Below, one piece after another: positions 1 to 64,000 of a stretch of 64,000 bases of DNA. This stretch comes from Roseburia hominis A2-183 (lineage in GTDB: Bacteria; Bacillota; Clostridia; Lachnospirales; Lachnospiraceae), in contig NC_015977.1 in assembly GCF_000225345.1 (NCBI RefSeq), positions 1,471,501-1,535,500 of the forward strand, read 5' to 3'. A program made the translations under genes and the position numbers. Position 1 is the first letter of the stretch. Every line of letters begins with the position of its first letter. The notes beneath the pieces are model-generated. The model was not told the DNA's origin. It did no database searches and saw only the letters and a program-made list of their open reading frames with translations.

Positions 1-187
1 GCACCAGTTTGACGGCATGAATTATTTCCTGGAGCACACGGATGCGGATTACGTATTTCCGATGCATATGTGGCAGGATTACAGCGCGCTTCCGGATTAT
101 CGGAAGAGGATCTCGAACGCTGCGATGGCGGAGCGGGTTGTGGAAATAAAGCATGAAAACCAGATTTTTGAGATCCTTGAGGAATGA
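1..187 (+). CDS. MBL-fold metal-dependent hydrolase, C-terminal end (partial)
   Basis: Only the last 61 codons are inside the window, read in the frame starting at base 2 and ending at TGA 185-187. The residues (HQFDGMNYFLEHTDADYVFP, then MHMWQDYS and a tail ending FEILEE) resemble the C-terminus of metallo-beta-lactamase-superfamily hydrolases, where the late HMW-type histidine lies near the metal site. The catalytic HxHxDH motif would lie upstream of the window, so substrate and activity cannot be judged. It is followed by a promoter of its own for the next genes. Confidence 0.6.
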   Translation, partial: HQFDGMNYFLEHTDADYVFPMHMWQDYSALPDYRKRISNAAMAERVVEIKHENQIFEILEE

Positions 188-210
188 GAGGAATTTCAAA
201 AAAGCGGTAC

Positions 211-240
211 TTGACGATCATAAAACGGTTGCGCTATACT
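211..240 (+). promoter_or_regulatory. Sigma-A promoter upstream of the small membrane protein and alaS
   Basis: TTGACG (211-216) and TATACT (235-240), 18 bp apart. It lies 62 bp before the small membrane gene and probably drives it together with alaS. I saw no T-box upstream of alaS. Confidence 0.5.
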
Positions 241-301
241 GATTTAGTTATAGAAGATTTCACACGGGGTGTGAAGAATTGGGGAAAGGCAGGACTTGAC
301 T

Positions 302-454
302 ATGGCATTTTTGGGATGGTTTGTACATTATGTACTGATTTTCGTGGTTTTGGTCGTGGTGGCGGGACTTGGAATTTTTGCGGGAAAGAAGTTGAGCGAC
401 CGCAAGGATGCTAAGAATGCCGGTGAGACCGGAAACGTCGAAGAGACAAAATAG
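302..454 (+). CDS. Small single-span membrane protein upstream of alaS
   Basis: A 50-residue protein starting MAFLGWFVHYVLIF. Residues about 4-28 form one strongly hydrophobic segment, followed by a basic stretch (AGKKLSDRKDAKNA) and an acidic tail (ETGNVEETK). This is a typical small membrane protein with a cytosolic charged tail. The start ATG has a weak AGGA-type ribosome site. It ends 37 bases before the alaS start and shares its promoter, so the two are probably co-transcribed. I do not recognise a named family, and its role is unknown. Codon use matches its neighbours, which supports a real gene. Confidence 0.6.
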   Translation: MAFLGWFVHYVLIFVVLVVVAGLGIFAGKKLSDRKDAKNAGETGNVEETK

Positions 455-491
455 ATTTAAAATAGAAAGAAACATGTTGGAGGAAGAAGTC

Positions 492-3152
492 GTGAAGAAG
501 TTTTACGGAGAAAACGAATTGCGCAGGATGTACCTGGAATTTTTCGAGAGCAAGGGACATCTGAAAATGAACAGTTTTTCACTGGTGCCGCACAATGACA
601 ACAGTCTGCTCTTAATCAATGCAGGTATGGCACCGTTAAAGCCGTATTTTACAGGACAGGAGATCCCGCCGAGAAGAAGAGTGACGACCTGCCAGAAGTG
701 TATCCGTACCGGTGATATTGAGAATGTAGGAAAGACTGCAAGACATCTGACCTTTTTTGAGATGCTCGGCAACTTTTCCTTTGGTGATTATTTTAAGCAT
801 GAAGCGATCGCATGGTCCTGGGAGTTTTTGACAAAGGTGCTCGGACTGGAGGAGGACAGACTTTATCCGTCGATCTACGGGGAGGATGACGAGGCGTTCG
901 ACATCTGGACGAAGGAAGTCGGTGTGCCGGCAGAGCGTATCACAAGATTCTACCGTGACCCCAAGACCGGAGAGTGTGACAATTTCTGGGAGCATGGCGC
1001 AGGTCCATGCGGTCCGTGCTCCGAGATCTATTATGACCGCGGAGAAAAATACGGCTGCGGTAAGCCGGACTGCAAGGTCGGCTGTGACTGTGACCGCTTT
1101 ATGGAAGTATGGAACAACGTATTTACCCAGTTTGAGGGTGATGGCAAGGGTGGTTATACTGAACTTTCCCAGAAGAATATCGATACCGGTATGGGACTTG
1201 AGCGTCTTGCGGTTGTCATGCAGGATGTGGATTCCGTATTCGACATTGATACGATGAAAGCAATCCGCGACAAGGTCTGTGAACTGTCCGGAAAGTCTTA
1301 CCAGAAGGATGCGCTCGATGATGTGTCCATCCGTCTGATTACCGATCACATCCGTTCCGCAACATTCATGATTTCCGATGGTATCATGCCGTCAAATGAG
1401 GGTCGCGGCTATGTGCTCCGCCGTATCATACGCCGTGCAGCGAGACACGGAAGAATGCTTGGCATCGGTGGTACTTTCATGGCGAAGCTTGCAGCGACGG
1501 TAATCGATGAGAGCAAGGATGGTTATCCGGAACTCGAGGAGAAGAAGGACTTTATCTTCAAAGTGCTTACGCAGGAAGAGGAGAAGTTTGCCAAGACCAT
1601 CGATCAGGGTCTTGCCATCTTAGAGAAGATGGAGAAGGAAATGCAGACAGCTGGAGAGAAGACGCTGTCCGGAGAGAACGCATTCAAGCTCTATGATACG
1701 TATGGCTTCCCGCTCGATCTGACGCAGGAGATCCTGGAGGAGAAGGGATTTTCCATTGACGAGGACGGATTTAAGAAAGCCATGGAGATCCAGAAGAAAA
1801 AAGCACATGATGCACACAAAGCAACGAATTACATGGGCGCAGATGCTACGGTATACGATGAGATTGATCCTTCGATCACGACGGAGTTCACAGGCTACGA
1901 CAGCCTTACAGCATCTTCAAAGATCACAGTGCTCACCACCGAGACAGAGCTGGTGGAGGCGCTTTCCGACGGAGAGGTCGGCACGATCATCGTGGAGAAG
2001 ACGCCGTTCTATGCGACGATGGGTGGTCAGCAGGGAGATAAGGGCGAGATCCGCACCGCCTCCGGTATCTTTCAGGTGGAAGAGACCATCAAGCTGCGTG
2101 GTGGTAAGGTCGGCCATATCGGCAAGATGACAAACGGTATGATTAAGGCGGGAGATGTAGCAGATCTCAGTGTGGATGCAAAGCTGCGCAGGGATACCTG
2201 CAGGAACCACTCTGCAACCCACCTGTTACAGAAAGCGCTGCGCGAAGTGCTCGGCACACATGTAGAGCAGGCAGGTTCCTATCAGGACGGTGAGCGCACC
2301 AGATTTGACTTCAGCCATTTTGCAGCGATGACACCGGAAGAACTTAAGAAGGTGGAAGCAATCGTCAACGAGAAGATCGCTGAGAAGATTGATGTCAGAA
2401 CCGACGTCATGACGGTCGAGGAAGCGAAGAAGACAGGCGCGATGGCACTCTTCGGTGAAAAGTACGGTGAGACGGTAAGAGTCGTGTCCATGGGAGATTT
2501 TTCAAAGGAGTTCTGTGGTGGTACTCATGTGGCGAACACCGGCGATATTGTTGTATTTAAGATTATCTCTGAGAGCGGTGTGGCTGCGGGCGTGCGCCGT
2601 ATCGAGGCTCTGACCGGAGACAATGTATTTGCATATTATAAGAAGGAAGAGGAAGAACTCGAGGCTGCAGCCAAGGCTGCAAAGGCAACACCAGCAACTC
2701 TCGTCGAGAAGATCGGTCATCTGATGGCGGAGTTAAAGGCACTTCAGAGTGAGAACGAATCCTTAAAGAGCAAGGCAGCCAAGGAAGCACTTGGAGATGT
2801 CATGGATCAGGTTGTGGAAGTGAAGGGTGTGAAGCTCCTCGCTGTCAGCGTGGACGGCGTCGATATGAACGGTCTGAGAGATCTGGGCGACCAGTTAAAG
2901 GGAAAGCTGGGAGAAGGCGTGATAGTTCTTGCATCTGCATCAGACGGAAAAGTCAATCTGGTTGCCATGGCGACAGACGATGCGATGGCGCACGGCGCAC
3001 ATGCCGGCAATCTCATCAAGAGCATTGCGGGTAAAGTCGGCGGAGGCGGTGGTGGACGTCCGAACATGGCGCAGGCAGGCGGTAAGAATCCGGCAGGCAT
3101 TCCGGATGCCATTGCCGAGGCGAAAACGGCACTTGAGGCACAGCTTGCATAA
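492..3152 (+). CDS. alaS: Alanine-tRNA ligase
   Basis: Charges tRNA-Ala with alanine in the cytoplasm and clears mischarged Ser/Gly. The 886-residue protein has the class II catalytic core from residue 1 to about 450 (SKGHLKMNSFSLVP, then RRRVTTCQKCIRTGDIENVG), the editing domain with the metal-binding SATHLL and CGGTH motifs, and the C-terminal C-Ala domain with a Gly-rich GGGGGGRP segment. I chose GTG 492 because GGAGGA at 479-484 sits 7 bases before it; an in-frame ATG at 474 would place that same Shine-Dalgarno inside the gene. The length fits the family. It is the second gene of a short operon after the small membrane protein. Confidence 0.97.
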   Translation: MKKFYGENELRRMYLEFFESKGHLKMNSFSLVPHNDNSLLLINAGMAPLKPYFTGQEIPPRRRVTTCQKCIRTGDIENVGKTARHLTFFEMLGNFSFGDYFKHEAIAWSWEFLTKVLGLEEDRLYPSIYGEDDEAFDIWTKEVGVPAERITRFYRDPKTGECDNFWEHGAGPCGPCSEIYYDRGEKYGCGKPDCKVGCDCDRFMEVWNNVFTQFEGDGKGGYTELSQKNIDTGMGLERLAVVMQDVDSVFDIDTMKAIRDKVCELSGKSYQKDALDDVSIRLITDHIRSATFMISDGIMPSNEGRGYVLRRIIRRAARHGRMLGIGGTFMAKLAATVIDESKDGYPELEEKKDFIFKVLTQEEEKFAKTIDQGLAILEKMEKEMQTAGEKTLSGENAFKLYDTYGFPLDLTQEILEEKGFSIDEDGFKKAMEIQKKKAHDAHKATNYMGADATVYDEIDPSITTEFTGYDSLTASSKITVLTTETELVEALSDGEVGTIIVEKTPFYATMGGQQGDKGEIRTASGIFQVEETIKLRGGKVGHIGKMTNGMIKAGDVADLSVDAKLRRDTCRNHSATHLLQKALREVLGTHVEQAGSYQDGERTRFDFSHFAAMTPEELKKVEAIVNEKIAEKIDVRTDVMTVEEAKKTGAMALFGEKYGETVRVVSMGDFSKEFCGGTHVANTGDIVVFKIISESGVAAGVRRIEALTGDNVFAYYKKEEEELEAAAKAAKATPATLVEKIGHLMAELKALQSENESLKSKAAKEALGDVMDQVVEVKGVKLLAVSVDGVDMNGLRDLGDQLKGKLGEGVIVLASASDGKVNLVAMATDDAMAHGAHAGNLIKSIAGKVGGGGGGRPNMAQAGGKNPAGIPDAIAEAKTALEAQLA

Positions 3153-3222
3153 AAACTCGACAGAAATACATGATTGCGTATATTTATAAAATTTAGAATT
3201 CAAAAAAATATTTTATAATTTG

Positions 3223-3283
3223 TTGCTACAAATAGTAAAAACGGTGTATAATGGTACGTAGGTATCGGCAATATGCCGTTTTT
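3223..3283 (+). promoter_or_regulatory. Promoter and small T-tailed hairpin before the first chemoreceptor
   Basis: TATAAT at 3247-3252 with a weak TTGCTA at 3223-3228, 18 bp apart. About 14 bases downstream is a 5-bp hairpin (CGGCA-ATA-TGCCG, 3266-3278) followed by five Ts, which could be a short attenuator in the leader. The leader has no recognisable c-di-GMP riboswitch and no sigma-28 box. Confidence 0.4.
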
Positions 3284-3327
3284 ATGTATCGGGATATGGG
3301 CATATCTGATAAAACAGGAGGACAGGG

Positions 3328-4620
3328 ATGGACGAAAGAGATAGGGGACAAGGTAGTCTGAGTGATAAGGTAAAAGGAAGTTACCGGAGAGTCAGTGTGG
3401 TAATGTATGTGACGCTTGTGATTGCAGCGATTGCAGTTTTTGCGGCGGCTTATGTGCCGAAGCAGTTTTCACTCGCTTACACGATTCTGGTTCTTATTGT
3501 ATTTCTTATTACGGCAGTCAATGATACGAGACTGATCCAGAGGAACAGCCAGAAGATCGTGGATGCAGTGGTGGATCCGGTGACGGAGCTGACAAAAGTA
3601 GCGGAAGAGATCTCCAAAGGAAATCTGGATGTAGAAGTGCAGTACAGCTCGGATGATGAGCTGGGAAAGCTGGCGGACAGTTTCCGAGTGACGGTCACTA
3701 CATTGAACAAGATTATTGAGGATCTTGGATATATTCTGGAAGAGTTTGCACAGGGCAATTATGCGGTAAGATCCAATTGCAAGGAATCTTATGTCGGCGA
3801 ATTTGAGAATGTCATGACACATCTGATCAGCATGGTGACCGATGTGAGCGGCACGTTTAAGCAGATCCGCGAGTCTTCCGATCAGGTGGCAGCCGGCGCA
3901 GAGCAGCTAGCTATCAGCTCTCAGGATCTTGCGAAGGGAGCAACGGAGCAGGCAAGTGCGGTTGACGATCTTGTGGAGAGTGTCGCAACCGTATCTGAGC
4001 AGGTAGAGGCGAACAGTAAATCCACCGATGTGGTGCATGACAAGGCAAAGGAAGTCGGCATGGAGGCGAATGTCAGCCAGCAGAAGATGCAGGAACTGAC
4101 GGAGGCCATGGAGCGTATTTCCGGCACCTCCCAGGAGCTTGTAAGTGTGATCGGCCAGATCGAGAGCATTGCTTCCCAGACGAACCTGCTTTCCTTAAAC
4201 GCATCCATCGAGGCGGCGAGAGCCGGAGAGGCAGGAAGAGGATTTGCGGTTGTTGCAGAACAGATCCGTATGCTTGCGGAGAACAGTGCGCAGGCGGCTG
4301 AGACGTCCAGACATCTTCTGGAGGCAAATCAGAGTGAGGTTGACCGTGGCAACACCGTGACACAGCAGACGGCAGAATCCCTGAACAAGGTATTGACGGA
4401 ACTTGACGATATTATTCAGGAAGTGGCAAATATCCGTGTGTCTTCCGATCAGCAGGCAGAGTCCGTTAAGAGAATTGCAAACGGCGTGAAGGATATTGGG
4501 GATGTTATTCAAAGCAATTCCGCAGCTTCCGAGGAGACATCTGCTACCAGTGAGGAACTTTCGGCGGAGGCAGATTCCCTGGATGGTCTGATTACCAAAT
4601 TCAAACTGCGGGAAGAGTAA
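3328..4620 (+). CDS. Methyl-accepting chemotaxis protein without an extracellular sensor domain
   Basis: A membrane chemoreceptor feeding CheA/CheW. It has 430 residues, with two adjacent membrane spans (about 24-42 and 47-65) joined by only a few residues, so there is essentially no outside ligand domain. A HAMP linker follows (about 66-120), then a second HAMP-like segment (about 125-175), then the signalling coiled coil with the conserved hairpin tip at 280-312 ([20 protein letters not shown]). Receptors of this build usually sense membrane or cytoplasmic state, or act through another protein. It is preceded by AGGAGG and appears monocistronic. Confidence 0.93.
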
Positions 4621-4654
4621 ATTGTCTGAATTTTTCGCTTTTTTAGAAAAACAG

Positions 4655-4682
4655 TTGACGGGAAAAAAATATGTGTTATAAT
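4655..4682 (+). promoter_or_regulatory. Sigma-A promoter of rpsU
   Basis: TTGACG (4655-4660), 16 bp, TATAAT (4677-4682). The leader to the rpsU start is about 75 bases. Confidence 0.7.
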
Positions 4683-4760
4683 CTTATATAGTGCAATGAA
4701 TATGACCCAAACAGTTGAATATGCACAATACGCAACTGGAGGGAGGTTAGGTGTGAGATA

Positions 4761-4937
4761 ATGTCTAGTGTAATTGTAAAAGAAAACGAGACTTTAGACA
4801 GCGCTTTACGTCGTTTTAAAAGAAACTGCGCAAAGGCAGGTATTCAGCAGGAGATTCGTAAGAGAGAACACTACGAGAAGCCAAGCGTAAAACGCAAGAA
4901 GAAATCTGAAGCAGCAAGAAAAAGAAAGTACAACTAA
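4761..4937 (+). CDS. rpsU: 30S ribosomal protein S21
   Basis: A 58-residue, very basic protein starting [20 protein letters not shown] and ending in a Lys/Arg-rich tail ([16 protein letters not shown]), characteristic of S21, which binds the 30S platform near the 16S 3' end. It has its own strong promoter (4655-4682) and an intrinsic terminator just behind it, so it is a single-gene unit. The purine-rich GGAGGGAGG at about 4738-4746 is further from the ATG than usual (about 14 bases), but no other in-frame start exists. Confidence 0.95.
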
Positions 4938-4943
4938 TGTATG

Positions 4944-4979
4944 CAAAAAGAGTTACCGTTTCGCGATAACTCTTTTTTT
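4944..4979 (+). terminator. Intrinsic terminator after rpsU
   Basis: A hairpin with GAGTTA pairing TAACTC and a short CG extension, followed by seven Ts. It starts seven bases after the rpsU stop codon. Confidence 0.85.
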
Positions 4980-5070
4980 CGTAATAGAATTCAGGTCGCA
5001 AGCAGCCATGCGCGGCGTGGAAATCCGGCAAGCAGGATTTTTTCTGCCTTGTCGGGTGGAAACCTGGATT

Positions 5071-5709
5071 TTAGTATCCAAGTTCCTCGCCGATCAGAAT
5101 GACTTTGATGCGTCCCTCGATGCCGCTTCGTCTTGTGATGACGACCTGATTGCAGATACAGTCAGGGGACAGGCAGTCGGAACAGACGCCGGTAGCGGAA
5201 CAAGGCGTATTTTTACCGAGACGCTTGCAGTTCATCGGTGTGGCGGTACCATGAACACGGCTTAATGCCTCGTCTACGTTTGCAGCCACTTTATTCATGC
5301 CTGCCATGACGATCACGTGTTCCGGACCGTAGATTAAGGCTGCCACACGGTTGCCGGTGCCGTCGATATTGACAAGTTCGCCGTCTTTGGTGATCGCGTT
5401 GGTGCTCATAAAATAAAAATCGGAAGAAAGAGCATCGTGATAGATCTTTTTTGTCTCCTCCGGTGTCTTTGCCTGGGCGCGGTCGAGCAGGGTGATTCCC
5501 GGATCGTGGCGCAGGGCGGTCAGCATTCCGGTATCCTCCAGGGTCATGGAGCCGCCGAAAGATACTGTGCAGCCCGGGGTAAGGAAAGAGAATGCCATCT
5601 TTTCAGCGTCCTCGACGGTGGCGCAGTAGTAGCCTTCCATGCGGCGTCTGGCAAGATTTTTGATGATGGTACCGGCAAGCGTTTCATAATGCATTTGTCT
5701 TGGGTTCAT
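5071..5709 (-). CDS. LUD-domain (lactate utilization LutC/DUF162-type) protein
   Basis: A 212-residue protein matching the LUD fold family that contains LutB/LutC. Visible features are the glycine-rich FGGSMTLEDTGM segment (about residues 51-62), the STNAIT motif, and YGPEHVIVMAGMNKVAAN, all typical of the family. Near the C-terminus is a cysteine cluster (CSATGVCSDCLSPDCIC) that might bind metal. It stands alone, with no lutA/lutB beside it, so a role in lactate oxidation is not supported by context and its function is open. The start has a good AGGAGG site (minus strand) and an upstream TATACT-like -10. Confidence 0.8.
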   Translation of the reverse strand: MNPRQMHYETLAGTIIKNLARRRMEGYYCATVEDAEKMAFSFLTPGCTVSFGGSMTLEDTGMLTALRHDPGITLLDRAQAKTPEETKKIYHDALSSDFYFMSTNAITKDGELVNIDGTGNRVAALIYGPEHVIVMAGMNKVAANVDEALSRVHGTATPMNCKRLGKNTPCSATGVCSDCLSPDCICNQVVITRRSGIEGRIKVILIGEELGY

Positions 5710-5775
5710 AATGATGCCTCCTTAAATGGTAATCGTAACTATGTATAGTATAGCACAGTTCGTGCGGCGTGTCGC

Positions 5776-5803
5776 TTGACATTTTTCGCGTAGCAGATAA
5801 AAT
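5776..5803 (+). promoter_or_regulatory. Sigma-A promoter of the ABC exporter gene
   Basis: TTGACA (5776-5781), 16 bp, TAAAAT (5798-5803). It lies inside a longer open frame that begins at 5769, which supports the ATG at 5841 as the true start. Confidence 0.6.
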
Positions 5804-5840
5804 AGAAGAGTCTTTTGAAAAAGAGATAAGGAGTGTGAAA

Positions 5841-7580
5841 ATGAGTAAAAATTTCAAAAAAATGTTGTCTTACTATAAGCCATACCGCGGCATTTTCTGG
5901 GCGGATATGTTTTTTGCGACGGTGTCGGCTGCCGTTGCGCTCGCGATCCCGCTGGTGATACGCTATGTCACCTACACGCTCGTGTACGAGGATAAGGCGC
6001 AGATTATGTACCAGATCAAAATCATTGCGGCTGCGCTGTTTGCAATGGTGGTCGCGGACTGCTATAGCAAGTTCTTTATCTCGAATTACGGTCACGTAAT
6101 GGGAGCGAAAATCGAGTACAACATGCGTGCCGAGATTTTTGAGCATCTGCAGAAGTTATCCTTTTCTTTCTATGACAACCAGAAGGTCGGGCAGCTGATG
6201 AGCCGGATCACGACGGATCTGTTTGACATCACGGAGCTGATGCACCACGGACCGGAAAATATTATTCTCTCGGCGATCAAGATCATCGGTGCGTTTGTGA
6301 TCCTGGTCAATATCAGCCCACTTCTGGCGCTGGCGGCGTTCATCGTCCTGCCGTTTATGTTTGCTTACGCGTATTACCTGAACGGAAAAATGCGGCGTGC
6401 GTTCCGCCAGAACCGTGTGAAGATTGCGGAGATCAACGGGCAGATTGAGGATAACCTCTCCGGCATCCGCGTGGTAAAGTCGTTTGCCAACGAGGAGATT
6501 GAGAAGAAAAAGTTTAAGATAGGAAATGCGGGATTTTTGTCCGCCAAGAAGAACAGCTATCATTATATGGGAAGCTTTCAGGCGGGATTGGGCGCGTTCA
6601 CGACACTGATTCAGGTCAACGTCATTCTCGCCGGAACCATCCTTATTGCAAATGGTAAGGTCAATGTCAGTGATCTTGTCACATTTGTGCTCTACATCAG
6701 TGTATTTACCGATCCCGTGCGGACATTGATCGATTTCACGGAGCAGTTTCAGAACGGGTACAGCGGTTTCGAGCGCTTCTGCGAGATCATGGAGATCGAG
6801 CCGGATATCAAGGATCGGGCGGATGCAAAAGAGCTTACCGATGTGCGCGGAGATATTACTTTTGAAGATGTGTCGTTTCAGTACGAGGAGAATACTGAAC
6901 AGGTATTGCAGCATATCAATCTGACGGTCCCGGCGGGCTCTTACATGGCGCTTGTCGGAGCGTCCGGAGCGGGAAAAAGCACACTCTGCTCCCTGATTCC
7001 GCGGTTTTATGATGTGACGGAGGGGGCGGTGAAGGTCGACGGAACGGACGTGCGGGACCTCACCTTAAAGAGTCTGCGCGACCACATCGGAATGGTACAG
7101 CAGGACGTCTATCTGTTTGTCGGAACCGTGTATGAGAATATCCGCTACGGAAGACCGGACGCCACGAGGGAGGAAGTCATCGAGGCGGCGAAAAATGCCA
7201 ATGCCCATGAATTTATCATGTCATTGCCGCAGGGATATGAGACTGACATCGGACAGCGGGGCATCAAGCTTTCTGGCGGACAGAAGCAGCGCCTCTCAAT
7301 CGCGCGCGTCTTTTTGAAAAACCCGCCGATCCTGATCTTTGACGAGGCGACGTCGGCACTCGACAATGAGAGTGAAAAGGTGGTTCAGGACTCCCTGGAA
7401 AAACTGGCGAAAAACCGTACCACATTCGTGATTGCACACCGCCTTTCCACGATCAAGAATGCCGAGAAGATTCTTGTGCTGACCGAAAACGGCATCGAGG
7501 AAGAGGGAACGCATGAGGAACTCCTCGCAAAGAAGGGAATTTATGAAAAACTGTATCACATGCAGTTTCAGAAGCAGTGA
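5841..7580 (+). CDS. ABC exporter, fused membrane and ATPase domains (MsbA/LmrA type)
   Basis: A homodimeric half-transporter of 579 residues. The N-terminal 320 residues contain six membrane helices (type IV exporter fold), and the C-terminal ATPase carries Walker A (GASGAGKST), the signature LSGGQKQR, Walker B (ILIFDEATSALD) and the switch histidine in AHRLST. I start it at ATG 5841, which has AAGGAG 9 bases upstream, rather than at the longer frame from 5769 that overlaps the promoter. Substrate cannot be read from sequence; relatives export lipids, drugs or peptides. No partner half-transporter or peptide gene is adjacent. Confidence 0.9.
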   Translation: MSKNFKKMLSYYKPYRGIFWADMFFATVSAAVALAIPLVIRYVTYTLVYEDKAQIMYQIKIIAAALFAMVVADCYSKFFISNYGHVMGAKIEYNMRAEIFEHLQKLSFSFYDNQKVGQLMSRITTDLFDITELMHHGPENIILSAIKIIGAFVILVNISPLLALAAFIVLPFMFAYAYYLNGKMRRAFRQNRVKIAEINGQIEDNLSGIRVVKSFANEEIEKKKFKIGNAGFLSAKKNSYHYMGSFQAGLGAFTTLIQVNVILAGTILIANGKVNVSDLVTFVLYISVFTDPVRTLIDFTEQFQNGYSGFERFCEIMEIEPDIKDRADAKELTDVRGDITFEDVSFQYEENTEQVLQHINLTVPAGSYMALVGASGAGKSTLCSLIPRFYDVTEGAVKVDGTDVRDLTLKSLRDHIGMVQQDVYLFVGTVYENIRYGRPDATREEVIEAAKNANAHEFIMSLPQGYETDIGQRGIKLSGGQKQRLSIARVFLKNPPILIFDEATSALDNESEKVVQDSLEKLAKNRTTFVIAHRLSTIKNAEKILVLTENGIEEEGTHEELLAKKGIYEKLYHMQFQKQ

Positions 7581-7704
7581 ACCGGAGAAATATTATAAAA
7601 AATATATGAAAAAAATGCATATGATTTGCAAAATGGAGGAAAAACGAGTAAAATATATGTGTTTTGGAACAAATGATGTATTGTAAGGAAAGGAAGAGAT
7701 AGAT

Positions 7705-8910
7705 ATGACAAAGATTGACATTATTTCAGGATTCTTAGGCGCCGGAAAGACGACTTTCATCAAGAAGATGATTGATGAAGTGTTCACAGGCGAGAAGCTG
7801 GTGCTGATCGAGAACGAGTTCGGGGAGGTCGGCATTGACGGAGGATTTTTAAAGGATGCGGGAATTCAGATCACCGAGATGAACTCCGGCTGTATCTGCT
7901 GCTCACTGGTTGGTGATTTCGGCAGAAACCTGCATGAGGTGATCGGCAAGTATCATCCGGATCGTATCCTGATCGAGCCGTCAGGCGTCGGCAAGCTCTC
8001 GGATGTCATGAAGTCTGTGATTGACGTGGAGAAGGAAGAGGATGTAAAGCTGAACGGGCTCATCACGGTTGTAAACGCATTAAAGGCGAGCAAGCAGATG
8101 AAGGCATTCGGCGAGTTTTTCAATAACCAGATCGAATATGCAACCACTGTTGTGTTAAGCCGCAGCCAGAATGCGACGCCGGAGCAGCTGGAGCTCTGCG
8201 TAAAGCAGATTCAGTCCATCAACGATAAGGCTGCCATCATCACGACCCCGTGGGATTCCATCCGTGGAGAGCAGATTTTAAAGGTGGTAGAGGGACAGGA
8301 TTCTCTTGAGAGAAAGCTGATGGCAGAGCAGCATGCGAAGGAAGAAGCCGAGGAGCATGAGCACGAGCATCATCACGACCATGACGACCATGAGCATCAC
8401 CATGACCACGACGATCATGATCATGAGCATCATCACGACCATGATGATCACGACCACGAGGATCACGATCATGAGCATCATCACGATCATGACGAGCATG
8501 ACCATGAGGATCACGATCATGAGCATCACCACGACCACGACGAGCATGACCATGAGCATCATCACGAGCACGGCGAGAACTGTACCTGCGGCTGCCACGA
8601 TCACGATCATGAGCATCACCATCATCATGCGGATGAGGTGTTTACAAGCTGGGGAAAAGAGACGCCGCATAAGTTTACCAAGGCAAAGATTGAGGATGTC
8701 TTAAAGACTCTGTGCGAGACGGACGACTATGGAACCATTCTCCGTGCGAAGGGCATGGTGGAGGATGAGAACGGCTCCTGGATTTATTTTGACATGGTGC
8801 CGGGGGAGTACGAGCTGCGTGACGGCGAGCCGGATTATACGGGACGTCTGTGCGTGATCGGAACAGATATCGACGAGCACAGATTAGAGGAGTTATTTGG
8901 AATCGCTTAA
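7705..8910 (+). CDS. CobW/COG0523-family GTPase with a long His-Asp-Glu-rich metal-binding insert
   Basis: A G3E-family P-loop GTPase of 401 residues, probably a metal (Zn or similar) chaperone. Walker A is GAGKTT near residue 13, and the family CxCC metal site appears as GCICCS. Between the GTPase domain and the CobW C-terminal domain is an insert of about 90 residues (about 217-308) made almost only of His, Asp and Glu with one CTCGC cluster. The insert DNA is internally repetitive. Histidine tracts of this kind in the family store or deliver divalent metal. The start ATG follows AAGGAAG. It is followed 50 bases later by a second CobW-type gene, so they likely form one unit. Confidence 0.92.
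   Translation: MTKIDIISGFLGAGKTTFIKKMIDEVFTGEKLVLIENEFGEVGIDGGFLKDAGIQITEMNSGCICCSLVGDFGRNLHEVIGKYHPDRILIEPSGVGKLSDVMKSVIDVEKEEDVKLNGLITVVNALKASKQMKAFGEFFNNQIEYATTVVLSRSQNATPEQLELCVKQIQSINDKAAIITTPWDSIRGEQILKVVEGQDSLERKLMAEQHAKEEAEEHEHEHHHDHDDHEHHHDHDDHDHEHHHDHDDHDHEDHDHEHHHDHDEHDHEDHDHEHHHDHDEHDHEHHHEHGENCTCGCHDHDHEHHHHHADEVFTSWGKETPHKFTKAKIEDVLKTLCETDDYGTILRAKGMVEDENGSWIYFDMVPGEYELRDGEPDYTGRLCVIGTDIDEHRLEELFGIA
8355..8631 (+). repeat. Degenerate tandem repeats encoding the His-rich insert
   Basis: Repeated blocks of CATGA/CATCATCACGA-type codons (units of roughly 30-33 bases, for example the recurring HEHHHDHD). Such DNA can expand or contract in frame, so length variation between strains would be expected. 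Confidence 0.7.
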
Positions 8911-8960
8911 GCTGTGAAGACTGCCTTTTAATAGTGAGATAAGACAGAGAGGAATAGAAC

Positions 8961-9902
8961 ATGCAGGAGATACCGATTTATTTATTTACCGGATTCATGG
9001 ACAGTGGCAAGACGACTCTGATCAAGGAGACGCTGCTGGAGAACGGGTTTGCCGATCAGGGAAAGAGCCTGATCATCTGCTGTGAAGACGGAGAGGTGGA
9101 ATATGATGAGGCAGAGTTGAAAAAAATAAATGCAAGCCTCGTGATGGTGGAGAATGAGGAAGATTTTACTGCTGATTTTCTCAATGCCATCAATATGAAA
9201 TATCTGCCGGATCAGGTGTTCATCGAATATAACGGAACCTGGGGAATGGATACGCTCACCGAGACGGAGCTTCCGCGCGGGTGGATGGTGGTGCAGTCCC
9301 TTGCGACCGTGGATGCGACCACCTTTGATATGTATCTTGCCAATATGCGCACGATGATTATGGAACAGCTGTTTCAGGCGGACGTCGTGATCTTTAACCG
9401 CTGTGACGACAGCACGGATAAGGGAAAATACCGCAGAAATGTCAAGGCGCTCAACCGTAAGGCACAGCTTGTGTATGAGCGCGCGGACGGATCGCTCGAC
9501 GAGCGCGAGGAGGAGCTGCCGTTTGACATCTCGGGAGATGAACTGGAGATTACAGATGCGGATTATGCAATCTGGTATATGGACTGCCTGGACAACCCGA
9601 AGAAATACGAGGGGAAGAAAGTCAGCTTTCTGGCGCTTGTATACAATCCTGACAAGCTCAAGAAGGGCATTTTTGTTCCGGGACGTTTTGCGATGACCTG
9701 CTGTGTGGAGGATATTACCTTCATCGGATTTAAGTGCAAATATCCGGATGAGGATAAGATTCCGCACAAGTCCTGGATTCATATTACCGCGCAGATCAAG
9801 GTGGAGTTTGCAAGAGAGTACAAGGGAAAAGGACCGGTACTGTATCCGATTTCCATTACACCTGCAGAAAAGCCGGAAGACGAACTTGTTTATTTTTCAT
9901 AG
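8961..9902 (+). CDS. CobW-type GTPase fused to a YcgQ-like (DUF1980/TIGR03943) C-terminal domain
   Basis: A 313-residue protein. The N-terminal part (to about 175) is a P-loop GTPase of the CobW/HypB/UreG type (GFMDSGKTTLI at residues 11-21), but it lacks the CxCC metal motif of its neighbour. The C-terminal part (about 195-313) reads DNPKKYEGKKVSFLALVY, then PGRFAMTCCVED and a SWIHITAQI strand. I recognise this pattern from the C-terminus of TIGR03943/YcgQ membrane proteins, which are usually encoded next to a CobW GTPase and a YcgR permease. Here the domain is fused to the GTPase and no permease is present. Metal homeostasis is the likely area of function, inferred from family and the His-rich neighbour. 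Confidence 0.8.
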   Translation: MQEIPIYLFTGFMDSGKTTLIKETLLENGFADQGKSLIICCEDGEVEYDEAELKKINASLVMVENEEDFTADFLNAINMKYLPDQVFIEYNGTWGMDTLTETELPRGWMVVQSLATVDATTFDMYLANMRTMIMEQLFQADVVIFNRCDDSTDKGKYRRNVKALNRKAQLVYERADGSLDEREEELPFDISGDELEITDADYAIWYMDCLDNPKKYEGKKVSFLALVYNPDKLKKGIFVPGRFAMTCCVEDITFIGFKCKYPDEDKIPHKSWIHITAQIKVEFAREYKGKGPVLYPISITPAEKPEDELVYFS

Positions 9903-9930
9903 GAGCAGAGTGCGTGGGCATTTTTTTGAG

Positions 9931-9968
9931 AACCTCCTTGCTGGCAGAATGCCGGCAGGGAGGTTTTT
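9931..9968 (+). terminator. Intrinsic terminator after the CobW pair
   Basis: AACCTCC pairs with GGAGGTT and an inner GCTGGCA with TGCCGGC, followed by a T run. Confidence 0.85.
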
Positions 9969-10005
9969 GTTTAGAATGTAATACAATGAAAGAAAATACC
10001 GGATA

Positions 10006-10034
10006 TTTACAAAAATGTGCGAAACATCTACAAT
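10006..10034 (+). promoter_or_regulatory. Sigma-A promoter of the dCache chemoreceptor
   Basis: TTTACA (10006-10011), 17 bp, TACAAT (10029-10034), about 45 bases before the start codon. Confidence 0.6.
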
Positions 10035-10078
10035 GTAAGTAATAAAGTGTCATATTGCAGTATGAACGGAGGAAAAAG

Positions 10079-12199
10079 ATGAAAAAATTGGGTTTAGGGC
10101 CGAAAATGATTTTGAGCTTTCTTGTGGCGATTGCGGGAAGTGTTGTGATCTGTGGAGTGATTACATACAGCCGTACGAAGAATGTGTTAAACAGCAACAT
10201 GCAGCTCACAAGCGAGCAGACGTTAGAGAGCGCGTTGAACAGTCTGCAGACGTATGAGAAGACGATCAGCCTTCCGGTGGATCTGCTGACGCGCAAGACT
10301 TCCATCAAGCAGCTGGAGTACGAGGATCAGTTTGATGACTATATTGCCAACGTGCAGGATGAACTGGTGGCGGCGTGCAAGGTAACGCAGGGAGCGGTGC
10401 GAAGCTATTATGCGACGTCCAGCGGAAAACTCATCACCGGATGGGTGAAGTACGAGGACAACGGTGATAAGACGGCGATGAACACCATCGAGGAAAATGT
10501 GGATCTGTCCGGGGAAGACTGGTATGTGAACTGCCAGGGCAGAAAGGCAAAAGTAAATTCTATTTTCAGCTATATCACACAGCCTTATGAGGATCCGCAG
10601 ACAGGCGGGCAGATCTTCACCGTAGCGCAGGAGGTCAAATACAAAGATGTCTTAATGGGCGTTGTGGCGATGGATATTGATGCGGCGCAACTGGAGAATT
10701 ATATCAGGAATATCCGCATTCTCAACACGGGATTTGCCATGCTGATCGATGCGGACGGCAATATTGTGATCGACAGTGACAAAAATACCTTTGCGGACGG
10801 AAATGTGACGGGTCTGGAATTCTGGACGCCGATTTCCGGAGAACTGAAGTCTCTGGAGGAGCAGAAGAGCGCCCTGGAGGAAGCGGGCGATGAGAGCGCT
10901 TCCGACATCACACTGGAGTCTGTATACACAATGCGTGCAGATGGCATGGACTGTGCGGTGACCGCGATGACAGACCAGGTGACAGGCTGGATTCTTCTGG
11001 GCTGCATCAGCGATGTCGAGAACACCGGCAATCTTGCGAAGATCAACGGTGCGCTGGTATTTGCGGGTGCGTTCGGAGTGATCTTCGGTATTGTGATCGC
11101 GCTTATTACCGCGTACAGCCTTGTGCGTGAGATCAAAAAGATTGAGCGTGCGACAGCTGCTGTGGCAGAGGGAGATTTTACCCAGACGATTGCGGTCACC
11201 AGAGGAGACGAGTTCGGTGCGCTGGAGACGCATTTTAACGATATGGTCAAGGATGTATCCACAGTGATCCGTGAGGTGGAGGATAAGTCCAGACATATTT
11301 TAGAGACTTCGGATCATATTTCCGAGATCGCGGGAGATACCAGAAGCACGATGGGACAGGTCGCGGAGGCGATCTCGAGCGTGGCTGACGGTGCGGTGAA
11401 GCAGGCGGAGAGCACGCAGGAGGCAAGCAGTGAGGTGGACAACCTCAAGAACAGTCTGGAGTCCTCCAGAGATTGTGTCAGCGAGATCAACCAGATGACC
11501 GAGGAGACGAACCGGATCAGTTCGGAGGGACTCGGCAGCGTGAAGGATCTGATCGAAAAATCACAGAAGACCGTAGAGAAGTCGAGCATGTCCCTTGCAG
11601 TGATGAATGAGATGATTGCCAGCATCGACAAGATTTTCTATATTTCCGATGCGATTGCGGATATTACGGCACAGACCAATTTGCTTTCCTTGAATGCTTC
11701 TATCGAGGCGGCGAGAGCCGGAGAGATGGGCAAGGGATTTGCGGTCGTTGCAGACGAGATCCGGAAGCTGGCGGATGAGTCCAAGGAATCAACGGATGAG
11801 ATCAAGAAGATTATCACCGAGATTACGGACAAGTCCAAGCAGGTGGAAGAGACCATGCAGGAGAACGAGGAGCTTCAGTCGGAGCAGCAGAAAGCGATCG
11901 AGCGCACGGAAGAGGTATTCCGTCAGATTATCGCGCAGATTGAGCAGCTGAATGCCGGCATGGAGAACATCAACCGGCTCAATGCGGACATGTCATCCAA
12001 CAAGGATACGGTCGTAAGTCGTATGGAGGCGATTGCATCCGTATCGGAGCAGTCGGCAGCGGCGACGGAAGAGGTCAATGCATCCACAGATCAGGTCAAC
12101 ACGACGATGGCAGACATCACGGACTACACAAAGACACTTCAGAATATCGCGCAGGATTTGGAGCAGACGATCGAGAAGTTCCGTCTGATGGAAATTTAA
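10079..12199 (+). CDS. Methyl-accepting chemotaxis protein with dCache-type sensor domain
   Basis: A 706-residue transmembrane chemoreceptor. It has a membrane span at about residues 11-28, a large extracellular region of about 300 residues with Cache features ([38 protein letters not shown]), a second span at about 328-352, a HAMP linker ([15 protein letters not shown]), and a signalling domain with tip [20 protein letters not shown]. Cache receptors usually bind amino acids or organic acids directly. The start at 10079 is chosen because GGAGG lies 7 bases upstream. It sits directly before the tryptophan T-box operon but has its own promoter. Confidence 0.93.
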
Positions 12200-12207
12200 A
12201 AATAAGG

Positions 12208-12236
12208 TTGACAAATACACGTTAATGTATTAAAGT
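12208..12236 (+). promoter_or_regulatory. Sigma-A promoter of the T-box/trpXYZ operon
   Basis: TTGACA (12208-12213), 17 bp, TAAAGT (12231-12236), starting just after the stop codon of the preceding chemoreceptor. Confidence 0.6.
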
Positions 12237-12239
12237 AAG

Positions 12240-12520
12240 TGACATACCGATAAACCTTTGAGAAAGAGTAGTAGACATTTATCCGAGATCACAGAGAGCT
12301 GCAGGCGGTGGGATTGCAGTATGGAGGGATTTGTTGAATGGACTTTTGAGGGCGGCCTGAGCAGTGGATACGCAGGTAGGAGCCGCCGGGAACCGGACCC
12401 GTTATCCATCCGGCATGTATGATAGTGCATGAAGTGAGTGGACATTTTGTCAAGATGAGTGGCACCGCGATAATATTAGTTTATTACCGTCTCAAGCAAT
12501 AGCTTGAGACGGCTTTTTTT
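12240..12520 (+). promoter_or_regulatory. Tryptophan-specific T-box leader (riboswitch)
   Basis: The leader has the T-box landmarks: an AGTA element near the base of stem I, AGAGAG followed by CTG near its top, a GAATGGACT specifier segment (TGG codon at 12339-12341, Trp), the T-box itself (GTGGCACCGCG, 12459-12469), and a terminator hairpin at 12487-12511 with a T run. By analogy with the family, uncharged tRNA-Trp pairing with TGG and the T-box bulge would favour the antiterminator and allow transcription of the transporter genes. The specifier assignment rests on sequence context and on the transporter type. Confidence 0.9.
12487..12520 (+). terminator. T-box-controlled intrinsic terminator
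   Basis: CCGTCTCAAGC pairs with GCTTGAGACGG (11-bp perfect stem, AAT loop), followed by eight Ts. It competes with the antiterminator that contains the T-box sequence. Confidence 0.9.
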
Positions 12521-12549
12521 TATGTAATAGGAAAAAGGAGGAAATGATT

Positions 12550-13656
12550 ATGAAAAAGAAAATGATGACAGCAGTTCTTGCAATGACGATGGTGGCAGCA
12601 GCGGTGGCAGGCTGCGGAAGCAGTTCCGGCTCCGGTACGACCGTGGAATTGACCAATGAGGCAGGAGGAGACGCGCAGGCGGAGACACAGAAGGCAGAGG
12701 CAGACCAGACAGCGGCGGAGGGAACCGTATATAAAGTCGGTATTGTACAGTATGTGGATGATGCTTCCTTAAATCAGATTGAAAAAGCGATTGAAGCGGA
12801 ACTCACAGCAAAGGGAGCAGAGCTCGGAGTTACCTTTGATTATGCGGATTACACGTTCAACGGGCAGGCAGATCAGTCGATCCTGACACAGATTGCAGCG
12901 GATCTGGTGGCGGATGATGTGGATCTGATTATCCCGATTGCGACGCCGACCGCAGTCGTGATGCAGAGTGCGACCGAGGAGAATCAGATTCCGGTTGTAT
13001 TTTCCGCGGTGTCGGATCCGGTGGGCGCCGGACTGGCGGCAGATGTGAACGCACCGGGTTCCAATATTACAGGAACGTCGGATGCCATCGACACGGCAGC
13101 GATTTTTGATCTGATGCTGGCGGCAAATCCGGATACCGCAAAGGTCGGACTGCTCTATGATAAGAGTCAGGCTTCTTCCCTTGGTGCGATTGAGGACGCA
13201 AAGGCATACTGCGATGAGAAGGGAATCGCCTATGTGGAGAAGACCGGTACGACCTCTGCGGAGGTGCAGGCGGCAGCGGATGCCCTGGTGGCAGAGGGCG
13301 TAGACGCAGTGTTTACCCCGCAGGACAACACCGTCATGACGGCAGAACTTTCCATCTTTGAGAAGTTCATCGATGCGGGAATCCCGCACTACACAGGAGC
13401 GGACTCCTTCGCATTAAACGGAGCATTCTGCGGTTACGGAGTCAATTATGAGGAGCTTGGTACAAAGACAGCCGATATGGCAGTCGATATTCTGGTAAAC
13501 GGAGCCGATCCGGCGGCAACTCCGATCGAGAACTTAGAGCGGGGAATTGTGACCGTGAATACAGAGACGGCGGAAGCACTTGGACTGGACTACTCCATGT
13601 TTAAAGATATGTGTTCGGAAGTTGTTGAGACAGTAACGGCAGAGGAGTTTGAATAA
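12550..13656 (+). CDS. trpX: ABC transporter substrate-binding lipoprotein, tryptophan (TrpX type)
   Basis: A 368-residue binding protein with a lipoprotein signal (MKKKMMTAVLAMTMVAAAVAGC, cysteine at about residue 22), a Ser/Gly/Glu-rich linker, and a type 1 periplasmic-binding fold of the ABC_sub_bind family (YKVGIVQYVDDASLNQIEKA, DLIIPIATPTAVVMQ, VFSAVSDPVGAGL). Upstream ATG 12544 is too close to the GGAGG (2 bases); ATG 12550 has 8-base spacing. The Trp T-box in its leader points to tryptophan as the ligand, which cannot be read from the protein itself. It heads a three-gene transporter operon. Confidence 0.88.
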   Translation: MKKKMMTAVLAMTMVAAAVAGCGSSSGSGTTVELTNEAGGDAQAETQKAEADQTAAEGTVYKVGIVQYVDDASLNQIEKAIEAELTAKGAELGVTFDYADYTFNGQADQSILTQIAADLVADDVDLIIPIATPTAVVMQSATEENQIPVVFSAVSDPVGAGLAADVNAPGSNITGTSDAIDTAAIFDLMLAANPDTAKVGLLYDKSQASSLGAIEDAKAYCDEKGIAYVEKTGTTSAEVQAAADALVAEGVDAVFTPQDNTVMTAELSIFEKFIDAGIPHYTGADSFALNGAFCGYGVNYEELGTKTADMAVDILVNGADPAATPIENLERGIVTVNTETAEALGLDYSMFKDMCSEVVETVTAEEFE

Positions 13657-13657
13657 T

Positions 13658-14626
13658 ATGGGATCAATCATTACCTTATCGATCGTGCAGAGTGCACTGG
13701 AACTGGGATTTATCTATGCACTGGTTGCACTTGCACTGTTCATTTCATTTAGTATTTTAAATATAGCGGATCTGTCAACGGACGGATGTTTTACGCTGGG
13801 ATGTGCAGTGTGCGCTTCGGTTACGCTGGCAGGACATCCGGTACTCGGACTTTTGGCGGCGATGGCTGCCGGTGTGTGTTCCGGTTTTGTGACGGCATTT
13901 TTGCAGACCAGACTCGGCATACAGTCGATTCTGGCAGGAATCATTGTCAACACCGGACTTTACACGATCAATATTGCGGTGATGGGATTCGCCTCCAACC
14001 TGAATCTGTTTGCCTGCGATTCCGTATTTACATGGGCAAAAGACGCGATCGGCGGAACCTGGTATAAGCTGATCGTGGCGGCAGTGATTGTCGCACTGGT
14101 CGGCGTATTGATCTCTCTGTTTTTAAATACGAGACTCGGACTTTCCATCCGGGCAACCGGGGATAATCCGGATATGGTGCGGGCATCCAGTATCAATACG
14201 GGAATGATGATTACGATCGGTCTGTGCGTCGCCAATGCGCTGACGGGACTCTCCGGCGGACTGCTCGCGCAGTACCAGAAGTCCTGTGATATTAACCTTG
14301 GAACCGGCATGGTGACGATCGCGCTCGCCAGCCTGATTATCGGAGAGACGATCATCGGAAAGGGCAGCATGTTAAAGCGGGTCATCGGCGTGATTCTGGG
14401 AAGCTGTCTATACCGTTTTATCGTGGCGGTGGCGCTTCGCCTGAATGTCCCGGCAGAGTGCTTAAAGCTGGTGTCCTCCATTATTGTGGCGGTGGCGATC
14501 GCTTTCCCGTACCTAAAGAAGCAGGCGGTGTTCTACCGGCAGAAACGGGCGGCAAAAGCGGAGAATGAGCAGTATATTGCGGAATTACTGAGAGAAGAAC
14601 GGATGGGAAAAGGAGGAAATGCGTGA
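13658..14626 (+). CDS. trpY: ABC transporter permease, tryptophan (TrpY type)
   Basis: A 322-residue multi-span membrane protein of the branched-chain amino acid/ribose permease superfamily (about 8-9 hydrophobic segments). A typical cytoplasmic coupling stretch is visible (NTRLGLSIRATGDNPDMVRA). ATG 13658 lies one base after the trpX stop, with GAGGAG 10 bases upstream. The C-terminus is a basic/acidic tail (YRQKRAAKAENEQYIAELLREE). It is co-transcribed with the binding protein and the ATPase; substrate is inferred from the T-box. Confidence 0.88.
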   Translation: MGSIITLSIVQSALELGFIYALVALALFISFSILNIADLSTDGCFTLGCAVCASVTLAGHPVLGLLAAMAAGVCSGFVTAFLQTRLGIQSILAGIIVNTGLYTINIAVMGFASNLNLFACDSVFTWAKDAIGGTWYKLIVAAVIVALVGVLISLFLNTRLGLSIRATGDNPDMVRASSINTGMMITIGLCVANALTGLSGGLLAQYQKSCDINLGTGMVTIALASLIIGETIIGKGSMLKRVIGVILGSCLYRFIVAVALRLNVPAECLKLVSSIIVAVAIAFPYLKKQAVFYRQKRAAKAENEQYIAELLREERMGKGGNA

Positions 14627-14627
14627 T

Positions 14628-15467
14628 ATGGCAGCAGAAAGAGAATCCATGCTGATTATGAAAAATGTCAGCAAGACCTTTAATCCCGGCACCGTCAATG
14701 AAAAGTGTGCCCTAAACGGCGTCAATCTGACGCTTGGCGCCGGAGATTTCGCAACGATCGTCGGCAGCAACGGCGCAGGAAAATCTACCCTGTTCAATGC
14801 AATCACCGGAGCTTTTTTCCCGGACCGCGGTCTGATCATGCTCGGCGGGGAGGATATTACCTATCAGCAGGAGCATGTGAGAAGCAAAGTGATCGGTCAT
14901 CTGTTTCAGGATCCGTTAAAGGGAACGGCGCCGCACATGACGATCGAGGAAAACATGGCGCTCGCCTATCTTCGGACGACAACCTCCCGGAATGCATATT
15001 TCAGCAGGATCAACGCGGCGGATAAGAAAAAATTCAGAGAGCAGCTGGCGCTGCTTGACATGGGATTGGAAGACCGCATGAAACAGCCGGTGGGACTTCT
15101 CTCCGGCGGTCAGCGCCAGGCACTCACACTTCTCATGGCGACGATGGTCACACCGAAAATTCTTCTTCTGGATGAGCACACGGCAGCGCTCGATCCGGCG
15201 ACGGCAGAGAAGGTGCTGCATCTGACCAGACAGATTGTGGCAGAGCGGCAGATCACCTGTCTGATGGTGACGCACAACATGCACCAGGCGCTGACGCTCG
15301 GCAACCGGACATTGATGATGAACGCGGGAAACATTGTGTTGGACGTTGTGGGAGAGGAACGTGCGGCGATGTCGGTGGATGACTTGTTGGAGCAGTTTGC
15401 GCTCCGCGCGGGAAAGGCGCTCGATAACGACCGTATCCTATTTTCCAAAGTGGAGACACAGGAGTAG
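14628..15467 (+). CDS. trpZ: ABC transporter ATP-binding protein, tryptophan (TrpZ type)
   Basis: A 279-residue ATPase with Walker A (GSNGAGKST), signature LSGGQRQA, Walker B (ILLLDEHTAALDP) and the switch histidine in THNMHQ. The start could be ATG 14619 (2 bases from GGAGG and overlapping trpY more) or ATG 14628 (11 bases); I favour 14628, which lies just past the trpY stop. It energises uptake through TrpY. An intrinsic terminator follows at 15539-15572. Confidence 0.9.
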   Translation: MAAERESMLIMKNVSKTFNPGTVNEKCALNGVNLTLGAGDFATIVGSNGAGKSTLFNAITGAFFPDRGLIMLGGEDITYQQEHVRSKVIGHLFQDPLKGTAPHMTIEENMALAYLRTTTSRNAYFSRINAADKKKFREQLALLDMGLEDRMKQPVGLLSGGQRQALTLLMATMVTPKILLLDEHTAALDPATAEKVLHLTRQIVAERQITCLMVTHNMHQALTLGNRTLMMNAGNIVLDVVGEERAAMSVDDLLEQFALRAGKALDNDRILFSKVETQE

Positions 15468-15538
15468 GGCGCAGGGAGAAAAAACGTCACATACAGTCCG
15501 AAACGAAGTCGGAATAGCAGATATAAACAGAAAATATG

Positions 15539-15572
15539 GGAAAAGCCGTTGAAATGTAGGGGCTTTTCCTTT
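15539..15572 (+). terminator. Intrinsic terminator after trpXYZ
   Basis: GGAAAAGCC pairs with GGCTTTTCC (9 bp), followed by a short T/A-rich tail. The 70 bases before it, after the trpZ stop, hold nothing I can identify. Confidence 0.75.
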
Positions 15573-15609
15573 ATTATATTAAGATAGTACAAAGGGCGAG
15601 GAGGAAATT

Positions 15610-16488
15610 ATGTATCCGATTGTTAAAAAAGAAAAGCTGGCAGACAAGATCTATCTGATGGATGTCAAGGCACCGCGTGTTGCACAGTATTGCGAACCGG
15701 GACAGTTTGTCATTGTCAAGATTGATGAGCAGGGGGAGCGTATTCCACTCACAATCTGTGATTATAACAGGGAAGCCGGTACGATCACGATCGTATTTCA
15801 GACGGTGGGAGCTTCCACACAGCGCATGGTATCCTTGGAGCAGGGGGATGCGTTCGCAGATTTCGTGGGACCGCTTGGATGTCCTTCTGATCTGATAGAT
15901 GAGGATATCGAGGAACTGAAGAAGAAAAAGATTGTGTTCATCGCGGGCGGCGTCGGTACCGCACCGGTGTATCCGCAGGTAAAGTGGCTGCATGAGCATG
16001 GTGTGGACTGTGATGTGATTATGGGATCCCGCAATAAGGATCTTCTGATTCTTGAGGATGAGATGCGGGCAGTGGCAGCGAATCTCTATGTGACGACGGA
16101 TGACGGCTCTTACGGCTTTCACGGAACCGGCACGGCGCAGCTGCAGGAACTCTGGGATCAGGGCGTGCGCTATGATCATTGTGTGGCAATCGGCCCGATG
16201 ATTATGATGAAGTTTGTCTGTAAGCTGACAAAGGAACTGGGAATTCCGACGGTGGTTTCCATGAACCCGATCATGGTGGACGGTACCGGAATGTGCGGCG
16301 CATGCCGTCTGGTTGTCGGCGACGAAGTGAAGTTCGCCTGCGTGGACGGACCGGAATTCGACGGACATCTGGTGGATTTCGACCAGGCGATGAAGCGCCA
16401 GCAGCAATATAAGACAGAAGAGGGCAGAGCGATGTTAAAGCTGACGGAGGGAGATACCCATCACGGCGGCTGCGGACAGTGCGGCTGA
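15610..16488 (+). CDS. nfnA: NADH-dependent ferredoxin:NADP+ oxidoreductase, subunit A
   Basis: A 292-residue ferredoxin-NADP reductase-like protein with an FAD-binding barrel (VAQYCEPGQFVIVK, RIPLTICDY), an NAD-binding Rossmann half (KIVFIAGGVGTAPVYPQVKW), and a C-terminal [2Fe-2S] cysteine set (MCGACRLVV, FACVDGPEF). This is the arrangement of NfnA, and of dihydroorotate dehydrogenase electron-transfer subunits. Its immediate neighbour is the NfnB-type subunit, so the pair probably forms the electron-bifurcating NADH/NADPH/ferredoxin transhydrogenase. ATG 15610 follows GAGGAGG. The C-terminal end is Gly/Cys-rich (HHGGCGQCG). Confidence 0.88.
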   Translation: MYPIVKKEKLADKIYLMDVKAPRVAQYCEPGQFVIVKIDEQGERIPLTICDYNREAGTITIVFQTVGASTQRMVSLEQGDAFADFVGPLGCPSDLIDEDIEELKKKKIVFIAGGVGTAPVYPQVKWLHEHGVDCDVIMGSRNKDLLILEDEMRAVAANLYVTTDDGSYGFHGTGTAQLQELWDQGVRYDHCVAIGPMIMMKFVCKLTKELGIPTVVSMNPIMVDGTGMCGACRLVVGDEVKFACVDGPEFDGHLVDFDQAMKRQQQYKTEEGRAMLKLTEGDTHHGGCGQCG

Positions 16489-16572
16489 GAAGGCAGATGT
16501 GATCGTTAGAAGGCGGAGGCAGAGAGAATGAGTGCGTCTGCCGGATAGAAAATACAGAGTATGGAGGTTCCT

Positions 16573-17958
16573 ATGGACGTAATGACAAGAGTACCGGTTC
16601 GTGAGCAGGACCCACAGGTGCGAGCAGCGAACTTTGAGGAGGTATGTTTGGGATATAATGCCGAGGAGGCAATGGCGGAGGCAACGCGCTGCTTAAACTG
16701 CAAAAATGCACAGTGCATGAAGGGCTGTCCGGTATCCATCAATATTCCGGCGTTTATCGCGCAGGTAAAAGAGGGCAATTTTGAGGAGGCTTACCACATT
16801 ATCAGTGAGTCATCCGCACTTCCGGCAGTATGCGGACGTGTATGTCCGCAGGAGAACCAGTGTGAAGGAAAGTGTATCCGCGGCATCAAGGGCGAGGCGG
16901 TTGCGATCGGCAAGCTGGAGCGTTTTGTAGCAGACTGGGCGAGAGAGCATGGCATCAAGCCGAAGAAGGCAGAGAAGTTGAACGGTCATAAGGTGGCTGT
17001 CATCGGTTCCGGCCCTGCAGGACTTACCTGTGCCGGTGATCTGGCAAAATTGGGCTATGACGTGACCATTTTTGAAGCGCTGCATGAGGCGGGCGGCGTG
17101 CTTGTCTATGGTATTCCGGAATTCCGTCTGCCGAAGCAGAAGGTCGTTGCAGCGGAAGTGGAGAATGTCAAGGCGCTCGGCGTGAAGATTGAGACGAACG
17201 TTGTCATCGGCAAATCCGTCACGATCGATGAGCTGATGGAGAACGAGGGATTTGAGGCGGTATTTATCGGTTCCGGCGCGGGTCTTCCGCGTTTTATGGG
17301 TATTCCGGGCGAGCAGGCAATGGGCGTATTTTCGGCAAATGAATTTTTGACGAGAAACAACCTCATGAAGGCATTTTTAGAGGAGTACGATACTCCGATC
17401 AAGGCGGGAAAGAAAGTGATCGTTGTCGGCGGCGGTAACGTGGCAATGGACGCTGCGAGAACGGCTAAGCGTCTTGGTGCGGAAGTACATGTCGTGTACC
17501 GGCGCGGTGAGGAAGAACTTCCGGCGCGTAAGGAAGAGGTGCATCATGCAAAGGAGGAGGGCATTATTTTTGACCTGTTACAGAATCCGACGGAGCTTTT
17601 AGTGGATGAGAACGGCTGTGTAAAAGGCGCAAGAGTCATCAAGATGGAACTTGGCGAGCCGGATGCCTCCGGCAGAAGAAGTCCGGTGGAGATTCCGGGG
17701 TCTGAGTATGAGATTGAGGCGGACACGGTCATCATGTCGCTTGGAACTTCTCCGAATCCGCTGATCTCCTCCACGACAAAGGGACTTGAGACGAACCGCA
17801 GAAAGTGTATCGTGGCAGAGGAAGAAAACGGCGCTACCTCCAAGAGCGGTGTATTTGCCGGCGGAGATGCCGTGACAGGAGCTGCAACGGTCATCCTGGC
17901 AATGGGTGCAGGAAAAGCGGCTGCGAAGGGAATTGACGCATACTTGAACACAAAATAA
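16573..17958 (+). CDS. nfnB: NADH-dependent ferredoxin:NADP+ oxidoreductase, subunit B (GltA-like)
   Basis: A 461-residue flavoprotein of the glutamate synthase small-subunit family. The N-terminal cysteine clusters (CLNCKNAQCMKGCP, CGRVCPQENQCEGKC) bind two [4Fe-4S] centres; the first Rossmann fold is IGSGPAGLTCAGDL and the second is VVGGGNVAMDAARTAKRLGA. I start at ATG 16573 (GGAGG 5 bases upstream, and MDVMTRVPVREQDPQVR fits family N-termini). Lone members of this family are often labelled glutamate synthase, but no large subunit is nearby and nfnA is, so NfnB is preferred. Confidence 0.88.
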   Translation: MDVMTRVPVREQDPQVRAANFEEVCLGYNAEEAMAEATRCLNCKNAQCMKGCPVSINIPAFIAQVKEGNFEEAYHIISESSALPAVCGRVCPQENQCEGKCIRGIKGEAVAIGKLERFVADWAREHGIKPKKAEKLNGHKVAVIGSGPAGLTCAGDLAKLGYDVTIFEALHEAGGVLVYGIPEFRLPKQKVVAAEVENVKALGVKIETNVVIGKSVTIDELMENEGFEAVFIGSGAGLPRFMGIPGEQAMGVFSANEFLTRNNLMKAFLEEYDTPIKAGKKVIVVGGGNVAMDAARTAKRLGAEVHVVYRRGEEELPARKEEVHHAKEEGIIFDLLQNPTELLVDENGCVKGARVIKMELGEPDASGRRSPVEIPGSEYEIEADTVIMSLGTSPNPLISSTTKGLETNRRKCIVAEEENGATSKSGVFAGGDAVTGAATVILAMGAGKAAAKGIDAYLNTK

Positions 17959-17978
17959 ATACGTAATAGATTCGGGAA

Positions 17979-18583
17979 GGGGCTGTCACATGAGTGGCAG
18001 CCTCCTTTCATGCATAAGAAATATTAGATAAGTAATATTATAAGAGGCACACTTGGGGATTTCATGTGGAAATGCAGATGGAAATTCGGTTCAAAAAATG
18101 TGGAATTTCTAACCAACAGAATGTTTGCATCCGCGATGATCCGTGTCTTTCTAAGTTTGGAGCACTCTACGGACTGTGTCCGCAAGTCAGCAGACAATTT
18201 TAGGACTTTTGTGCGTGTCCCTTATTGGCACCTCTGAATAAAACATAACCGCGCGAAGCCGATGTTTGAGCCGGCATCTGCCATATTTTCAATAGCAGAT
18301 GCCGGCGAGTTTCGGTTCGCGCGGTTTTATATTGTCTATGAAGAGGTGCCATTAGGGACACCAGAAAGTCCGCTCATTGTCTGCGACTTGTCGGACACAC
18401 TCCGTGAGTGTCCAAACGTGGAAGAGACACGGAATTCGATGCAAACATTCAGCTGGAAGAAATACTCACATTTTTCTCCAACGAATATCCCATCTACATT
18501 TCCATCTGAAATCCCACGGTGTGATCTTCTGATAATATTACTTATCACATCCAGAGGCGTTGCCGGTCTTAAGTGGCAGCCCC
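17979..18583. repeat. Giant inverted-repeat (hairpin) element, copy 1
   Basis: An imperfect palindrome centred near 18286 that fills the space between convergent genes nfnB and the ABC permease. The strong part runs from GATAAGTAATATTA (18027-18040) to its complement ending at 18546. The innermost hairpin is AACCGCGCGAA...TTCGCGCGGTT (18247-18326) with an inner GGCATCTGC/GCAGATGCC stem. An outer GGGGCTG (17979) pairs with CAGCCCC (18577-18583). Arms match at roughly three bases in four. The left arm also contains a separate 9-bp hairpin (GGCTGTCAC/GTGGCAGCC, 17981-18002) that may terminate nfnB. Same orientation as copy 3, opposite to copy 2. I find no convincing gene inside. Confidence 0.85.
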
Positions 18584-18593
18584 TGATAGAACG

Positions 18594-19436
18594 TTATTCG
18601 AGATTCAGATGCTTTGTGATGATTCTCGCGCACACAAGGTACAAAATGACAATGACGATGATCGAGTAAATGTTGCTGGTGACAAACAGTGAACTCGGCA
18701 GGATACTTGCCGTCGATGTGGTCGTATTGTCGATCGTTGTGGTAACGGCAAAGAAATTCACGGAATTATCTCCCGACTGGAACATACCGGTTCCAAACAT
18801 GAGGATCATGGAGAAAATCTGCTGCATAAAATAGAGGACGATGCCTGCAACGAGGGAGGCAGCCACTTTATTGCTGGAGAAAAGCTGTCCGATCGAAGCG
18901 CTTGCAAACACCCAGAGCAGGTAGGTTAAGCAGGAGCAGATTACGCCCAATACCATCTGGAAGATGAAATGGAAGGAAAATACGTCCTGACCGAATAACT
19001 CCTCCCAGGCGGAAGTAAAATCCTGCCATGCGGTTCCGTGGGAGGCGCTGGCGATAAGCGCCACGATGGAGGCAGTCATCAGAGCCATGGAGAGAAACAT
19101 CCACACGAAGGAGGTTATCAGTTTTACGTGAAAGGGAGCAAGTGTTTTTACCGGGAGCGTGTGTGTCAGATATCCCTGAGCGGAATACATCGTGCGGTAG
19201 AAGTGGACACACAGGTACACGTACATCACGATAAGGACAGCAAAAATGACAAGGATATAAAGGACAATCGCGGAGACGGATAGAATGGATGCCAGTTTGC
19301 TTTCACCCGCCTGATCCAGATCTAAGGAATACAGCACCACGGAACCTACGGAGGTGGTGATGATCAGAATGGCGTACAGGATCAACATGATCTTTGCCGT
19401 GCTCTTAAATTCATATTTAAATAATTTTTTTAACAT
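18594..19436 (-). CDS. ABC transporter permease (YtrC/ABC-2-like)
   Basis: A 280-residue membrane protein with about six hydrophobic spans, starting MLKKLFKYEFKSTAKIMLILYAILI, a common N-terminus of ABC-2-type permeases. It is the last gene of a minus-strand operon: GntR regulator, ATPase, then this permease, with each start overlapping the previous stop. This arrangement matches the ytr-type systems of Gram-positive bacteria that respond to cell-wall antibiotics, though the substrate is unknown here. Its stop lies 10 bases past the outer arm of hairpin element copy 1. Confidence 0.8.
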   Translation of the reverse strand: MLKKLFKYEFKSTAKIMLILYAILIITTSVGSVVLYSLDLDQAGESKLASILSVSAIVLYILVIFAVLIVMYVYLCVHFYRTMYSAQGYLTHTLPVKTLAPFHVKLITSFVWMFLSMALMTASIVALIASASHGTAWQDFTSAWEELFGQDVFSFHFIFQMVLGVICSCLTYLLWVFASASIGQLFSSNKVAASLVAGIVLYFMQQIFSMILMFGTGMFQSGDNSVNFFAVTTTIDNTTTSTASILPSSLFVTSNIYSIIVIVILYLVCARIITKHLNLE

Positions 19437-20128
19437 CTGTATACCTCCCTGAAAAGTGCATCGACGGACTTACCGTTGTTCATACGGATATCATCCACGG
19501 ATGCGGTGAGCCGGATCTGACCGTGATCGATGAAGATGACTTCATCCAGAATATTCTCGATGTCGGCGATCAGATGCGTCGAGATCAAAATGGAAGCTTC
19601 CGGTTCGTAATTCGACAGAATGATATTTAAAATAAAATCGCGTGCTGCCGGATCGACGCCTGCGATCGGCTCATCTAAAATATACAGATCCGCATGACGG
19701 CTCATTACGAGAATCAGCTGCACTTTTTCTTTGGTTCCCTTGGACATGGTCTTCAAACGATCCGAGGCGTCAATCTGAAGTTTTCCCAACATGTCGTAGG
19801 CACGCTTCTCATCAAAATCTTCATAGAAATCGGAAAAATACCGGATAATATCGCGAACCCGCTCGTTCATATTCAGATAAGTGTGATCCGGCAGGTAGGA
19901 GATATGCTTCTTACTCTCTGCGCCGATCGGATTCTGCTGCATGAAGATGGAACCGGAGGTGGGGGCAAGCAGACCGTTGATCATCTTGATCAGAGTGGTT
20001 TTGCCGCTTCCGTTCGGTCCGAGCAGACCGATGATATGTCCGCTCTCAATGGCGAGGTTGATATGGTCGATGGCGGTTTTTTTGCCGTAACATTTGGTCA
20101 GATCTTTACATTCCAACAAGGTACTCAT
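19430..20128 (-). CDS. ABC transporter ATP-binding protein (YtrB-like)
   Basis: A 232-residue ATPase with Walker A (GPNGSGKTT), a degenerate signature (MSKGTKEKVQL), Walker B (LYILDEPIAGVDP) and the switch histidine in STHLIAD. The degenerate signature (MSKG in place of LSGG) is common in this subfamily. It overlaps the upstream regulator by four bases and the downstream permease by seven, so translation is probably coupled. Confidence 0.88.
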   Translation of the reverse strand: MSTLLECKDLTKCYGKKTAIDHINLAIESGHIIGLLGPNGSGKTTLIKMINGLLAPTSGSIFMQQNPIGAESKKHISYLPDHTYLNMNERVRDIIRYFSDFYEDFDEKRAYDMLGKLQIDASDRLKTMSKGTKEKVQLILVMSRHADLYILDEPIAGVDPAARDFILNIILSNYEPEASILISTHLIADIENILDEVIFIDHGQIRLTASVDDIRMNNGKSVDALFREVYRC

Positions 20129-20496
20129 TGTTTTTCCCCTTTCATCGTCTGATTCATGAGCGACAGGATTTCATCATTCTGAAAGCCGAGCTGCCGCATC
20201 TGTGCTAAAAATTCTTCCATTTTCTTGGTAGCGAGAGAGGTTTTTAACTGTTCTATCATATGACAATCCTCCGTGATAAAACGTCCGCTGGTCCGCCTGG
20301 AATAGACCAGACCGGTGCGTTCAAGTTCTGCAAAGGCCTTTTGCATGGTGTTCGGGTTGACGGATGCTTCCGCTGCGAGATCACGTACAGACGGAAGCTT
20401 ATCTCCCGGCTGGTAGCGGCCGGAAACGATGTCCGTCTGGATTCGTTCCACAATCTGTAAAAAGATGGGACGATCAGAATCAAGGGTCCATGCCAT
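20125..20496 (-). CDS. GntR-family transcriptional regulator, YtrA type
   Basis: A 123-residue regulator with an N-terminal winged helix-turn-helix (FLQIVERIQTDIVSGRY, LPSVRDLAAEASVNPNTMQK, SGRFIT) and a short helical dimerisation tail of about 45 residues, the hallmark of the YtrA subfamily. First gene of the regulator-ATPase-permease operon; family members repress their own operon and are induced by wall-active compounds. A consensus promoter overlapping a partial palindrome lies upstream (20524-20565). Confidence 0.9.
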   Translation of the reverse strand: MAWTLDSDRPIFLQIVERIQTDIVSGRYQPGDKLPSVRDLAAEASVNPNTMQKAFAELERTGLVYSRRTSGRFITEDCHMIEQLKTSLATKKMEEFLAQMRQLGFQNDEILSLMNQTMKGEKQ

Positions 20497-20523
20497 AGTG
20501 TCATCTCCTTTCTACTAAATCAT

Positions 20524-20565
20524 CTGTACTAATAAGATAATACAATAATACAGTAAGCGTGTCAA
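20524..20565 (-). promoter_or_regulatory. Promoter and likely operator of the YtrA-type operon
   Basis: On the minus strand: TTGACA (20565-20560), 17 bp, TATTAT (20542-20537). A partial palindrome CTGTA...TACAG (20553 down to 20524) overlaps the -10 and could be the autoregulatory operator; the operator is inferred. Confidence 0.65.
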
Positions 20566-20606
20566 CTGTTTTTTGATGACAAAAACAGCGTATTTCGTTA
20601 CGAAAA

Positions 20607-20633
20607 ATAAAAGAATGAAAAATATGACCGATA
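20607..20633 (+). promoter_or_regulatory. Sigma-28 (SigD/FliA)-type promoter of the LytTR/FliD-like cluster
   Basis: TAAA (20607-20610), 15 bp, ACCGATAT (20626-20633), against the flagellar sigma consensus TAAA-N15-GCCGATAT: 11 of 12 positions match. It ends 49 bases before the GTG start of the LytTR gene. It is the only such site I found in the intergenic regions of this window. Confidence 0.7.
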
Positions 20634-20681
20634 TATAAAGTAGAAAACAGAGCATGGATGCGAAAGCGGGGAGGAATATGA

Positions 20682-21260
20682 GTGTTATACATTGCGGCGT
20701 GCGGGAATGAGGCATCCGTGCGTAAGTATTTAAAAGAGATGGAAGGCGAATATGTAAGAGAGGATGTACAGATTCTTTGCGGAGATGAAATTGAGGGAAG
20801 CGGCACAATGCCGGATGTTCTTTTCCTTTCGGATAGTGGCATAGAGGAGTGCCAGAAAAAGATTCCAGTATGGTTCCGCAGAAAAGCGTTTGACAATGCG
20901 GGAGAACTGAAACAGAGAAAAGCAGGGGCAGAAAGGAAGCGCCCGCTGCTGATTAAAACAGACGGAACCTATTGCTGTGTGGATCAGAAAACCATTCTCT
21001 ATGCAGAGAGTGTGGGGCGTAAGGTGGTGCTTCACACAAACACGGGAATCATTGCATATTATGCCAGAATGAAGGAGGTGGAAGAAATTTTAGGCAACGG
21101 GTTTTTCCGCTGCCATCGCGGGTATCTGGTGAATTTTGCCGCGGTAAAAAGTTTTGAGGTGGGAACGATCCTGCTGAAGAACGGGGAGTCCATTCTGATG
21201 GCGAAACAGAAGTTTAATGATTTTGCGTCGGCTTATGAGACGTATCTTAACGAACGATAG
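20682..21260 (+). CDS. LytTR-domain DNA-binding protein
   Basis: A 192-residue protein whose second half (about 88-190) is a LytTR DNA-binding domain (CVDQKTILYAESVGRKVVLH, FFRCHRGYLVNF, ILLKNGESILMAKQK). The first 85 residues do not form a clear receiver domain; no phospho-acceptor pattern is obvious. GTG 20682 is used because GGGGAGG lies 8 bases upstream; an out-of-frame ATG at 20678 gives only a short peptide. The sigma-28-like promoter and the FliD-like gene behind it suggest a role in flagellar or surface-related expression. Confidence 0.82.
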   Translation: MLYIAACGNEASVRKYLKEMEGEYVREDVQILCGDEIEGSGTMPDVLFLSDSGIEECQKKIPVWFRRKAFDNAGELKQRKAGAERKRPLLIKTDGTYCCVDQKTILYAESVGRKVVLHTNTGIIAYYARMKEVEEILGNGFFRCHRGYLVNFAAVKSFEVGTILLKNGESILMAKQKFNDFASAYETYLNER

Positions 21261-21284
21261 GGATACAGAAAAGAAACGGGGAAA

Positions 21285-22052
21285 ATGAGTATGAGAATTT
21301 ATAACAGAGACCAGTCTGCCATTCTGGGTGCGAGGAACAACCGGCTGGCAAAGATGCGTGCGTTTTCCAGCAGCACAAAGACACGCGCATCATCCAAAGG
21401 AACGACGCAGAGCGCGCCAAAGAGTAAAAACTACAGGACATCTGCGTGGATGCAGTTTTTAAATCAGTTTCAAAACGGGACAGCCGTATCCGGCGACAAA
21501 ATCGTGGAGAATCAGAAAAAAAGCTACGATTATGAGATCACGGGACTGGCGGCGGAGCGTGTGGAGACGCATATGAAGCGTTTTCTGGAGGAGGGAGAAA
21601 AATCCCTTTACCAGGAGGGAGAGGACGCCGGAAAGCAGCTTACGAAGGAAATGGAAAGTTTTGTATCCGATTACAATATGATGATCCGCAAGATTGGTGA
21701 CTTGTCGGACAGTGTGGACGAGACGTATGCAAAGAAGCTGAAAACGGAGATTTCCGCGCGGGAGACCGCCTTAAAACAGATCGGAATCACGCTGGAGAAA
21801 GACGGCACGCTGTCGTTTGATAAGACGGTGTTTCAGACAGTAAAACCGGAGGCGGTGCAGAAGATTTTCGGGGATAAGAGCACGCTGTCGAACCGCGTGC
21901 AGGTGCTGGCTTCGGGTGTGAAGAGCAACTGTAGAAAACAGGCGGCAGCGCTTTCTGCAACTTCTTATATGACCAGCGGCAATTACAGCCGCTATGCGTC
22001 GGACAGTAATCAGACGCGGCAGACCGGCAGCCGCTACAATGCGAAAGGTTAG
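21285..22052 (+). CDS. FliD C-terminal-like protein (short), function unknown
   Basis: A 255-residue protein. The N-terminal 60 residues are basic and low in complexity (SSSTKTRASSKGTTQSAPKS). The middle and end resemble the C-terminal part of the flagellar cap protein FliD: FVSDYNMMIRKIGDL, then IGITLEKDGTLSFDKTVF and KIFGDKSTLSNRVQVLASG. It is much shorter than a FliD (usually over 400 residues) and lacks the N-terminal hook-contact and hypervariable regions, so it is not a cap by itself. It lies 24 bases after the LytTR gene and is followed 2 bases later by the next gene. The match is by eye; treat it as family-like. Confidence 0.6.
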   Translation: MSMRIYNRDQSAILGARNNRLAKMRAFSSSTKTRASSKGTTQSAPKSKNYRTSAWMQFLNQFQNGTAVSGDKIVENQKKSYDYEITGLAAERVETHMKRFLEEGEKSLYQEGEDAGKQLTKEMESFVSDYNMMIRKIGDLSDSVDETYAKKLKTEISARETALKQIGITLEKDGTLSFDKTVFQTVKPEAVQKIFGDKSTLSNRVQVLASGVKSNCRKQAAALSATSYMTSGNYSRYASDSNQTRQTGSRYNAKG

Positions 22053-22054
22053 GA

Positions 22055-23152
22055 ATGGAAGCAGAGCGGGTGAAGACAAAAAAGGTCAGCGCAGCAGACC
22101 GGATTCCGGAGAAGACCGGCAGAAAAAAGTGGAGCGTTCTCTTTCTGGAGTCTCTGCTCAAAGAGGCGAAGGAGCGGGAGGCGGAAAGCGAAAAAGCCAG
22201 ACCGGCAGTCGACGGCGAGAGCTGGATCCGCCCCGGAAGAGACACCTTTGAACATTCGGAGGATCCGGAGGAACTCTGGTGTGAATCCTATGAGGATATC
22301 ATGGGGATCGTGCGCATGGTGGGAAAGTGGAAAGCCAACATTCTCTATCAGATTGCCAATGCCATCCTGCGGGACTATCACGAAAAAAAGCTGGACGAGG
22401 ACGGTGTGGGAGAACTGTTTGGCCTGTGCTGCCAGAAGTGTAAGGACACGGGAGGCGGCACCGGCAGGAAGACGGAGCCGCAAATCACGGAGACTGTCCT
22501 TGAATTTTTCCTGCGTGCCAATGCGCGGATGAGTGTATTTTCCATGGAGAGAGCGGGAAAGCGCCTGACGGCGCGCTGCGGCTTGAACTGGTCCGGCACG
22601 ACGTACTATGACGCTTGGTATTTTTACCGCTGTGCACAGATGCACAGACGGCTTTTTGTGGTTGCCGGAAGAATTGCAGCGGAACTGGGAGAGAAGGTAT
22701 CCTCCCCGGAGGAATTAGAGCAGAGGACGCAGTTTGCGGCGGTTGGCGGATTGACATTTCACGGGGTGTTTGGCTGGGTGCAGCAGAAGGACAATTATCC
22801 GGTCAACCAGTATGGCTTGAAGAATTCCGGAATCGAACCGCCGCACCATTTTGTGTATCTGTACCGGAATCATTACAGCGAGGCAGAAAGACCGTGCGTA
22901 CAGTTTCTGGAGACGCTTATGCGGGAGCAGACCGCATGTGCGCAACGAAAAGAACTGTGGCGCCACTACACGATACAGGACGGACGGGAATACCACAACG
23001 GCATGAGTTATCTGCTTGAGGGAAGCCTTGCGGACGAGCAGGATGAAAAAATGTACGAGGCGGCACTTTTGTTTTTACAGAATTTCAGGCTGTACCGCGT
23101 AGACGGCTGCGTGGAGTTTTTGTATACGGCATATGAAAAAGAGTGGGGATGA
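22055..23152 (+). CDS. Conserved-looking protein of unknown function, third gene of the LytTR cluster
   Basis: A 365-residue soluble protein with no membrane span or signal. I do not recognise the family. It has a charged N-terminus (KTKKVSAADRIPEKTGRKKW), a Trp/Tyr-rich helical centre (WCESYEDIMGIVRMVGKWKANILYQIANAILRD), a cysteine group (LCCQKCKDTGGGTG), and an aromatic region (GTTYYDAWYFYRCAQMHRR). ATG 22055 follows the FliD-like stop by two bases, so it is in the same operon. Codon use is like its neighbours and the frame is full length, so it is probably a real gene. Placement suggests a link with motility or surface functions. Confidence 0.6.
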   Translation: MEAERVKTKKVSAADRIPEKTGRKKWSVLFLESLLKEAKEREAESEKARPAVDGESWIRPGRDTFEHSEDPEELWCESYEDIMGIVRMVGKWKANILYQIANAILRDYHEKKLDEDGVGELFGLCCQKCKDTGGGTGRKTEPQITETVLEFFLRANARMSVFSMERAGKRLTARCGLNWSGTTYYDAWYFYRCAQMHRRLFVVAGRIAAELGEKVSSPEELEQRTQFAAVGGLTFHGVFGWVQQKDNYPVNQYGLKNSGIEPPHHFVYLYRNHYSEAERPCVQFLETLMREQTACAQRKELWRHYTIQDGREYHNGMSYLLEGSLADEQDEKMYEAALLFLQNFRLYRVDGCVEFLYTAYEKEWG

Positions 23153-23155
23153 GAG

Positions 23156-23184
23156 ATCCGGCGGAAGTATCCGCCGGATTTTTT
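23156..23184 (+). terminator. Intrinsic terminator after the LytTR cluster
   Basis: ATCCGGCGGA-AGTA-TCCGCCGGAT, a perfect 10-bp stem, then a T run. The remaining 250 bases to the next gene hold only a TATAAT at 23381-23386 without a clear -35. Confidence 0.92.
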
Positions 23185-23437
23185 CATAGGAAATTACGTC
23201 CTATGAATGAAAAAGCCCTTCGGCAGGATCTCACTGCGTCGGAGTAGAATTATGTCGCTGGAGCAACCCGCCGCAGCTTACGGAAAAGAAGCGGATGCGT
23301 TGTGTTGCGCGAGGATAAGGAATGTGTAAAAAATTAGTCAAAATAATTGAAAAACAGTAGAAAAAATAGGAGAAATGAACTATAATAAAAAAAGATTTTG
23401 AATCGATAGAGAAAGAGTGACAGGAGGGAGTAAGACT

Positions 23438-24943
23438 ATGGGTCAGACATCGGGTTCAGACAGGAATTACATTTATAAAGATAAGAGTGAACGCTACCGC
23501 TATATGAATACATTTTATATTTTTGCAGTGGTTATTTTATGGGTACTGTTTGGGGTGTATCTGCTGGCGAAGCTTGCGAGCAAGAGCATTGCGGTCGGTA
23601 CGGCGGTCGGAAATGTTGTGCTGATTATTTTATTTGCGGTGGTTGAACTGGCGTTTTATCTGCGCAATAAGTCTGATGTGAGATTAAAGAGGGTTGTTGC
23701 CATCGGTGTCGGCGTAGAATTTGCGTTGATTGGAATGCAGACAGATGCAGAGTTTATCTATTTTGCACTTATTGCCATTCTGACATTGCAGATTCCGTAT
23801 TATGATATGAAGAGATATAAACAGACCTGTATCGCTTTTACGGCGTTATTTACACTGGTGGAGGTCATTCGTGTAATCAAGGGGATTGGTTTGCAGGATG
23901 TGGACAGCTTGTGCCGGGTATTATGTGTGTATCTGTTATTTTTCATTATGTACCGGGTGGGCAGCATAGCCAAGACATTCAGCGATCATGCACTGGGTTC
24001 TGCAGCGTCCGAGGGTGAGAAACAGAAGGTGATGCTGGAAGGAATCCTTGACATCTCAAAGACTGTGCGGGATGAGTCTGAGAGGAGTACCAGTCTTGTG
24101 GATGAACTGGTGCACACTTCGGAGACAGTTGCGCAGAGCATGCAGGAGATTTCTTCCGCAACCAACACGACGGCGAAGAATATCGAAGAGCAGAATAATA
24201 TGACACAGAGTATCCAGTCGGCTATTGACGAGACGGGCGAGCGCTCCAGAAAGATGGTGGATGTGGCGACGGATTCCAATGAGAATATTCAGGAGAATCT
24301 GCAGGTAATGGAAGAATTGAAGAACCAGTCCGAGCAGATTGCGGCGACGAATCATGAAGTGACGGAGTCCATGACACGCCTGCAGAATAAGACCAAGGAG
24401 GTCGAGGAGATCGCAGGCATGATCCTCAATATCTCCAACCAGACGAACCTGCTGGCACTCAACGCATCCATTGAGAGTGCGAGAGCCGGTGAGGCAGGAC
24501 GCGGATTTGCCGTGGTTGCTGAACAGATCAGACAGCTTGCCGAGCAGACGAAGAAGTCCACGGAGGAGATTACCACGATCATCAACGAGCTGAATGAAAA
24601 TGCACGCGACGTTATGACTTCGGTGGAGTCTTCGGTGGAAGCGACAGAGAGCCAGAATGAGAAGATTGCGGTTGCGGCAGAGTCTTTTGAACGTCTGAAT
24701 GAAAATATGTCACAGCTTATAGGAGATATCAATGAGATCGCGGGACAGATCACAGGACTGTCGGATTCCAACAACCGTATTGTGGAGAATATCTCACAGC
24801 TGTCTGCAGCGACAGAGGAAGTGACTGCAAGCGCCGAGCAGGTGCGTGAGATAAGCGAGCAGAACCGGAACTATGCGGAGGAAGTAAAGGGGGCCATCGG
24901 AACGATCCGAGGCAGAACTGACGAGATGAAGCAGTTTACATAA
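23438..24943 (+). CDS. Methyl-accepting chemotaxis protein with a multi-span membrane sensor
   Basis: A 501-residue chemoreceptor with an unusual front end: residues about 25-185 form five or six closely spaced membrane helices with almost no loops, instead of an extracellular ligand domain, and no HAMP linker follows. The signalling domain has tip residues [23 protein letters not shown] 23438 has GGAGGG 9 bases upstream; a longer GTG frame from 23417 would include the ribosome site. Such receptors may sense membrane energy state or a lipophilic signal; this is inference. Its stop codon touches hairpin element copy 2. Confidence 0.9.
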
Positions 24944-25491
24944 AAAGAAAAGCGGGATCCATGATATTGTGAGATTACCCGAGAACCGAAAGTTCCGGAA
25001 TAGAACAGACGGCGGCAATTCTTTGAAGCAAAATTCATGTATTTCTTCCATGCCGTGCTTGACATCCAATTCCGTGTCTCTTCCACGTTTGGACACTCAC
25101 AGAGTGTGTCCGACGAGCCGCAGACAATGAGCGGACTTTTTGGTGTCCCTAATGGCACCTCTTCACAGACAATATAAAACCGCGCGAACCGAACTCGCCG
25201 GCATCTGCTATTGAAAACAGGGCAGATGCCGACTCAGACAGCGGCTTCGCGCGGTTATGTTTTGTTCAGAGGTGGCCATAAGGGACACACACAAAAGTCC
25301 TAAAATTGTCTGCCGGCTTGCGGACACAGTCCGTGGAGTGCTCCAAGCTTGGAAAGACATGGATCATCGAAGATGCCAAGCGCGGCATGGTTAGAAATAC
25401 CGGATTTTGCGGTCAGAATTGCCGCCGTCTGTTCTATCCGGAACTTCCAGTTATCTGCTTTCCTCCAATATTACAGATCCCGCTTCTCTTT
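24944..25491. repeat. Giant inverted-repeat (hairpin) element, copy 2
   Basis: A 548-bp imperfect palindrome centred near 25217, in the opposite orientation to copies 1 and 3. It exactly spans the gap between the convergent chemoreceptor (stop 24943) and aminotransferase (stop 25496) genes. The outer arms AAAAGCGGGATC and GATCCCGCTTCT pair with each other but share no sequence with the outer arms of the other copies; the inner roughly 350 bp is the shared family core, with the AACCGCGCGAA centre at 25178-25256. The A-run on one end and T-run on the other would make it a terminator for both flanking genes. No convincing gene inside. Confidence 0.85.
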
Positions 25492-25495
25492 AATT

Positions 25496-26584
25496 CTAAT
25501 GGAAGAGACAACGGATCAGACGGTCGTTGTCCTCTGGCTTCATAAAGCAGAGCCGGATGTATTTATTATCCAGAAACGGAAACGTCGAACAGTCGCGGAT
25601 CATCATTTTCTGCCGGATGGCGCGGTCAAACAGATCCTGCGAGGTGAGATCTTCGCGCAGGATGCGCACCAGAACAAAGTTGGCACTTGGATCGTATACT
25701 TTGAAGTCCGGATTCTTATTAAAAAGCTTACACAGGCGGGCGCGCTCGGAGGAGATCAACGATTTGGTCTCTTTGATGTAGGCGCTGTCGGTGAACATTG
25801 TCTCACCGGCGATGACAGCAAGAGAATTGATCGTCCACGGATTCTTGCGTGTATTGATGGACTTGATCAGATCGCGGTTGCCTGTGACGGCGTATCCGAG
25901 ACGCAGTCCCGGAGCGGCAAAGAACTTGGAGGTGCCGCGGAGAATCACGATGTTGTTATAATAATTTGTCAGCGGAACTGCCGTGAGTTCTGCCATATTA
26001 TCGGCGAATTCCACGTAAGTCTCATCTACCATGACATAGATGTCGTACTGCTTGCAGACGTCTAAGATGTGGCGCATGTCGCTGCGCGGGATCGAGGAGG
26101 AAGTCGGGTTGTTGGGATTGCAGATGACGAGAAGATCAATGCTCTCATTTAAGTGCGAGAGAAAATCCTCGACATTGAGCTTGAAGTCATCGGCTTCCCG
26201 CAGCGGATAATAGAGTGTGGTGCCGCCGCCCAGCGCGATTTCACGTTCGTACTCAGAGTAAGTAGGACCAATGACAAGGGCCTTTTTCGGATGCTCGACC
26301 TGAATAAAAAGGGAGATCAGCTCGGTGGAGCCGTTTCCGACAATGACATTCTCAGTCTCGGTTCCGCAGTATGCAGCGATGCATCTGCGCAGAGAAGTGT
26401 ACTCCCTGTCCGGATAGCTGGTAATGGCGTCGATCTGATCGGACAGCGTGTGTTTTAACAGCGGAGATACTCCTAACGGATTGACATTGGCGGAAAAACT
26501 GACAATTTCTTCCTTTTTAATGCCGTAGATTTCTTCTATTTTCTCGAGATCACTTCCATGAAAATGGTCCTTGTGTTTTATCAT
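25496..26584 (-). CDS. PLP-dependent aminotransferase, CobD/HisC-like
   Basis: A 362-residue fold-type I PLP enzyme. It starts MIKHKDHFHGSDLEKIEEIYG then FSANVNPLG, which matches threonine-phosphate decarboxylase (CobD) and histidinol-phosphate aminotransferase relatives. The PLP lysine is in RGTSKFFAAPGLRLGY, and the substrate/PLP motifs NGSTELI, NPNNPTSS and DETYVEF are present. CobD (cobamide side-chain synthesis) is favoured by the HGS...FSANVNPLG start, but no cobalamin genes are nearby, so a role as an amino-acid aminotransferase is possible. A minus-strand promoter (TTGAAC-18-TATAAA, 26634-26605) is divergent from that of the next gene. Confidence 0.8.
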   Translation of the reverse strand: MIKHKDHFHGSDLEKIEEIYGIKKEEIVSFSANVNPLGVSPLLKHTLSDQIDAITSYPDREYTSLRRCIAAYCGTETENVIVGNGSTELISLFIQVEHPKKALVIGPTYSEYEREIALGGGTTLYYPLREADDFKLNVEDFLSHLNESIDLLVICNPNNPTSSSIPRSDMRHILDVCKQYDIYVMVDETYVEFADNMAELTAVPLTNYYNNIVILRGTSKFFAAPGLRLGYAVTGNRDLIKSINTRKNPWTINSLAVIAGETMFTDSAYIKETKSLISSERARLCKLFNKNPDFKVYDPSANFVLVRILREDLTSQDLFDRAIRQKMMIRDCSTFPFLDNKYIRLCFMKPEDNDRLIRCLFH

Positions 26585-26612
26585 TGATTACTCCTCCAAA
26601 TTAGTTTATAAT
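26584..26612 (+). promoter_or_regulatory. Sigma-A promoter of the DUF5717 operon
   Basis: TTGATT (26584-26589), 17 bp, TATAAT (26607-26612), giving a leader of about 45 bases. It overlaps the divergent aminotransferase promoter, so the two may compete. Confidence 0.55.
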
Positions 26613-26661
26613 CTATTATAGTCATTGCGTTCAAAAAAGCAATAGAAAAGCAGGTGTCAAT

Positions 26662-29600
26662 TTGCGTAAACGGATACAACAGCTAGCAAGGGGAAAGTTC
26701 CAATACGCCAGACCGCTTCTTTCTTTTTCTGCAGATAAAGTCGACATTGAGGTGACGGAGGGTAGAGATTACACCGGAGATTTCATTATCACAAGTACGA
26801 ACCATGTGCCGTTTCGGGGAGTAGTCTATACTTCTGATTCCAGAATGGAATGTCTGACACCCCAGTTTGAGGGGGAAGAGGTGCGGATCCGGTACCAATT
26901 TCATAGCAATGGACTGATCGAAGGGGATATTGTCAAGGGGGATTTTTTTCTAATCTGCAACCAGGGAGAATATAACCTTTCTTTTGTTGTGTCTGTATCC
27001 AGATTGTATGCGGATACTTCTGCGGGACGCATTAAGAATCTGAACGATTTTACGGGACTGGCAAAAAGCAGTGCCCAAGAGGCATATCATCTGTTTTATT
27101 CCGGTCATTTTAAAAATATACTAAAGCCCTCCGAGGTCAGGGAGCGTCTTCTCTATGACGGGGAGGCGGACGGCACGGCGTCATGGCAGAAGGTGGAGGA
27201 ATATCTGCGCGGGTGCAGACAGAAAAAGCCGGTTGCGGTTACGCTTCTTGCGGATCATGCCTCATTCGAGCAGGTCGCCGGCGACCGCAGGGAGAGCCTG
27301 AAGCTGCACCGGGATGAGTGGGGCTATCTCTCCATTTCGATTGAGTCGGACGCGCCGTTTCTTTTGCCGGAAAAGAGTCAGCTGACGGATGAGGATTTTA
27401 TCGGAAGCACACTGGAAGTGCCATATTATGTGAAAAAAGCTGCCATGCATGCCGGGAAGAATTTTGGAAGACTTTCGATTGTCCTGCCGGAGCAGACGCT
27501 TACGTTTGAAGTGTGCGCCACGACGGACGGCGCAAAAGCCGTATCGGAGGAGCATCTGGAATTACAGCGCGGACGGATGCGGCTTGCACAGCTATATATT
27601 GATTACCGGCTGAAAAAGATTGTGACCGGCGCATGGGCGAATCAGTCCGTGGAGCTCCTGGATCATATGATGGCAATGGAACCGGAGTGTGAGATGTATG
27701 CGCTGATGAAAGCGCAGGCGTTGATTGTGAACCGGCAGAAGCAGGAAGCTTCGTGGATTATGGAGGATTATAAGCGCGGCTGCAGGGACAGGGAGACGCC
27801 GGAATGGGGATACTATCTGTATCTGTGCACACTGATTGAGAGGGAACCGTCCTATGTCGATAAGCTGACGGATGAGATTGAACTCCTTTTTAAGAAGAAT
27901 CCGAAGAGTTCGCTGTTGTTCTGGATTCTTTTGTTTTTGCGGGAATCCTACTATTACAGCAGTCCAAGAAAGTATAAGGCGATTGAAGCATGGATCGAGG
28001 GCGGATGCAGCAGCCCGTATCTCTATCTGGAAAGCTATTATCTGATCTGGCAGGATCCCTATCTTTTAACCAGACTGGGAACGTATGAATTGAAAGTCCT
28101 GCGGTGGGCGATGCGCCAGGGAGTCCTCACAAAGGAACTTGCACAGCAGATCAGGCATCTGCTGCCGGAGGTGCGTGAGAAGTCGCGGGTACTGTACGAG
28201 ATCTTAGAGGCGGCGTATCAGGTGGAGCCGGAGGAGGAGATGCTTTCTGCCATCTGTGCATATCTGATCCGCACACAGTGTTACGAAACCGAGTACCACC
28301 GGTGGTATGAGCTCGGAATCGAGCAGAAGATAAGGCTTACAGGACTCTATGAGGCGTATCTGATGTCGCTGGATGCGCGTGAGGTGGGCGGAGTTCCGCG
28401 CATGATTCAGATGTATTTCCAGTATGACAGTACGCTTTCCTATACGCAGAAGGCGGTCTTGTTTGTCAATATCATAGCAGCCAGAACGAAACAGCCGGAG
28501 GTATACCAGAAATATCAGCGCACGATGGAGCAGTTTGCAATGGCACAGATCGAGGCGGGGCACATCAACGATCATCTGGCGGTGATCTACGATGAGATGC
28601 TGCCCAAGGGTATACTGGATGAAGAACTGGCACACAGTCTGGCGCCGCTTTTGTTCACACACAGAATCAGCTGCACCAACCGTCAGATCGCCCGAGCCAT
28701 CATCTGGCATGAGGAGATGAAAATGCCGCAGAGCGTGTCGTTTGTGAACGGAACCGCCTATTTTAAGGCGTATACGCCACAGTATAGCATTGTGCTGGAA
28801 GATACGAACGGCAACCGGTTCTGTTCGAGTGTGGTATACCAGGATGAGGCGCTGATGTATCCGGAGCGGTATGTGGGTCAGTGTCTCTCGCTTGCACCGG
28901 GGGAGAACGCCTATCTGCTCTGGTATATGAGCAGGCATATGGAGCCGGAGGCATGGAGCGATACCGAGAAGACCTATGCATTGCAGCTGCTGCAGTCAGG
29001 CAGACTTTCCAGAACCTATCTCGTCCGGCTTGCACTTGCGCTGATTTCTTACGAGAAAAAAGACGGCAGGGATTTTTCCTATTCGGAGGGGGAACTGGAT
29101 CTGATGAAGGGGCAGCTCGCGGAGGCACTTTCCGACGTGAGTGTGCGCAGGCAGATGGCCGCGCTTCTGACGGAGAACCACCTCTATGAGAAGGCCTATC
29201 AGATGGTGCAGATCGACGGCTACGATTATCTGAAGACGGAGTGGCGCGTCTCCCTCTGCAGCTATGCGATCGCGGATCACGGCTATGAGGAGGATGATTT
29301 TCTGCTGGGATTTGCGGAGAGCACCTTCCGGCAGGGAAAATACAGCGATGTCATGCTGATTTACCTCTGCAAGTATTTTAATGGGCCGACCAAGCAGATG
29401 GCGGAATTGTGGAAAGCTGCGGGCGAATTTCAGATCGACACGTTTGATCTGGAAGAGCGGATTCTGACACAGATGCTCTATACGACCGATTACACGCCGC
29501 ATATGGAAGAGATCTACGAAAGTTATTGCGCAGGGGGCGGCAGAGATCTGGTCTGCATGGCGTATCTCTCTTATTTTGCCAATATGTATCTCACGGAGGA

Positions 29601-30210
29601 CGCCGTCGTGCCGGAGCATGTGTTCCGCCAGATCAGGGAGCGTTATCTGACCGGGGGCGATCTAAACCGCGTCTGCCGGCTTGCACTGCTAAAATATCTC
29701 TCGGAGAATCACCTGTCGGAGCGTGACAGAAAGATCGCGGACGAGCTTCTTGACACCTGCATCCGGCATAATCTGTATTTTGCATTTTTCCGGAAGTTCG
29801 ACGAAAAGCTGCTGCGCAAATATCAGCTTACAGATAAGTTCTTTCTGGAATATCACACCGCGCCGGGGCAGCAGATCGAGGTTCATTACCGGCTGGAGGC
29901 ACAGCAGGAATATCTTGCGGATGAATTGACGGAAATGTATGACGGAATCTATGTAAAAGACTTTATCCTGTTCTTCGGGGAGAAGGTTCAGTATTATATC
30001 CTGGAGAGCCAGACCGCGGACGGGCAGATCGGGGCGAGCGGCTGCCTGGGCAACGGGGATATTATGGAAGAGGGCAGCGGGGACCGCTACGCATGGCTGA
30101 ATGAGATGCTGCTGGCGTGTACGCTCGATGACAGAGAGAAGCTTGCCGGGAAGATGAAGCGCTATTATGGCATGACAAAAGTGACGGAAGAGGCATACCG
30201 GCTATTGTAG
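26662..30210 (+). CDS. DUF5717-family giant scaffold-like protein
   Basis: A 1182-residue protein of a family I know as DUF5717, of unknown function, found mainly in Lachnospiraceae. Two beta-rich domains lie near the N-terminus (about 17-112 and 225-305; SADKVDIEVTEGRDYTGDF, GRLSIVLPEQTLTFEV). The long middle (about 310-1060) is almost all helix with Leu/Tyr-rich TPR/solenoid-like spacing, interrupted by one more beta segment (about 695-735). No signal peptide or membrane span is visible, so it is probably cytoplasmic. The start is TTG 26662 (AGGTG upstream). It heads a tight four-gene operon with an actin-like protein, a TPR protein and a coiled-coil membrane protein. Confidence 0.85.
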   Translation: MRKRIQQLARGKFQYARPLLSFSADKVDIEVTEGRDYTGDFIITSTNHVPFRGVVYTSDSRMECLTPQFEGEEVRIRYQFHSNGLIEGDIVKGDFFLICNQGEYNLSFVVSVSRLYADTSAGRIKNLNDFTGLAKSSAQEAYHLFYSGHFKNILKPSEVRERLLYDGEADGTASWQKVEEYLRGCRQKKPVAVTLLADHASFEQVAGDRRESLKLHRDEWGYLSISIESDAPFLLPEKSQLTDEDFIGSTLEVPYYVKKAAMHAGKNFGRLSIVLPEQTLTFEVCATTDGAKAVSEEHLELQRGRMRLAQLYIDYRLKKIVTGAWANQSVELLDHMMAMEPECEMYALMKAQALIVNRQKQEASWIMEDYKRGCRDRETPEWGYYLYLCTLIEREPSYVDKLTDEIELLFKKNPKSSLLFWILLFLRESYYYSSPRKYKAIEAWIEGGCSSPYLYLESYYLIWQDPYLLTRLGTYELKVLRWAMRQGVLTKELAQQIRHLLPEVREKSRVLYEILEAAYQVEPEEEMLSAICAYLIRTQCYETEYHRWYELGIEQKIRLTGLYEAYLMSLDAREVGGVPRMIQMYFQYDSTLSYTQKAVLFVNIIAARTKQPEVYQKYQRTMEQFAMAQIEAGHINDHLAVIYDEMLPKGILDEELAHSLAPLLFTHRISCTNRQIARAIIWHEEMKMPQSVSFVNGTAYFKAYTPQYSIVLEDTNGNRFCSSVVYQDEALMYPERYVGQCLSLAPGENAYLLWYMSRHMEPEAWSDTEKTYALQLLQSGRLSRTYLVRLALALISYEKKDGRDFSYSEGELDLMKGQLAEALSDVSVRRQMAALLTENHLYEKAYQMVQIDGYDYLKTEWRVSLCSYAIADHGYEEDDFLLGFAESTFRQGKYSDVMLIYLCKYFNGPTKQMAELWKAAGEFQIDTFDLEERILTQMLYTTDYTPHMEEIYESYCAGGGRDLVCMAYLSYFANMYLTEDAVVPEHVFRQIRERYLTGGDLNRVCRLALLKYLSENHLSERDRKIADELLDTCIRHNLYFAFFRKFDEKLLRKYQLTDKFFLEYHTAPGQQIEVHYRLEAQQEYLADELTEMYDGIYVKDFILFFGEKVQYYILESQTADGQIGASGCLGNGDIMEEGSGDRYAWLNEMLLACTLDDREKLAGKMKRYYGMTKVTEEAYRLL

Positions 30211-30227
30211 CACAGAGAGGGGAACAT

Positions 30228-31469
30228 ATGGAACACCGGTTTTATCTGGGAATCGATCTGGATGACCAGTACGCTGTGATCAGCAGCTATGAATTGAATA
30301 AGAAAGAACCGGAGACCTTTTCTGCGATTGCAGGGAGCGAAATCTATCAGATTCCGGCGCTGATTACCAAGAAGAAAGGAATCGGGCAGTGGTTTGTCGG
30401 CGAGGAGGCAGTGCGGCTTGCCATTGCACAGGGCGAGGAGGCGAACGGCAGACTTCTCTCGCGGGCGGTCGGCGGTGAGAAGGTTTTTGTGGATGGGGAG
30501 ACCTATCCGGCGGAGGAACTGCTGACCCTCTATCTGAAAAAACTGATACGACTGGCATGCGGCCCCGACAGAAGATGGGAGCCGGAACGGCTGGTCATCT
30601 GTATGGAAAAGCTGTCGCGGGAGGCGACGGAGCTGTTCCTTTCGATGGCGCCGAAGCTTGGAATTGACCGGGAAAAGCTGCAGCTGCTTGACCGGAAAGA
30701 ATGTTTTTACTATTTTGCCTACCATCAGGTGCCGGAACTTTCGATGCACGACGTGTATCTGTTCGATTACCGCAGGGAGGATATCCGCTGCTGCAGATTA
30801 TATAAGGAAAAACGCACGACGCCGCAGCTGATCTCGCTGGCGGAGGAAGTGCGCCGGATGAATGCGGACAGCCGGGACGAGAATTTTCTTGGCATTCTAA
30901 AGGACTGCTTCCGCGGACATATTGTCTCGTCGGTGTACCTGACGGGAGACGGATTTGACGGGGACTGGATGAAACAGTCCGTGGCGTTTCTGTGTCAGGG
31001 CAGGAGAGCGTTTGTCGGGAAGAATCTGTACTCCAAGGGGGCCTGCTACGCCGCCTTGTGCAGTGAACAGCAGGAAAACTGGGATTATGTATATCTGGGT
31101 GACAATGAGATGAAAGTCAATGTCAGCTTAAAAGTCCGGAATATGGGAAAAGCAGAGTTCTATACGCTGATCAGTGCAGGGGACAACTGGTACGAGACGC
31201 AGGGAATGTGCGAAGTGATCCTTGCGGGAACGCCGGAGATTGATTTCTGGCTGCAGCCGCCGGGAACCCGGGAGGCGAAGGTGGAGAAGCTAAAGCTTCT
31301 GGATCTGCCGGAACGCCCGGACAAGGCAACGAGGCTTCGCATCACGGCAAAACCGGTTTCGGATACAAAGGTCTGGATCCAGATCCGGGATCTTGGATTC
31401 GGGGAATTATTTAAGAGTTCGGATAAAGTGTGGGATTACCGGATGGAATTTTCGGAAGAGAATCCGTAG
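30228..31469 (+). CDS. DUF5716-family HSP70/actin-like protein
   Basis: A 413-residue protein that reads as an actin/HSP70-fold nucleotide-binding domain: YLGIDLDDQYAVIS at 6-19 (phosphate-1 loop), SEIYQIPALITKK (37-49, HSP70-like), VYLFDYRRED at 176-185 where the phosphate-2 loop should be but with its glycines replaced, SSVYLTGDGFDGDW at 234-247 (adenosine motif) and VGKNLYSKGACYAA at 263-276. A beta-rich tail (about 285-400) takes the place of a substrate-binding domain. The degenerate phosphate-2 loop makes ATPase activity uncertain. It begins 17 bases after the DUF5717 stop. Confidence 0.8.
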   Translation: MEHRFYLGIDLDDQYAVISSYELNKKEPETFSAIAGSEIYQIPALITKKKGIGQWFVGEEAVRLAIAQGEEANGRLLSRAVGGEKVFVDGETYPAEELLTLYLKKLIRLACGPDRRWEPERLVICMEKLSREATELFLSMAPKLGIDREKLQLLDRKECFYYFAYHQVPELSMHDVYLFDYRREDIRCCRLYKEKRTTPQLISLAEEVRRMNADSRDENFLGILKDCFRGHIVSSVYLTGDGFDGDWMKQSVAFLCQGRRAFVGKNLYSKGACYAALCSEQQENWDYVYLGDNEMKVNVSLKVRNMGKAEFYTLISAGDNWYETQGMCEVILAGTPEIDFWLQPPGTREAKVEKLKLLDLPERPDKATRLRITAKPVSDTKVWIQIRDLGFGELFKSSDKVWDYRMEFSEENP

Positions 31470-31486
31470 AGGTGTGGGAGAAGACG

Positions 31487-32299
31487 ATGGGAGAATTGAT
31501 TCTGTGCAATCAGAATATGGCGGCATTTCCATATTATGTGGAGGAGGCGGCAATCGGCGTTTACTCGCTGGAGGAATTAAGTTATTATATCTGCCACAAT
31601 GTCTATCTGCTCCGCAGTGATTTTATGAATGAGGATCTCTGCAACTGGCTGGAACGGGAACTGAAACTAAAAGATGCTGCAGATGCCCTTCGGGAGATTG
31701 TGAGAAAAGGCGGCACCCTGTCCGAGTTTGTGACCTGTCTGCTGTCGCAGAGCGGGTATTGTGACAGAATGCAGATCGCGCAGATTGCGCAGCAGATCGC
31801 GGAGCTGGAACACAAATCCGAATACGAGTGCAGCAAGATCCGCGCTGACCGCTATGTGACAAACGGGCGCTATGCGGCAGCCGTCTCGGCGTACAGGGCA
31901 TTGCTTGCGGATCAGGAAGCGGAGAATCCGATCCTGGTCGGGAATGTCTGGCATAACATGGGAAAAGCGTATACTGGATTATTCCGGTTTCGGGAAGCAG
32001 CGGACTGTTACCGGAAGGCGTACGGACTCAATGAAAATCCGGAATCTCTCCGCGAATGTCTCTATGCGTACCGGTGTCTGCACGATGATGACGGATTCAA
32101 GAATACGGCGGCGGAATGCGGCATGACGGCAGAGGAGGCGGCGGAGGCGGCGCACAGACTTTCCGAGCTTTCCCGGACGGAGGAGATCCGTCAGTTTGAA
32201 GAGCAGGTGGACGGACTGTTTGCCGACGGGCAGGAAGATGAAATTGCAGGAATGCTTGCAGAGTGGAAAGATACCTATCGGAAAAATTGCAGAATATAG
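31487..32299 (+). CDS. TPR-repeat protein of the DUF5717 operon
   Basis: A 270-residue soluble protein. The first half (residues 1-110) is a helical domain (MGELILCNQNMAAFPYYVEE, YSLEELSYYICHNVYLLR); the second half has TPR-type helices (RYVTNGRYAAAVSAYRALL, VWHNMGKAYTGLFRFREAAD, CYRKAYGLNENPESLRECL). TPR units usually hold partner proteins together. ATG 31487 has GGGAG 7-8 bases upstream, and the stop of the actin-like gene is 17 bases before it. The name of the N-terminal domain is unknown to me. Confidence 0.8.
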   Translation: MGELILCNQNMAAFPYYVEEAAIGVYSLEELSYYICHNVYLLRSDFMNEDLCNWLERELKLKDAADALREIVRKGGTLSEFVTCLLSQSGYCDRMQIAQIAQQIAELEHKSEYECSKIRADRYVTNGRYAAAVSAYRALLADQEAENPILVGNVWHNMGKAYTGLFRFREAADCYRKAYGLNENPESLRECLYAYRCLHDDDGFKNTAAECGMTAEEAAEAAHRLSELSRTEEIRQFEEQVDGLFADGQEDEIAGMLAEWKDTYRKNCRI

Positions 32300-32314
32300 A
32301 GGAAGCGTGAAACG

Positions 32315-33484
32315 ATGTTTTTTTGGAAGAGAAAGAAAAAGGAACCTGATTTTGAGAGTAAGATGGGAGAATTAAATACAACGGTTCTCTCAAAAAAGGA
32401 TTACAAAAATACCGGTAAGATTGAACAGTACGTGGTGGAGCGCCTAGAGCAGATGATTGAGTTGACCAAGGAGCTGGACGATGAGAAGGAAGAATACCGG
32501 ATTGTGACGTCCTATCTGAACGATATTGAGACTCTGGAGAAGATACCGAAGGAAGAAAGAGATAAGATTTCTGAGATCGCGGTAAATGTGGTGCAGTTAA
32601 ACAAGGCGCGCACGGAATTTCTCAACTCCTCCAAGAAGTTGTCGGACGCGCAGTTTACACAGTTAGAGCAGCAGGAACGCGAACTGCCGGAGGCAATCAA
32701 ACGTTTTAAGACCAACGAACTGCACCGTGACACGCTGCAGAGGGATATGAAGTATCTGGAGCGGGAAAAGTCCGAGTGGAATCTGCGCAAGGAATACCTG
32801 GACCATCAGCAGAAAAAGTTAAAAAATGTGCTGTATATTATTGTCGGTCTGGCGGTGACGCTCGCGGTGGTGTTCGGAATTTTACAGATTATTCTGGAAA
32901 AGGATTTCTACTATGCGTGGATGGGACTGATCTTTGCAACTGCGGTGGTGGTGTGCGGTATTTACATGAAAATCCAGAATGACCTGTCGGAGATACAGGT
33001 GGCGGAGCGGAGCCAGAACCGTGCGATTGTTCTGCTTAACAAGGTCAAGCTGAAATATATCAATGTTGCCAATGCGGTCGATTATGCGTGTGAAAAATAC
33101 CATGTAAAAAGTGCTGGAGAACTGGAAAACCAGTGGCAGTATTATCTGGAGGCGGTCAAGGAACGCCAGAAATATCAGAGAACCAATGAGGATCTGGAAT
33201 ATTTTAACGGCAGACTGGTGCGCATGCTCTCCAATTATCAACTGTACGATGCGCATGTGTGGGTAACACAAGCAGTTGCGCTCGTCGATCCCAAGGAGAT
33301 GGTGGAGATCAAGCACGGACTGATCGGGCGCAGACAGAAGCTGCGCGCACGGATTGAGAACAATCTCTCGCAGGTCAACGAGCAGAAAGAGGAGGCAGAA
33401 CAGCTTTTAGACAAGGTCGGAAGCATGCGCCCCCAGATGGAGAAGATTTTAAATGCAGTAGATAAAATTAACGAGGGAGATTAG
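32315..33484 (+). CDS. Coiled-coil membrane protein of the DUF5717 operon
   Basis: A 389-residue protein with a basic start (MFFWKRKKKEPDFESK), a long coiled coil (about 35-165), two adjacent membrane spans (about 170-192 and 199-217; VLYIIVGLAVTLAVVFGILQ, AWMGLIFATAVVVCGIYM), and a second coiled coil (about 220-385). Both coiled coils therefore face the same side, presumably the cytoplasm. It would be the membrane anchor of the complex implied by the operon. No enzymatic motif is visible. It follows the TPR gene by 15 bases. Confidence 0.8.
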   Translation: MFFWKRKKKEPDFESKMGELNTTVLSKKDYKNTGKIEQYVVERLEQMIELTKELDDEKEEYRIVTSYLNDIETLEKIPKEERDKISEIAVNVVQLNKARTEFLNSSKKLSDAQFTQLEQQERELPEAIKRFKTNELHRDTLQRDMKYLEREKSEWNLRKEYLDHQQKKLKNVLYIIVGLAVTLAVVFGILQIILEKDFYYAWMGLIFATAVVVCGIYMKIQNDLSEIQVAERSQNRAIVLLNKVKLKYINVANAVDYACEKYHVKSAGELENQWQYYLEAVKERQKYQRTNEDLEYFNGRLVRMLSNYQLYDAHVWVTQAVALVDPKEMVEIKHGLIGRRQKLRARIENNLSQVNEQKEEAEQLLDKVGSMRPQMEKILNAVDKINEGD

Positions 33485-33542
33485 CACAAGTGAATGGGAT
33501 GCGGCATAGAGTAAAGGGAAGATATCATAATAGGAGAGCCGC

Positions 33543-33764
33543 ATGAGAAATTACAATGCAGCAGGAAACACGCGCAGCCGATGTGCGTGTGAACCGGATG
33601 CAGCTTCTGATAGACAGCCGGAATATGTGGTTGCGATGGCATATGTTCCCTGGCAGCACTTTAAAACGACCTACGAACTGGATAAGGCACTTGAAACCGG
33701 AACCATATTCCCAGAACTTGATAAGCCGTTTCTGGCAGTGGGAAGGGGGTGCAGGCGTTGCTGA
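33543..33764 (+). CDS. cotJA: Spore coat associated protein CotJA
   Basis: A 73-residue protein with the CotJA core VAMAYVPWQHFKTTYELDKALETGTIFPELDKPF, followed by a short Cys/Arg tail. It is the first gene of the cotJABC inner spore coat operon, made in the mother cell during sporulation. AGGAGAG lies 5 bases before the ATG. A CATAATA at 33526-33532 with ATA 17 bases upstream is reminiscent of a sigma-E promoter, at low confidence. It shares one base with the next gene. Confidence 0.88.
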   Translation: MRNYNAAGNTRSRCACEPDAASDRQPEYVVAMAYVPWQHFKTTYELDKALETGTIFPELDKPFLAVGRGCRRC

Positions 33765-34033
33765 TGAATCAGATGACACAGATGAACCAGGCGCAGCTTC
33801 TGCACTGGATCAATATGGTGAGCTTTGCCGTGGTGGACATCGCGGAGTATCTTGATACGCATCCCGTCGATGCGGAAGCGATCTGTTACTTCAATCATCA
33901 TATAGAAATGCACAGAAATGCCATGCAGGTGTATGCGGACAAATTCGGACCGCTGACGATTGATACGGCAAATCCAGATGCTTACTGGGATTGGGCAAAA
34001 CAGCCCCTGCCGTGGGAAGGAGGTGGCTGCTAA
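33764..34033 (+). CDS. cotJB: Spore coat protein CotJB
   Basis: An 89-residue protein matching CotJB (AQLLHWINMVSFAVVDIAEYLDTHP, ending in a WDW-containing PLPWEGGGC). The ATG at 33764 overlaps the cotJA stop as TGATG, suggesting coupled translation; an in-frame GTG at 33749 is nearer to the purine-rich GGAAGGGGG but leaves only two bases of spacing. Part of the spore coat. Confidence 0.85.
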   Translation: MNQMTQMNQAQLLHWINMVSFAVVDIAEYLDTHPVDAEAICYFNHHIEMHRNAMQVYADKFGPLTIDTANPDAYWDWAKQPLPWEGGGC

Positions 34034-34641
34034 TGTGGAATTATGAGAGACGCCTGCAGTACCCGGTCAACATCACAAGCCCCAATGCGAAGATCGCGCA
34101 GATCATTTTGTCGCAGTACGGCGGCCCGGACGGAGAAGCGGCAGCATCGTTTCGTTACCTGTCGCAGCGCTACAGCATGCCGGATCGGAAGGTGGCGGGG
34201 CTGCTGACCGATATTGGCACAGAGGAGCTGGCACATCTTGAGATGGTTGCTTCCATCGTCCGTCAGCTCACGAAAGGACTGAGTGCGGAGGAACTGGAGG
34301 AGGCGGGGTTTGCGCCTTACTATGTGGATCACACGGCGGGTATCTGGCCGCAGGCGGCGGGAGGCATTCCGTTCAATGCGTGCGAGTTCCAGTCTAAGGG
34401 CGATGCGATCACCGATCTGTTTGAAGATATGGCGGCGGAGCAGAAAGCGCGCACGACCTACGACAATATTCTGCGTCTGGTCAAGGATCCGGAGGTCTGC
34501 GACCCGATCCGCTTTTTACGTCAGCGGGAGATTGTCCACTTCCAGCGCTTCGGCGAGGGATTGCGGATGATTCAGGACGATCTCGACCGCAGTAACTTTT
34601 ATATGTGTAATCCCGAATTTGATCCGGGATGCGGAAAATAA
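34033..34641 (+). CDS. cotJC: CotJC, manganese catalase-like spore coat protein
   Basis: A 202-residue four-helix ferritin-like protein of the manganese catalase family: MWNYERRLQYPVNITSPNAK, TDIGTEELAHLEMVASIV with metal-binding Glu/His, DMAAEQKARTTYDNIL, and RFLRQREIVHFQRF for the second metal site. The residues expected to hold the dimanganese centre are present. Its ATG overlaps the cotJB stop (TAATG). The gene runs straight into hairpin element copy 3, whose left arm begins inside the stop codon. Confidence 0.9.
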   Translation: MWNYERRLQYPVNITSPNAKIAQIILSQYGGPDGEAAASFRYLSQRYSMPDRKVAGLLTDIGTEELAHLEMVASIVRQLTKGLSAEELEEAGFAPYYVDHTAGIWPQAAGGIPFNACEFQSKGDAITDLFEDMAAEQKARTTYDNILRLVKDPEVCDPIRFLRQREIVHFQRFGEGLRMIQDDLDRSNFYMCNPEFDPGCGK

Positions 34642-35242
34642 AAGGAACTGCCGCAATAAGCATATCGTACTTGGGTTTGATAAGTAATATGATCAGAAGA
34701 TTACACAGTGGGATTTCAGATGAAAATGCAGAGGAAAATTCGGTTCAAAAAATGTGGTATTTCTAACCAGCCGGATGTTTGCATCTTCGATGATCCGTGT
34801 CTTTCCAAGTTTGGAGCACTCCGCGGGTCATGTCCGCATCCCGGAAGACAATTTGTAGGACTTTTGTGTGTGTCCCTTATGGGCACCTCTGAGCAAAACA
34901 TAACCGCGCGAAGCCGATGTCTGAATTGCCATCTGCCATGTTTTTAATAGCAGATGGCAGTGAGTTTCGGTTCGCGCGGTTTTATATTGTCTGTGAAGAG
35001 GTGCCCTTAGGGACACCAGAAAGTCCGCCCATTGTCTCTGGTGTGTCGGACATGCACCCGGCGGATTGTCAAAACGTGGAAGAGACACGGAATCTGATGC
35101 AAACATTCAGCTGGAAGAAATGCTCACATTTTTTTCCAACGAATATTCCCTCTGCATTTCCACATGAAATCCCCAAGTGCGTTTCTTTATAATATTACTT
35201 ATCACCCCAAAGAGAGCTGTGCTTATTGCAGCAATTCCTTTT
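34640..35242. repeat. Giant inverted-repeat (hairpin) element, copy 3
   Basis: The longest copy: a 603-bp imperfect palindrome centred near 34941, between cotJC and the feo promoter (co-directional genes). The outermost arms AAAAGGAACTGCCGCAATAA and the complement ending TTCCTTTT (35242) pair closely. Inside are GATAAGTAATAT (34679) and its complement ending at 35203, and the AACCGCGCGAA centre at 34902-34981. In the central stem, GCCATCTGC/GCAGATGGC replaces the GGCATCTGC/GCAGATGCC of copies 1 and 2, a paired change. Same orientation as copy 1. No convincing gene inside. Confidence 0.85.
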
Positions 35243-35285
35243 AGTGTTCCCTGAAACAAAAAATTCCATTACACCGGAATGCCGG

Positions 35286-35337
35286 TTGACAATGCAGAAG
35301 CATCATATTAGTATAAGTGAGAATGAATATCAATATC
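35286..35337 (+). promoter_or_regulatory. feo promoter with Fur box
   Basis: TTGACA (35286-35291), 17 bp, TAGTAT (35309-35314), then a Fur-type operator at 35319-35337 that matches the GATAATGATAATCATTATC consensus at 15 of 19 positions. The operator covers the expected transcription start, so Fur with iron would repress. Confidence 0.75.
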
Positions 35338-35362
35338 AAAAGAGAAAAGGTGTGTGGAAAAT

Positions 35363-35596
35363 ATGACATTAGAGGAACTGCCAATCGGAAAGCGCGCTGC
35401 TATTACTGCGGTCGGCGGAGAGGGCACACTGCGGTGCCGGCTGTTAGATATGGGACTGATCCCGAAGACTGCTGTGGAGGTGCGCAAGGTGGCTCCGATG
35501 GGAGATCCGATTGAAATACGCATCCGCGGGTATGAGCTTACGATCCGGCGGGAGGACGCAGCGAAAATTGAAGTGAAACCGGAGGAAGAAAAATGA
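35363..35596 (+). CDS. feoA: Ferrous iron transport protein A
   Basis: A 77-residue SH3-like protein (MTLEELPIGKRAAITAVGGE, then CRLLDMGLIPKTAVEVRKVAPMGDP, IRGYELTIRREDA). FeoA interacts with the cytosolic part of FeoB. I use ATG 35363 (AAGG 12 bases upstream); GTG 35354 is also in frame but only 3 bases from the ribosome site. It overlaps feoB by four bases and is controlled by the Fur box upstream. Confidence 0.9.
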   Translation: MTLEELPIGKRAAITAVGGEGTLRCRLLDMGLIPKTAVEVRKVAPMGDPIEIRIRGYELTIRREDAAKIEVKPEEEK

Positions 35597-37599
35597 TATT
35601 TGCATTGGCTGGAAACCAGAACTGCGGTAAGACGACGTTGTTTAATCAGCTGACAGGAGCTAACCAGCATGTCGGCAATTTCCCCGGCGTTACGGTGGAT
35701 CAGAAGATGGGGGAAATCCGCTCCACGAAGAATTGTTCCGTGGTAGATCTCCCCGGAATCTATTCCATCAGACCTTATACCAATGAGGAGATTGTCACCA
35801 GAGATTTTATCTTAAATGAGAAGCCGGATGGAATCATCAACATTGTGGATGCGACGAACATCGAGAGAAATCTTTACCTGACGCTCCAGCTTCTGGAAAT
35901 GCACATTCCGATGGTGTTAGCACTCAATATGATGGATGAGGTCCGCGGAAACGGAGGTTCCATTGATTACAGGCAGATGTCGCAGGAATTAGGGATTCCC
36001 GTGATTCCGATCAGTGCGGCGAAGGATGAGGGAATTGAGGATCTGATTGCGGCGATTGTGGAAGTTGCGGGCAAAAAGATACCGCCCAAAGTCATGGATT
36101 TCTGCGAGCAGGGGCCGGTACACCGCTGCATTCATGCGGTGTCGCATCAGGTGGAGGATCATGCGGTAAATATCGGGATGTCCCCGCGCTTTGCGGCGAC
36201 GAAGATCGTGGAAAATGACACGGACATTATAGAACGTCTGGCTCTTTCTGAGAATGAGCTGGAAATGATGGAACATAGTATTGCGGAGATGGAAAAAGAC
36301 TGTGGATTGGATCGGAATGCGGCGTTAGCTGACATGCGGTATACCTTTATAGAGAAGGTGTGCCAAAAAACGGTTAAAAAATGTCAGGAGAGCAGGGAGC
36401 ACATCCGGAGTGTGAAAATCGACGGTGTGCTCACGAACAAGTACCTTGCGATCCCGATGTTTCTACTGATCATGTTTTTAATTTTCTGGCTGACGTTCCA
36501 TGTGGTCGGCGCGGCGTTGAGCGACTGGCTGGCGGTGGGAATCGACGCGTTTACTGCCGTCTGTGACAGGGGGCTTACCGCGTACGGATTGAATCCGGTT
36601 GTACACAGCCTGCTCATCGACGGTGTTTTTGCCGGCGTCGGGAGCGTGTTAAGCTTCCTGCCGATCATCGTGGTGCTGTTCTTCTTCCTCTCGATTCTGG
36701 AGGACTCCGGCTACATGGCGCGCGTGGCTTTCGTGATGGACAAGCCGCTGCGTAAGATCGGACTTTCCGGGCGAAGCTTCGTACCGATGCTGATCGGATT
36801 CGGCTGTACGGTTCCGGCGGTCATGGCGACAAGGACGTTGTCGAGTGAGAGAGATAGAAAGATGACAATTATGCTCACGCCTTATATGAGCTGTTCTGCC
36901 AAAATACCGATCTATGCAGTGTTTGCGGCGGCATTTTTCCCGGGGAACGAGGCGGTTGTGATGATACTTCTCTACACGGCGGGAATTGTGGTGGGCATTT
37001 TGTCCGCACTGGTACTGAACCACACCGCGTTCCGCGGGAATCCGATTCCGTTTGTCATGGAACTGCCGAATTACCGTTTCCCGTCGGCAAAGAGTGTCGG
37101 ACAGCTGATCTGGGATAAGGCAAAGGATTTCCTGGAGCGCGCGTTTACCATTATCTTTGTTGCAACGATTGTCATCTGGTTCTTGCAGACCTTTGATCTG
37201 AAGCTTAATGTGGTGACAGACAGTGAGAAAAGTCTGCTCGCTCTGGTGGGGCAGTGGATCGCACCGCTGTTTGGACCGCTCGGTTTTTCGGACTGGAGGG
37301 TTTCTACGGCGTTGATTACCGGATTTACGGCAAAAGAGGCGGTGGTCAGCACCTTGAGTGTGTTGACCGGCACGGCGACTGCCAATCTAAGCAGGGTGCT
37401 CGGAAGTATGTTTACCGGGCGCTCGGCGGCAAGCTTCCTTGTGTTTACGCTGCTTTACACGCCGTGTGTTGCAGCCATTGCGGCGGTGAAGCGTGAGATG
37501 GGAAGCGGCATGCGGGCATTTCTCGTCGTGGTGCTTCAATGCGCGGTCGCGTGGCTGATGGCATTTGCGGTTTATCAGATAGGAGGAATCTTCTTTTGA
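35593..37599 (+). CDS. feoB: Ferrous iron transporter B
   Basis: A 668-residue Fe(II) importer. The N-terminal G domain has G1 GNQNCGKTT, G3 DLPG and G4 NMMD, followed by the helical GDI-like domain, then the transport core with two Gate-type repeats (LPIIVVLFFFLSILEDSGYMARVAFVMD, GFGCTVPAV, GFTAKEAVVST). The usual conserved cysteine of the gate is present in GFGCTVP. Overlaps feoA by ATGA and the next small gene by TTGA. Expression should rise when iron is low. Confidence 0.95.
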   Translation: MIFALAGNQNCGKTTLFNQLTGANQHVGNFPGVTVDQKMGEIRSTKNCSVVDLPGIYSIRPYTNEEIVTRDFILNEKPDGIINIVDATNIERNLYLTLQLLEMHIPMVLALNMMDEVRGNGGSIDYRQMSQELGIPVIPISAAKDEGIEDLIAAIVEVAGKKIPPKVMDFCEQGPVHRCIHAVSHQVEDHAVNIGMSPRFAATKIVENDTDIIERLALSENELEMMEHSIAEMEKDCGLDRNAALADMRYTFIEKVCQKTVKKCQESREHIRSVKIDGVLTNKYLAIPMFLLIMFLIFWLTFHVVGAALSDWLAVGIDAFTAVCDRGLTAYGLNPVVHSLLIDGVFAGVGSVLSFLPIIVVLFFFLSILEDSGYMARVAFVMDKPLRKIGLSGRSFVPMLIGFGCTVPAVMATRTLSSERDRKMTIMLTPYMSCSAKIPIYAVFAAAFFPGNEAVVMILLYTAGIVVGILSALVLNHTAFRGNPIPFVMELPNYRFPSAKSVGQLIWDKAKDFLERAFTIIFVATIVIWFLQTFDLKLNVVTDSEKSLLALVGQWIAPLFGPLGFSDWRVSTALITGFTAKEAVVSTLSVLTGTATANLSRVLGSMFTGRSAASFLVFTLLYTPCVAAIAAVKREMGSGMRAFLVVVLQCAVAWLMAFAVYQIGGIFF

Positions 37600-37769
37600 G
37601 TGGGTTGCATGCGTTGGATCTGATTGTGCTGGGGTGTATCCTTTTGTGGATCATCCTGGCGCTTTTGTATATGGGAAAAAGAAAAAAAGACAAAGAAGAT
37701 TGTGGCTGCTGTGGTCACTGCTCATCCTGCAGCGGATGTAAAAGTGGGAGAAAGGATAAGAAAAATTAA
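37596..37769 (+). CDS. FeoB-associated Cys-rich membrane protein
   Basis: A 57-residue protein with one membrane span (about 8-26, LIVLGCILLWIILALLYMG), a basic stretch, and a cysteine cluster (DCGCCGHCSSCSGC). It starts at TTG 37596, nine bases after AGGAGG and overlapping the feoB stop; a second in-frame TTG at 37605 is an alternative. Small Cys-rich partners of this kind are common behind feoB in Firmicutes and may help handle iron; this role is inferred. Confidence 0.8.
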   Translation: MSGLHALDLIVLGCILLWIILALLYMGKRKKDKEDCGCCGHCSSCSGCKSGRKDKKN

Positions 37770-37909
37770 AAAAAAGGAACAACCGATTGCGCATTTTGTA
37801 AAATAGGTGTAAAATATATAAAATGAGTGCAAAATCGTGTATAAGAACAGAAGAGGCGGCAGAGAGAATTTGCACATACAGATACGAATACAAAGGAAGG
37901 GGATTTCAA

Positions 37910-39229
37910 ATGAAGAAGCATGTTATTGCGGCGGTTGCAGCGGCAGCCTTTGTTACAACAGCAATGGCGGGCTGTACAGGTGCGGATACGACGGCAGGTG
38001 GAGAGTCCGTAAACGGTGAACCGTCCGTATTGCAGACGGAGGCGGTCATGGATTCGACAGAGTTGTCCGGCGATGTAGCGGAGGATGACGGCAAGGTTAC
38101 ATTGACCGTATGGGCAGAGGAGGCCAATTTTGATGTTCTGCAGGAGATGATCGACAGCTTCGAGCAGAAATATGCAGGACAGGCAGATTTTGATATTCAG
38201 CTTGCGGAGAATGCAGATGCTGAGACGCGCAATACGCTGCTTGGAGATGTACATAACGGAGCGGATGTCTTCCCGCTGCCGGACGATCAGCTTACCAGCA
38301 TGGTTGCAGCCGGTGCCTTAGAGCCGGTACCAAATGCAGATGAGATCCGGGAGGCGAATCTGGATGAGGCGGTTGCAGCGGCTTCTGTGAATGATACGCT
38401 GTACGCTTACCCGATGACGGCGGACAACGGATATTTTCTGTATTACGACAAGAATTACCTGACGGAAGAGGACGTCCAGACGATGGACGGGCTTCTGGCA
38501 GCAGCGGGCGCTGTGGGCAAGAAGGTGACGATGGACTGGAGTTCCGGCTGGTACCTCTATGCGTTTTTCGGCAACACCGGACTGGATTTCGGTGTAAATG
38601 ACGACGGGGTGACGAACTACTGCGACTGGAATGCGACGGAAGGCAGCATAAAGGGAACCGACATTGAGGAGGCGCTGCTTGCCATCGCACAGAATCCGGC
38701 GTTTTTAAGCTGTACCGACACGGAATTCATGGAGGGCGTGCAGGACGGAACGGTTGTGGCAGGCGTCAGCGGCGTGTGGAATGCATCGGAGATCAAAAAG
38801 GTATGGGGCAACGATTACGGGGCAGTGAAGCTTCCGACCTACACCTGCGCGGGACAGCAGATCCAGATGGCCTCTTTCACGGGCTATAAGATGATGGGCG
38901 TCAACGCCTATTCCAAGCACAAGGACTGGGCATTAAAGCTTGCAGACTGGTTTACAAACGAGGAGAACCAGATGCTGCGTCTTGAGGAGCGCGATCAGGG
39001 ACCTTCCAATAAAAACGCGGCTGCGTCGGAGCAGGTACAGGCGGTGCCTGCCATCCAGGCAGTCATTGCGCAGGCGCAGTACGGCAAACTCCAGCGTGTG
39101 GGCAACAGCTTCTGGGATGCGACGACGGAGTTCGGCAATCTGATGGCGACAGGCAGCACAAACGGAACGGATCCGCAGGAAGTGATGGATACGCTTGTGG
39201 CTGGAATTACACAGTCGACGGTACAGTAA
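37910..39229 (+). CDS. Orphan extracellular solute-binding lipoprotein (family 1)
   Basis: A 439-residue lipoprotein. The signal ends in a lipobox ([10 protein letters not shown], cysteine at about 22), then a Thr/Glu-rich linker and a type 2 binding fold of the sugar-binding family ([55 protein letters not shown]). No permease or ATPase genes are near. The next gene, 16 bases away, is a chemoreceptor, so the binding protein may present ligand to that receptor or to a distant transporter. The start is ATG 37910, not the longer upstream frame from 37823, because AGGAAGG precedes it. Confidence 0.85.
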
Positions 39230-39245
39230 CGGGGAGGAGCAGGAT

Positions 39246-40979
39246 ATGAAGAAAAAAAGCTATATCAGTACAAAGTTTATTATTCTGATTCCGGTATTTA
39301 TCCTGGGATTTGTGTCAGTCGTTTCCAATATTCTGGCAGTGACCAATATTAAGAGAGTAAATGCAAATGCAACGCAGATTGCAAACGGCTACATGAGCTG
39401 TATTTCAGAGCTCGGCGATATTCAGAAAGAGACGCTTCTGATCCACAGACTGGGACTGTCCCATATCGTGGCGACCGACTTAAATACCATGATCTCGCTG
39501 GTCGAGACCATCCGGAGTGAGCAGGAGACCTTAGAGACATATCTGGATGATTTCCAGGAATATGTGACAGACGACAACAAGGCGGAATACGATGCGCTGG
39601 TGTCCAACTACGAGGGAATGAAGTACGAGCTTGCCAACCTCATGGCATACAGTGCCAACAACGATAACGAGGCGGCTTATGCGCTGGCAAACGGCAAGAT
39701 CGCCGATTATTCCAGTGCAATGCAGGAGAGCATTGCGGCAATCCGCACCAATGTCAGCGAAAATGCGGATGTGGCAAAGGAACAGCTTGCAGCGGTCTAC
39801 CGGACGGCAATCGCGGCGAGCACGGCATCCATCATCATCAGTGTGGCGGCGTTGCTTGCAACTCTGATCTGCGTATTCCAGCTGGTAATTATCCCTCTGT
39901 TAAAGACACAGAAGGAGATCACAGATATTATTGAGGACATTGACAAGCGCGAGGGCGATCTGACGAGACGTGTGAGCGTGCACGCCAACCAGGAGGTCGC
40001 GGCGGTCGGCAACGGCATCAACGTGTTTATGGACAAGCTTCAGGATATTTTCAAGGTGATCGTGAACAATTCAACCAGAATGGAATCTGTGGTCGGCGAG
40101 GTGCGCGACAGCGTCGTGACATCGAATGGCAGTGTGTCGGATCTGTCGGCACTCACAGAAGAACTTTCTGCCACGATGGAGGAGATGTCAGCCAATGCAT
40201 CCCTCATCAATACGAACACCGAGTCTGTAAAGCAGGAAGTTGACCAGATCGCGGAGCGCACGTCAGAGATCAACGCGTACACCCGCGAGATGAAGGAACA
40301 TGCGGATTCCATGGAGGCTTCCGCAAGGGAGAACATGGAGTCTACCGGAGCCAAGGTCAATGAGATTTTAACTGTATTAAATCAGGCAATCGAGGACAGC
40401 AAGAGCGTAAATCAGGTAAACAGCCTGACCGATGATATTTTAAATATTGCAAGCCAGACCAACCTTCTGGCGTTAAATGCCTCCATCGAGGCAGCGAGAG
40501 CAGGGGAAGCGGGCAGAGGATTTTCCGTTGTTGCGACGGAGATCAGCCAGCTTGCAGCCGCCAGCCAGGAGGCAGCCAACCGTATCCAGCAGATCAACCG
40601 CGTTGTGACGGAGGCGGTTGGAAACCTCACGGAACATTCCAACGGACTGGTGCAGTATATGAATGATTCCATTCTTCCGGAGTTTGAGGCGTTTGTCGAT
40701 GCCGGAAGTGCGTACCGGGAGAAGGCAACCCACATTGAGACCAGCATGGGAGACTTTACCGAGAAGACGGAGGTCTTAAAGAAGACGATGGCAGAGATCG
40801 CGGATTCCATCAACACGATTGCACATGCGATCGAGGAGGGTGTGAAGGGCGTTTCCAGCGCTGCCGACAGCACGCAGGTGCTCGTGGGCGACATGGAGGA
40901 CATCACGCGCCATATGGACGAGAACCAGCACATCGCGGCAGATTTGAAGCGCGAGACAGAGGTCTTCAAAAAATTATAG
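39246..40979 (+). CDS. Methyl-accepting chemotaxis protein with a helical-bundle sensor domain
   Basis: A 577-residue chemoreceptor: first span about 9-31, an outside domain of about 165 residues that looks like a four-helix bundle (no Cache motifs; helix-rich [14 protein letters not shown] before the second span), second span about 195-223, a HAMP linker ([21 protein letters not shown]), and tip [19 protein letters not shown]. The start ATG 39246 follows GGGAGGAG; the longer frame from 39195 overlaps the binding-protein gene. The pairing with the binding protein suggests indirect sensing, as in Tar/Trg-type systems. Confidence 0.92.
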
Positions 40980-40996
40980 GCACAGGATTTGTCCGC

Positions 40997-41025
40997 TTGC
41001 CAGAAGTATCAAATTGTTATATAAT
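40997..41025 (+). promoter_or_regulatory. Sigma-A promoter of gltX
   Basis: TTGCCA (40997-41002), 17 bp, TATAAT (41020-41025). The leader of about 90 bases contains a short ACAGCC-ACA-GGCTGT hairpin; no T-box is visible. Confidence 0.75.
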
Positions 41026-41121
41026 AGCCTGTGGTCATGTCACAAGACAAAGGACAGCCACAGGCTGTTGTTATTCAGGAAAGAAACAGCACCGTAAGGT
41101 GTTATACAATGGAGGTTTAAG

Positions 41122-42576
41122 ATGAGTAAAGTCAGAACCAGATTCGCACCAAGCCCGACAGGAAGAATGCATGTCGGCAATCTGCGATCCGCATTATATG
41201 AGTTTTTAATTGCAAAGCATGCCGGAGGAGATTTCATGCTTCGCATTGAGGATACCGATCAGGAGCGCTATGTGGAGGGCGCTGTCGAGATTATCTACCG
41301 CACGCTGCAGGAGACGGGACTTGTACACGATGAGGGACCGGACAAGGACGGCGGATACGGTCCTTATGTACAGAGCGAGCGTATGAAGACCGGCATTTAC
41401 ATGAAATATGCTAAAGAGCTGATTGAGAAGGGGGAGGCATATTACTGCTTCTGTGACAAGGAGCGTCTGGCATCCCTTAAGACAGAGGTGGTCGAGGGCA
41501 AGGAGATCACGCTCTACGACAAGCACTGCCTGCACCTTAGCAAGGAGGAGATTGAGGCAAATCTTGCTGCCGGCAAGCCGTTTGTCATCCGTCAGAATAT
41601 TCCGAATGAGGGAACGACAACCTTCCACGACGAACTTTACGGAGATATCACCGTGGAGAACGCAGAACTGGACGATATGATTTTAATCAAGTCGGACGGA
41701 TACCCGACTTACAACTTTGCAAATGTTGTTGATGACCACACGATGAATATTACACATGTGGTTCGCGGAAACGAATACCTCTCCTCAGCACCGAAGTATC
41801 AGCGTCTTTATGATGCGTTCGGCTGGGAGTCACCGGTGTACATTCATCTGCCGTTAATTACGGACGAGAACCATAAAAAGCTTTCCAAGCGCAGCGGACA
41901 TTCTTCCTTTGAGGATCTCTTAGAGCAGGGATTCCTGTCCGAGGCAGTGGTCAACTACATCGCACTTTTGGGATGGAGCCCGGAGGACAACCGTGAGATC
42001 TTTACCCTGGATGAGCTGATCAAAGAGTTCGACTATCACAGAATCAGCAAATCCCCGGCGGTGTTCGATTACACCAAGTTAAAGTGGATGAACGGGGAGT
42101 ACATCAAGGCGATGGATTTTGACCGTTTTTATGAGATGGCGGAGCCGTATCTGCGTGAGGTCATTCACAAGGATATGGATTTGAAGAAGATTGCAGCGAT
42201 GGTGAAGACCCGTATCGAGGTTTTCCCGGAGATCCGCGACCACATCGACTTCTTCGAGGAACTGCCGGAGTACGATATTGCGATGTACACACACAAGAAG
42301 ATGAAGACCAATGCAGAGACCTCGCTGGAGGTTTTAAGCGACGTCCTGCCGCTGCTGGAAGCGCAGGAGGATTTTTCCAATGATGCACTCTATGCGACGC
42401 TCCTTAAGTATGTTGAGGAAAAGGGCGTGAAGAACGGCTATGTGATGTGGCCGATCCGTACCGCAGTGTCCGGCAAACAGATGACGCCGGGCGGAGCGAC
42501 AGAGCTGATGGAGGTTTTAGGCAAAGAGGAATCCATTGCGAGAATCAAAAAAGGCATTTCCATGTTACAGAAATAA
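41122..42576 (+). CDS. gltX: Glutamate-tRNA ligase
   Basis: A 484-residue class I aminoacyl-tRNA synthetase. The HIGH-type motif is [17 protein letters not shown] (GNLR region at 14-20) and the KMSKS loop is KKLSKRSG (near 252-259). The C-terminal anticodon-binding region is complete ([18 protein letters not shown]). Charges tRNA-Glu, and in organisms lacking glutaminyl-tRNA synthetase, tRNA-Gln too. GGAGG lies seven bases before the start. The helicase gene follows 13 bases later. Confidence 0.96.
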
Positions 42577-42589
42577 TCAGAGGTAATCT

Positions 42590-44443
42590 ATGAGTTTTAA
42601 CCCGTCTCAGCGTGAGGCCATCCGTCACAAGGATGGTCCCATGCTCGTACTGGCCGGGCCCGGTTCGGGCAAGACCCTTGTCATTACGGAACGCACCAGA
42701 CATTTGATAACAGAATATGGAATCAATCCGGCAAACATTCTTGTCATCACGTTTACAAGAGCGGCGGCAACGGAGATGAAGGAACGTTTTTTGCGCCTGA
42801 TGGGCGGAAAATCTTCCGCAGTGACGTTTGGAACTTTCCACGCCGTCTTTTTTATGATCTTAAAGCACGCCTACCACTATCAGGCGGAGAACATCATCCG
42901 CGAGGAGCAGCGGGTGAGCTGCATGCGTGAGATCATTAAGCGCCACAGGCTGGAATATGAGGATGAGTCGGAGTTCATCGCAGCGCTTCTGGGGGAGATC
43001 GGTCTAGTGAAAAACAGCGGAATTTCACTCGATCATTACTATTCCACGAACTGCGGGGAAGAGGTGTTCCGGAGAGTTTACAGCGAGTACCACGAATATC
43101 TCTATGCGCATCATCTGATTGACTTCGAGGATATGCTTTTGTATACATGGGAGCTTTTCAAGGAGCGGAAGGATATTCTGGCTGCCTGGCAGAAAAAATA
43201 TCCCTACATTCTGATTGACGAGTTCCAGGACATCAACCAGATTCAGTTTGAGGTGGTCAGGCTGCTTGCGGGTGAGCAGAGAAATCTGTTTGTTGTGGGG
43301 GATGACGACCAGTCGATCTACCGCTTCCGCGGAGCAAAGCCGGAGATTATGCTGCGGTTTGAGCGTGAAATTCCGGGGACGAAAACCGTGCTTCTCGACA
43401 CGAATTACCGGTCGCAGGCCAATATTGTCGAGGATGCGCTGAATCTGATCGGGCACAATAAGGAGCGCTTCCAGAAGCGCATCCGCGCGGCACTCCCGGC
43501 GGAGACCGGGGTGGAGTATGCCGTTTTTGAGGATCAGCGGAAGGAGAATCTGCGGATCATCCGCGATATTTGTGATGCGGTGGAGAGGGGAAAGAGCTAC
43601 CGTGATTTTGCTGTGCTGTTCCGCACTAACACACAGCCGCGTCTTCTGATGGAGCAGATGATGGAGTACAATATTCCGTTTAGGACGAGAGACCGCATAC
43701 CGAACCTTTACGAGCACTGGATCGCAAAGGATATTTTTGCCTATATCCGGATCGCGCAGGGAAGCCGGGAACGCCGTGATTTTCTGCAGATCATGAACCG
43801 CCCGAAGCGCTATATCAGCAGAGATTCATTGGACGAGGACACGGTGGCATTCGATGTGTGGGAATGGTATTTCAGAGAGGCGGAACAGCCGTGGGTGGCG
43901 GAGCGGATCGTCACGCTGGAGCATGATGTGATGCAGCTTCGCCGGATGAATCCGTTTGCCGCCATCAACTATATCCGGAAAGGCATCGGATATGACGAGT
44001 TCTGTGCCGAGTATGCAGATTACAGGCGTATCCGGGCGGATGAACTTTATGATGTGCTGGATGAACTACAGGAAAGTGCAAGAGGCTATGAAGATTATGA
44101 CGGATGGTTTGCGCACATCGAGAATTACACCAGGGAATTGGAACGCCTGTACCAGAGCCAGGAAAAGCAGAGTGAGAGCGTAGCGCTTTCCACGCTGCAT
44201 TCCGCCAAGGGGCTTGAGTACGAAAACGTCTATCTGATCGACGTGAACGAGGGAGTGATGCCCTACAAGAAGGCGGTGCTGGATCAGGACATCGAGGAGG
44301 AGCGCCGGATGTTTTACGTCGGTATGACGCGGGCAAAAAAATATCTGCATCTCTTTTCCGTCAAACAGATGAATCAGAAAGATGCAGATATCTCGCGCTT
44401 TATTGCCGAGGCAGGAGAGCGTCTCAGTCCTCCATGTCGTTAA
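42590..44443 (+). CDS. UvrD/PcrA-family ATP-dependent DNA helicase (short form)
   Basis: A 617-residue superfamily 1A helicase with motif I (GPGSGKT), motif Ia (VITFTRAAATEM), motif II (YILIDEFQDIN), motif III (GDDDQSIYRFRGA), motif IV (LDTNYRS), motif V (ALSTLHSAKGLEYENV) and motif VI (EEERRMFYVGMTRAK). It is about 100 residues shorter than PcrA and lacks the C-terminal Tudor-like RNA polymerase-binding tail, so it is probably a paralogue. Its end overlaps the convergent DUF1292 gene by 20 bases. Confidence 0.9.
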   Translation: MSFNPSQREAIRHKDGPMLVLAGPGSGKTLVITERTRHLITEYGINPANILVITFTRAAATEMKERFLRLMGGKSSAVTFGTFHAVFFMILKHAYHYQAENIIREEQRVSCMREIIKRHRLEYEDESEFIAALLGEIGLVKNSGISLDHYYSTNCGEEVFRRVYSEYHEYLYAHHLIDFEDMLLYTWELFKERKDILAAWQKKYPYILIDEFQDINQIQFEVVRLLAGEQRNLFVVGDDDQSIYRFRGAKPEIMLRFEREIPGTKTVLLDTNYRSQANIVEDALNLIGHNKERFQKRIRAALPAETGVEYAVFEDQRKENLRIIRDICDAVERGKSYRDFAVLFRTNTQPRLLMEQMMEYNIPFRTRDRIPNLYEHWIAKDIFAYIRIAQGSRERRDFLQIMNRPKRYISRDSLDEDTVAFDVWEWYFREAEQPWVAERIVTLEHDVMQLRRMNPFAAINYIRKGIGYDEFCAEYADYRRIRADELYDVLDELQESARGYEDYDGWFAHIENYTRELERLYQSQEKQSESVALSTLHSAKGLEYENVYLIDVNEGVMPYKKAVLDQDIEEERRMFYVGMTRAKKYLHLFSVKQMNQKDADISRFIAEAGERLSPPCR

Positions 44444-44738
44444 ATTCTGCCTCGTCAAGCCACTCATCAAAGCGGTCGGATACGGCTTCGTATTCGGCGT
44501 CGTCTAAAATATTATCCAGAGACGGATTGCCATCGCTATCCTCCGCATAGCGGTAGATATAGACCTCGCCGTCCTCGTTCGGCTCGCCGGCTTCGGTGAG
44601 CGGAAGAAGGGCGATATAGTCCTGCTCGTTGACGGTAAAAATGGTTAAAATCTCACATTCTACCTGGCTGCCGTCATCCAGATCCAGGGTGACCAGGATA
44701 TCCTCGTCTTCGTTGGTGTTATGGTTGTCTGCCATCAT
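44424..44738 (-). CDS. DUF1292-domain protein
   Basis: A 104-residue, very acidic protein (ILVTLDLDDGSQVECEILTIF, YIALLPLTEAGEPNEDGEVYIYRY) with the DUF1292 pattern of small cytosolic Firmicute proteins of unknown function. It probably begins at the first or second Met (MMADNHNTNEDED). It is transcribed after the HD-GYP gene with a 23-base gap. Its last 20 bases overlap the helicase end. Confidence 0.85.
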   Translation of the reverse strand: MMADNHNTNEDEDILVTLDLDDGSQVECEILTIFTVNEQDYIALLPLTEAGEPNEDGEVYIYRYAEDSDGNPSLDNILDDAEYEAVSDRFDEWLDEAEFNDMED

Positions 44739-44761
44739 GATATCTCCTTTATTGGATGTTA

Positions 44762-45856
44762 TTAAATAATCGCCTGAATGTAGAGCTCCGGATGCTCCTC
44801 AAGATTGATGAAACGTGAGGGGGCGATCTGGATCGTAGGTCTCGTCAGACGCTTATTGATAAAAATAATCTCTCCGGTCTGTCCGTTGTTCAACAGAACC
44901 CGGTTGTGCAGGTAAGTGTGCGCAATGTGTTCGAGAAAGGTGAGAATATAGCGCGGCTTGTAGCGCTGCAAGCCTTCCTGTTCAAACTGGGCGATCACTT
45001 CAAACGGACACAGCCCCAGACGATAACAGCGGTCGGCGGTCATGGCATCATATACATCCGCGACGGCTATGATCGAAGCGTAGTCGTCAATGTCCGATGC
45101 GTACAGACCGAACGGATAACCGCTTCCGTCACACCGCTCGTGATGCATCAGGGCAGCGTTCTTTATGTGCGGATCGAGAGGCTGGTTTTTAAGCAGCTCG
45201 TACCCTAAAAGGGGATGGCGCTTGATCTGTTCAAACTCTTCGGAAGTCAGCCTGCCCGGCTTGCCGATGATGCTGGCAGGAATCCGGGATTTCCCGATAT
45301 CGTGTAAAAGACCGCAGAGAGTCAGTGTGTTCTGGGCATCCTCCGAAAAACCGAGCCAGTTCCCGAGCATGCGGGAGATAATGGCGACGTTGACGCTGTG
45401 TGCGTAAGTCGAATCGTCGATCTGCCGTAAGTTATGGAGCATGTCGAACATGGAAAGTGTGGTAGTATGCGACGCAAACAAATCCAGGGTCCCTGCAAGA
45501 AGCTTGTCTGTCTCCAGCTTTTTGGCACGTAAAATACAGTCGTTTAACGCAGTGTGAAGCATCGTAGTGCAGCTGTCAAACTTCTGACTGAAAATCTTGT
45601 ATTCTTCGCTTTGCCGGATACGCTCGGAACGGGAACGAACCGGAGCGTACTGCTTTTGCAGATAATCGTGAAGCCCGCCGGAGGAATCGCTGCTGTCCCT
45701 GATCCATACTTCCGGTATGGAATAGTCATGGATGTGCAGGATGGTCTGCGCACTCAAAAGACAGCCCTCATCCAGGATGATCTGCCCCGCGGCAGTGCGA
45801 ACCGGTCTGGCTGTGAACATTCCGGGCTTTAAATCTGTCGTGGGTATTCGTTTCAT
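44762..45856 (-). CDS. HD-GYP domain protein, probable cyclic-di-GMP phosphodiesterase
   Basis: A 364-residue protein. The N-terminal about 70 residues form a DUF3391-like domain (IPTTDLKPGMFTARPVRT), followed by an HD-GYP domain with all catalytic signatures: LLHDIGKSRIP, and HHERCDGSGYP with the GYP triad intact. The C-terminal strand-rich tail (GEIIFINKRLTRPTIQIAP) resembles those of cytosolic Gram-positive HD-GYP proteins. It has no membrane span. ATG 45856 has GAGGTG 6 bases upstream. It could lower c-di-GMP and favour motility. Confidence 0.92.
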   Translation of the reverse strand: MKRIPTTDLKPGMFTARPVRTAAGQIILDEGCLLSAQTILHIHDYSIPEVWIRDSSDSSGGLHDYLQKQYAPVRSRSERIRQSEEYKIFSQKFDSCTTMLHTALNDCILRAKKLETDKLLAGTLDLFASHTTTLSMFDMLHNLRQIDDSTYAHSVNVAIISRMLGNWLGFSEDAQNTLTLCGLLHDIGKSRIPASIIGKPGRLTSEEFEQIKRHPLLGYELLKNQPLDPHIKNAALMHHERCDGSGYPFGLYASDIDDYASIIAVADVYDAMTADRCYRLGLCPFEVIAQFEQEGLQRYKPRYILTFLEHIAHTYLHNRVLLNNGQTGEIIFINKRLTRPTIQIAPSRFINLEEHPELYIQAII

Positions 45857-45905
45857 ATACATCACCTCGATCGTACTGTGACAATAAGAACTCTCGTTTC
45901 TTAAT

Positions 45906-45935
45906 ATTATAACATGAGATGCAAATGCCGGACAA
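45906..45935 (-). promoter_or_regulatory. Sigma-A promoter of the HD-GYP/DUF1292 operon
   Basis: On the minus strand: TTGTCC (45935-45930), 18 bp, TATAAT (45911-45906). It is divergent from a weaker plus-strand promoter (TATACA 45963-45968, TATAAT 45987-45992). Confidence 0.6.
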
Positions 45936-46026
45936 GCGCATTCTCCCCGAAAAAGAAAAAACTATACAAAAAACAAGCGGGAATGATATAATGTACGCGA
46001 AGGCTATTGAGCAGTGCCAGACAGGG

Positions 46027-46122
46027 AGTTTTAAAAATTTGCCTGCGAAGGCAAAATTTTTTAAAATTCATGGCTGATAGGGCGAAAGCCCGTGAGTCCG
46101 GGAAATCTCTGATTTTCCGGAC
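46027..46122 (+). repeat. Cluster of three hairpins upstream of the GH13-like gene
   Basis: Three adjacent self-complementary segments: a long A/T-rich stem around TTTGCC-TGCGAA-GGCAAA with T-rich tail (about 46027-46070), GGGC-GAAA-GCCC (46080-46091), and a 12-bp stem GTCCGGGAAATC/GATTTTCCGGAC (46096-46122). The first resembles an intrinsic terminator downstream of the plus-strand promoter at 45963-45992, so this leader may attenuate. It matches no riboswitch I know. Confidence 0.6.
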
Positions 46123-46191
46123 GTGCACAGCGAAATGATGTGTAGGTGCACAGCGAAATGATGTGTAGGTGCATTGCGAAGAGATGCAGAC
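46123..46191 (+). repeat. Tandem repeat of a 23-bp unit
   Basis: Two identical units GTGCACAGCGAAATGATGTG+TAG (46123-46145 and 46146-46168) and a third degenerate unit (46169-46191, beginning GTGCATTGCGAAGAGATG). The units are contiguous, not spaced, so this is not a CRISPR array. The repeat ends 33 bases before the start of the next gene and could vary in copy number. Confidence 0.75.
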
Positions 46192-46224
46192 GTGCAGGCA
46201 GCGAAGACAAAGGTGGAAGATGGC

Positions 46225-48093
46225 ATGGCGTATACGATAAAAGAGGGCGATTACAGACAATACGGGGCATCAGCCGCAGGCGGCGGAGTCGTGTTTACGT
46301 TTGAGGCAGAAAAGGAAGAGGACTGCAGTATTCTTCTGTATGGGAAAGATGGCGGAATCCGGCAGGAACTGAAGGTGCCGGAAAGCTGCTGCAGAGGAGC
46401 GATCCGGTCAGTCTTTGTCGCGGGGCTTAAGGCAGAGAGCCTGCGTTATAATTATAAAATCAGCGGGACGGTCGTGACCGATCCTTATGCAAACCGCATC
46501 ATCGGCAGAGAGCGCTGGAGAGACGCAGGGCGCGTTAAGAATGAGTTCCGGGTCTGCGGTGGTTATTCGGATGACACTTTTTCGTGGGGGACGGATGTAC
46601 ATCCGGAGATCCCGCGCCATGAGATGTTCCTCTATAAGCTCAACATCCGCGGATTTTCGATGGATGCGGGAATCCCTGCAAAGGAGCGGGGAACTTTTGC
46701 GGCGGTGCGCGATAAGATTCCCTATCTGAAAGAACTTGGTGTCACGACGGTGGAGTTCATGCCGGTGTATGAGTTTGAGGAACTGATCTTAAAGGAGAAG
46801 GCGGTATTGCCGGAATATATCAGCTGGCAGGTGCGGAAAGAGGATCAGATCAAGCCGGAAGCATGTGCGATGCCGGAGCGTGTGAACCTGTGGGGATATG
46901 CGCCCGCCAATTATTTTGCGGTAAAGGCGTCCTACGCGAAAGGGCAGGATGCGGCCGTCGAATGGAAAAAACTCATCCGCGCGCTCCATGAGAATCACAT
47001 GGAATGTGTGATGGAGATGTATTTTCCTGAGAATGTCAATCAGAATCTGATCTTAGATGCGCTGCGTTACTGGGTCAGGGAGTATCATGTGGATGGCTTC
47101 CATCTGCTGGGGGAGAATCTGCCCGTCACGCAGATTGCACAGGATGCGTGGCTTAGACGGACGAAGATTTTCTGCGCCGGTTTCGAGAACGCTGTGCTCT
47201 GGCACCCGTGCCGTTATCCGCATCTGTATGTATACAATGACGAATATCTGTATCCCGTCCGGGCGCTGCTCAATCACAAGAACGGCGGTATGGATGCATT
47301 TGCATGCCAGCAGCGCAAACAGCATCAGTATCACGGATTTGTCAATTACATTTCGGACAATAACGGGTTTTCCCTGCGGGATCTCTTCTGCTATGAGCAG
47401 AAACACAATGAAGACAACGGGGAGGAGAACCGGGATGGAAGCGACTGGAATTTGAGCGCCAACTACGGCGTGGAGGGACGAAGCCGCAAGCAGCGGATCG
47501 TAAGAATCCGTGAACGGCAGATGTGCAATGCGGTGGCGGTGCTTTTTCTCGCGCAGGGAGTCCCGCTTTTATACGAGGGGGACGAGACGGGAGATTCCCA
47601 GGAAGGCAACAACAATGCATACTGTCAGGACAATCCGACCGGCTGGGTGAACTGGAAGAAAGATGAGCGCTACGCGTGGTTCCGGGAGTTTGTGGCGCGG
47701 ATGGCAGCGTTTCGCAGGGAGCATCCCGTGCTCGCCGCGGATATGCCAAAACAGCTTTCCGATGCAAAAGGAACGGGGTATCCCGATTTGTCCTATCACG
47801 GAGAGAATGCGTGGATTTCAGATCTTTCCGGCGAGAGACAGTCTTTGGGCATGCTCTACTGCGGAAAAGAGGATGGCGATGGAACAGAGGGGGAGAAATT
47901 CCTTTATGTCGGTTGCAATTTTCACATGGGTCCTACCAGATTGGCGCTTCCGAAGCTTCCCGGGAAGAAAAAGTGGTATCTGCTGATGGACACCGCCAGA
48001 GAGCGGGCACCGTTCCTAAAAGAGGAGGAGCGGGTGGATGCGCCGCGGATCGAACTTTGCGGTCAGTCTGTCGTTATATTAACAGGAAAATAA
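46225..48093 (+). CDS. GH13/GlgX-like protein with degenerate catalytic site
   Basis: A 622-residue protein with the architecture of glycogen debranching/isoamylase-like GH13 enzymes: an N-terminal beta domain (about 1-125), a barrel (about 130-470) and a C-terminal beta domain. The frame around the active site is kept (GVTTVEFMPVYEF at 172-184; KHNEDNGEENRDG at 393-405), but the key residues are gone: conserved region II, normally GFRFD with the Asp nucleophile, is GFHLL at 291-295; region III lacks the Glu acid (IFCAGF, 315-320); the HD of region IV is SDN (377-379). It is probably not a hydrolase and may bind glycan. ATG 46225 is the first in-frame start after AAAGGTGG. Confidence 0.85.
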   Translation: MAYTIKEGDYRQYGASAAGGGVVFTFEAEKEEDCSILLYGKDGGIRQELKVPESCCRGAIRSVFVAGLKAESLRYNYKISGTVVTDPYANRIIGRERWRDAGRVKNEFRVCGGYSDDTFSWGTDVHPEIPRHEMFLYKLNIRGFSMDAGIPAKERGTFAAVRDKIPYLKELGVTTVEFMPVYEFEELILKEKAVLPEYISWQVRKEDQIKPEACAMPERVNLWGYAPANYFAVKASYAKGQDAAVEWKKLIRALHENHMECVMEMYFPENVNQNLILDALRYWVREYHVDGFHLLGENLPVTQIAQDAWLRRTKIFCAGFENAVLWHPCRYPHLYVYNDEYLYPVRALLNHKNGGMDAFACQQRKQHQYHGFVNYISDNNGFSLRDLFCYEQKHNEDNGEENRDGSDWNLSANYGVEGRSRKQRIVRIRERQMCNAVAVLFLAQGVPLLYEGDETGDSQEGNNNAYCQDNPTGWVNWKKDERYAWFREFVARMAAFRREHPVLAADMPKQLSDAKGTGYPDLSYHGENAWISDLSGERQSLGMLYCGKEDGDGTEGEKFLYVGCNFHMGPTRLALPKLPGKKKWYLLMDTARERAPFLKEEERVDAPRIELCGQSVVILTGK

Positions 48094-48105
48094 GGTTACA
48101 TTATT

Positions 48106-48711
48106 ATGAAAGCATGGAAACATTTTTGCACGATCAACCATCACAAGCATCTGGTCATGAAAGGCTGTTTTGCGGTGGGGTTATACAAACAGGGATTATT
48201 ACATGATCTGTCGAAATATACGCCGACAGAATTTCTGGTGGGCTGTAAATATTATCAGGGAACAATGAGCCCGAACAATGCAGAGCGCAAGGATAAGGGA
48301 TACTCGTCCGCGTGGCTGCACCACAAAGGGCGGAACAAGCATCACATGGAATACTGGATTGACTACGGCGTGCCGGACGAGGGCGGGGACAAGGGACTCT
48401 GCGGCATGAAAATGCCTCTGCGGTACGTGGTGGAGATGTATATCGACCGTGTAGCGGCCTCGAAAAATTACCAGAAGGAGCGCTATACCGACCGGAGCGC
48501 ATTAGAGTATTACCTGCATGGAAAGGATTTTCATGTCATGCACAAGGATACGCGGGCGCTTCTTGAACTGCTTTTGTACCGGCTCGCTGTCCGGGGCGAG
48601 CCGGAAGTCAATACATTTATCCGCGAAGAACTGCTGGCAGGGAAGATCCCCTATGAGCAGAAGGTTCTGGATCAATTAGCGCAGCCATATCACAGGGAAG
48701 CGGAGAAGTAA
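48106..48711 (+). CDS. DUF5662-family protein
   Basis: A 201-residue His/Tyr-rich protein. Residues 1-100 contain several His and Asp pairs typical of the DUF5662 family, which I associate with an HD-like metal-binding arrangement (NHHKHLVMKG, LLHDLSKYTPTEF, HHKGRNKHHMEYW). It is sometimes labelled catalase-like, but nothing here supports that reaction. It begins 12 bases after the GH13-like stop, so they are co-transcribed. Its last 95 bases overlap the end of the convergent RluA gene. Confidence 0.75.
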   Translation: MKAWKHFCTINHHKHLVMKGCFAVGLYKQGLLHDLSKYTPTEFLVGCKYYQGTMSPNNAERKDKGYSSAWLHHKGRNKHHMEYWIDYGVPDEGGDKGLCGMKMPLRYVVEMYIDRVAASKNYQKERYTDRSALEYYLHGKDFHVMHKDTRALLELLLYRLAVRGEPEVNTFIREELLAGKIPYEQKVLDQLAQPYHREAEK

Positions 48712-49558
48712 ACGTAAGCATCTCCCCGGTGACGGGATGAGAAAAAGACAAACGGTGGGAATGAAGTGCCTGCCGTTTTATTTTTGTGTCTGAAAATGCC
48801 GGATAATAGAGCTGGTCGCCTGCCAGAGGATAGCCGAGCGCGGACATGTGGACACGGATCTGGTGCGTGCGCCCCGTTTCCAGATGAAGGGAGAGCAGGG
48901 AATAGGGGGCGTGGCATAAGAGACTTTTATAGTGCGTGATGGCATCATCCCCGCAGAGAAAATCAACCTGCCGGCGGACATCGCCCGGTTTTACGCGGGC
49001 AATCGGCGCGTGGACGGTGCCGCTTCCGGTGAGCGTGCCGCATACGACGGCGAGGTATTCCCGGCGGATCATACGCTGCTGCATGGCTTTGCCGAGCAGG
49101 GCGGCGGAGAGCATATTTTTGGCGACGATGATCAGGCCGCTCGTGTCGGCATCCAGCCGGTTGATGCAGCGGAACGGGCGGATTTCGCCTTTTGCACGGT
49201 AATATCCCGTGACGGCGTTTGCAAGCGTATCCCTCTGGTGCGCGGCAGACGGGTGTACCGGCATGCCTGCCGGCTTGTCAATCACCAGAAGATCTTCGTC
49301 CTCGTAACAGATCGCGAGGGGAATCTGCTGCGGAAAAATGGAGGTGCCGGAAGTATTCTCCTCCAGATGAAGACAGAGAAGGTCGCCGGTGTGAAGCGTT
49401 TCATTCATATGCGCCCACACGCCGTTCAAGAGGGTGCCGTGGTCTGTTTTCTTTAAATGTACCAGTATCGGCCCGGAATAGCCGAGACTTTTTAAATAAT
49501 GCAGAATGGTCTGCCCGTCCGTGGCGGATAAAATGCGGTAGGTAAGGGTGCGCAGCAT
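48617..49558 (-). CDS. RluA-family pseudouridine synthase
   Basis: A 313-residue tRNA/rRNA modification enzyme with an N-terminal S4-like region, the core VIDKPAGMPVHPS, the catalytic Asp in CINRLDADTSGL, and the RxHQIR strand in TGRTHQIRVHMSALGYP. The motif is NRLD where most members have HRLD; the catalytic Asp itself is kept. I start at ATG 49558 because AGGAGG lies 7 bases upstream on this strand; the longer frame to 49690 has no such site. The C-terminal 95 bases overlap the DUF5662 gene. Confidence 0.9.
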   Translation of the reverse strand: MLRTLTYRILSATDGQTILHYLKSLGYSGPILVHLKKTDHGTLLNGVWAHMNETLHTGDLLCLHLEENTSGTSIFPQQIPLAICYEDEDLLVIDKPAGMPVHPSAAHQRDTLANAVTGYYRAKGEIRPFRCINRLDADTSGLIIVAKNMLSAALLGKAMQQRMIRREYLAVVCGTLTGSGTVHAPIARVKPGDVRRQVDFLCGDDAITHYKSLLCHAPYSLLSLHLETGRTHQIRVHMSALGYPLAGDQLYYPAFSDTKIKRQALHSHRLSFSHPVTGEMLTFTSPLPCDMAALIDPEPSAHRGSSLPAVLRG

Positions 49559-49710
49559 AAAAATTCCTCCTGTTTCATGTAACGCTATTATAGCGAAGCG
49601 GCGGGGGAGATGTAAAGACGGCATGTATTTGTTTGCGGAAAAAAGAGGGGAAAAGCACGGAAAACATGGCCCATACATAGAATGTATCAATAAAGCTTTT
49701 CAGGTGCGTT

Positions 49711-50349
49711 GTGAAAACTTTCTTATCTCCGCTCACACCAGAACAGGAAATGGAATGCCTGAAAAAAATGAAAGACGGCGACCTTGAGGCAAAAAAAGAA
49801 CTGACGCTTCGGAATATGCGCCTGGTAGCGCACGTGGCGAAAAAATATCAGAATTCCGATGAAGATATGGAAGATCTGATCTCCATCGGAACCATCGGTC
49901 TGATCAAGGCAATCTCTACTTATAAAGAAGATTACGGAAGCCGCCTGGCAACTTACGCGGCGAGATGCATTGACAATGAACTGCTGATGCATTTCCGTTC
50001 CAAAAAGAAGACGGCCAGAGAGGTCTCTCTGTATGAACCGATCGGAACGGACAAAGAGGGCAATCAGATTCATCTGCTGGATATTGTGGAGAGCGATGAA
50101 CCGGATGTGGTGGAGACGATCGAGACCGACAGACGCACCAGAGAGGTGCTGGCACTTGTGCCGAAGCTGCTTTCCGGCAGGGAGCGCTATATCATAGAAA
50201 ACCGGTACGGTCTCTATGCCTGTAAACCGATGACACAGCGTGAGATTGCAGCGGCGCTTGGAATATCCCGCTCGTATGTGTCGAGAATCGAGAAACGGGC
50301 GCTGGAAAAACTGCGAAAAGGAATGGAAAGCGCGGGGGGCGGGAGATAA
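49711..50349 (+). CDS. sigK: Sporulation RNA polymerase sigma factor, sigma-K type
   Basis: A 212-residue sigma-70 family protein. Region 2 reads RNMRLVAHVAKKYQ, then DLISIGTIGLIKAISTY and LATYAARCIDNELLMHFRSKKK (typical of sigma-K/E); region 4 is TQREIAAALGISRSYVSRIEKRALEKL. The frame is continuous, so no skin-like element interrupts it. The start is GTG 49711 with a weak AGGTG site. Region 49672-49679 (CATACATA) resembles the -10 of mother-cell sigma promoters. With cotJABC it supports a spore-forming host. Confidence 0.88.
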   Translation: MKTFLSPLTPEQEMECLKKMKDGDLEAKKELTLRNMRLVAHVAKKYQNSDEDMEDLISIGTIGLIKAISTYKEDYGSRLATYAARCIDNELLMHFRSKKKTAREVSLYEPIGTDKEGNQIHLLDIVESDEPDVVETIETDRRTREVLALVPKLLSGRERYIIENRYGLYACKPMTQREIAAALGISRSYVSRIEKRALEKLRKGMESAGGGR

Positions 50350-50481
50350 ATTGCCGCTTCCCTTTTTCTACAAATGATGTTATACTAAACATGTCTTTTT
50401 AACAAATGTATTTTCTAAGATATTCAGCAGTGTTCACTGCACAGAGATTCCAGATCTTTCTATAATGAAAAGGAGAACAGG

Positions 50482-52011
50482 TTGTATAGCAGAGTAGCAA
50501 CAGCAACGATACGCGGTATCCAGAGTGTGCCTGTCTGCGTGGAAGCGGATGTGAGCGACGGGATGCCTGTTTTTGAGATGGTCGGTTTTCTGGCGTCTGA
50601 GGTCAAAGAAGCCAGGGAGCGGGTGCGCACAGCGCTCCGCAATGTGGGGTGTGCGCTGCCGCCGCGCAGAATTACCGTGAATTTTATGCCGGCGGACATC
50701 CGCAAATCCGGAGCCGGGTTTGATCTGCCGATCGCAGTGGCGGTGCTGGCTGCGATGGGAAGGCTTCCGCATGCGGTACTGGATGATGTGCTGATCGTGG
50801 GTGAGATCGGATTAAACGGCGTGGTGCAGCCGGTTCACGGCGTGCTCCCGATGGTGGCGGAGGCAAAGGAACGCGGAATCCGGCGCTGCATTGTGCCGCG
50901 GGCGAATCGAAAAGAGGCGGCGCTTGTTTCCGGGATGCTTGTCTGCGGTGTGGAAAATATCGGGGAGGTCATGCGGCTTCTTGAGGATGCGTCGTGGGAG
51001 AAGTACGCCGCAGAGGAATATAATATAGAAGAAACACAGCCCGCAGTGCTTCCTGATTTTTCGGAGATCCACGGACAGCGGCTGATGAAGCGGGCGTGTG
51101 AAGTTGCGGTAACCGGAATGCACAATCTGCTGTTTGTGGGACCGCCGGGTGCGGGCAAGACCATGGTGGCATCGCGTATCCCGTCCATTCTGCCGCCGCT
51201 TGCGGAGGCGGAGCGCATGGAGTTATCCAAAATCTACAGTGTAAAAGGAATGCTTGCCGGGGAGAACGGTCTGCTTACGCAGCGCCCGTTCCGGGCGCCG
51301 CATCACACCGTGAGTGTGCAGGGGCTTACGGGCGGCGGAAGAATCCCGCAGCCGGGGGAGATCTCACTGGCACATAAGGGCGTGCTGTTTCTGGATGAAC
51401 TTCCGGAATTCGCCAGGGAGACGGTTGAGGCGCTGCGCCAGCCGCTGGAAGAGGGGGCGGTTCATCTGGTGCGTCTTGGCGGAAGTTATGTCTATCCGGC
51501 AGATTTTATGCTGGTGGCGGCGATGAATCCGTGCCCGTGCGGCTATTATCCCGATATGCAGAAATGCAGGTGTACGCAGACGGCGATCCACCGGTACTTA
51601 GAGAGGATCAGCCAGCCGATCTTAGACCGGATTGACATTTGTGTGGAGGCGCCGGCGCTGACATTCGGGGAATTAACCGGACAGCAAAAAGAGGAGACAT
51701 CGGCGGCAATTCAGAAGCGCGTGGCGGTGGCACAGGACATTCAACGGGAGCGCTACCGGAAGGAAGGATTTTCGTACAACAGCCAGATACCTGCCACGAA
51801 GATCCGGGAGTATTGTGCTCTTGACAAGAAGCAGGAGCAGTATATGGAAGAGATCTACGGAAAGCTGCAGCTCACCGCCAGATCTTACCATAAGCTTCTG
51901 CGGGTGGCACGCACGCTGGCGGATATGGACGGCGGAGACCGGATTTGCGACCGGCATCTGGAGGAGGCAATCTGCTACAGAAGCTTTGACAGAAAGTTCT
52001 GGGAGAGGTGA
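50482..52011 (+). CDS. YifB-family Mg-chelatase-like AAA+ ATPase (ComM-like)
   Basis: A 509-residue protein with an N-terminal Lon-like S5/protease-fold domain (GIQSVPVCVEADVSDGMPVF), then an AAA+ domain with Walker A (GPPGAGKT), Walker B (VLFLDELPEF) and a Cys pattern between them and the C-terminus (NPCPCGYYPDMQKCRCT). Relatives assist branch migration in natural transformation (ComM). It starts at TTG 50482 after AAAGGAGA. dprA, also a transformation gene, follows 4 bases later. Confidence 0.9.
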   Translation: MYSRVATATIRGIQSVPVCVEADVSDGMPVFEMVGFLASEVKEARERVRTALRNVGCALPPRRITVNFMPADIRKSGAGFDLPIAVAVLAAMGRLPHAVLDDVLIVGEIGLNGVVQPVHGVLPMVAEAKERGIRRCIVPRANRKEAALVSGMLVCGVENIGEVMRLLEDASWEKYAAEEYNIEETQPAVLPDFSEIHGQRLMKRACEVAVTGMHNLLFVGPPGAGKTMVASRIPSILPPLAEAERMELSKIYSVKGMLAGENGLLTQRPFRAPHHTVSVQGLTGGGRIPQPGEISLAHKGVLFLDELPEFARETVEALRQPLEEGAVHLVRLGGSYVYPADFMLVAAMNPCPCGYYPDMQKCRCTQTAIHRYLERISQPILDRIDICVEAPALTFGELTGQQKEETSAAIQKRVAVAQDIQRERYRKEGFSYNSQIPATKIREYCALDKKQEQYMEEIYGKLQLTARSYHKLLRVARTLADMDGGDRICDRHLEEAICYRSFDRKFWER

Positions 52012-52015
52012 AGAG

Positions 52016-53083
52016 ATGAATTATGCGTATTGGTTTGCAAATATTCCCGGACTCTCCAACTGTGCGAAAATCAGTATCCATGAAAAGGTCGGGAATGCAC
52101 AGGATATCTATTTTCTTAGCGAAAAGCAGATGGAAAATCTGCAATTATTGGCAAAAGAAATACAGGCGGTCCGGGCTGCGCAAAAGACGGACATGGAGGA
52201 AGCGTACGCTAAGATGTGTGAATCCGGGATCTCGTTTGTGTCGCTGGAGGATGCATCTTATCCAAAGAGGCTCCGCCATATCGCAAATCCGCCGTACGGA
52301 CTGTATGTAAAGGGATGCCTCCCGCAGGGAGAGACCGTTGCGATTGTCGGTGCGAGAATGTGCTCCGAATACGGGCGGACGGTTGCAAGGGAGCTCGGGA
52401 GAATGCTTGCGGCGCGCGGCGTCGGTGTTGTGAGCGGAATGGCGCGCGGCATCGATGCTGCGGGGCATCAGGGAGCGCTTGACGTGGGCGGAATCAGCTG
52501 CGCCGTCTTAGGGTGCGGCGTGGATGTCTGCTATCCGAAGAGCAGCCGGGTGCTGTATGAGGAGATTCTGGAACGGGGCTCGGTTGTCTCGGAGTATCCG
52601 CCCGGCACGCAGCCGATTCCGGGATATTTTCCGCAGCGCAACCGCATCATATCAGGGCTTGTCCGGGCGGTTGTTGTGGTGGAGGCAAAGCAGCGGAGCG
52701 GATCGCTGATCACGGCGGATTTTGCGCTGGAGCAGGGGAGGGATGTCTATGCCATTCCGGGCAGGATTACAGATGCCTTGTCGGCGGGATGCAACAGCTT
52801 AATCCGGCAGGGAGCGGGGGCAGTTTCCGATCTCGAATCGTTTATACAGGAGCTTGCGCCGGATCCCGGAGCGGGCGGGGAGACATGCACCTTTGAAAAA
52901 TTATTACTTGAAAAAGAAGAACGCTTGGTGTATAGTTGTGTAGATTTACGACCGAAAAGTATGGAAGAACTTCTGGAGGAGACAGACCTGTCTGTGCCCG
53001 AACTGGCGCAGATTCTGGGGATTCTTCTGAAAAAGGGGTTTGTTACGGAAGCATTTAAGAATTGTTATATCAGACGGATTTGA
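52016..53083 (+). CDS. dprA: DNA-processing protein DprA
   Basis: A 355-residue protein. After an N-terminal helical domain comes the DprA Rossmann domain that loads RecA on single-stranded DNA (VAIVGARMCSEYGRTVARELG, SGMARGIDAAGHQGAL, AVLGCGVDVCYP, FPQRNRIISGLV, KQRSGSLITADFALEQGRDVYAIPG), then a winged-helix end (about 290-355). ATG 52016 follows GAGAGG; the longer frame from 51815 overlaps yifB and is rejected. A short operon with yifB is likely. Confidence 0.93.
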   Translation: MNYAYWFANIPGLSNCAKISIHEKVGNAQDIYFLSEKQMENLQLLAKEIQAVRAAQKTDMEEAYAKMCESGISFVSLEDASYPKRLRHIANPPYGLYVKGCLPQGETVAIVGARMCSEYGRTVARELGRMLAARGVGVVSGMARGIDAAGHQGALDVGGISCAVLGCGVDVCYPKSSRVLYEEILERGSVVSEYPPGTQPIPGYFPQRNRIISGLVRAVVVVEAKQRSGSLITADFALEQGRDVYAIPGRITDALSAGCNSLIRQGAGAVSDLESFIQELAPDPGAGGETCTFEKLLLEKEERLVYSCVDLRPKSMEELLEETDLSVPELAQILGILLKKGFVTEAFKNCYIRRI

Positions 53084-53109
53084 GAAATCAGCATAAAGGA
53101 GATGTATGA

Positions 53110-55194
53110 ATGGCTAAGTACCTTGTTATTGTCGAGTCACCCGCTAAGGTAAAAACAATTAAAAAGTTTCTTGGAAAAAATTATGAGGTAGTTGCCTCAA
53201 ACGGGCATGTGCGGGATCTCCCGAAGAGCCAGATGGGAATCGATGTCGAGCATGATTATGAACCGAAGTATATCACGATCCGTGGAAAGGGAGATATCCT
53301 TGCCAAGCTTCGTAAAGAAGTGAAAAAGGCAGACAAAGTGTATCTCGCAACCGACCCCGACCGTGAGGGAGAGGCAATATCATGGCACTTAAGCCAGGCG
53401 TTAAAGCTGGACGGCAAGAATGTGCGGAGAATCAGCTTCAATGAGATTACGCAGAACGCGGTCAAGGCGTCCTTAAAGCAGCCGCGCGATATCGATATGA
53501 ATCTTGTCAACGCACAGCAGACCAGACGTATTCTGGACCGTATTGTGGGTTACAAGATCAGCCCGCTTCTGTGGGCAAAAGTAAAGCGTGGGCTGAGCGC
53601 CGGAAGAGTACAGTCGGTAGCACTGCGCATCATCTGCGACCGCGAGGACGAGATCAATGCATTCATTCCGGAAGAATACTGGACGCTGGATGCAAAGCTC
53701 AAGGCGGACGGCGAAAAGAAGCCGTTGACAGCAAAGTTCCACGGGGACGAGAACGGAAAACTGGCGATTACCTGCCGCGAGGAGGCGGACCGTATCATGG
53801 ACGAGATCCGCGGAGAGCGGTTTGAAGTCCTGGAAGTGAAAAAGGGTGAGCGCGTGAAGAAAGCGCCGCTGCCGTTTACGACCAGTACCTTACAGCAGGA
53901 GGCATCCAAGACATTGAATTTCCCGATCTCCAAGACGATGCGTATTGCCCAGCAGCTCTATGAGGGCGTTGACGTCAAGGGACAGGGAACGGTCGGTCTG
54001 ATCACCTACCTGCGTACGGATTCCGTCCGTATTTCGGATGAGGCGGATGCGGATGCGAGAGCGTATATCGCACAGAATTACGGGGAAGAATTCGTAGCGA
54101 CACAGACCGTTACCCAGAAGGGCGGCGCCAAGATCCAGGACGCGCATGAGGCGATTCGTCCTTCCGACATTGCGAGAACACCGGCGGTGGTCAAGGAATC
54201 TCTTTCCAGAGACCAGTTCCGCCTCTATCAGCTGATCTGGAAGCGTTTTGCCGCAAGCAGAATGGCTTCTGCGGTATATGAGACGACGAACGTGAAGATC
54301 GGTGCCGGAAAGTACCGCTTTGGTGTCGCGGCATCAAAGGTCTCCTTTGAGGGATTTATGTCTGTGTACACGAGCGAGGACGACGAGAAGGACACGAACA
54401 ATGTTCTGCTGAAAGGAATCGATGAGGATACGAAGCTTACGCTGGACACCTTCGATGAGAAGCAGCATTTTACACAGCCGCCGGCGCATTACACGGAGGC
54501 GTCCTTAGTCAAGACGCTGGAGGAGCTGGGAATCGGACGTCCGAGTACCTACTCGCCGACGATCACGACGCTGCTTGGCAGACGTTACATTGTCAAGGAA
54601 GCGAAGAATCTGTATGTGACGGAGCTGGGAGAGGTGGTCAACCAGATTATGAAGGAATCCTTCCCGAGCATCGTGGATGAGCATTTTACCGCCAATATGG
54701 AGTCGCTGCTCGACAGCATCGGAGAGGGCGCTGTGAACTGGAAGACGGTTGTGCGGAATTTCTATCCGGATCTGGAAGCCGCGGTGGAAGTGGCGGAGAA
54801 GGAGCTACAGAAAGTCAAGATCGAGGACGAGGTCACGGATGTTGTCTGCGACCAGTGCGGAAGAAACATGGTGGTAAAATACGGACCGCACGGAAAATTC
54901 CTGGCATGCCCGGGCTTCCCGGAGTGCAGGAACACGAAGCCGTATCTGGAAAAAATCGGCGTGCCATGTCCGAAGTGCGGAAAAGACGTTGTCCTCCGCA
55001 AGACGAAGAAAGGCAGAAAGTATTTCGGCTGCGAGAATAATCCGGAGTGCGATTTTATGAGCTGGTCACGCCCGGTAGCGGAGAAGTGCCCGAAGTGCGG
55101 CGGCTATATGGTGGTAAAAGGCAATAAGATCGCCTGTGCAGATGCGGGATGCGGCTACACCCGTGACAGAAAAGCGGACGAGGATACAAAATAG
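53110..55194 (+). CDS. topA: DNA topoisomerase I
   Basis: A 694-residue type IA topoisomerase. It has the TOPRIM domain (VIVESPAKVKTI, ATDPDREGEAISWH), the catalytic Tyr in LITYLRTDSVRIS, and three C-terminal zinc-finger-like units with CxxC pairs (CDQCG, CPKCGKDV and CPKCGGYM) for DNA contact. Relieves negative supercoiling. Starts 26 bases after dprA, with AGGAGATG upstream. The usual Firmicute neighbours between topA and codY (trmFO, xerC/codV, hslVU) are absent here. Confidence 0.97.
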   Translation: MAKYLVIVESPAKVKTIKKFLGKNYEVVASNGHVRDLPKSQMGIDVEHDYEPKYITIRGKGDILAKLRKEVKKADKVYLATDPDREGEAISWHLSQALKLDGKNVRRISFNEITQNAVKASLKQPRDIDMNLVNAQQTRRILDRIVGYKISPLLWAKVKRGLSAGRVQSVALRIICDREDEINAFIPEEYWTLDAKLKADGEKKPLTAKFHGDENGKLAITCREEADRIMDEIRGERFEVLEVKKGERVKKAPLPFTTSTLQQEASKTLNFPISKTMRIAQQLYEGVDVKGQGTVGLITYLRTDSVRISDEADADARAYIAQNYGEEFVATQTVTQKGGAKIQDAHEAIRPSDIARTPAVVKESLSRDQFRLYQLIWKRFAASRMASAVYETTNVKIGAGKYRFGVAASKVSFEGFMSVYTSEDDEKDTNNVLLKGIDEDTKLTLDTFDEKQHFTQPPAHYTEASLVKTLEELGIGRPSTYSPTITTLLGRRYIVKEAKNLYVTELGEVVNQIMKESFPSIVDEHFTANMESLLDSIGEGAVNWKTVVRNFYPDLEAAVEVAEKELQKVKIEDEVTDVVCDQCGRNMVVKYGPHGKFLACPGFPECRNTKPYLEKIGVPCPKCGKDVVLRKTKKGRKYFGCENNPECDFMSWSRPVAEKCPKCGGYMVVKGNKIACADAGCGYTRDRKADEDTK

Positions 55195-55228
55195 TTAAAA
55201 AAATATGTCAAATATTACGAAAATATTG

Positions 55229-55266
55229 AATTTTCAGAATTGACGTGTTAAAATATGAAATATAAC
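55229..55266 (+). promoter_or_regulatory. codY promoter with a likely CodY box
   Basis: TTGACG (55240-55245), 15 bp, TATAAC (55261-55266). A sequence at 55229-55243 (AATTTTCAGAATTGA) matches the CodY-box consensus AATTTTCWGAAAATT at 11 of 15 positions and overlaps the -35, consistent with autoregulation. Regulation is inferred. Confidence 0.5.
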
Positions 55267-55301
55267 GAAAAAGAGATTCGAAACGAAATGGGGGCACGGA
55301 C

Positions 55302-56084
55302 ATGAGTGTTCAATTGTTGGACAAAACCAGAAAAATCAATAAGCTGTTGCACAATAACAGCTCTTCAAAGGTCGTGTTTAATGATATCTGCGATGTGTTG
55401 AAGGATATTCTTGCATCCAATATTCTGGTCATCAGCAAAAAGGGAAAGGTTCTTGGAACGGGCGTGTGTCCCGGAGTGGATGAGATCCAGGAATTGATCG
55501 TGGACGAGGTGGGAGGTTTCATCGACCCGCTGCTAAACGAACGTCTGCTCGGAATCCTCTCTACCAAGGAGAATGTCAATCTTGAGACGTTAGGTTTCGT
55601 AGATCACGTGAAGGAATACACTGCGATCATCACGCCGATTGATATTGCGGGTGAGCGGCTTGGCACGCTGTTTGTCTACAGAGAAGACAGACAGTACGAT
55701 ATTGACGATATCATTTTGAGCGAATACGGGACAACCGTGGTCGGTCTGGAAATGATGCGCTCCGTGAATGAGGAGAATGCGGAGGAGACAAGAAAGGTTC
55801 AGATTGTCAAATCTGCAATCAGCACGTTGTCATTTTCGGAATTGGAAGCGATCATTCATATTTTTGATGAGATGGACGGCAAGGAGGGAATCCTTGTAGC
55901 AAGCAAGATTGCCGACCGCGTGGGTATCACACGATCCGTCATTGTGAATGCACTGCGCAAGTTCGAGAGTGCAGGCGTGATTGAGTCGCGCTCTTCCGGC
56001 ATGAAGGGAACCTACATCAAAGTATTGAACGACGTTGTATTCGACGAACTCGACAAGATCAAAAAGCAGAATCAGAAAAAATAA
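55302..56084 (+). CDS. codY: GTP- and branched-chain amino acid-sensing repressor CodY
   Basis: A 260-residue global nutritional regulator. The N-terminal GAF domain (residues 1-155) carries the effector-binding region, and the C-terminal winged helix (about 200-245) is VGITRSVIVNALRKFESAGVIESRSSGMKGTYIKV. It stands directly upstream of the flagellar operon, as in Bacillus, where codY also precedes flgB. The GAF-domain residues for isoleucine cannot be checked by eye. ATG 55302 starts MSVQLLDKTRKINKLL, which fits the family. Confidence 0.95.
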   Translation: MSVQLLDKTRKINKLLHNNSSSKVVFNDICDVLKDILASNILVISKKGKVLGTGVCPGVDEIQELIVDEVGGFIDPLLNERLLGILSTKENVNLETLGFVDHVKEYTAIITPIDIAGERLGTLFVYREDRQYDIDDIILSEYGTTVVGLEMMRSVNEENAEETRKVQIVKSAISTLSFSELEAIIHIFDEMDGKEGILVASKIADRVGITRSVIVNALRKFESAGVIESRSSGMKGTYIKVLNDVVFDELDKIKKQNQKK

Positions 56085-56232
56085 ACAGGACGAAAGGGCG
56101 TATCGAAGGGTGCGCTCTTTTTTATTTCCGTGGAACGTGGCTTTTTATGCGGGTTTATTTGACAATTTTGCTAATATCTTGTACTTATTATGCAAAAATC
56201 TACAAGATAGTGTAAAAAATAACAAAAATCTC

Positions 56233-56260
56233 TTGCAATTACGAAACCATATTTTATAAT
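56233..56260 (+). promoter_or_regulatory. Sigma-A promoter of the flgB operon
   Basis: TTGCAA (56233-56238), 16 bp, TATAAT (56255-56260), about 47 bases before flgB. Between the codY stop and this site a weak T-tailed hairpin (about 56092-56122) may end codY transcription. Confidence 0.75.
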
Positions 56261-56306
56261 AGAATAAGATAGTTTGGGAAACTAGGTGAAGCGGAGGGCG
56301 ATACAT

Positions 56307-56702
56307 ATGATAACTACGAATGCGTTCGACTATATTAACATCATGGATAAGGCGGCGGATGCCAGCTGGAAACGTGAGTCGGCAATTTCCAACAACATAG
56401 CAAATGCGGATACTCCGGGCTATAAGAGACAGGATGTGGATTTTGAATCTGCGCTGAAACGGGAGCTTGGCAGCTCGAAGTATATTCCGCTGGATAAGAA
56501 AGTGCGGGGACTGAACTCGGATCTTTCGGGCTTAGATGTGTCTACCTATACGGATTCCTCCAATTATTCCTATCGTCTGGACCGCAATAATGTGGATGTG
56601 GATACGGAGCAGGTGGAACTGGCATCGGAGCAGCTCCGCTATGAGATGCTGACGACATCGATCAACGAAGAATTCAATCGTATGAAATTAGTGCTTAAAT
56701 AA
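56307..56702 (+). CDS. flgB: Flagellar basal-body rod protein FlgB
   Basis: A 131-residue proximal rod protein with the rod signature ESAISNNIANADTPGYKRQDVDF near the N-terminus and a C-terminal helix for coiled coil assembly (YEMLTTSINEEFNRMKLVLK). ATG 56307 has GGAGGG 8 bases upstream. First gene of the flagellar fla/che-type operon. Confidence 0.95.
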   Translation: MITTNAFDYINIMDKAADASWKRESAISNNIANADTPGYKRQDVDFESALKRELGSSKYIPLDKKVRGLNSDLSGLDVSTYTDSSNYSYRLDRNNVDVDTEQVELASEQLRYEMLTTSINEEFNRMKLVLK

Positions 56703-56716
56703 ACAGGAGGTAGCAT

Positions 56717-57157
56717 ATGGGATTATTTCAGTCTTTTGACATCAGTGCGAGCGGTATGACGGCAGAGCGCTTCCGCATCGACACCATCGCGGAGAATATT
56801 GCCAATGTCAATACAACGCGTACGGAGGACGGTGAACCGTACCGCCGCAAGATTGTGACGTTTGCGGAAAAGGATCTGACTCCGTTCAGCAAATATTATC
56901 AGTCATCCAGAGCGCGGGCTGTAGGCAACGGCGTGAAGGTTACCTCCGTCAAGGAAGATACAGAGACCGATTTTACAATGGAGTATGATCCGTCCCATCC
57001 GGATGCGGATGAGAACGGCTATGTGCGTTATCCGAATGTGAATACGGTGACAGAGATGACGAACCTGATTGACGCGTCCCGTGCATATGAGGCGAACACG
57101 ACGGCGTTTAATGCCAGCAAGAGCATGATTCAGGCGGCACTTAAGATCGGTCAGTAA
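56717..57157 (+). CDS. flgC: Flagellar basal-body rod protein FlgC
   Basis: A 146-residue rod protein (FDISASGMTAERFRIDTIAENIANVNTTRTEDGEPYRRK; conserved C-terminus VTEMTNLIDASRAYEANTTAFNASKSMIQAALKIG). AGGAGG lies 7 bases before the ATG. It lies 15 bases after flgB. Confidence 0.96.
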   Translation: MGLFQSFDISASGMTAERFRIDTIAENIANVNTTRTEDGEPYRRKIVTFAEKDLTPFSKYYQSSRARAVGNGVKVTSVKEDTETDFTMEYDPSHPDADENGYVRYPNVNTVTEMTNLIDASRAYEANTTAFNASKSMIQAALKIGQ

Positions 57158-57190
57158 GACATAGATTAGGATGAAACGGGGGAAATACAG

Positions 57191-57505
57191 ATGGATATCA
57201 GTTTATTGACGAATGCCACTTCACCGGATTACATGAGTGCGGTAACACAGAAGACACTGTTGTCTGTGGACACCGATGAGAGCTTTGACTCGGTGTTGTC
57301 TTCGGCGATCAATATGCTCAACGAGACGAATGATCTGCAGAATGATTCGCAGTCGGCAAAGATCCAGTTCGCGCTGGGCGAGGCGGACAATCCTCACGAT
57401 ATGCAGATTGCGGCAGCCAAGGCGTATGAGGCGCTGCAGTACACAGTTGCAGTGAGAGATAAGATGCTCGATGCATACAAAGAGATCATGAACATGCAGA
57501 TTTAA
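57191..57505 (+). CDS. fliE: Flagellar hook-basal body complex protein FliE
   Basis: A 104-residue protein; FliE-like helices and the conserved region AEADNPHDMQIAAAKAYEALQYTVAVRDKMLDAYKEIMNMQI at its end. FliE links the MS ring to the rod. The preceding GGGGAAA is a modest ribosome site. Confidence 0.94.
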   Translation: MDISLLTNATSPDYMSAVTQKTLLSVDTDESFDSVLSSAINMLNETNDLQNDSQSAKIQFALGEADNPHDMQIAAAKAYEALQYTVAVRDKMLDAYKEIMNMQI

Positions 57506-57523
57506 TGAATGGAGTTAGAAATT

Positions 57524-58237
57524 ATGCCGGAACAGGTGCAAAAGATTTTAACGAAGATAACGGATTGGTGGAAAAAGTTTACAACCAAGCAGAGAATCCT
57601 GCTCGGAAGCATTGTGGCGGTAATTATACTGGCATTGGTGATTCTGGCGGTGGTTGTCGGGAAGCCGAACATGGTAACGCTTATCGAGTGCTCCTCCACA
57701 GCGCAGGCGGGTGAAGTAAAAGACCTTCTGGACAATGACGGAAGCATCTCCTACCAGATGTCGGATGACGGGCTGACATTCTATGTGGATGAAAAGGACA
57801 ATGCGGCGGCGTCGATTCTGCTTGGGCAGAACGGTGTCCCGACGGAAGGATTTTCCATTGACAATGTGTTTGACGGCGGATTCAGCTCCACCGAGGCGGA
57901 CAAGACCAAGAAATACAAGCTGTATCTGGAGAATTATTTCGCAGATCAGCTGGAGACACTGTCAAACGTCGAGAGCGCGTCTGTGACACTGGACATCCCG
58001 AATGATGATGGCACGATTCTTGCGAGAGAGCAGGATTCCTACGCGGCGGTAATTCTTACCTTGAATTCAGATATGAGCGACGAGCAGGCACAGGGACTGG
58101 CACAGTACATAGCGACACAGCTCGGCAATGACACGACGGACAACGTTCTGATTCTGGACTCGAACTCCAATGTCCTTTTTTCGGGCGGAGATTCTGATTC
58201 GTCGGTCGGAACCGCGAGCAGCCAGCTCTCTCTCTGA
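57524..58237 (+). CDS. fliF: Flagellar MS-ring protein FliF, 5' part (interrupted at a CT repeat)
   Basis: Encodes residues 1-237 of the MS-ring protein: a cytosolic N-terminus, a membrane span (about 24-44, ILLGSIVAVIILALVILAVV) and the YscJ-like ring-building domains (GGFSSTEADKTKKYKLYLENYFADQLETL, SVTLDIPNDD). ATG 57524 is preceded by GGAG 9 bases upstream; ATG 57509 is alternative. The frame stops at TGA 58235-58237 immediately after a (CT)5 tract (58226-58235). With (CT)4 the reading continues as QLSLRTKTENLL into the following segment and gives a 533-residue protein, the normal FliF size. As sequenced, the product ends before the second half of the ring and lacks the C-terminal FliG contact. 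Confidence 0.85.
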   Translation: MPEQVQKILTKITDWWKKFTTKQRILLGSIVAVIILALVILAVVVGKPNMVTLIECSSTAQAGEVKDLLDNDGSISYQMSDDGLTFYVDEKDNAAASILLGQNGVPTEGFSIDNVFDGGFSSTEADKTKKYKLYLENYFADQLETLSNVESASVTLDIPNDDGTILAREQDSYAAVILTLNSDMSDEQAQGLAQYIATQLGNDTTDNVLILDSNSNVLFSGGDSDSSVGTASSQLSL

Positions 58238-59127
58238 GAACTAAGACGGAGAATCTGCTAAAGAGCGAGGTAAAGGATGTTCTGGTCGGCTCGGGACTTT
58301 ATGATCATGCGGAAGTGGCGGCAAAGCTGGATATGAATTTTGACGCATACCGCGAGACGGAGCGACAGTATTCGGCACCAGACGGTCAGACAAACGGTAT
58401 GATCGATGAGCAGAGCAATTATGAGTCGAACAGTGTCGGCGGCGCAGCTGCCACACCGGGCACAGATTCCAATGACGATACATCCTATGTGATTGAGGAT
58501 AACAATTATACCGAGTCCACGATCACCGATACCACGACAAAGTATCAGAACAATGAAAAAGTGACGGACCGCACGGCGGCGACCGGAACGATCAATTACG
58601 ATACTTCCTCCATTGCGATCGTGGTAAAAAATTATGTGATCTATGATGAGGACACACTCAGGACATCCGGTGCGCTGGATAACATGACATTTGACGAGTA
58701 TATTGCGGCAAACAGTGACCCGGTCAAGACGACGGTGGATCAGGATAATTACACGATGATCGCCAACGCAACGGGGTTTCCTGAGGCAAACATCAGCATC
58801 ATCGCTTATGACGAGCCGATTTTCCAGTATTCTTCCGGTGGAAGAACCCTGTCGGATTATCTGCAGATCATACTTGCGGTACTGATTCTTCTCCTGCTTG
58901 GTTATGTGGTATTCCGCAGCACCAGAAAGGAGAAACAGGCAGAGATGGAGGAGGAACTTTCCGTGGAAAGCCTGCTGGAATCCACAAAAGAGAACCAGGA
59001 GCCGCTTGAGGACATCGGCTACAATGAGAAGTCCGAGACGCGTTTACTGATCGAAAAATTCGTAGAAGAAAAACCGGAGGCGGCTGCATCGTTACTGCGC
59101 AACTGGCTCAACGAGGAGTGGGAGTAA
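58234..59127 (+). CDS. fliF: FliF, 3' part (in the -1 frame after the CT repeat)
   Basis: The rest of FliF: end of the ring domain (TKTENLLKSEVKDVLVGSGLYDHAEVAAKLDMNFD), a Ser/Asn/Thr-rich loop, the conserved beta-collar sequences (DYLQIILAVLILLLLGYVVF is the second membrane span, at about residues 210-229 of this part), and the FliG-binding C-terminus (RLLIEKFVEEKPEAAASLLRNWLNEEWE). There is no ribosome site near the first possible start, so it is the continuation of the same gene. The FliG start follows one base after the stop. Confidence 0.85.
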   Translation: MRTKTENLLKSEVKDVLVGSGLYDHAEVAAKLDMNFDAYRETERQYSAPDGQTNGMIDEQSNYESNSVGGAAATPGTDSNDDTSYVIEDNNYTESTITDTTTKYQNNEKVTDRTAATGTINYDTSSIAIVVKNYVIYDEDTLRTSGALDNMTFDEYIAANSDPVKTTVDQDNYTMIANATGFPEANISIIAYDEPIFQYSSGGRTLSDYLQIILAVLILLLLGYVVFRSTRKEKQAEMEEELSVESLLESTKENQEPLEDIGYNEKSETRLLIEKFVEEKPEAAASLLRNWLNEEWE

Positions 59128-59128
59128 T

Positions 59129-60139
59129 ATGGCAAAAAACGAGGAATTTACAGGACTGCAAAAAGCTGCAATTCTTCTGATTACACTGGGACCGGAGCGG
59201 TCAGCAGATATCTTTAAGCATCTTAAGGAGGACGAGATCGAGGAACTTACCCTTGAGATCGCAAATACCAGAAGTATTTCACCGCAGGTCAAGGAGGATG
59301 TCTTAAACGAGTTCTATCAGATCTGTCTGGCTCAGCAGTATATTGCGGAGGGCGGTATCGGTTATGCGAAGGAACTGCTCGACAAGGCGCTTGGCGCGGA
59401 CAAGGCACAGGAGGTTATCTCCAAGCTGACAGCATCCCTTCAGGTGCGTCCGTTCGAGTTTGTGCGCAAGACAGATCCAAGCCAGCTGCTGAACTTCATT
59501 CAGGACGAACATCCGCAGACCATTGCCATGATTCTGTCCTATCTGACAGCACCGCAGGCGTCGATGGTTCTGGGGGCGCTGCCGCCGGAAAAACAGGCGG
59601 ATGTCGCAAAACGTATCGCGATGATGGATCGTACATCGCCGGATGTTATCAAGGAAGTGGAGCGGGTACTTGAGAGAAAGCTTTCTTCCCTGGTCAACCA
59701 GGATTACACAATCGTCGGCGGCGTGGACGCTATTGTCAGCATCTTAAATGCAGTCGACCGTTCGACCGAGAAACATATCATGGAGTCTCTCGAGATCGAA
59801 GAGCCGGAGCTTGCAGACGAGATCCGCAAGAAGATGTTCGTATTCGAGGATATTCTGCTGCTTGATGACCGTGCAATCCAGCGTGTACTGCGAGATGTGG
59901 ATAATGCAGACCTTGGCGTTGCCTTGAAGGCGGCGAACGAGGAAGTACAGAATGTTATATTTAAGAACCTCTCCAAACGTCTTGCTGCGATGATCAAGGA
60001 AGATATGGAGTTTATGGGACCTGTGCGAATGAAGGATGTTGAGGAGGCTCAGCAGAAGATCGTAAGCGTCATTCGTAAACTCGAGGATGCAGGCGAGATT
60101 GTAATCTCAAGAGGCGGAGGTGACGAGATCGTTGTCTAA
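59129..60139 (+). CDS. fliG: Flagellar motor switch protein FliG
   Basis: A 336-residue C-ring component that binds FliF at its N-terminus and MotA through its C-terminal charged helix. Visible motifs are LQKAAILLITLGPERSADIFKHL, EHPQTIAMILSYL, MVLGALPPEKQADVAKRIA and the C-terminal torque segment DRAIQRVLRDVDNADLGVALKAA. ATG 59129 is one base after the fliF stop, with GGAG in the fliF end. Confidence 0.97.
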   Translation: MAKNEEFTGLQKAAILLITLGPERSADIFKHLKEDEIEELTLEIANTRSISPQVKEDVLNEFYQICLAQQYIAEGGIGYAKELLDKALGADKAQEVISKLTASLQVRPFEFVRKTDPSQLLNFIQDEHPQTIAMILSYLTAPQASMVLGALPPEKQADVAKRIAMMDRTSPDVIKEVERVLERKLSSLVNQDYTIVGGVDAIVSILNAVDRSTEKHIMESLEIEEPELADEIRKKMFVFEDILLLDDRAIQRVLRDVDNADLGVALKAANEEVQNVIFKNLSKRLAAMIKEDMEFMGPVRMKDVEEAQQKIVSVIRKLEDAGEIVISRGGGDEIVV

Positions 60140-60941
60140 TCTTTATAAACAGTGGTTTGTTCAGACGGATTCCACAAACACGCGCATCATCGATTCCAAT
60201 GTGATCCTGCAGCAGCACCTGAAACAGGATCTGCCGCAGACACAGACACCGGCACAGAATGTGCAGGAAGAGGAAGGCGGATTTTCAGCCGGACTTGTGA
60301 CGGGTGATCCGGGTCAGGTCATCAAAGCGGAGCCGCAGATTGATTATGAGGCAAAGGCAAAGGCAAAAGCCGAGGAGATCCTTGCGGCGGCACAGCAGAA
60401 TGCCGATGCGATACTGGCACAGGCAAACGAAGATGCCGAGGAGATCCGTACATCTGCAAAGACGCAGGGGTACGAGGAGGGCAGAGCTTCGGCGGAGCAG
60501 GAGAATGAGCAGCTTCGCGTGCAGCTTGAGGAGTCCTACAGGAAAAAGCAGGGAGATCTTGACAGCGATTACAGGGACAAACGCGAACATATGGAACAGG
60601 ATCTGGTGGATGTCATCGTTACCGTCTTTGAAAAAGTGTTCCATATTCAGTTTGACGACAAAAAAGAGATACTGATGCATCTGATTGAAGATGCCATTTT
60701 AAATATTGAAGACGACAAGCGGTTCCGGGTGAAGGTGGCGGAGGACAATGCACTGTTTCTGGAGAATCACAAGACCGAGATCCTGGATCGTGTGGGACAT
60801 GACATTGAGCTTGAGATTGTCTCGGACGCGACGGTGGAGGGAAATGACTGTACGATAGAGACCGATTCCGGCGTGTTTAACTGCAGTCTCGGTACACAGC
60901 TTGAGAATCTGATCAAAGATATCCGGTCTTTATGTTCGTAA
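60132..60941 (+). CDS. fliH: Flagellar assembly protein FliH
   Basis: A 269-residue regulator of the FliI export ATPase. The N-terminal part is Gln/Glu-rich and charged, with an Ala/Lys-rich helix (EAKAKAKAEEILAAAQQNADAILAQANEDAEEI) typical of FliH, and the C-terminal domain is conserved (VFEKVFHIQFDDKKEILMHLIEDAI). I start at TTG 60132 (GGAGG 11 bases upstream, at the end of fliG); the alternative GTG 60120 abuts the ribosome site. It overlaps fliG by 8 bases. Confidence 0.88.
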   Translation: MSNLYKQWFVQTDSTNTRIIDSNVILQQHLKQDLPQTQTPAQNVQEEEGGFSAGLVTGDPGQVIKAEPQIDYEAKAKAKAEEILAAAQQNADAILAQANEDAEEIRTSAKTQGYEEGRASAEQENEQLRVQLEESYRKKQGDLDSDYRDKREHMEQDLVDVIVTVFEKVFHIQFDDKKEILMHLIEDAILNIEDDKRFRVKVAEDNALFLENHKTEILDRVGHDIELEIVSDATVEGNDCTIETDSGVFNCSLGTQLENLIKDIRSLCS

Positions 60942-60950
60942 GGTGAGAGA

Positions 60951-62264
60951 ATGATGACACATCAATTTGAAAAATATTTACAACTTGGAGAAAAGACCTA
61001 CTTCAACCGCCTTGGAAAGGTTGTAAAGATTGTCGGACTTACGATTGAATCTGTCGGACCGGATGCAAAGTTAAACGATCTCTGCAGAATTGTCATTGAC
61101 AGAGAGAAAGACCACGCGGTGATGGCGGAGGTAGTCGGATTCAGGGATAAGAGACTTTTGCTGATGCCGTTTGAAAATGTGGAAGGCATCGGGGTAGGAT
61201 GTATCGTTGAGAATACCGGACATCCGCTTGGGGTGCTTGTCGGGGACGGCGTTCTGGGACACACACTGGACGGTATCGGAAGACCGACCGACGGCGGAGT
61301 CATTGAGGGCGGATGCGAATATCCGGTCGAGGCGGATCCGCCGGATCCGATGAGCCGTAAGATTATCTCGGAGGTGCTTCCGCTTGGCGTAAAGGCGGTA
61401 GACGGGCTGATTACCGTGGGAAAAGGACAGCGTATCGGAATCTTTGCGGGTTCCGGTGTCGGAAAGAGCACCCTGCTCGGTATGTTCGCCCGCAATACAA
61501 AAGCGGACATTAATGTCATTGCCCTGATCGGAGAGCGTGGCCGTGAGGTGCGCGAGTTTATCGAGAGGGATCTCGGGGAAGAGGGAATGAAGCGTTCCGT
61601 CGTCGTGGTGGCGACTTCCGATAAGCCGGCACTGATCCGTAACAAGGCTGCGAAGACGGCGACCGCAATCGCCGAATATTTCAGGGATCAGGGAAAAGAT
61701 GTACTGCTGATGATGGACTCTTTGACCCGATTCTCCATGGCACAGCGTGAGATCGGCCTCGCGTCCGGAGAACCGCCTGTAACAAGGGGATATCCGCCGA
61801 GTGTATACTCGGAGATGCCGAAGCTTCTGGAACGTGCCGGTACTTCGGACAAGGGTTCCATCACAGGACTTTACACCGTTCTAGTAGACGGTGATGATTT
61901 TAATGAGCCGATTACCGATACAGCCCGAAGCATTTTGGACGGACACATCGTGCTTTCCAGAAAACTGGGACACAAGAATCATTACCCGGCGATTGATATT
62001 TTACAGAGTATTTCCCGTGTTATGAGCGCCATAGCGACCAGCGAGCACAAGGAGCTTGCCGGACGTTTAAAGAATGTACTGGCTACTTATAACGAAGCGG
62101 AGGATCTGATCAACATCGGAGCTTACAAGAGCGGTTCCAACCGTGAGATTGACTATGCGGTTCAGAAGATCAACGCAGTGAATCAGTTCCTGTGCCAGAG
62201 GACAGATGAAAAGTTCCTGTTTGACGAGGAAATCGATTTATTGAAGAAACTATTTGAAGATTAA
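60951..62264 (+). CDS. fliI: Flagellar export ATPase FliI
   Basis: A 437-residue ATPase of the F1-beta family that powers type III export. Walker A is GIFAGSGVGKSTLLG (about 163-177), with GERGREVREF, and the DSLTRFSMAQREIGL segment; the conserved PPSVYSEMPKLLERAG follows. It begins 9 bases after fliH, with AAGGTGAG upstream; ATG 60954 is an equally good start. Confidence 0.97.
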   Translation: MMTHQFEKYLQLGEKTYFNRLGKVVKIVGLTIESVGPDAKLNDLCRIVIDREKDHAVMAEVVGFRDKRLLLMPFENVEGIGVGCIVENTGHPLGVLVGDGVLGHTLDGIGRPTDGGVIEGGCEYPVEADPPDPMSRKIISEVLPLGVKAVDGLITVGKGQRIGIFAGSGVGKSTLLGMFARNTKADINVIALIGERGREVREFIERDLGEEGMKRSVVVVATSDKPALIRNKAAKTATAIAEYFRDQGKDVLLMMDSLTRFSMAQREIGLASGEPPVTRGYPPSVYSEMPKLLERAGTSDKGSITGLYTVLVDGDDFNEPITDTARSILDGHIVLSRKLGHKNHYPAIDILQSISRVMSAIATSEHKELAGRLKNVLATYNEAEDLINIGAYKSGSNREIDYAVQKINAVNQFLCQRTDEKFLFDEEIDLLKKLFED

Positions 62265-62293
62265 GAACGCTCCGCGGAAAAGAGGCGCAGTGT

Positions 62294-62734
62294 ATGGCAA
62301 AGTTTACATACCGGATGCAGAACATTCTTGACATCAAGATCAAGCTGGAGAATCAGGCAAAAATTGCATATGCGACGGCGAGCAGACAGCTTGCGGAAGA
62401 GCAGGAGAAGCTTCGAGAGATCCTGATGCGCAGGGCCGGCTACGAGAGAAAATCAAAAGAACTGGTCAACGGAACGCTGGATATCCAGGAGATCCGGGAA
62501 TGCAAGCGTGCGATCGATGTGATGAAGAGTCTGCAGAGAGCACAGATGATGAAGGTGCACGCCGCGGAAAAGACGCTGGAGATGGCGCGAATCGAACTGA
62601 ACCGGGTGATGGTGGAGCGAAAGACGCATGAGAAGCTCAGGGAGCGTGCGTTTGAAGAATTTAAGCAGGAAATCGCCCAGGCAGAGAGCAAGGAAATAGA
62701 CGAGCTTGTTAGCTACAATTACCATGAAGGATAG
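62294..62734 (+). CDS. fliJ: Flagellar export protein FliJ
   Basis: A 146-residue, strongly helical coiled coil (FTYRMQNILDIKIKLENQAKI; basic and acidic heptads through the length) with the position, 29 bases after fliI, and size of FliJ, which inserts into the FliI hexamer. The family is poorly conserved, so the call rests partly on context. Confidence 0.85.
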   Translation: MAKFTYRMQNILDIKIKLENQAKIAYATASRQLAEEQEKLREILMRRAGYERKSKELVNGTLDIQEIRECKRAIDVMKSLQRAQMMKVHAAEKTLEMARIELNRVMVERKTHEKLRERAFEEFKQEIAQAESKEIDELVSYNYHEG

Positions 62735-62749
62735 GCACGGAGGTCTCAA

Positions 62750-63613
62750 ATGGCAGAAGAAGAGAAAGACGAAGTATTAGATAAAAAGGCAGCAAAGGCA
62801 CAGGAGAAGGCTGCACGTGCAGAAGCGAAGGCACAGAAGAAAGCGGACCGGAAAAAGGCAAAAGAGTTAAATGATGATCTGGATATGGATGACGAGACAT
62901 CGACTGGCGGCAAGATTGCCGTGTTCTTTGTTACCCTGATCATTATTTTAATCTGGCTTGCCATCATCGTCCTGTTGATCAAGTGCGATGTCGGCGGTTT
63001 CGGATCATCCGTTCTGGCGCCGGTGTTAAAGGATGTTCCTTATGTGAACAAAATCCTGCCGGACAGCGCGACTGAGGAAGTGTCAACGGAGGATGACGCT
63101 TACGGCTATACTTCCATTGACGATGCGGTTGCCAGAATCAAGGAACTGGAGAAAGAACTTGCGGATGCACAGAATACGTCCAGCGCAAATGCGGAATATA
63201 TCGCACAGCTTGAGAGCCAGTCCGCAGAACTGGCACAGTACAAGCAGAACGAGGCGGATTTTGAGGCTGAGAAGCAAAAGTTCTATCAGGAGGTTGTGTT
63301 TTCAGATTCAGCACCCGATATAGAGGAATATAAGCAGTATTATGAGAGCATTGATCCTGCGGATGCGGAGATCATTTACCGTCAGGTTGTAGAACAGACG
63401 GCAGCCAACGACGAGATGGATGATTATGTGAAAGCGTACTCTTCCATGAAGCCAAAAGAGGCGGCTGCAATTTTTGATACCATGACAGATAATCTGCAGC
63501 TGGTGGCAGATATCTTAGACAGCATGGACGCACAATCGAGAGCGAATATTCTGGGCAAAATGGACGCGGCTACTGCAGCAAAGGTGACCGCGATCATGGA
63601 ACCTGTAGAATAG
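62750..63613 (+). CDS. MotE/MgtE-N-like flagellar operon membrane protein
   Basis: A 287-residue protein: Lys/Ala-rich charged N-terminus (DKKAAKAQEKAARAEAKAQK), one membrane span (about 57-80), a coiled coil (about 118-175), and a C-terminal domain (about 215-287) resembling MgtE N-terminal/MotE domains (YSSMKPKEAAAIFDTMTDNLQLVADIL, SRANILGKMDAATAAKVTAIM). Proteins of this kind (FlbB/YlxF-like) lie between fliJ and fliK in Gram-positive flagellar operons. Its exact role is not known. Confidence 0.82.
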   Translation: MAEEEKDEVLDKKAAKAQEKAARAEAKAQKKADRKKAKELNDDLDMDDETSTGGKIAVFFVTLIIILIWLAIIVLLIKCDVGGFGSSVLAPVLKDVPYVNKILPDSATEEVSTEDDAYGYTSIDDAVARIKELEKELADAQNTSSANAEYIAQLESQSAELAQYKQNEADFEAEKQKFYQEVVFSDSAPDIEEYKQYYESIDPADAEIIYRQVVEQTAANDEMDDYVKAYSSMKPKEAAAIFDTMTDNLQLVADILDSMDAQSRANILGKMDAATAAKVTAIMEPVE

Positions 63614-63698
63614 AGAAGGACAGTCTGCTTCTCATAGTGGCAGAGGGATTCCTTCAAAAATCAGGCTGCAGGTGCAGCTATGGGAAAGGAGGAAGAGA

Positions 63699-64000
63699 AT
63701 GGGAGACAATAATGTTGCAAGCATTGGGAAAATGCTGATGCAGACGCAGAGTGGACAGAGTGTCACAGGCGTTGATGGCGCGGATATCGGCACCACATTC
63801 CGGAAGATGGTCGATCAGATGACACAGATCCCGGGAAGCAGCGTAAGTACAGGATCTCAGACAGCGCAGAATATGCAGCAGCTTACACCGCACAGTCCGG
63901 AGCAGAATTATGACCGTTACCAGTATCAGAAGAATAAGATGCCGGAGCAAAGCACGAAGGACTGGACAGCCGGCAGTCAGGTATCGGAGAAGCTGGAAAG
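63699..64000 (+). CDS. fliK: Probable flagellar hook-length control protein FliK, N-terminal part
   Basis: The gene runs past the window end; only 100 residues are visible. They start MGDNNVASIGKMLMQTQSGQ and are Gln/Ser/Thr-rich with low complexity, as in FliK N-termini. ATG 63699 follows GGAGG 6 bases upstream. The call rests on position after the MotE-like gene and on composition, since the conserved FliK C-terminus is outside. Confidence 0.65.
   Translation, partial: MGDNNVASIGKMLMQTQSGQSVTGVDGADIGTTFRKMVDQMTQIPGSSVSTGSQTAQNMQQLTPHSPEQNYDRYQYQKNKMPEQSTKDWTAGSQVSEKLE

Follow-up and report, generated by a model that had tools for sequence, protein, structure and literature searches.

Elements in the window

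The window comprises 64,000 nucleotides of the Roseburia hominis A2-183 genome (NC_015977.1, positions 1,471,501–1,535,500), and all three of the large inverted-repeat elements that a sequence-only reading had claimed for it were located. Copy 1 (L001; 17979–18583, forward strand) lies between the convergent ORFs 16561–17958 (forward) and 18594–19436 (reverse). Its unit of 522 bp (18027–18548, forward) has the ends GATAAGTAATATTAT...ATAATATTACTTATC and its inner core of 191 nt occupies positions 18192–18382 (forward), with a conserved apical internal loop consisting of GATGTTTGAG on the left side (18261–18270, forward) and CGAGTTTCGG on the right side (18306–18315, forward). Copy 2 (24944–25491, reverse strand) lies between the convergent ORFs 23417–24943 (forward) and 25496–26584 (reverse). 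It has an inner core of 190 nt (25122–25311, reverse), and its middle arms resemble those of copies L028–L030. Copy 3 (L021; 34640–35242, forward strand) begins at the stop codon of ORF 33991–34641, a member of the manganese catalase family, and is followed by a codirectional FeoA gene. Its inner core of 192 nt occupies positions 34846–35037 (forward), and its base stem is formed by AAAAGGAACTGCCGCAATAAGCA (34640–34662, forward) and by a right half that runs into a T-run, TGCTTATTGCAGCAATTCCTTTT (35220–35242, forward). Each copy has a readable orientation, as had been proposed, with copies 1 and 3 in the same direction and copy 2 opposite.

The predicted fold of every window copy is a single long rod, with z scores of about −21 to −31, which agrees with the giant hairpin envisaged earlier. 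The energies are −326 kcal/mol for copy 1 (z = −31.1), −330 kcal/mol for its other strand (z = −20.9) and −315 kcal/mol for copy 3 (z = −21.1), none of 20 shuffles being as good in each case, and −325 kcal/mol for copy 2 (z = −23.6; none of 100 shuffles as good). The arm-to-arm pairing involves 240, 206 and 241 positions in copies 1, 2 and 3, respectively. A Pfam search of ten neighbouring proteins, one of which has no match at all, identified no transposase among them.

Family size and coding potential

The core recurs throughout the 3.59 Mb genome. A recognisable centre is present in 72 copies and a covariance model adds two more, and the resulting 74 copies of some 550 bp amount to about 1% of this gut Roseburia genome. 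Both ends of the unit were recognised in 47 of the 72 copies, with lengths of 512–525 bp in 37 and 547–560 bp in ten; overall, the element measures about 520–640 bp. The inner core is 185–194 nt long in those 64 of the 77 extracted cores (three genomes) that lack an extra hairpin. The family is almost fully palindromic, with symmetry extending across the whole 512–560 bp unit.

ORF, length and Pfam tests revealed no conserved reading frame. Six element ORFs have no Pfam match, the longest open stretch (median 103 codons, range 81–154, in 47 copies) is found on either strand and in varying places, and neither gap nor copy lengths run in steps of three. On these grounds a protein gene was rejected, and no match to a protein family with a conserved frame was found. 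A search of the window against Rfam gave no match at the gathering score; at a relaxed E value of up to 1, miRNA and sRNA families gave four weak matches, all far below their cut-offs. The element occupies about 1% of the genome, yet corresponds to no Rfam family at cut-off. Our literature search, with few subscription papers within reach, found no published description of such a family.

Pairing and covariation of the arms

An alignment of 40 sequences from 12 genomes (A4) has 91.3% of its cells paired, compared with 38–44% when one side is slid, and two-sided changes are seen in 40 of 44 pairs. The covariation score of 0.689 exceeds both the shuffled value of 0.227 (0 of 500 reach the observed score) and the slid values of 0.10–0.14. 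Across these genomes, which span several genera, the letters of the helices have been rewritten while the pairing stays, and the unpaired internal-loop modules hold both their sequence and their polarity. This adds to the sequence-only reading that the helices covary across species, as expected of a structured RNA, and that the loops are conserved.

The same reading held that left arms of different copies resemble each other more than do the two arms of one copy. In 11 old copies this is true of the inner half, with a same-arm score of 160.9 between copies versus 135.7 within copies, but not of the outer half, where the arms match at 132 within a copy versus 54 for the same arm between copies (shuffled, 23). 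Because the private outer arms of each of these 11 copies pair with their own partners, the arms cannot simply have diverged once before the copies spread. The old copies are paired as well as the rest (132, n = 11, versus 129.5, n = 54), and this equality is not accounted for by mobility alone.

Changes were counted over all pairs of 36 copies, so that the comparisons are not independent: near copies (93–98% alike) differ by 59 and 467 one-sided changes versus 5 and 105 two-sided changes, and distant copies (78–80% alike) by 2747 two-sided changes, 2433 of them still paired, versus 1385 one-sided changes. From these sequence comparisons it appears that single copies decay while lineages retain the fold. 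The five two-sided changes among the closest copies compare with 0.6 expected under independence, which indicates that repair acts at single sites as well.

According to a proposal in PMC8794818, hairpin stems arise and are maintained by template switching, and PMC8604942 proposes that the process homogenises arms. Two copies, L024 and L261, have arm-homogenised centres that look like products of switching from arm to arm. One alternative is that the element is a quasi-palindrome without function, an ancient repeat with arms kept alike solely through template switching during replication. Such homogenising would erase the unpaired loops, yet the apical loop retains its asymmetry, with both sequence and polarity, in 71 of the 72 R. 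hominis copies and in 38 of 43 in other genomes, and also across genera, and we regard this explanation as very improbable. With many copies here and in relatives, the family offers an unusually clear record of joint change in two arms, from which selection and template switching become separable.

Strand preference

The conserved, polar internal loops would also suit a discrete functional RNA, made from one strand (that of copies 1 and 3), present in many copies and acting with an unknown protein partner. The consensus has its better fold on that strand, with a value of −61.4 and 44 pairs, the opposite strand giving −47.0 and 38 pairs. Across species, 30 G·U and 18 A·C were counted at the 35 pairs that the two strand folds have in common. 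In this genome, deviations from the usual pair comprise 128 G·U and 86 A·C, on a fold that itself favours G·U. On the common pairs within the R. hominis genome, however, the count is 33 to 39, singleton departures number 21 G·U to 29 A·C, and isolated mispairs over whole arms number 81 G·U and 94 A·C in other genomes and 137 and 221 here. A scan of copy 1, the only copy scanned, gave no promoter excess (two found versus 1.8 expected). Taken together, we consider a functional RNA of this kind improbable.

Position at gene ends

With L048 set aside, 43 of 69 copies lie between convergent genes, compared with 45 of 362 gene pairs that are convergent in 400 kb of a relative. Most copies are placed at the 3′ ends of genes, with little further sequence around them. 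Of 148 base-stem sides examined, 79 lack the anchor; a T-rich tail follows 53 of the 69 sides that bear it (background 15%), although the stem itself contributes two or three T after the anchor. Both sides are T-rich in 18 of the 28 copies with both anchors. An earlier count based on cruder end-finding, in which the ends overshot, gave 37 of 148 sides versus a background of 13% and is superseded by the anchor-based count. Judged by its letters, the base stem thus has the stem and following T-run of a putative intrinsic terminator. The idea that the outer stems are host terminators split by insertion was rejected: a strict scan of the fetched stretches, 510 kb in total or 462 kb once overlaps are removed, yielded 70 element-free terminator-like hairpins, of which just one has the CTGYCGC/GCGRCAG-type motif, so that the base stem looks element-borne.

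These features raise the alternative of a module that serves the host at 3′ ends, either a giant two-way terminator or an mRNA-protecting hairpin, selected at its sites and spread by gene conversion instead of transposition. The position of the copies, their T-rich tails and the still-paired private outer arms of the 11 old copies all fit this account, as do two sites that hold a copy in both of two species. To our knowledge, however, a terminator needs no conserved 500 nt rod. The orientation relative to codirectional genes is 14 to 10 (13 to 10 when L048 is excluded), and in codirectional copies the transcribed strand shows no preference for G·U, with 51 G·U and 52 A·C (n = 24; 51 to 51 without L048, n = 23). 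Near copies differ mainly by one-sided changes, and most genomes of the genus lack a convincing match (see below). We judge a host module to be rather unlikely, though the most serious of the alternatives. Should the element prove to be a terminator, it would illustrate the insulation of convergent genes.

Occurrence in relatives

The core is also present in other species. Model matches were obtained in seven of 61 other Roseburia genomes and in five genomes of other genera of the same family; 54 of the 62 Roseburia genomes gave no convincing match in the model search. In some relatives the fold is the same although the letters are for the most part different; across species, the inner core is retained and the termini vary. 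Sampled cores cluster by genome, requiring 11 changes in all, which is the minimum possible (shuffled mean, 28.8). This indicates amplification or homogenising inside genomes; gene conversion could yield the same clustering and to that extent weakens the case for a mobile element.

Of nine copies from relatives, two share a site with an R. hominis copy on both flanks and one on a single flank, and the site-sharing copies are not each other's nearest relatives. Such sites may be hot spots or may hold old copies that were later homogenised. A relative lacks the element near a site matching that of copy L003; it carries other DNA there, so this is not a clean empty site. A viral or plasmid source was rejected, since copy 1 has no match in phage or plasmid records and none of three pattern matches in viral contigs was confirmed by the model.

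Possible partners in mobility

Inspection by eye revealed no target duplication at the element ends, the exact positions of which are blurred by the base stem. The 60 outer-end sites listed in its own genome revealed no parent transposon with matching ends; a single pair is widely spaced (2.1 kb), and this longer unit, which encloses an IS110-type insertion, is no autonomous relative. Terminal repeats and many copies recall a MITE remnant of an ordinary DDE transposon. The symmetry through the whole unit, the absence of duplications or a matching parent in these searches, and termini that are species-specific around a conserved inner core make this origin the least credible of those considered.

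An IS200/RAYT transposase was rejected as the driver. PF01797 (RAYT/Y1) occurs in 22 of 62 genomes regardless of whether they carry the element, and was not found in the carriers G069, G065, G059 and G074 (drafts, 94–99% complete). Nor does a neighbouring gene appear to be a partner: the clusters that recur beside the copies, identified by inspection of their sequences, belong to widespread families such as ABC transporters, AraC-type regulators and chemoreceptors.

Interpretation and comparison with known elements

A half-kilobase fold-back in more than 70 copies, placed mainly at gene ends and preserved as a fold in different letters, has the appearance of an element, selfish or regulatory and so far undescribed, that is retained for its shape. 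In our view it is probably, though by no means securely, a non-coding, non-autonomous mobile hairpin of about 520–640 bp retained for its folded shape, its mobility being inferred. The earlier inference of a mobile (non-autonomous) or regulatory element with no described counterpart is supported by the copy number, by the occurrence of the core in other species and by searches that found neither a conserved frame nor an Rfam match at cut-off. The best reading is of REPIN-like behaviour at a much larger size, in an element that doubles as a two-way terminator.

In this reading, the folded single strand (lagging-strand DNA or RNA) would be recognised by a trans-acting factor through the conserved internal-loop modules, and the factor would copy it to a position downstream of a gene, where it would do little harm. 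The base stem, with an A-run before it and a T-run after it, would be an intrinsic terminator serving the genes on both sides. Template switching between the arms would repair mismatches, so that the helices would drift together, and selection would maintain the loop asymmetry. If the element is mobile, it points to a so far undescribed enzyme capable of processing long folded strands. More tentatively, the family may be a new class of selfish element that moves as one folded 500 nt strand, a hairpin that drifts freely except for several conserved internal-loop modules read by a trans-acting enzyme, and that pays its way as a terminator shared by convergent genes.

REPINs are described as REP doublets that form hairpins (PMC3116915), the REP units being 20–40 bp each and two inverted units plus a spacer making a REPIN (PMC3733652). 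The element resembles them, as far as the former account goes, in being extragenic, numerous in a genome, hairpin-forming, taken as non-autonomous and subject to two-sided compensatory changes (PMC3116915). It differs in its unit of 512–560 bp in place of two short REPs and a spacer, in its several conserved internal-loop modules and terminator-like base, and in having no association with a RAYT-type transposase, which is missing from the carriers named above. Bacterial MITEs are described as non-coding, multi-copy and intergenic, typically less than 500 bp long, with terminal inverted repeats of about 4–30 bp and flanking direct repeats (PMC10969869). The element is likewise non-coding, multi-copy and intergenic and has terminal inverted repeats, but is wholly one covarying palindrome, for which neither direct repeats nor a parent transposon were found. 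Bor, Ype and Efa are likewise stem-loop repeats near 3′ gene ends, Bor being 26–30 bp and Ype and Efa being called larger than REPs; their description, as far as it extends, includes no 500 bp covarying rod (PMC1590033).

At the level of RNA, the element has in common with OLE, GOLLD and HEARO a size of hundreds of nucleotides, covarying helices and conserved loops. It differs from these RNAs in being a single rod with an inconsistent G·U preference and no Rfam match at cut-off.

Long palindromes are considered unstable in the presence of SbcCD. Loss of this nuclease was rejected as a condition for carriage, as the SbcD cut-off is passed by 29 of 62 genomes, including the carriers G000, G062, G065, G068, G069 and G074. 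In these genomes the element coexists with an SbcD-type nuclease gene.

Copies in the source genome

The sequence-only reading had proposed a family of three inverted-repeat elements in the window, each able to fold as a long hairpin. All three lie where it had placed them, at 17979–18583, 24944–25491 and 34640–35242 (copies 1, 2 and 3), and the predicted fold of each is a single rod (z-scores −20.9 to −31.1). The family extends beyond the window, as a search with the core gave many further copies both in the same genome and in other Lachnospiraceae genomes. In the complete R. hominis genome (3,592,125 bp) a DNA search indicated at least 40 places and one fragment (the best 40 of 113 candidates were scored); the unit being a palindrome, every place gave matches on both strands. 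Additional places were found by scanning for the central 11-mer, and a covariance model added two copies, at 1740909 and 1853545 (best 47 candidates scored). A recognisable centre is present in 72 of the 76 loci examined after fetching; the remaining four (L051, L052, L055 and L056) have suffered deletion or damage. One candidate place, L093, proved to be a chance match.

Both standard ends are present in 47 of the 72 copies, with unit lengths of 512–525 bp in 37 and 547–560 bp in 10. Close to the centre of each longer unit lies one more hairpin, about 33 bp long, of the type seen at approximately 909–945 of locus L049 (GACATAAAGGTGGC...) and resembling a nested module. L055 and L057 have their arms exchanged with respect to the ends. 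We note that the copy in L048 contains an IS110-type insertion sequence adjoining its centre (approximately 1315–2845; genome 1988314–1989844) with an open transposase frame of 418 amino acids, and that another short repeat (GATGATATAATGAATC...) lies in tandem beside the deleted form in L051 (approximately 710–980) and recurs reversed at the remnant in L056 (approximately 775–850).

Standard ends are absent from 25 copies, among which 11 with private outer arms were chosen by eye; of the other 14, seven were damaged and left out and seven were placed in a comparison set of 54. In the 11 copies the outer arms resemble each other within a copy (score 132.0; shuffled, 23.1) and differ from those of other copies (same arm between copies, 54.2), compared with 129.5 and 111.2, respectively, in the comparison set.

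Distribution and history

DNA searches were positive in one of 40 relatives with one query and in three of 62 genus genomes with another. Covariance model R1 gave hits in nine of these 62; that in G020 is marginal (28.7 bits), and the carriers are then the source genome, G013, G059, G062, G065, G068, G069 and G074. A covariance-model search of a family sample found five carriers in 397 genomes (the source genome, G143, G163, G251 and G378), and model R2 found three in an order sample of 392, for which the share of other families is not given: the source genome, G378 and G329 (a carrier by model score, 45.7 bits), all of one family. Copy numbers are lower bounds, since only 47 or seven candidates were scored per genome.

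Scanning named genomes for the exact pattern yielded 30 stretches, of which 18 are in Lachnospiraceae RGIG8607, six in Roseburia sp. bin_11_LilbubCat, three in RGIG9039, two in SUG84 and one (L289) in a Flavobacteriaceae genome, which fits the pattern and is not confirmed by the model. A scan with a narrower pattern gave no matches. The RGIG8607 stretches (L286, L287, L291–L294, L296, L298, L299, L302, L304, L306, L308, L309, L311 and L313–L315) carry 19 exact-pattern matches and come from one draft genome, the second with a high copy number; of the 18, 17 were submitted to the model, which confirmed them all. Loci L222 and L230 (G059) and L252 and L259 (G143) stop within or just past the element, apparently at contig ends; draft assemblies therefore probably break there and undercount copies.

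On a tree of 40 cores, eight from the source genome, the genome labels can be explained with the minimum of 11 changes (on shuffling the mean is 28.8, and none of 200 is as low), and the eight source-genome cores cluster together (100/97). Taken one at a time, G062 requires two changes and G069 three, with G074 inside; long branches of this tree are unsure. G378, which belongs to another genus, is placed among the Roseburia copies (99/97), a position that hints at transfer. When the flanks of nine relative copies were compared with the DNA around source-genome copies, two shared a site on both sides, one shared a site on one side and one had a weak 141-base match; copies at shared sites are not each other's nearest relatives.

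We favour, with moderate confidence, the reading of the element as a non-autonomous mobile hairpin that also acts as a two-way terminator. Its mobility is suggested by genome-specific amplification and patchy presence; a putative enzyme supplied in trans would move it.

Position relative to genes

Neighbouring genes were classed with a simple ORF caller, and some short neighbours are possibly spurious. Of 70 source-genome copies classed (omitting L092, without context, and L010, with one neighbour missing), 43 lie between convergent genes, 24 between codirectional and three between divergent ones; without L048, where the called neighbour is the inserted transposase, the convergent share is 43 of 69. 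As baselines, convergent arrangements account for 45 of 362 gene pairs in 400 kb of the relative G069 and for seven of 52 in the window. Elsewhere the preference is weaker: among 36 copies classed in other genomes, 12 have convergent neighbours, 19 codirectional and five divergent (six of 42 unclassable). The first base of copy 2 directly follows a stop codon, and its far end lies four bases before the next gene's stop codon. A T-rich tail follows the base stem on 53 of 69 anchor-bearing sides (background 15%; the anchor is absent on 79 of 148 sides examined); of the 28 copies carrying both anchors, 18 have such a tail on each side. Near copy 2, 26662–30210 encodes a large two-part protein (DUF5717, a domain of unknown function).

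Fold and constraint

RNAalifold analysis of 36 source-genome copies gave 173 pairs, 68 with two-sided change. The across-genome alignment comprises 40 sequences from 12 genomes and 44 pairs; the paired share of cells is 91.3%, compared with 38.0–44.4% in slid controls. Deriving the structure from this very alignment favours it somewhat. Two-sided cells number 467 (147.8 shuffled) and further pair types 108 (102.2 shuffled, equalled in 39 of 500 shuffles). The inner core measures 185–194 nt in 64 of 77 cores extracted from three genomes and 219–224 nt with the extra hairpin; model matches span 139–167 nt among the full-length matches listed from 12 genomes. Four unpaired modules interrupt the fold (strand of copy 1): CTTTYGTG with CTAGRAA, CTTR with TTAG, GAACAAAAC with TTTGTGA and TGTYTGAG with CGAGTT, the exact form of each not being met in every genome. 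By a loose pattern, the last is intact in 71 of 72 source-genome copies and 38 of 43 others; four of these five exceptions are from G143, which carries another loop.

A functional RNA is expected to tolerate G·U above A·C on its own strand. For pairs common to the folds of both strands, G·U and A·C number 30 and 18 across species and 33 and 39 within the source genome; for isolated mispairs in whole arms, 81 and 94 (42 copies, other genomes) and 137 and 221 (72 source-genome copies); and on the transcribed strand of the 24 codirectional copies, 51 and 52 (51 and 51 without L048). Counting deviations from the usual pair across 36 copies gives 128 and 86 (singletons 21 and 29), and the RNAalifold structure alone, which itself favours G·U, gives 53 and 21. 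These results disagree and show no clear RNA signature; we lean towards a constraint at the DNA level or on two strands. A promoter-like site (ATGAAA, 17 bases, TATAAT) points outward at the element end at 18037–18065, but may be chance, with two such sites in the scanned stretch against 1.8 expected.

One-sided pair differences predominate between copies 93–98% alike and two-sided differences between those less than 84% alike, where 83–91% of the two-sided differences leave the pair intact; two-sided changes exceed independence in every similarity class, even the closest. This is the pattern expected if insertions decay, spreading lineages must keep the fold and some direct repair occurs. Two copies, L024 (source genome) and L261 (G378), have a homogenised centre such as template switching would leave (PMC8794818).
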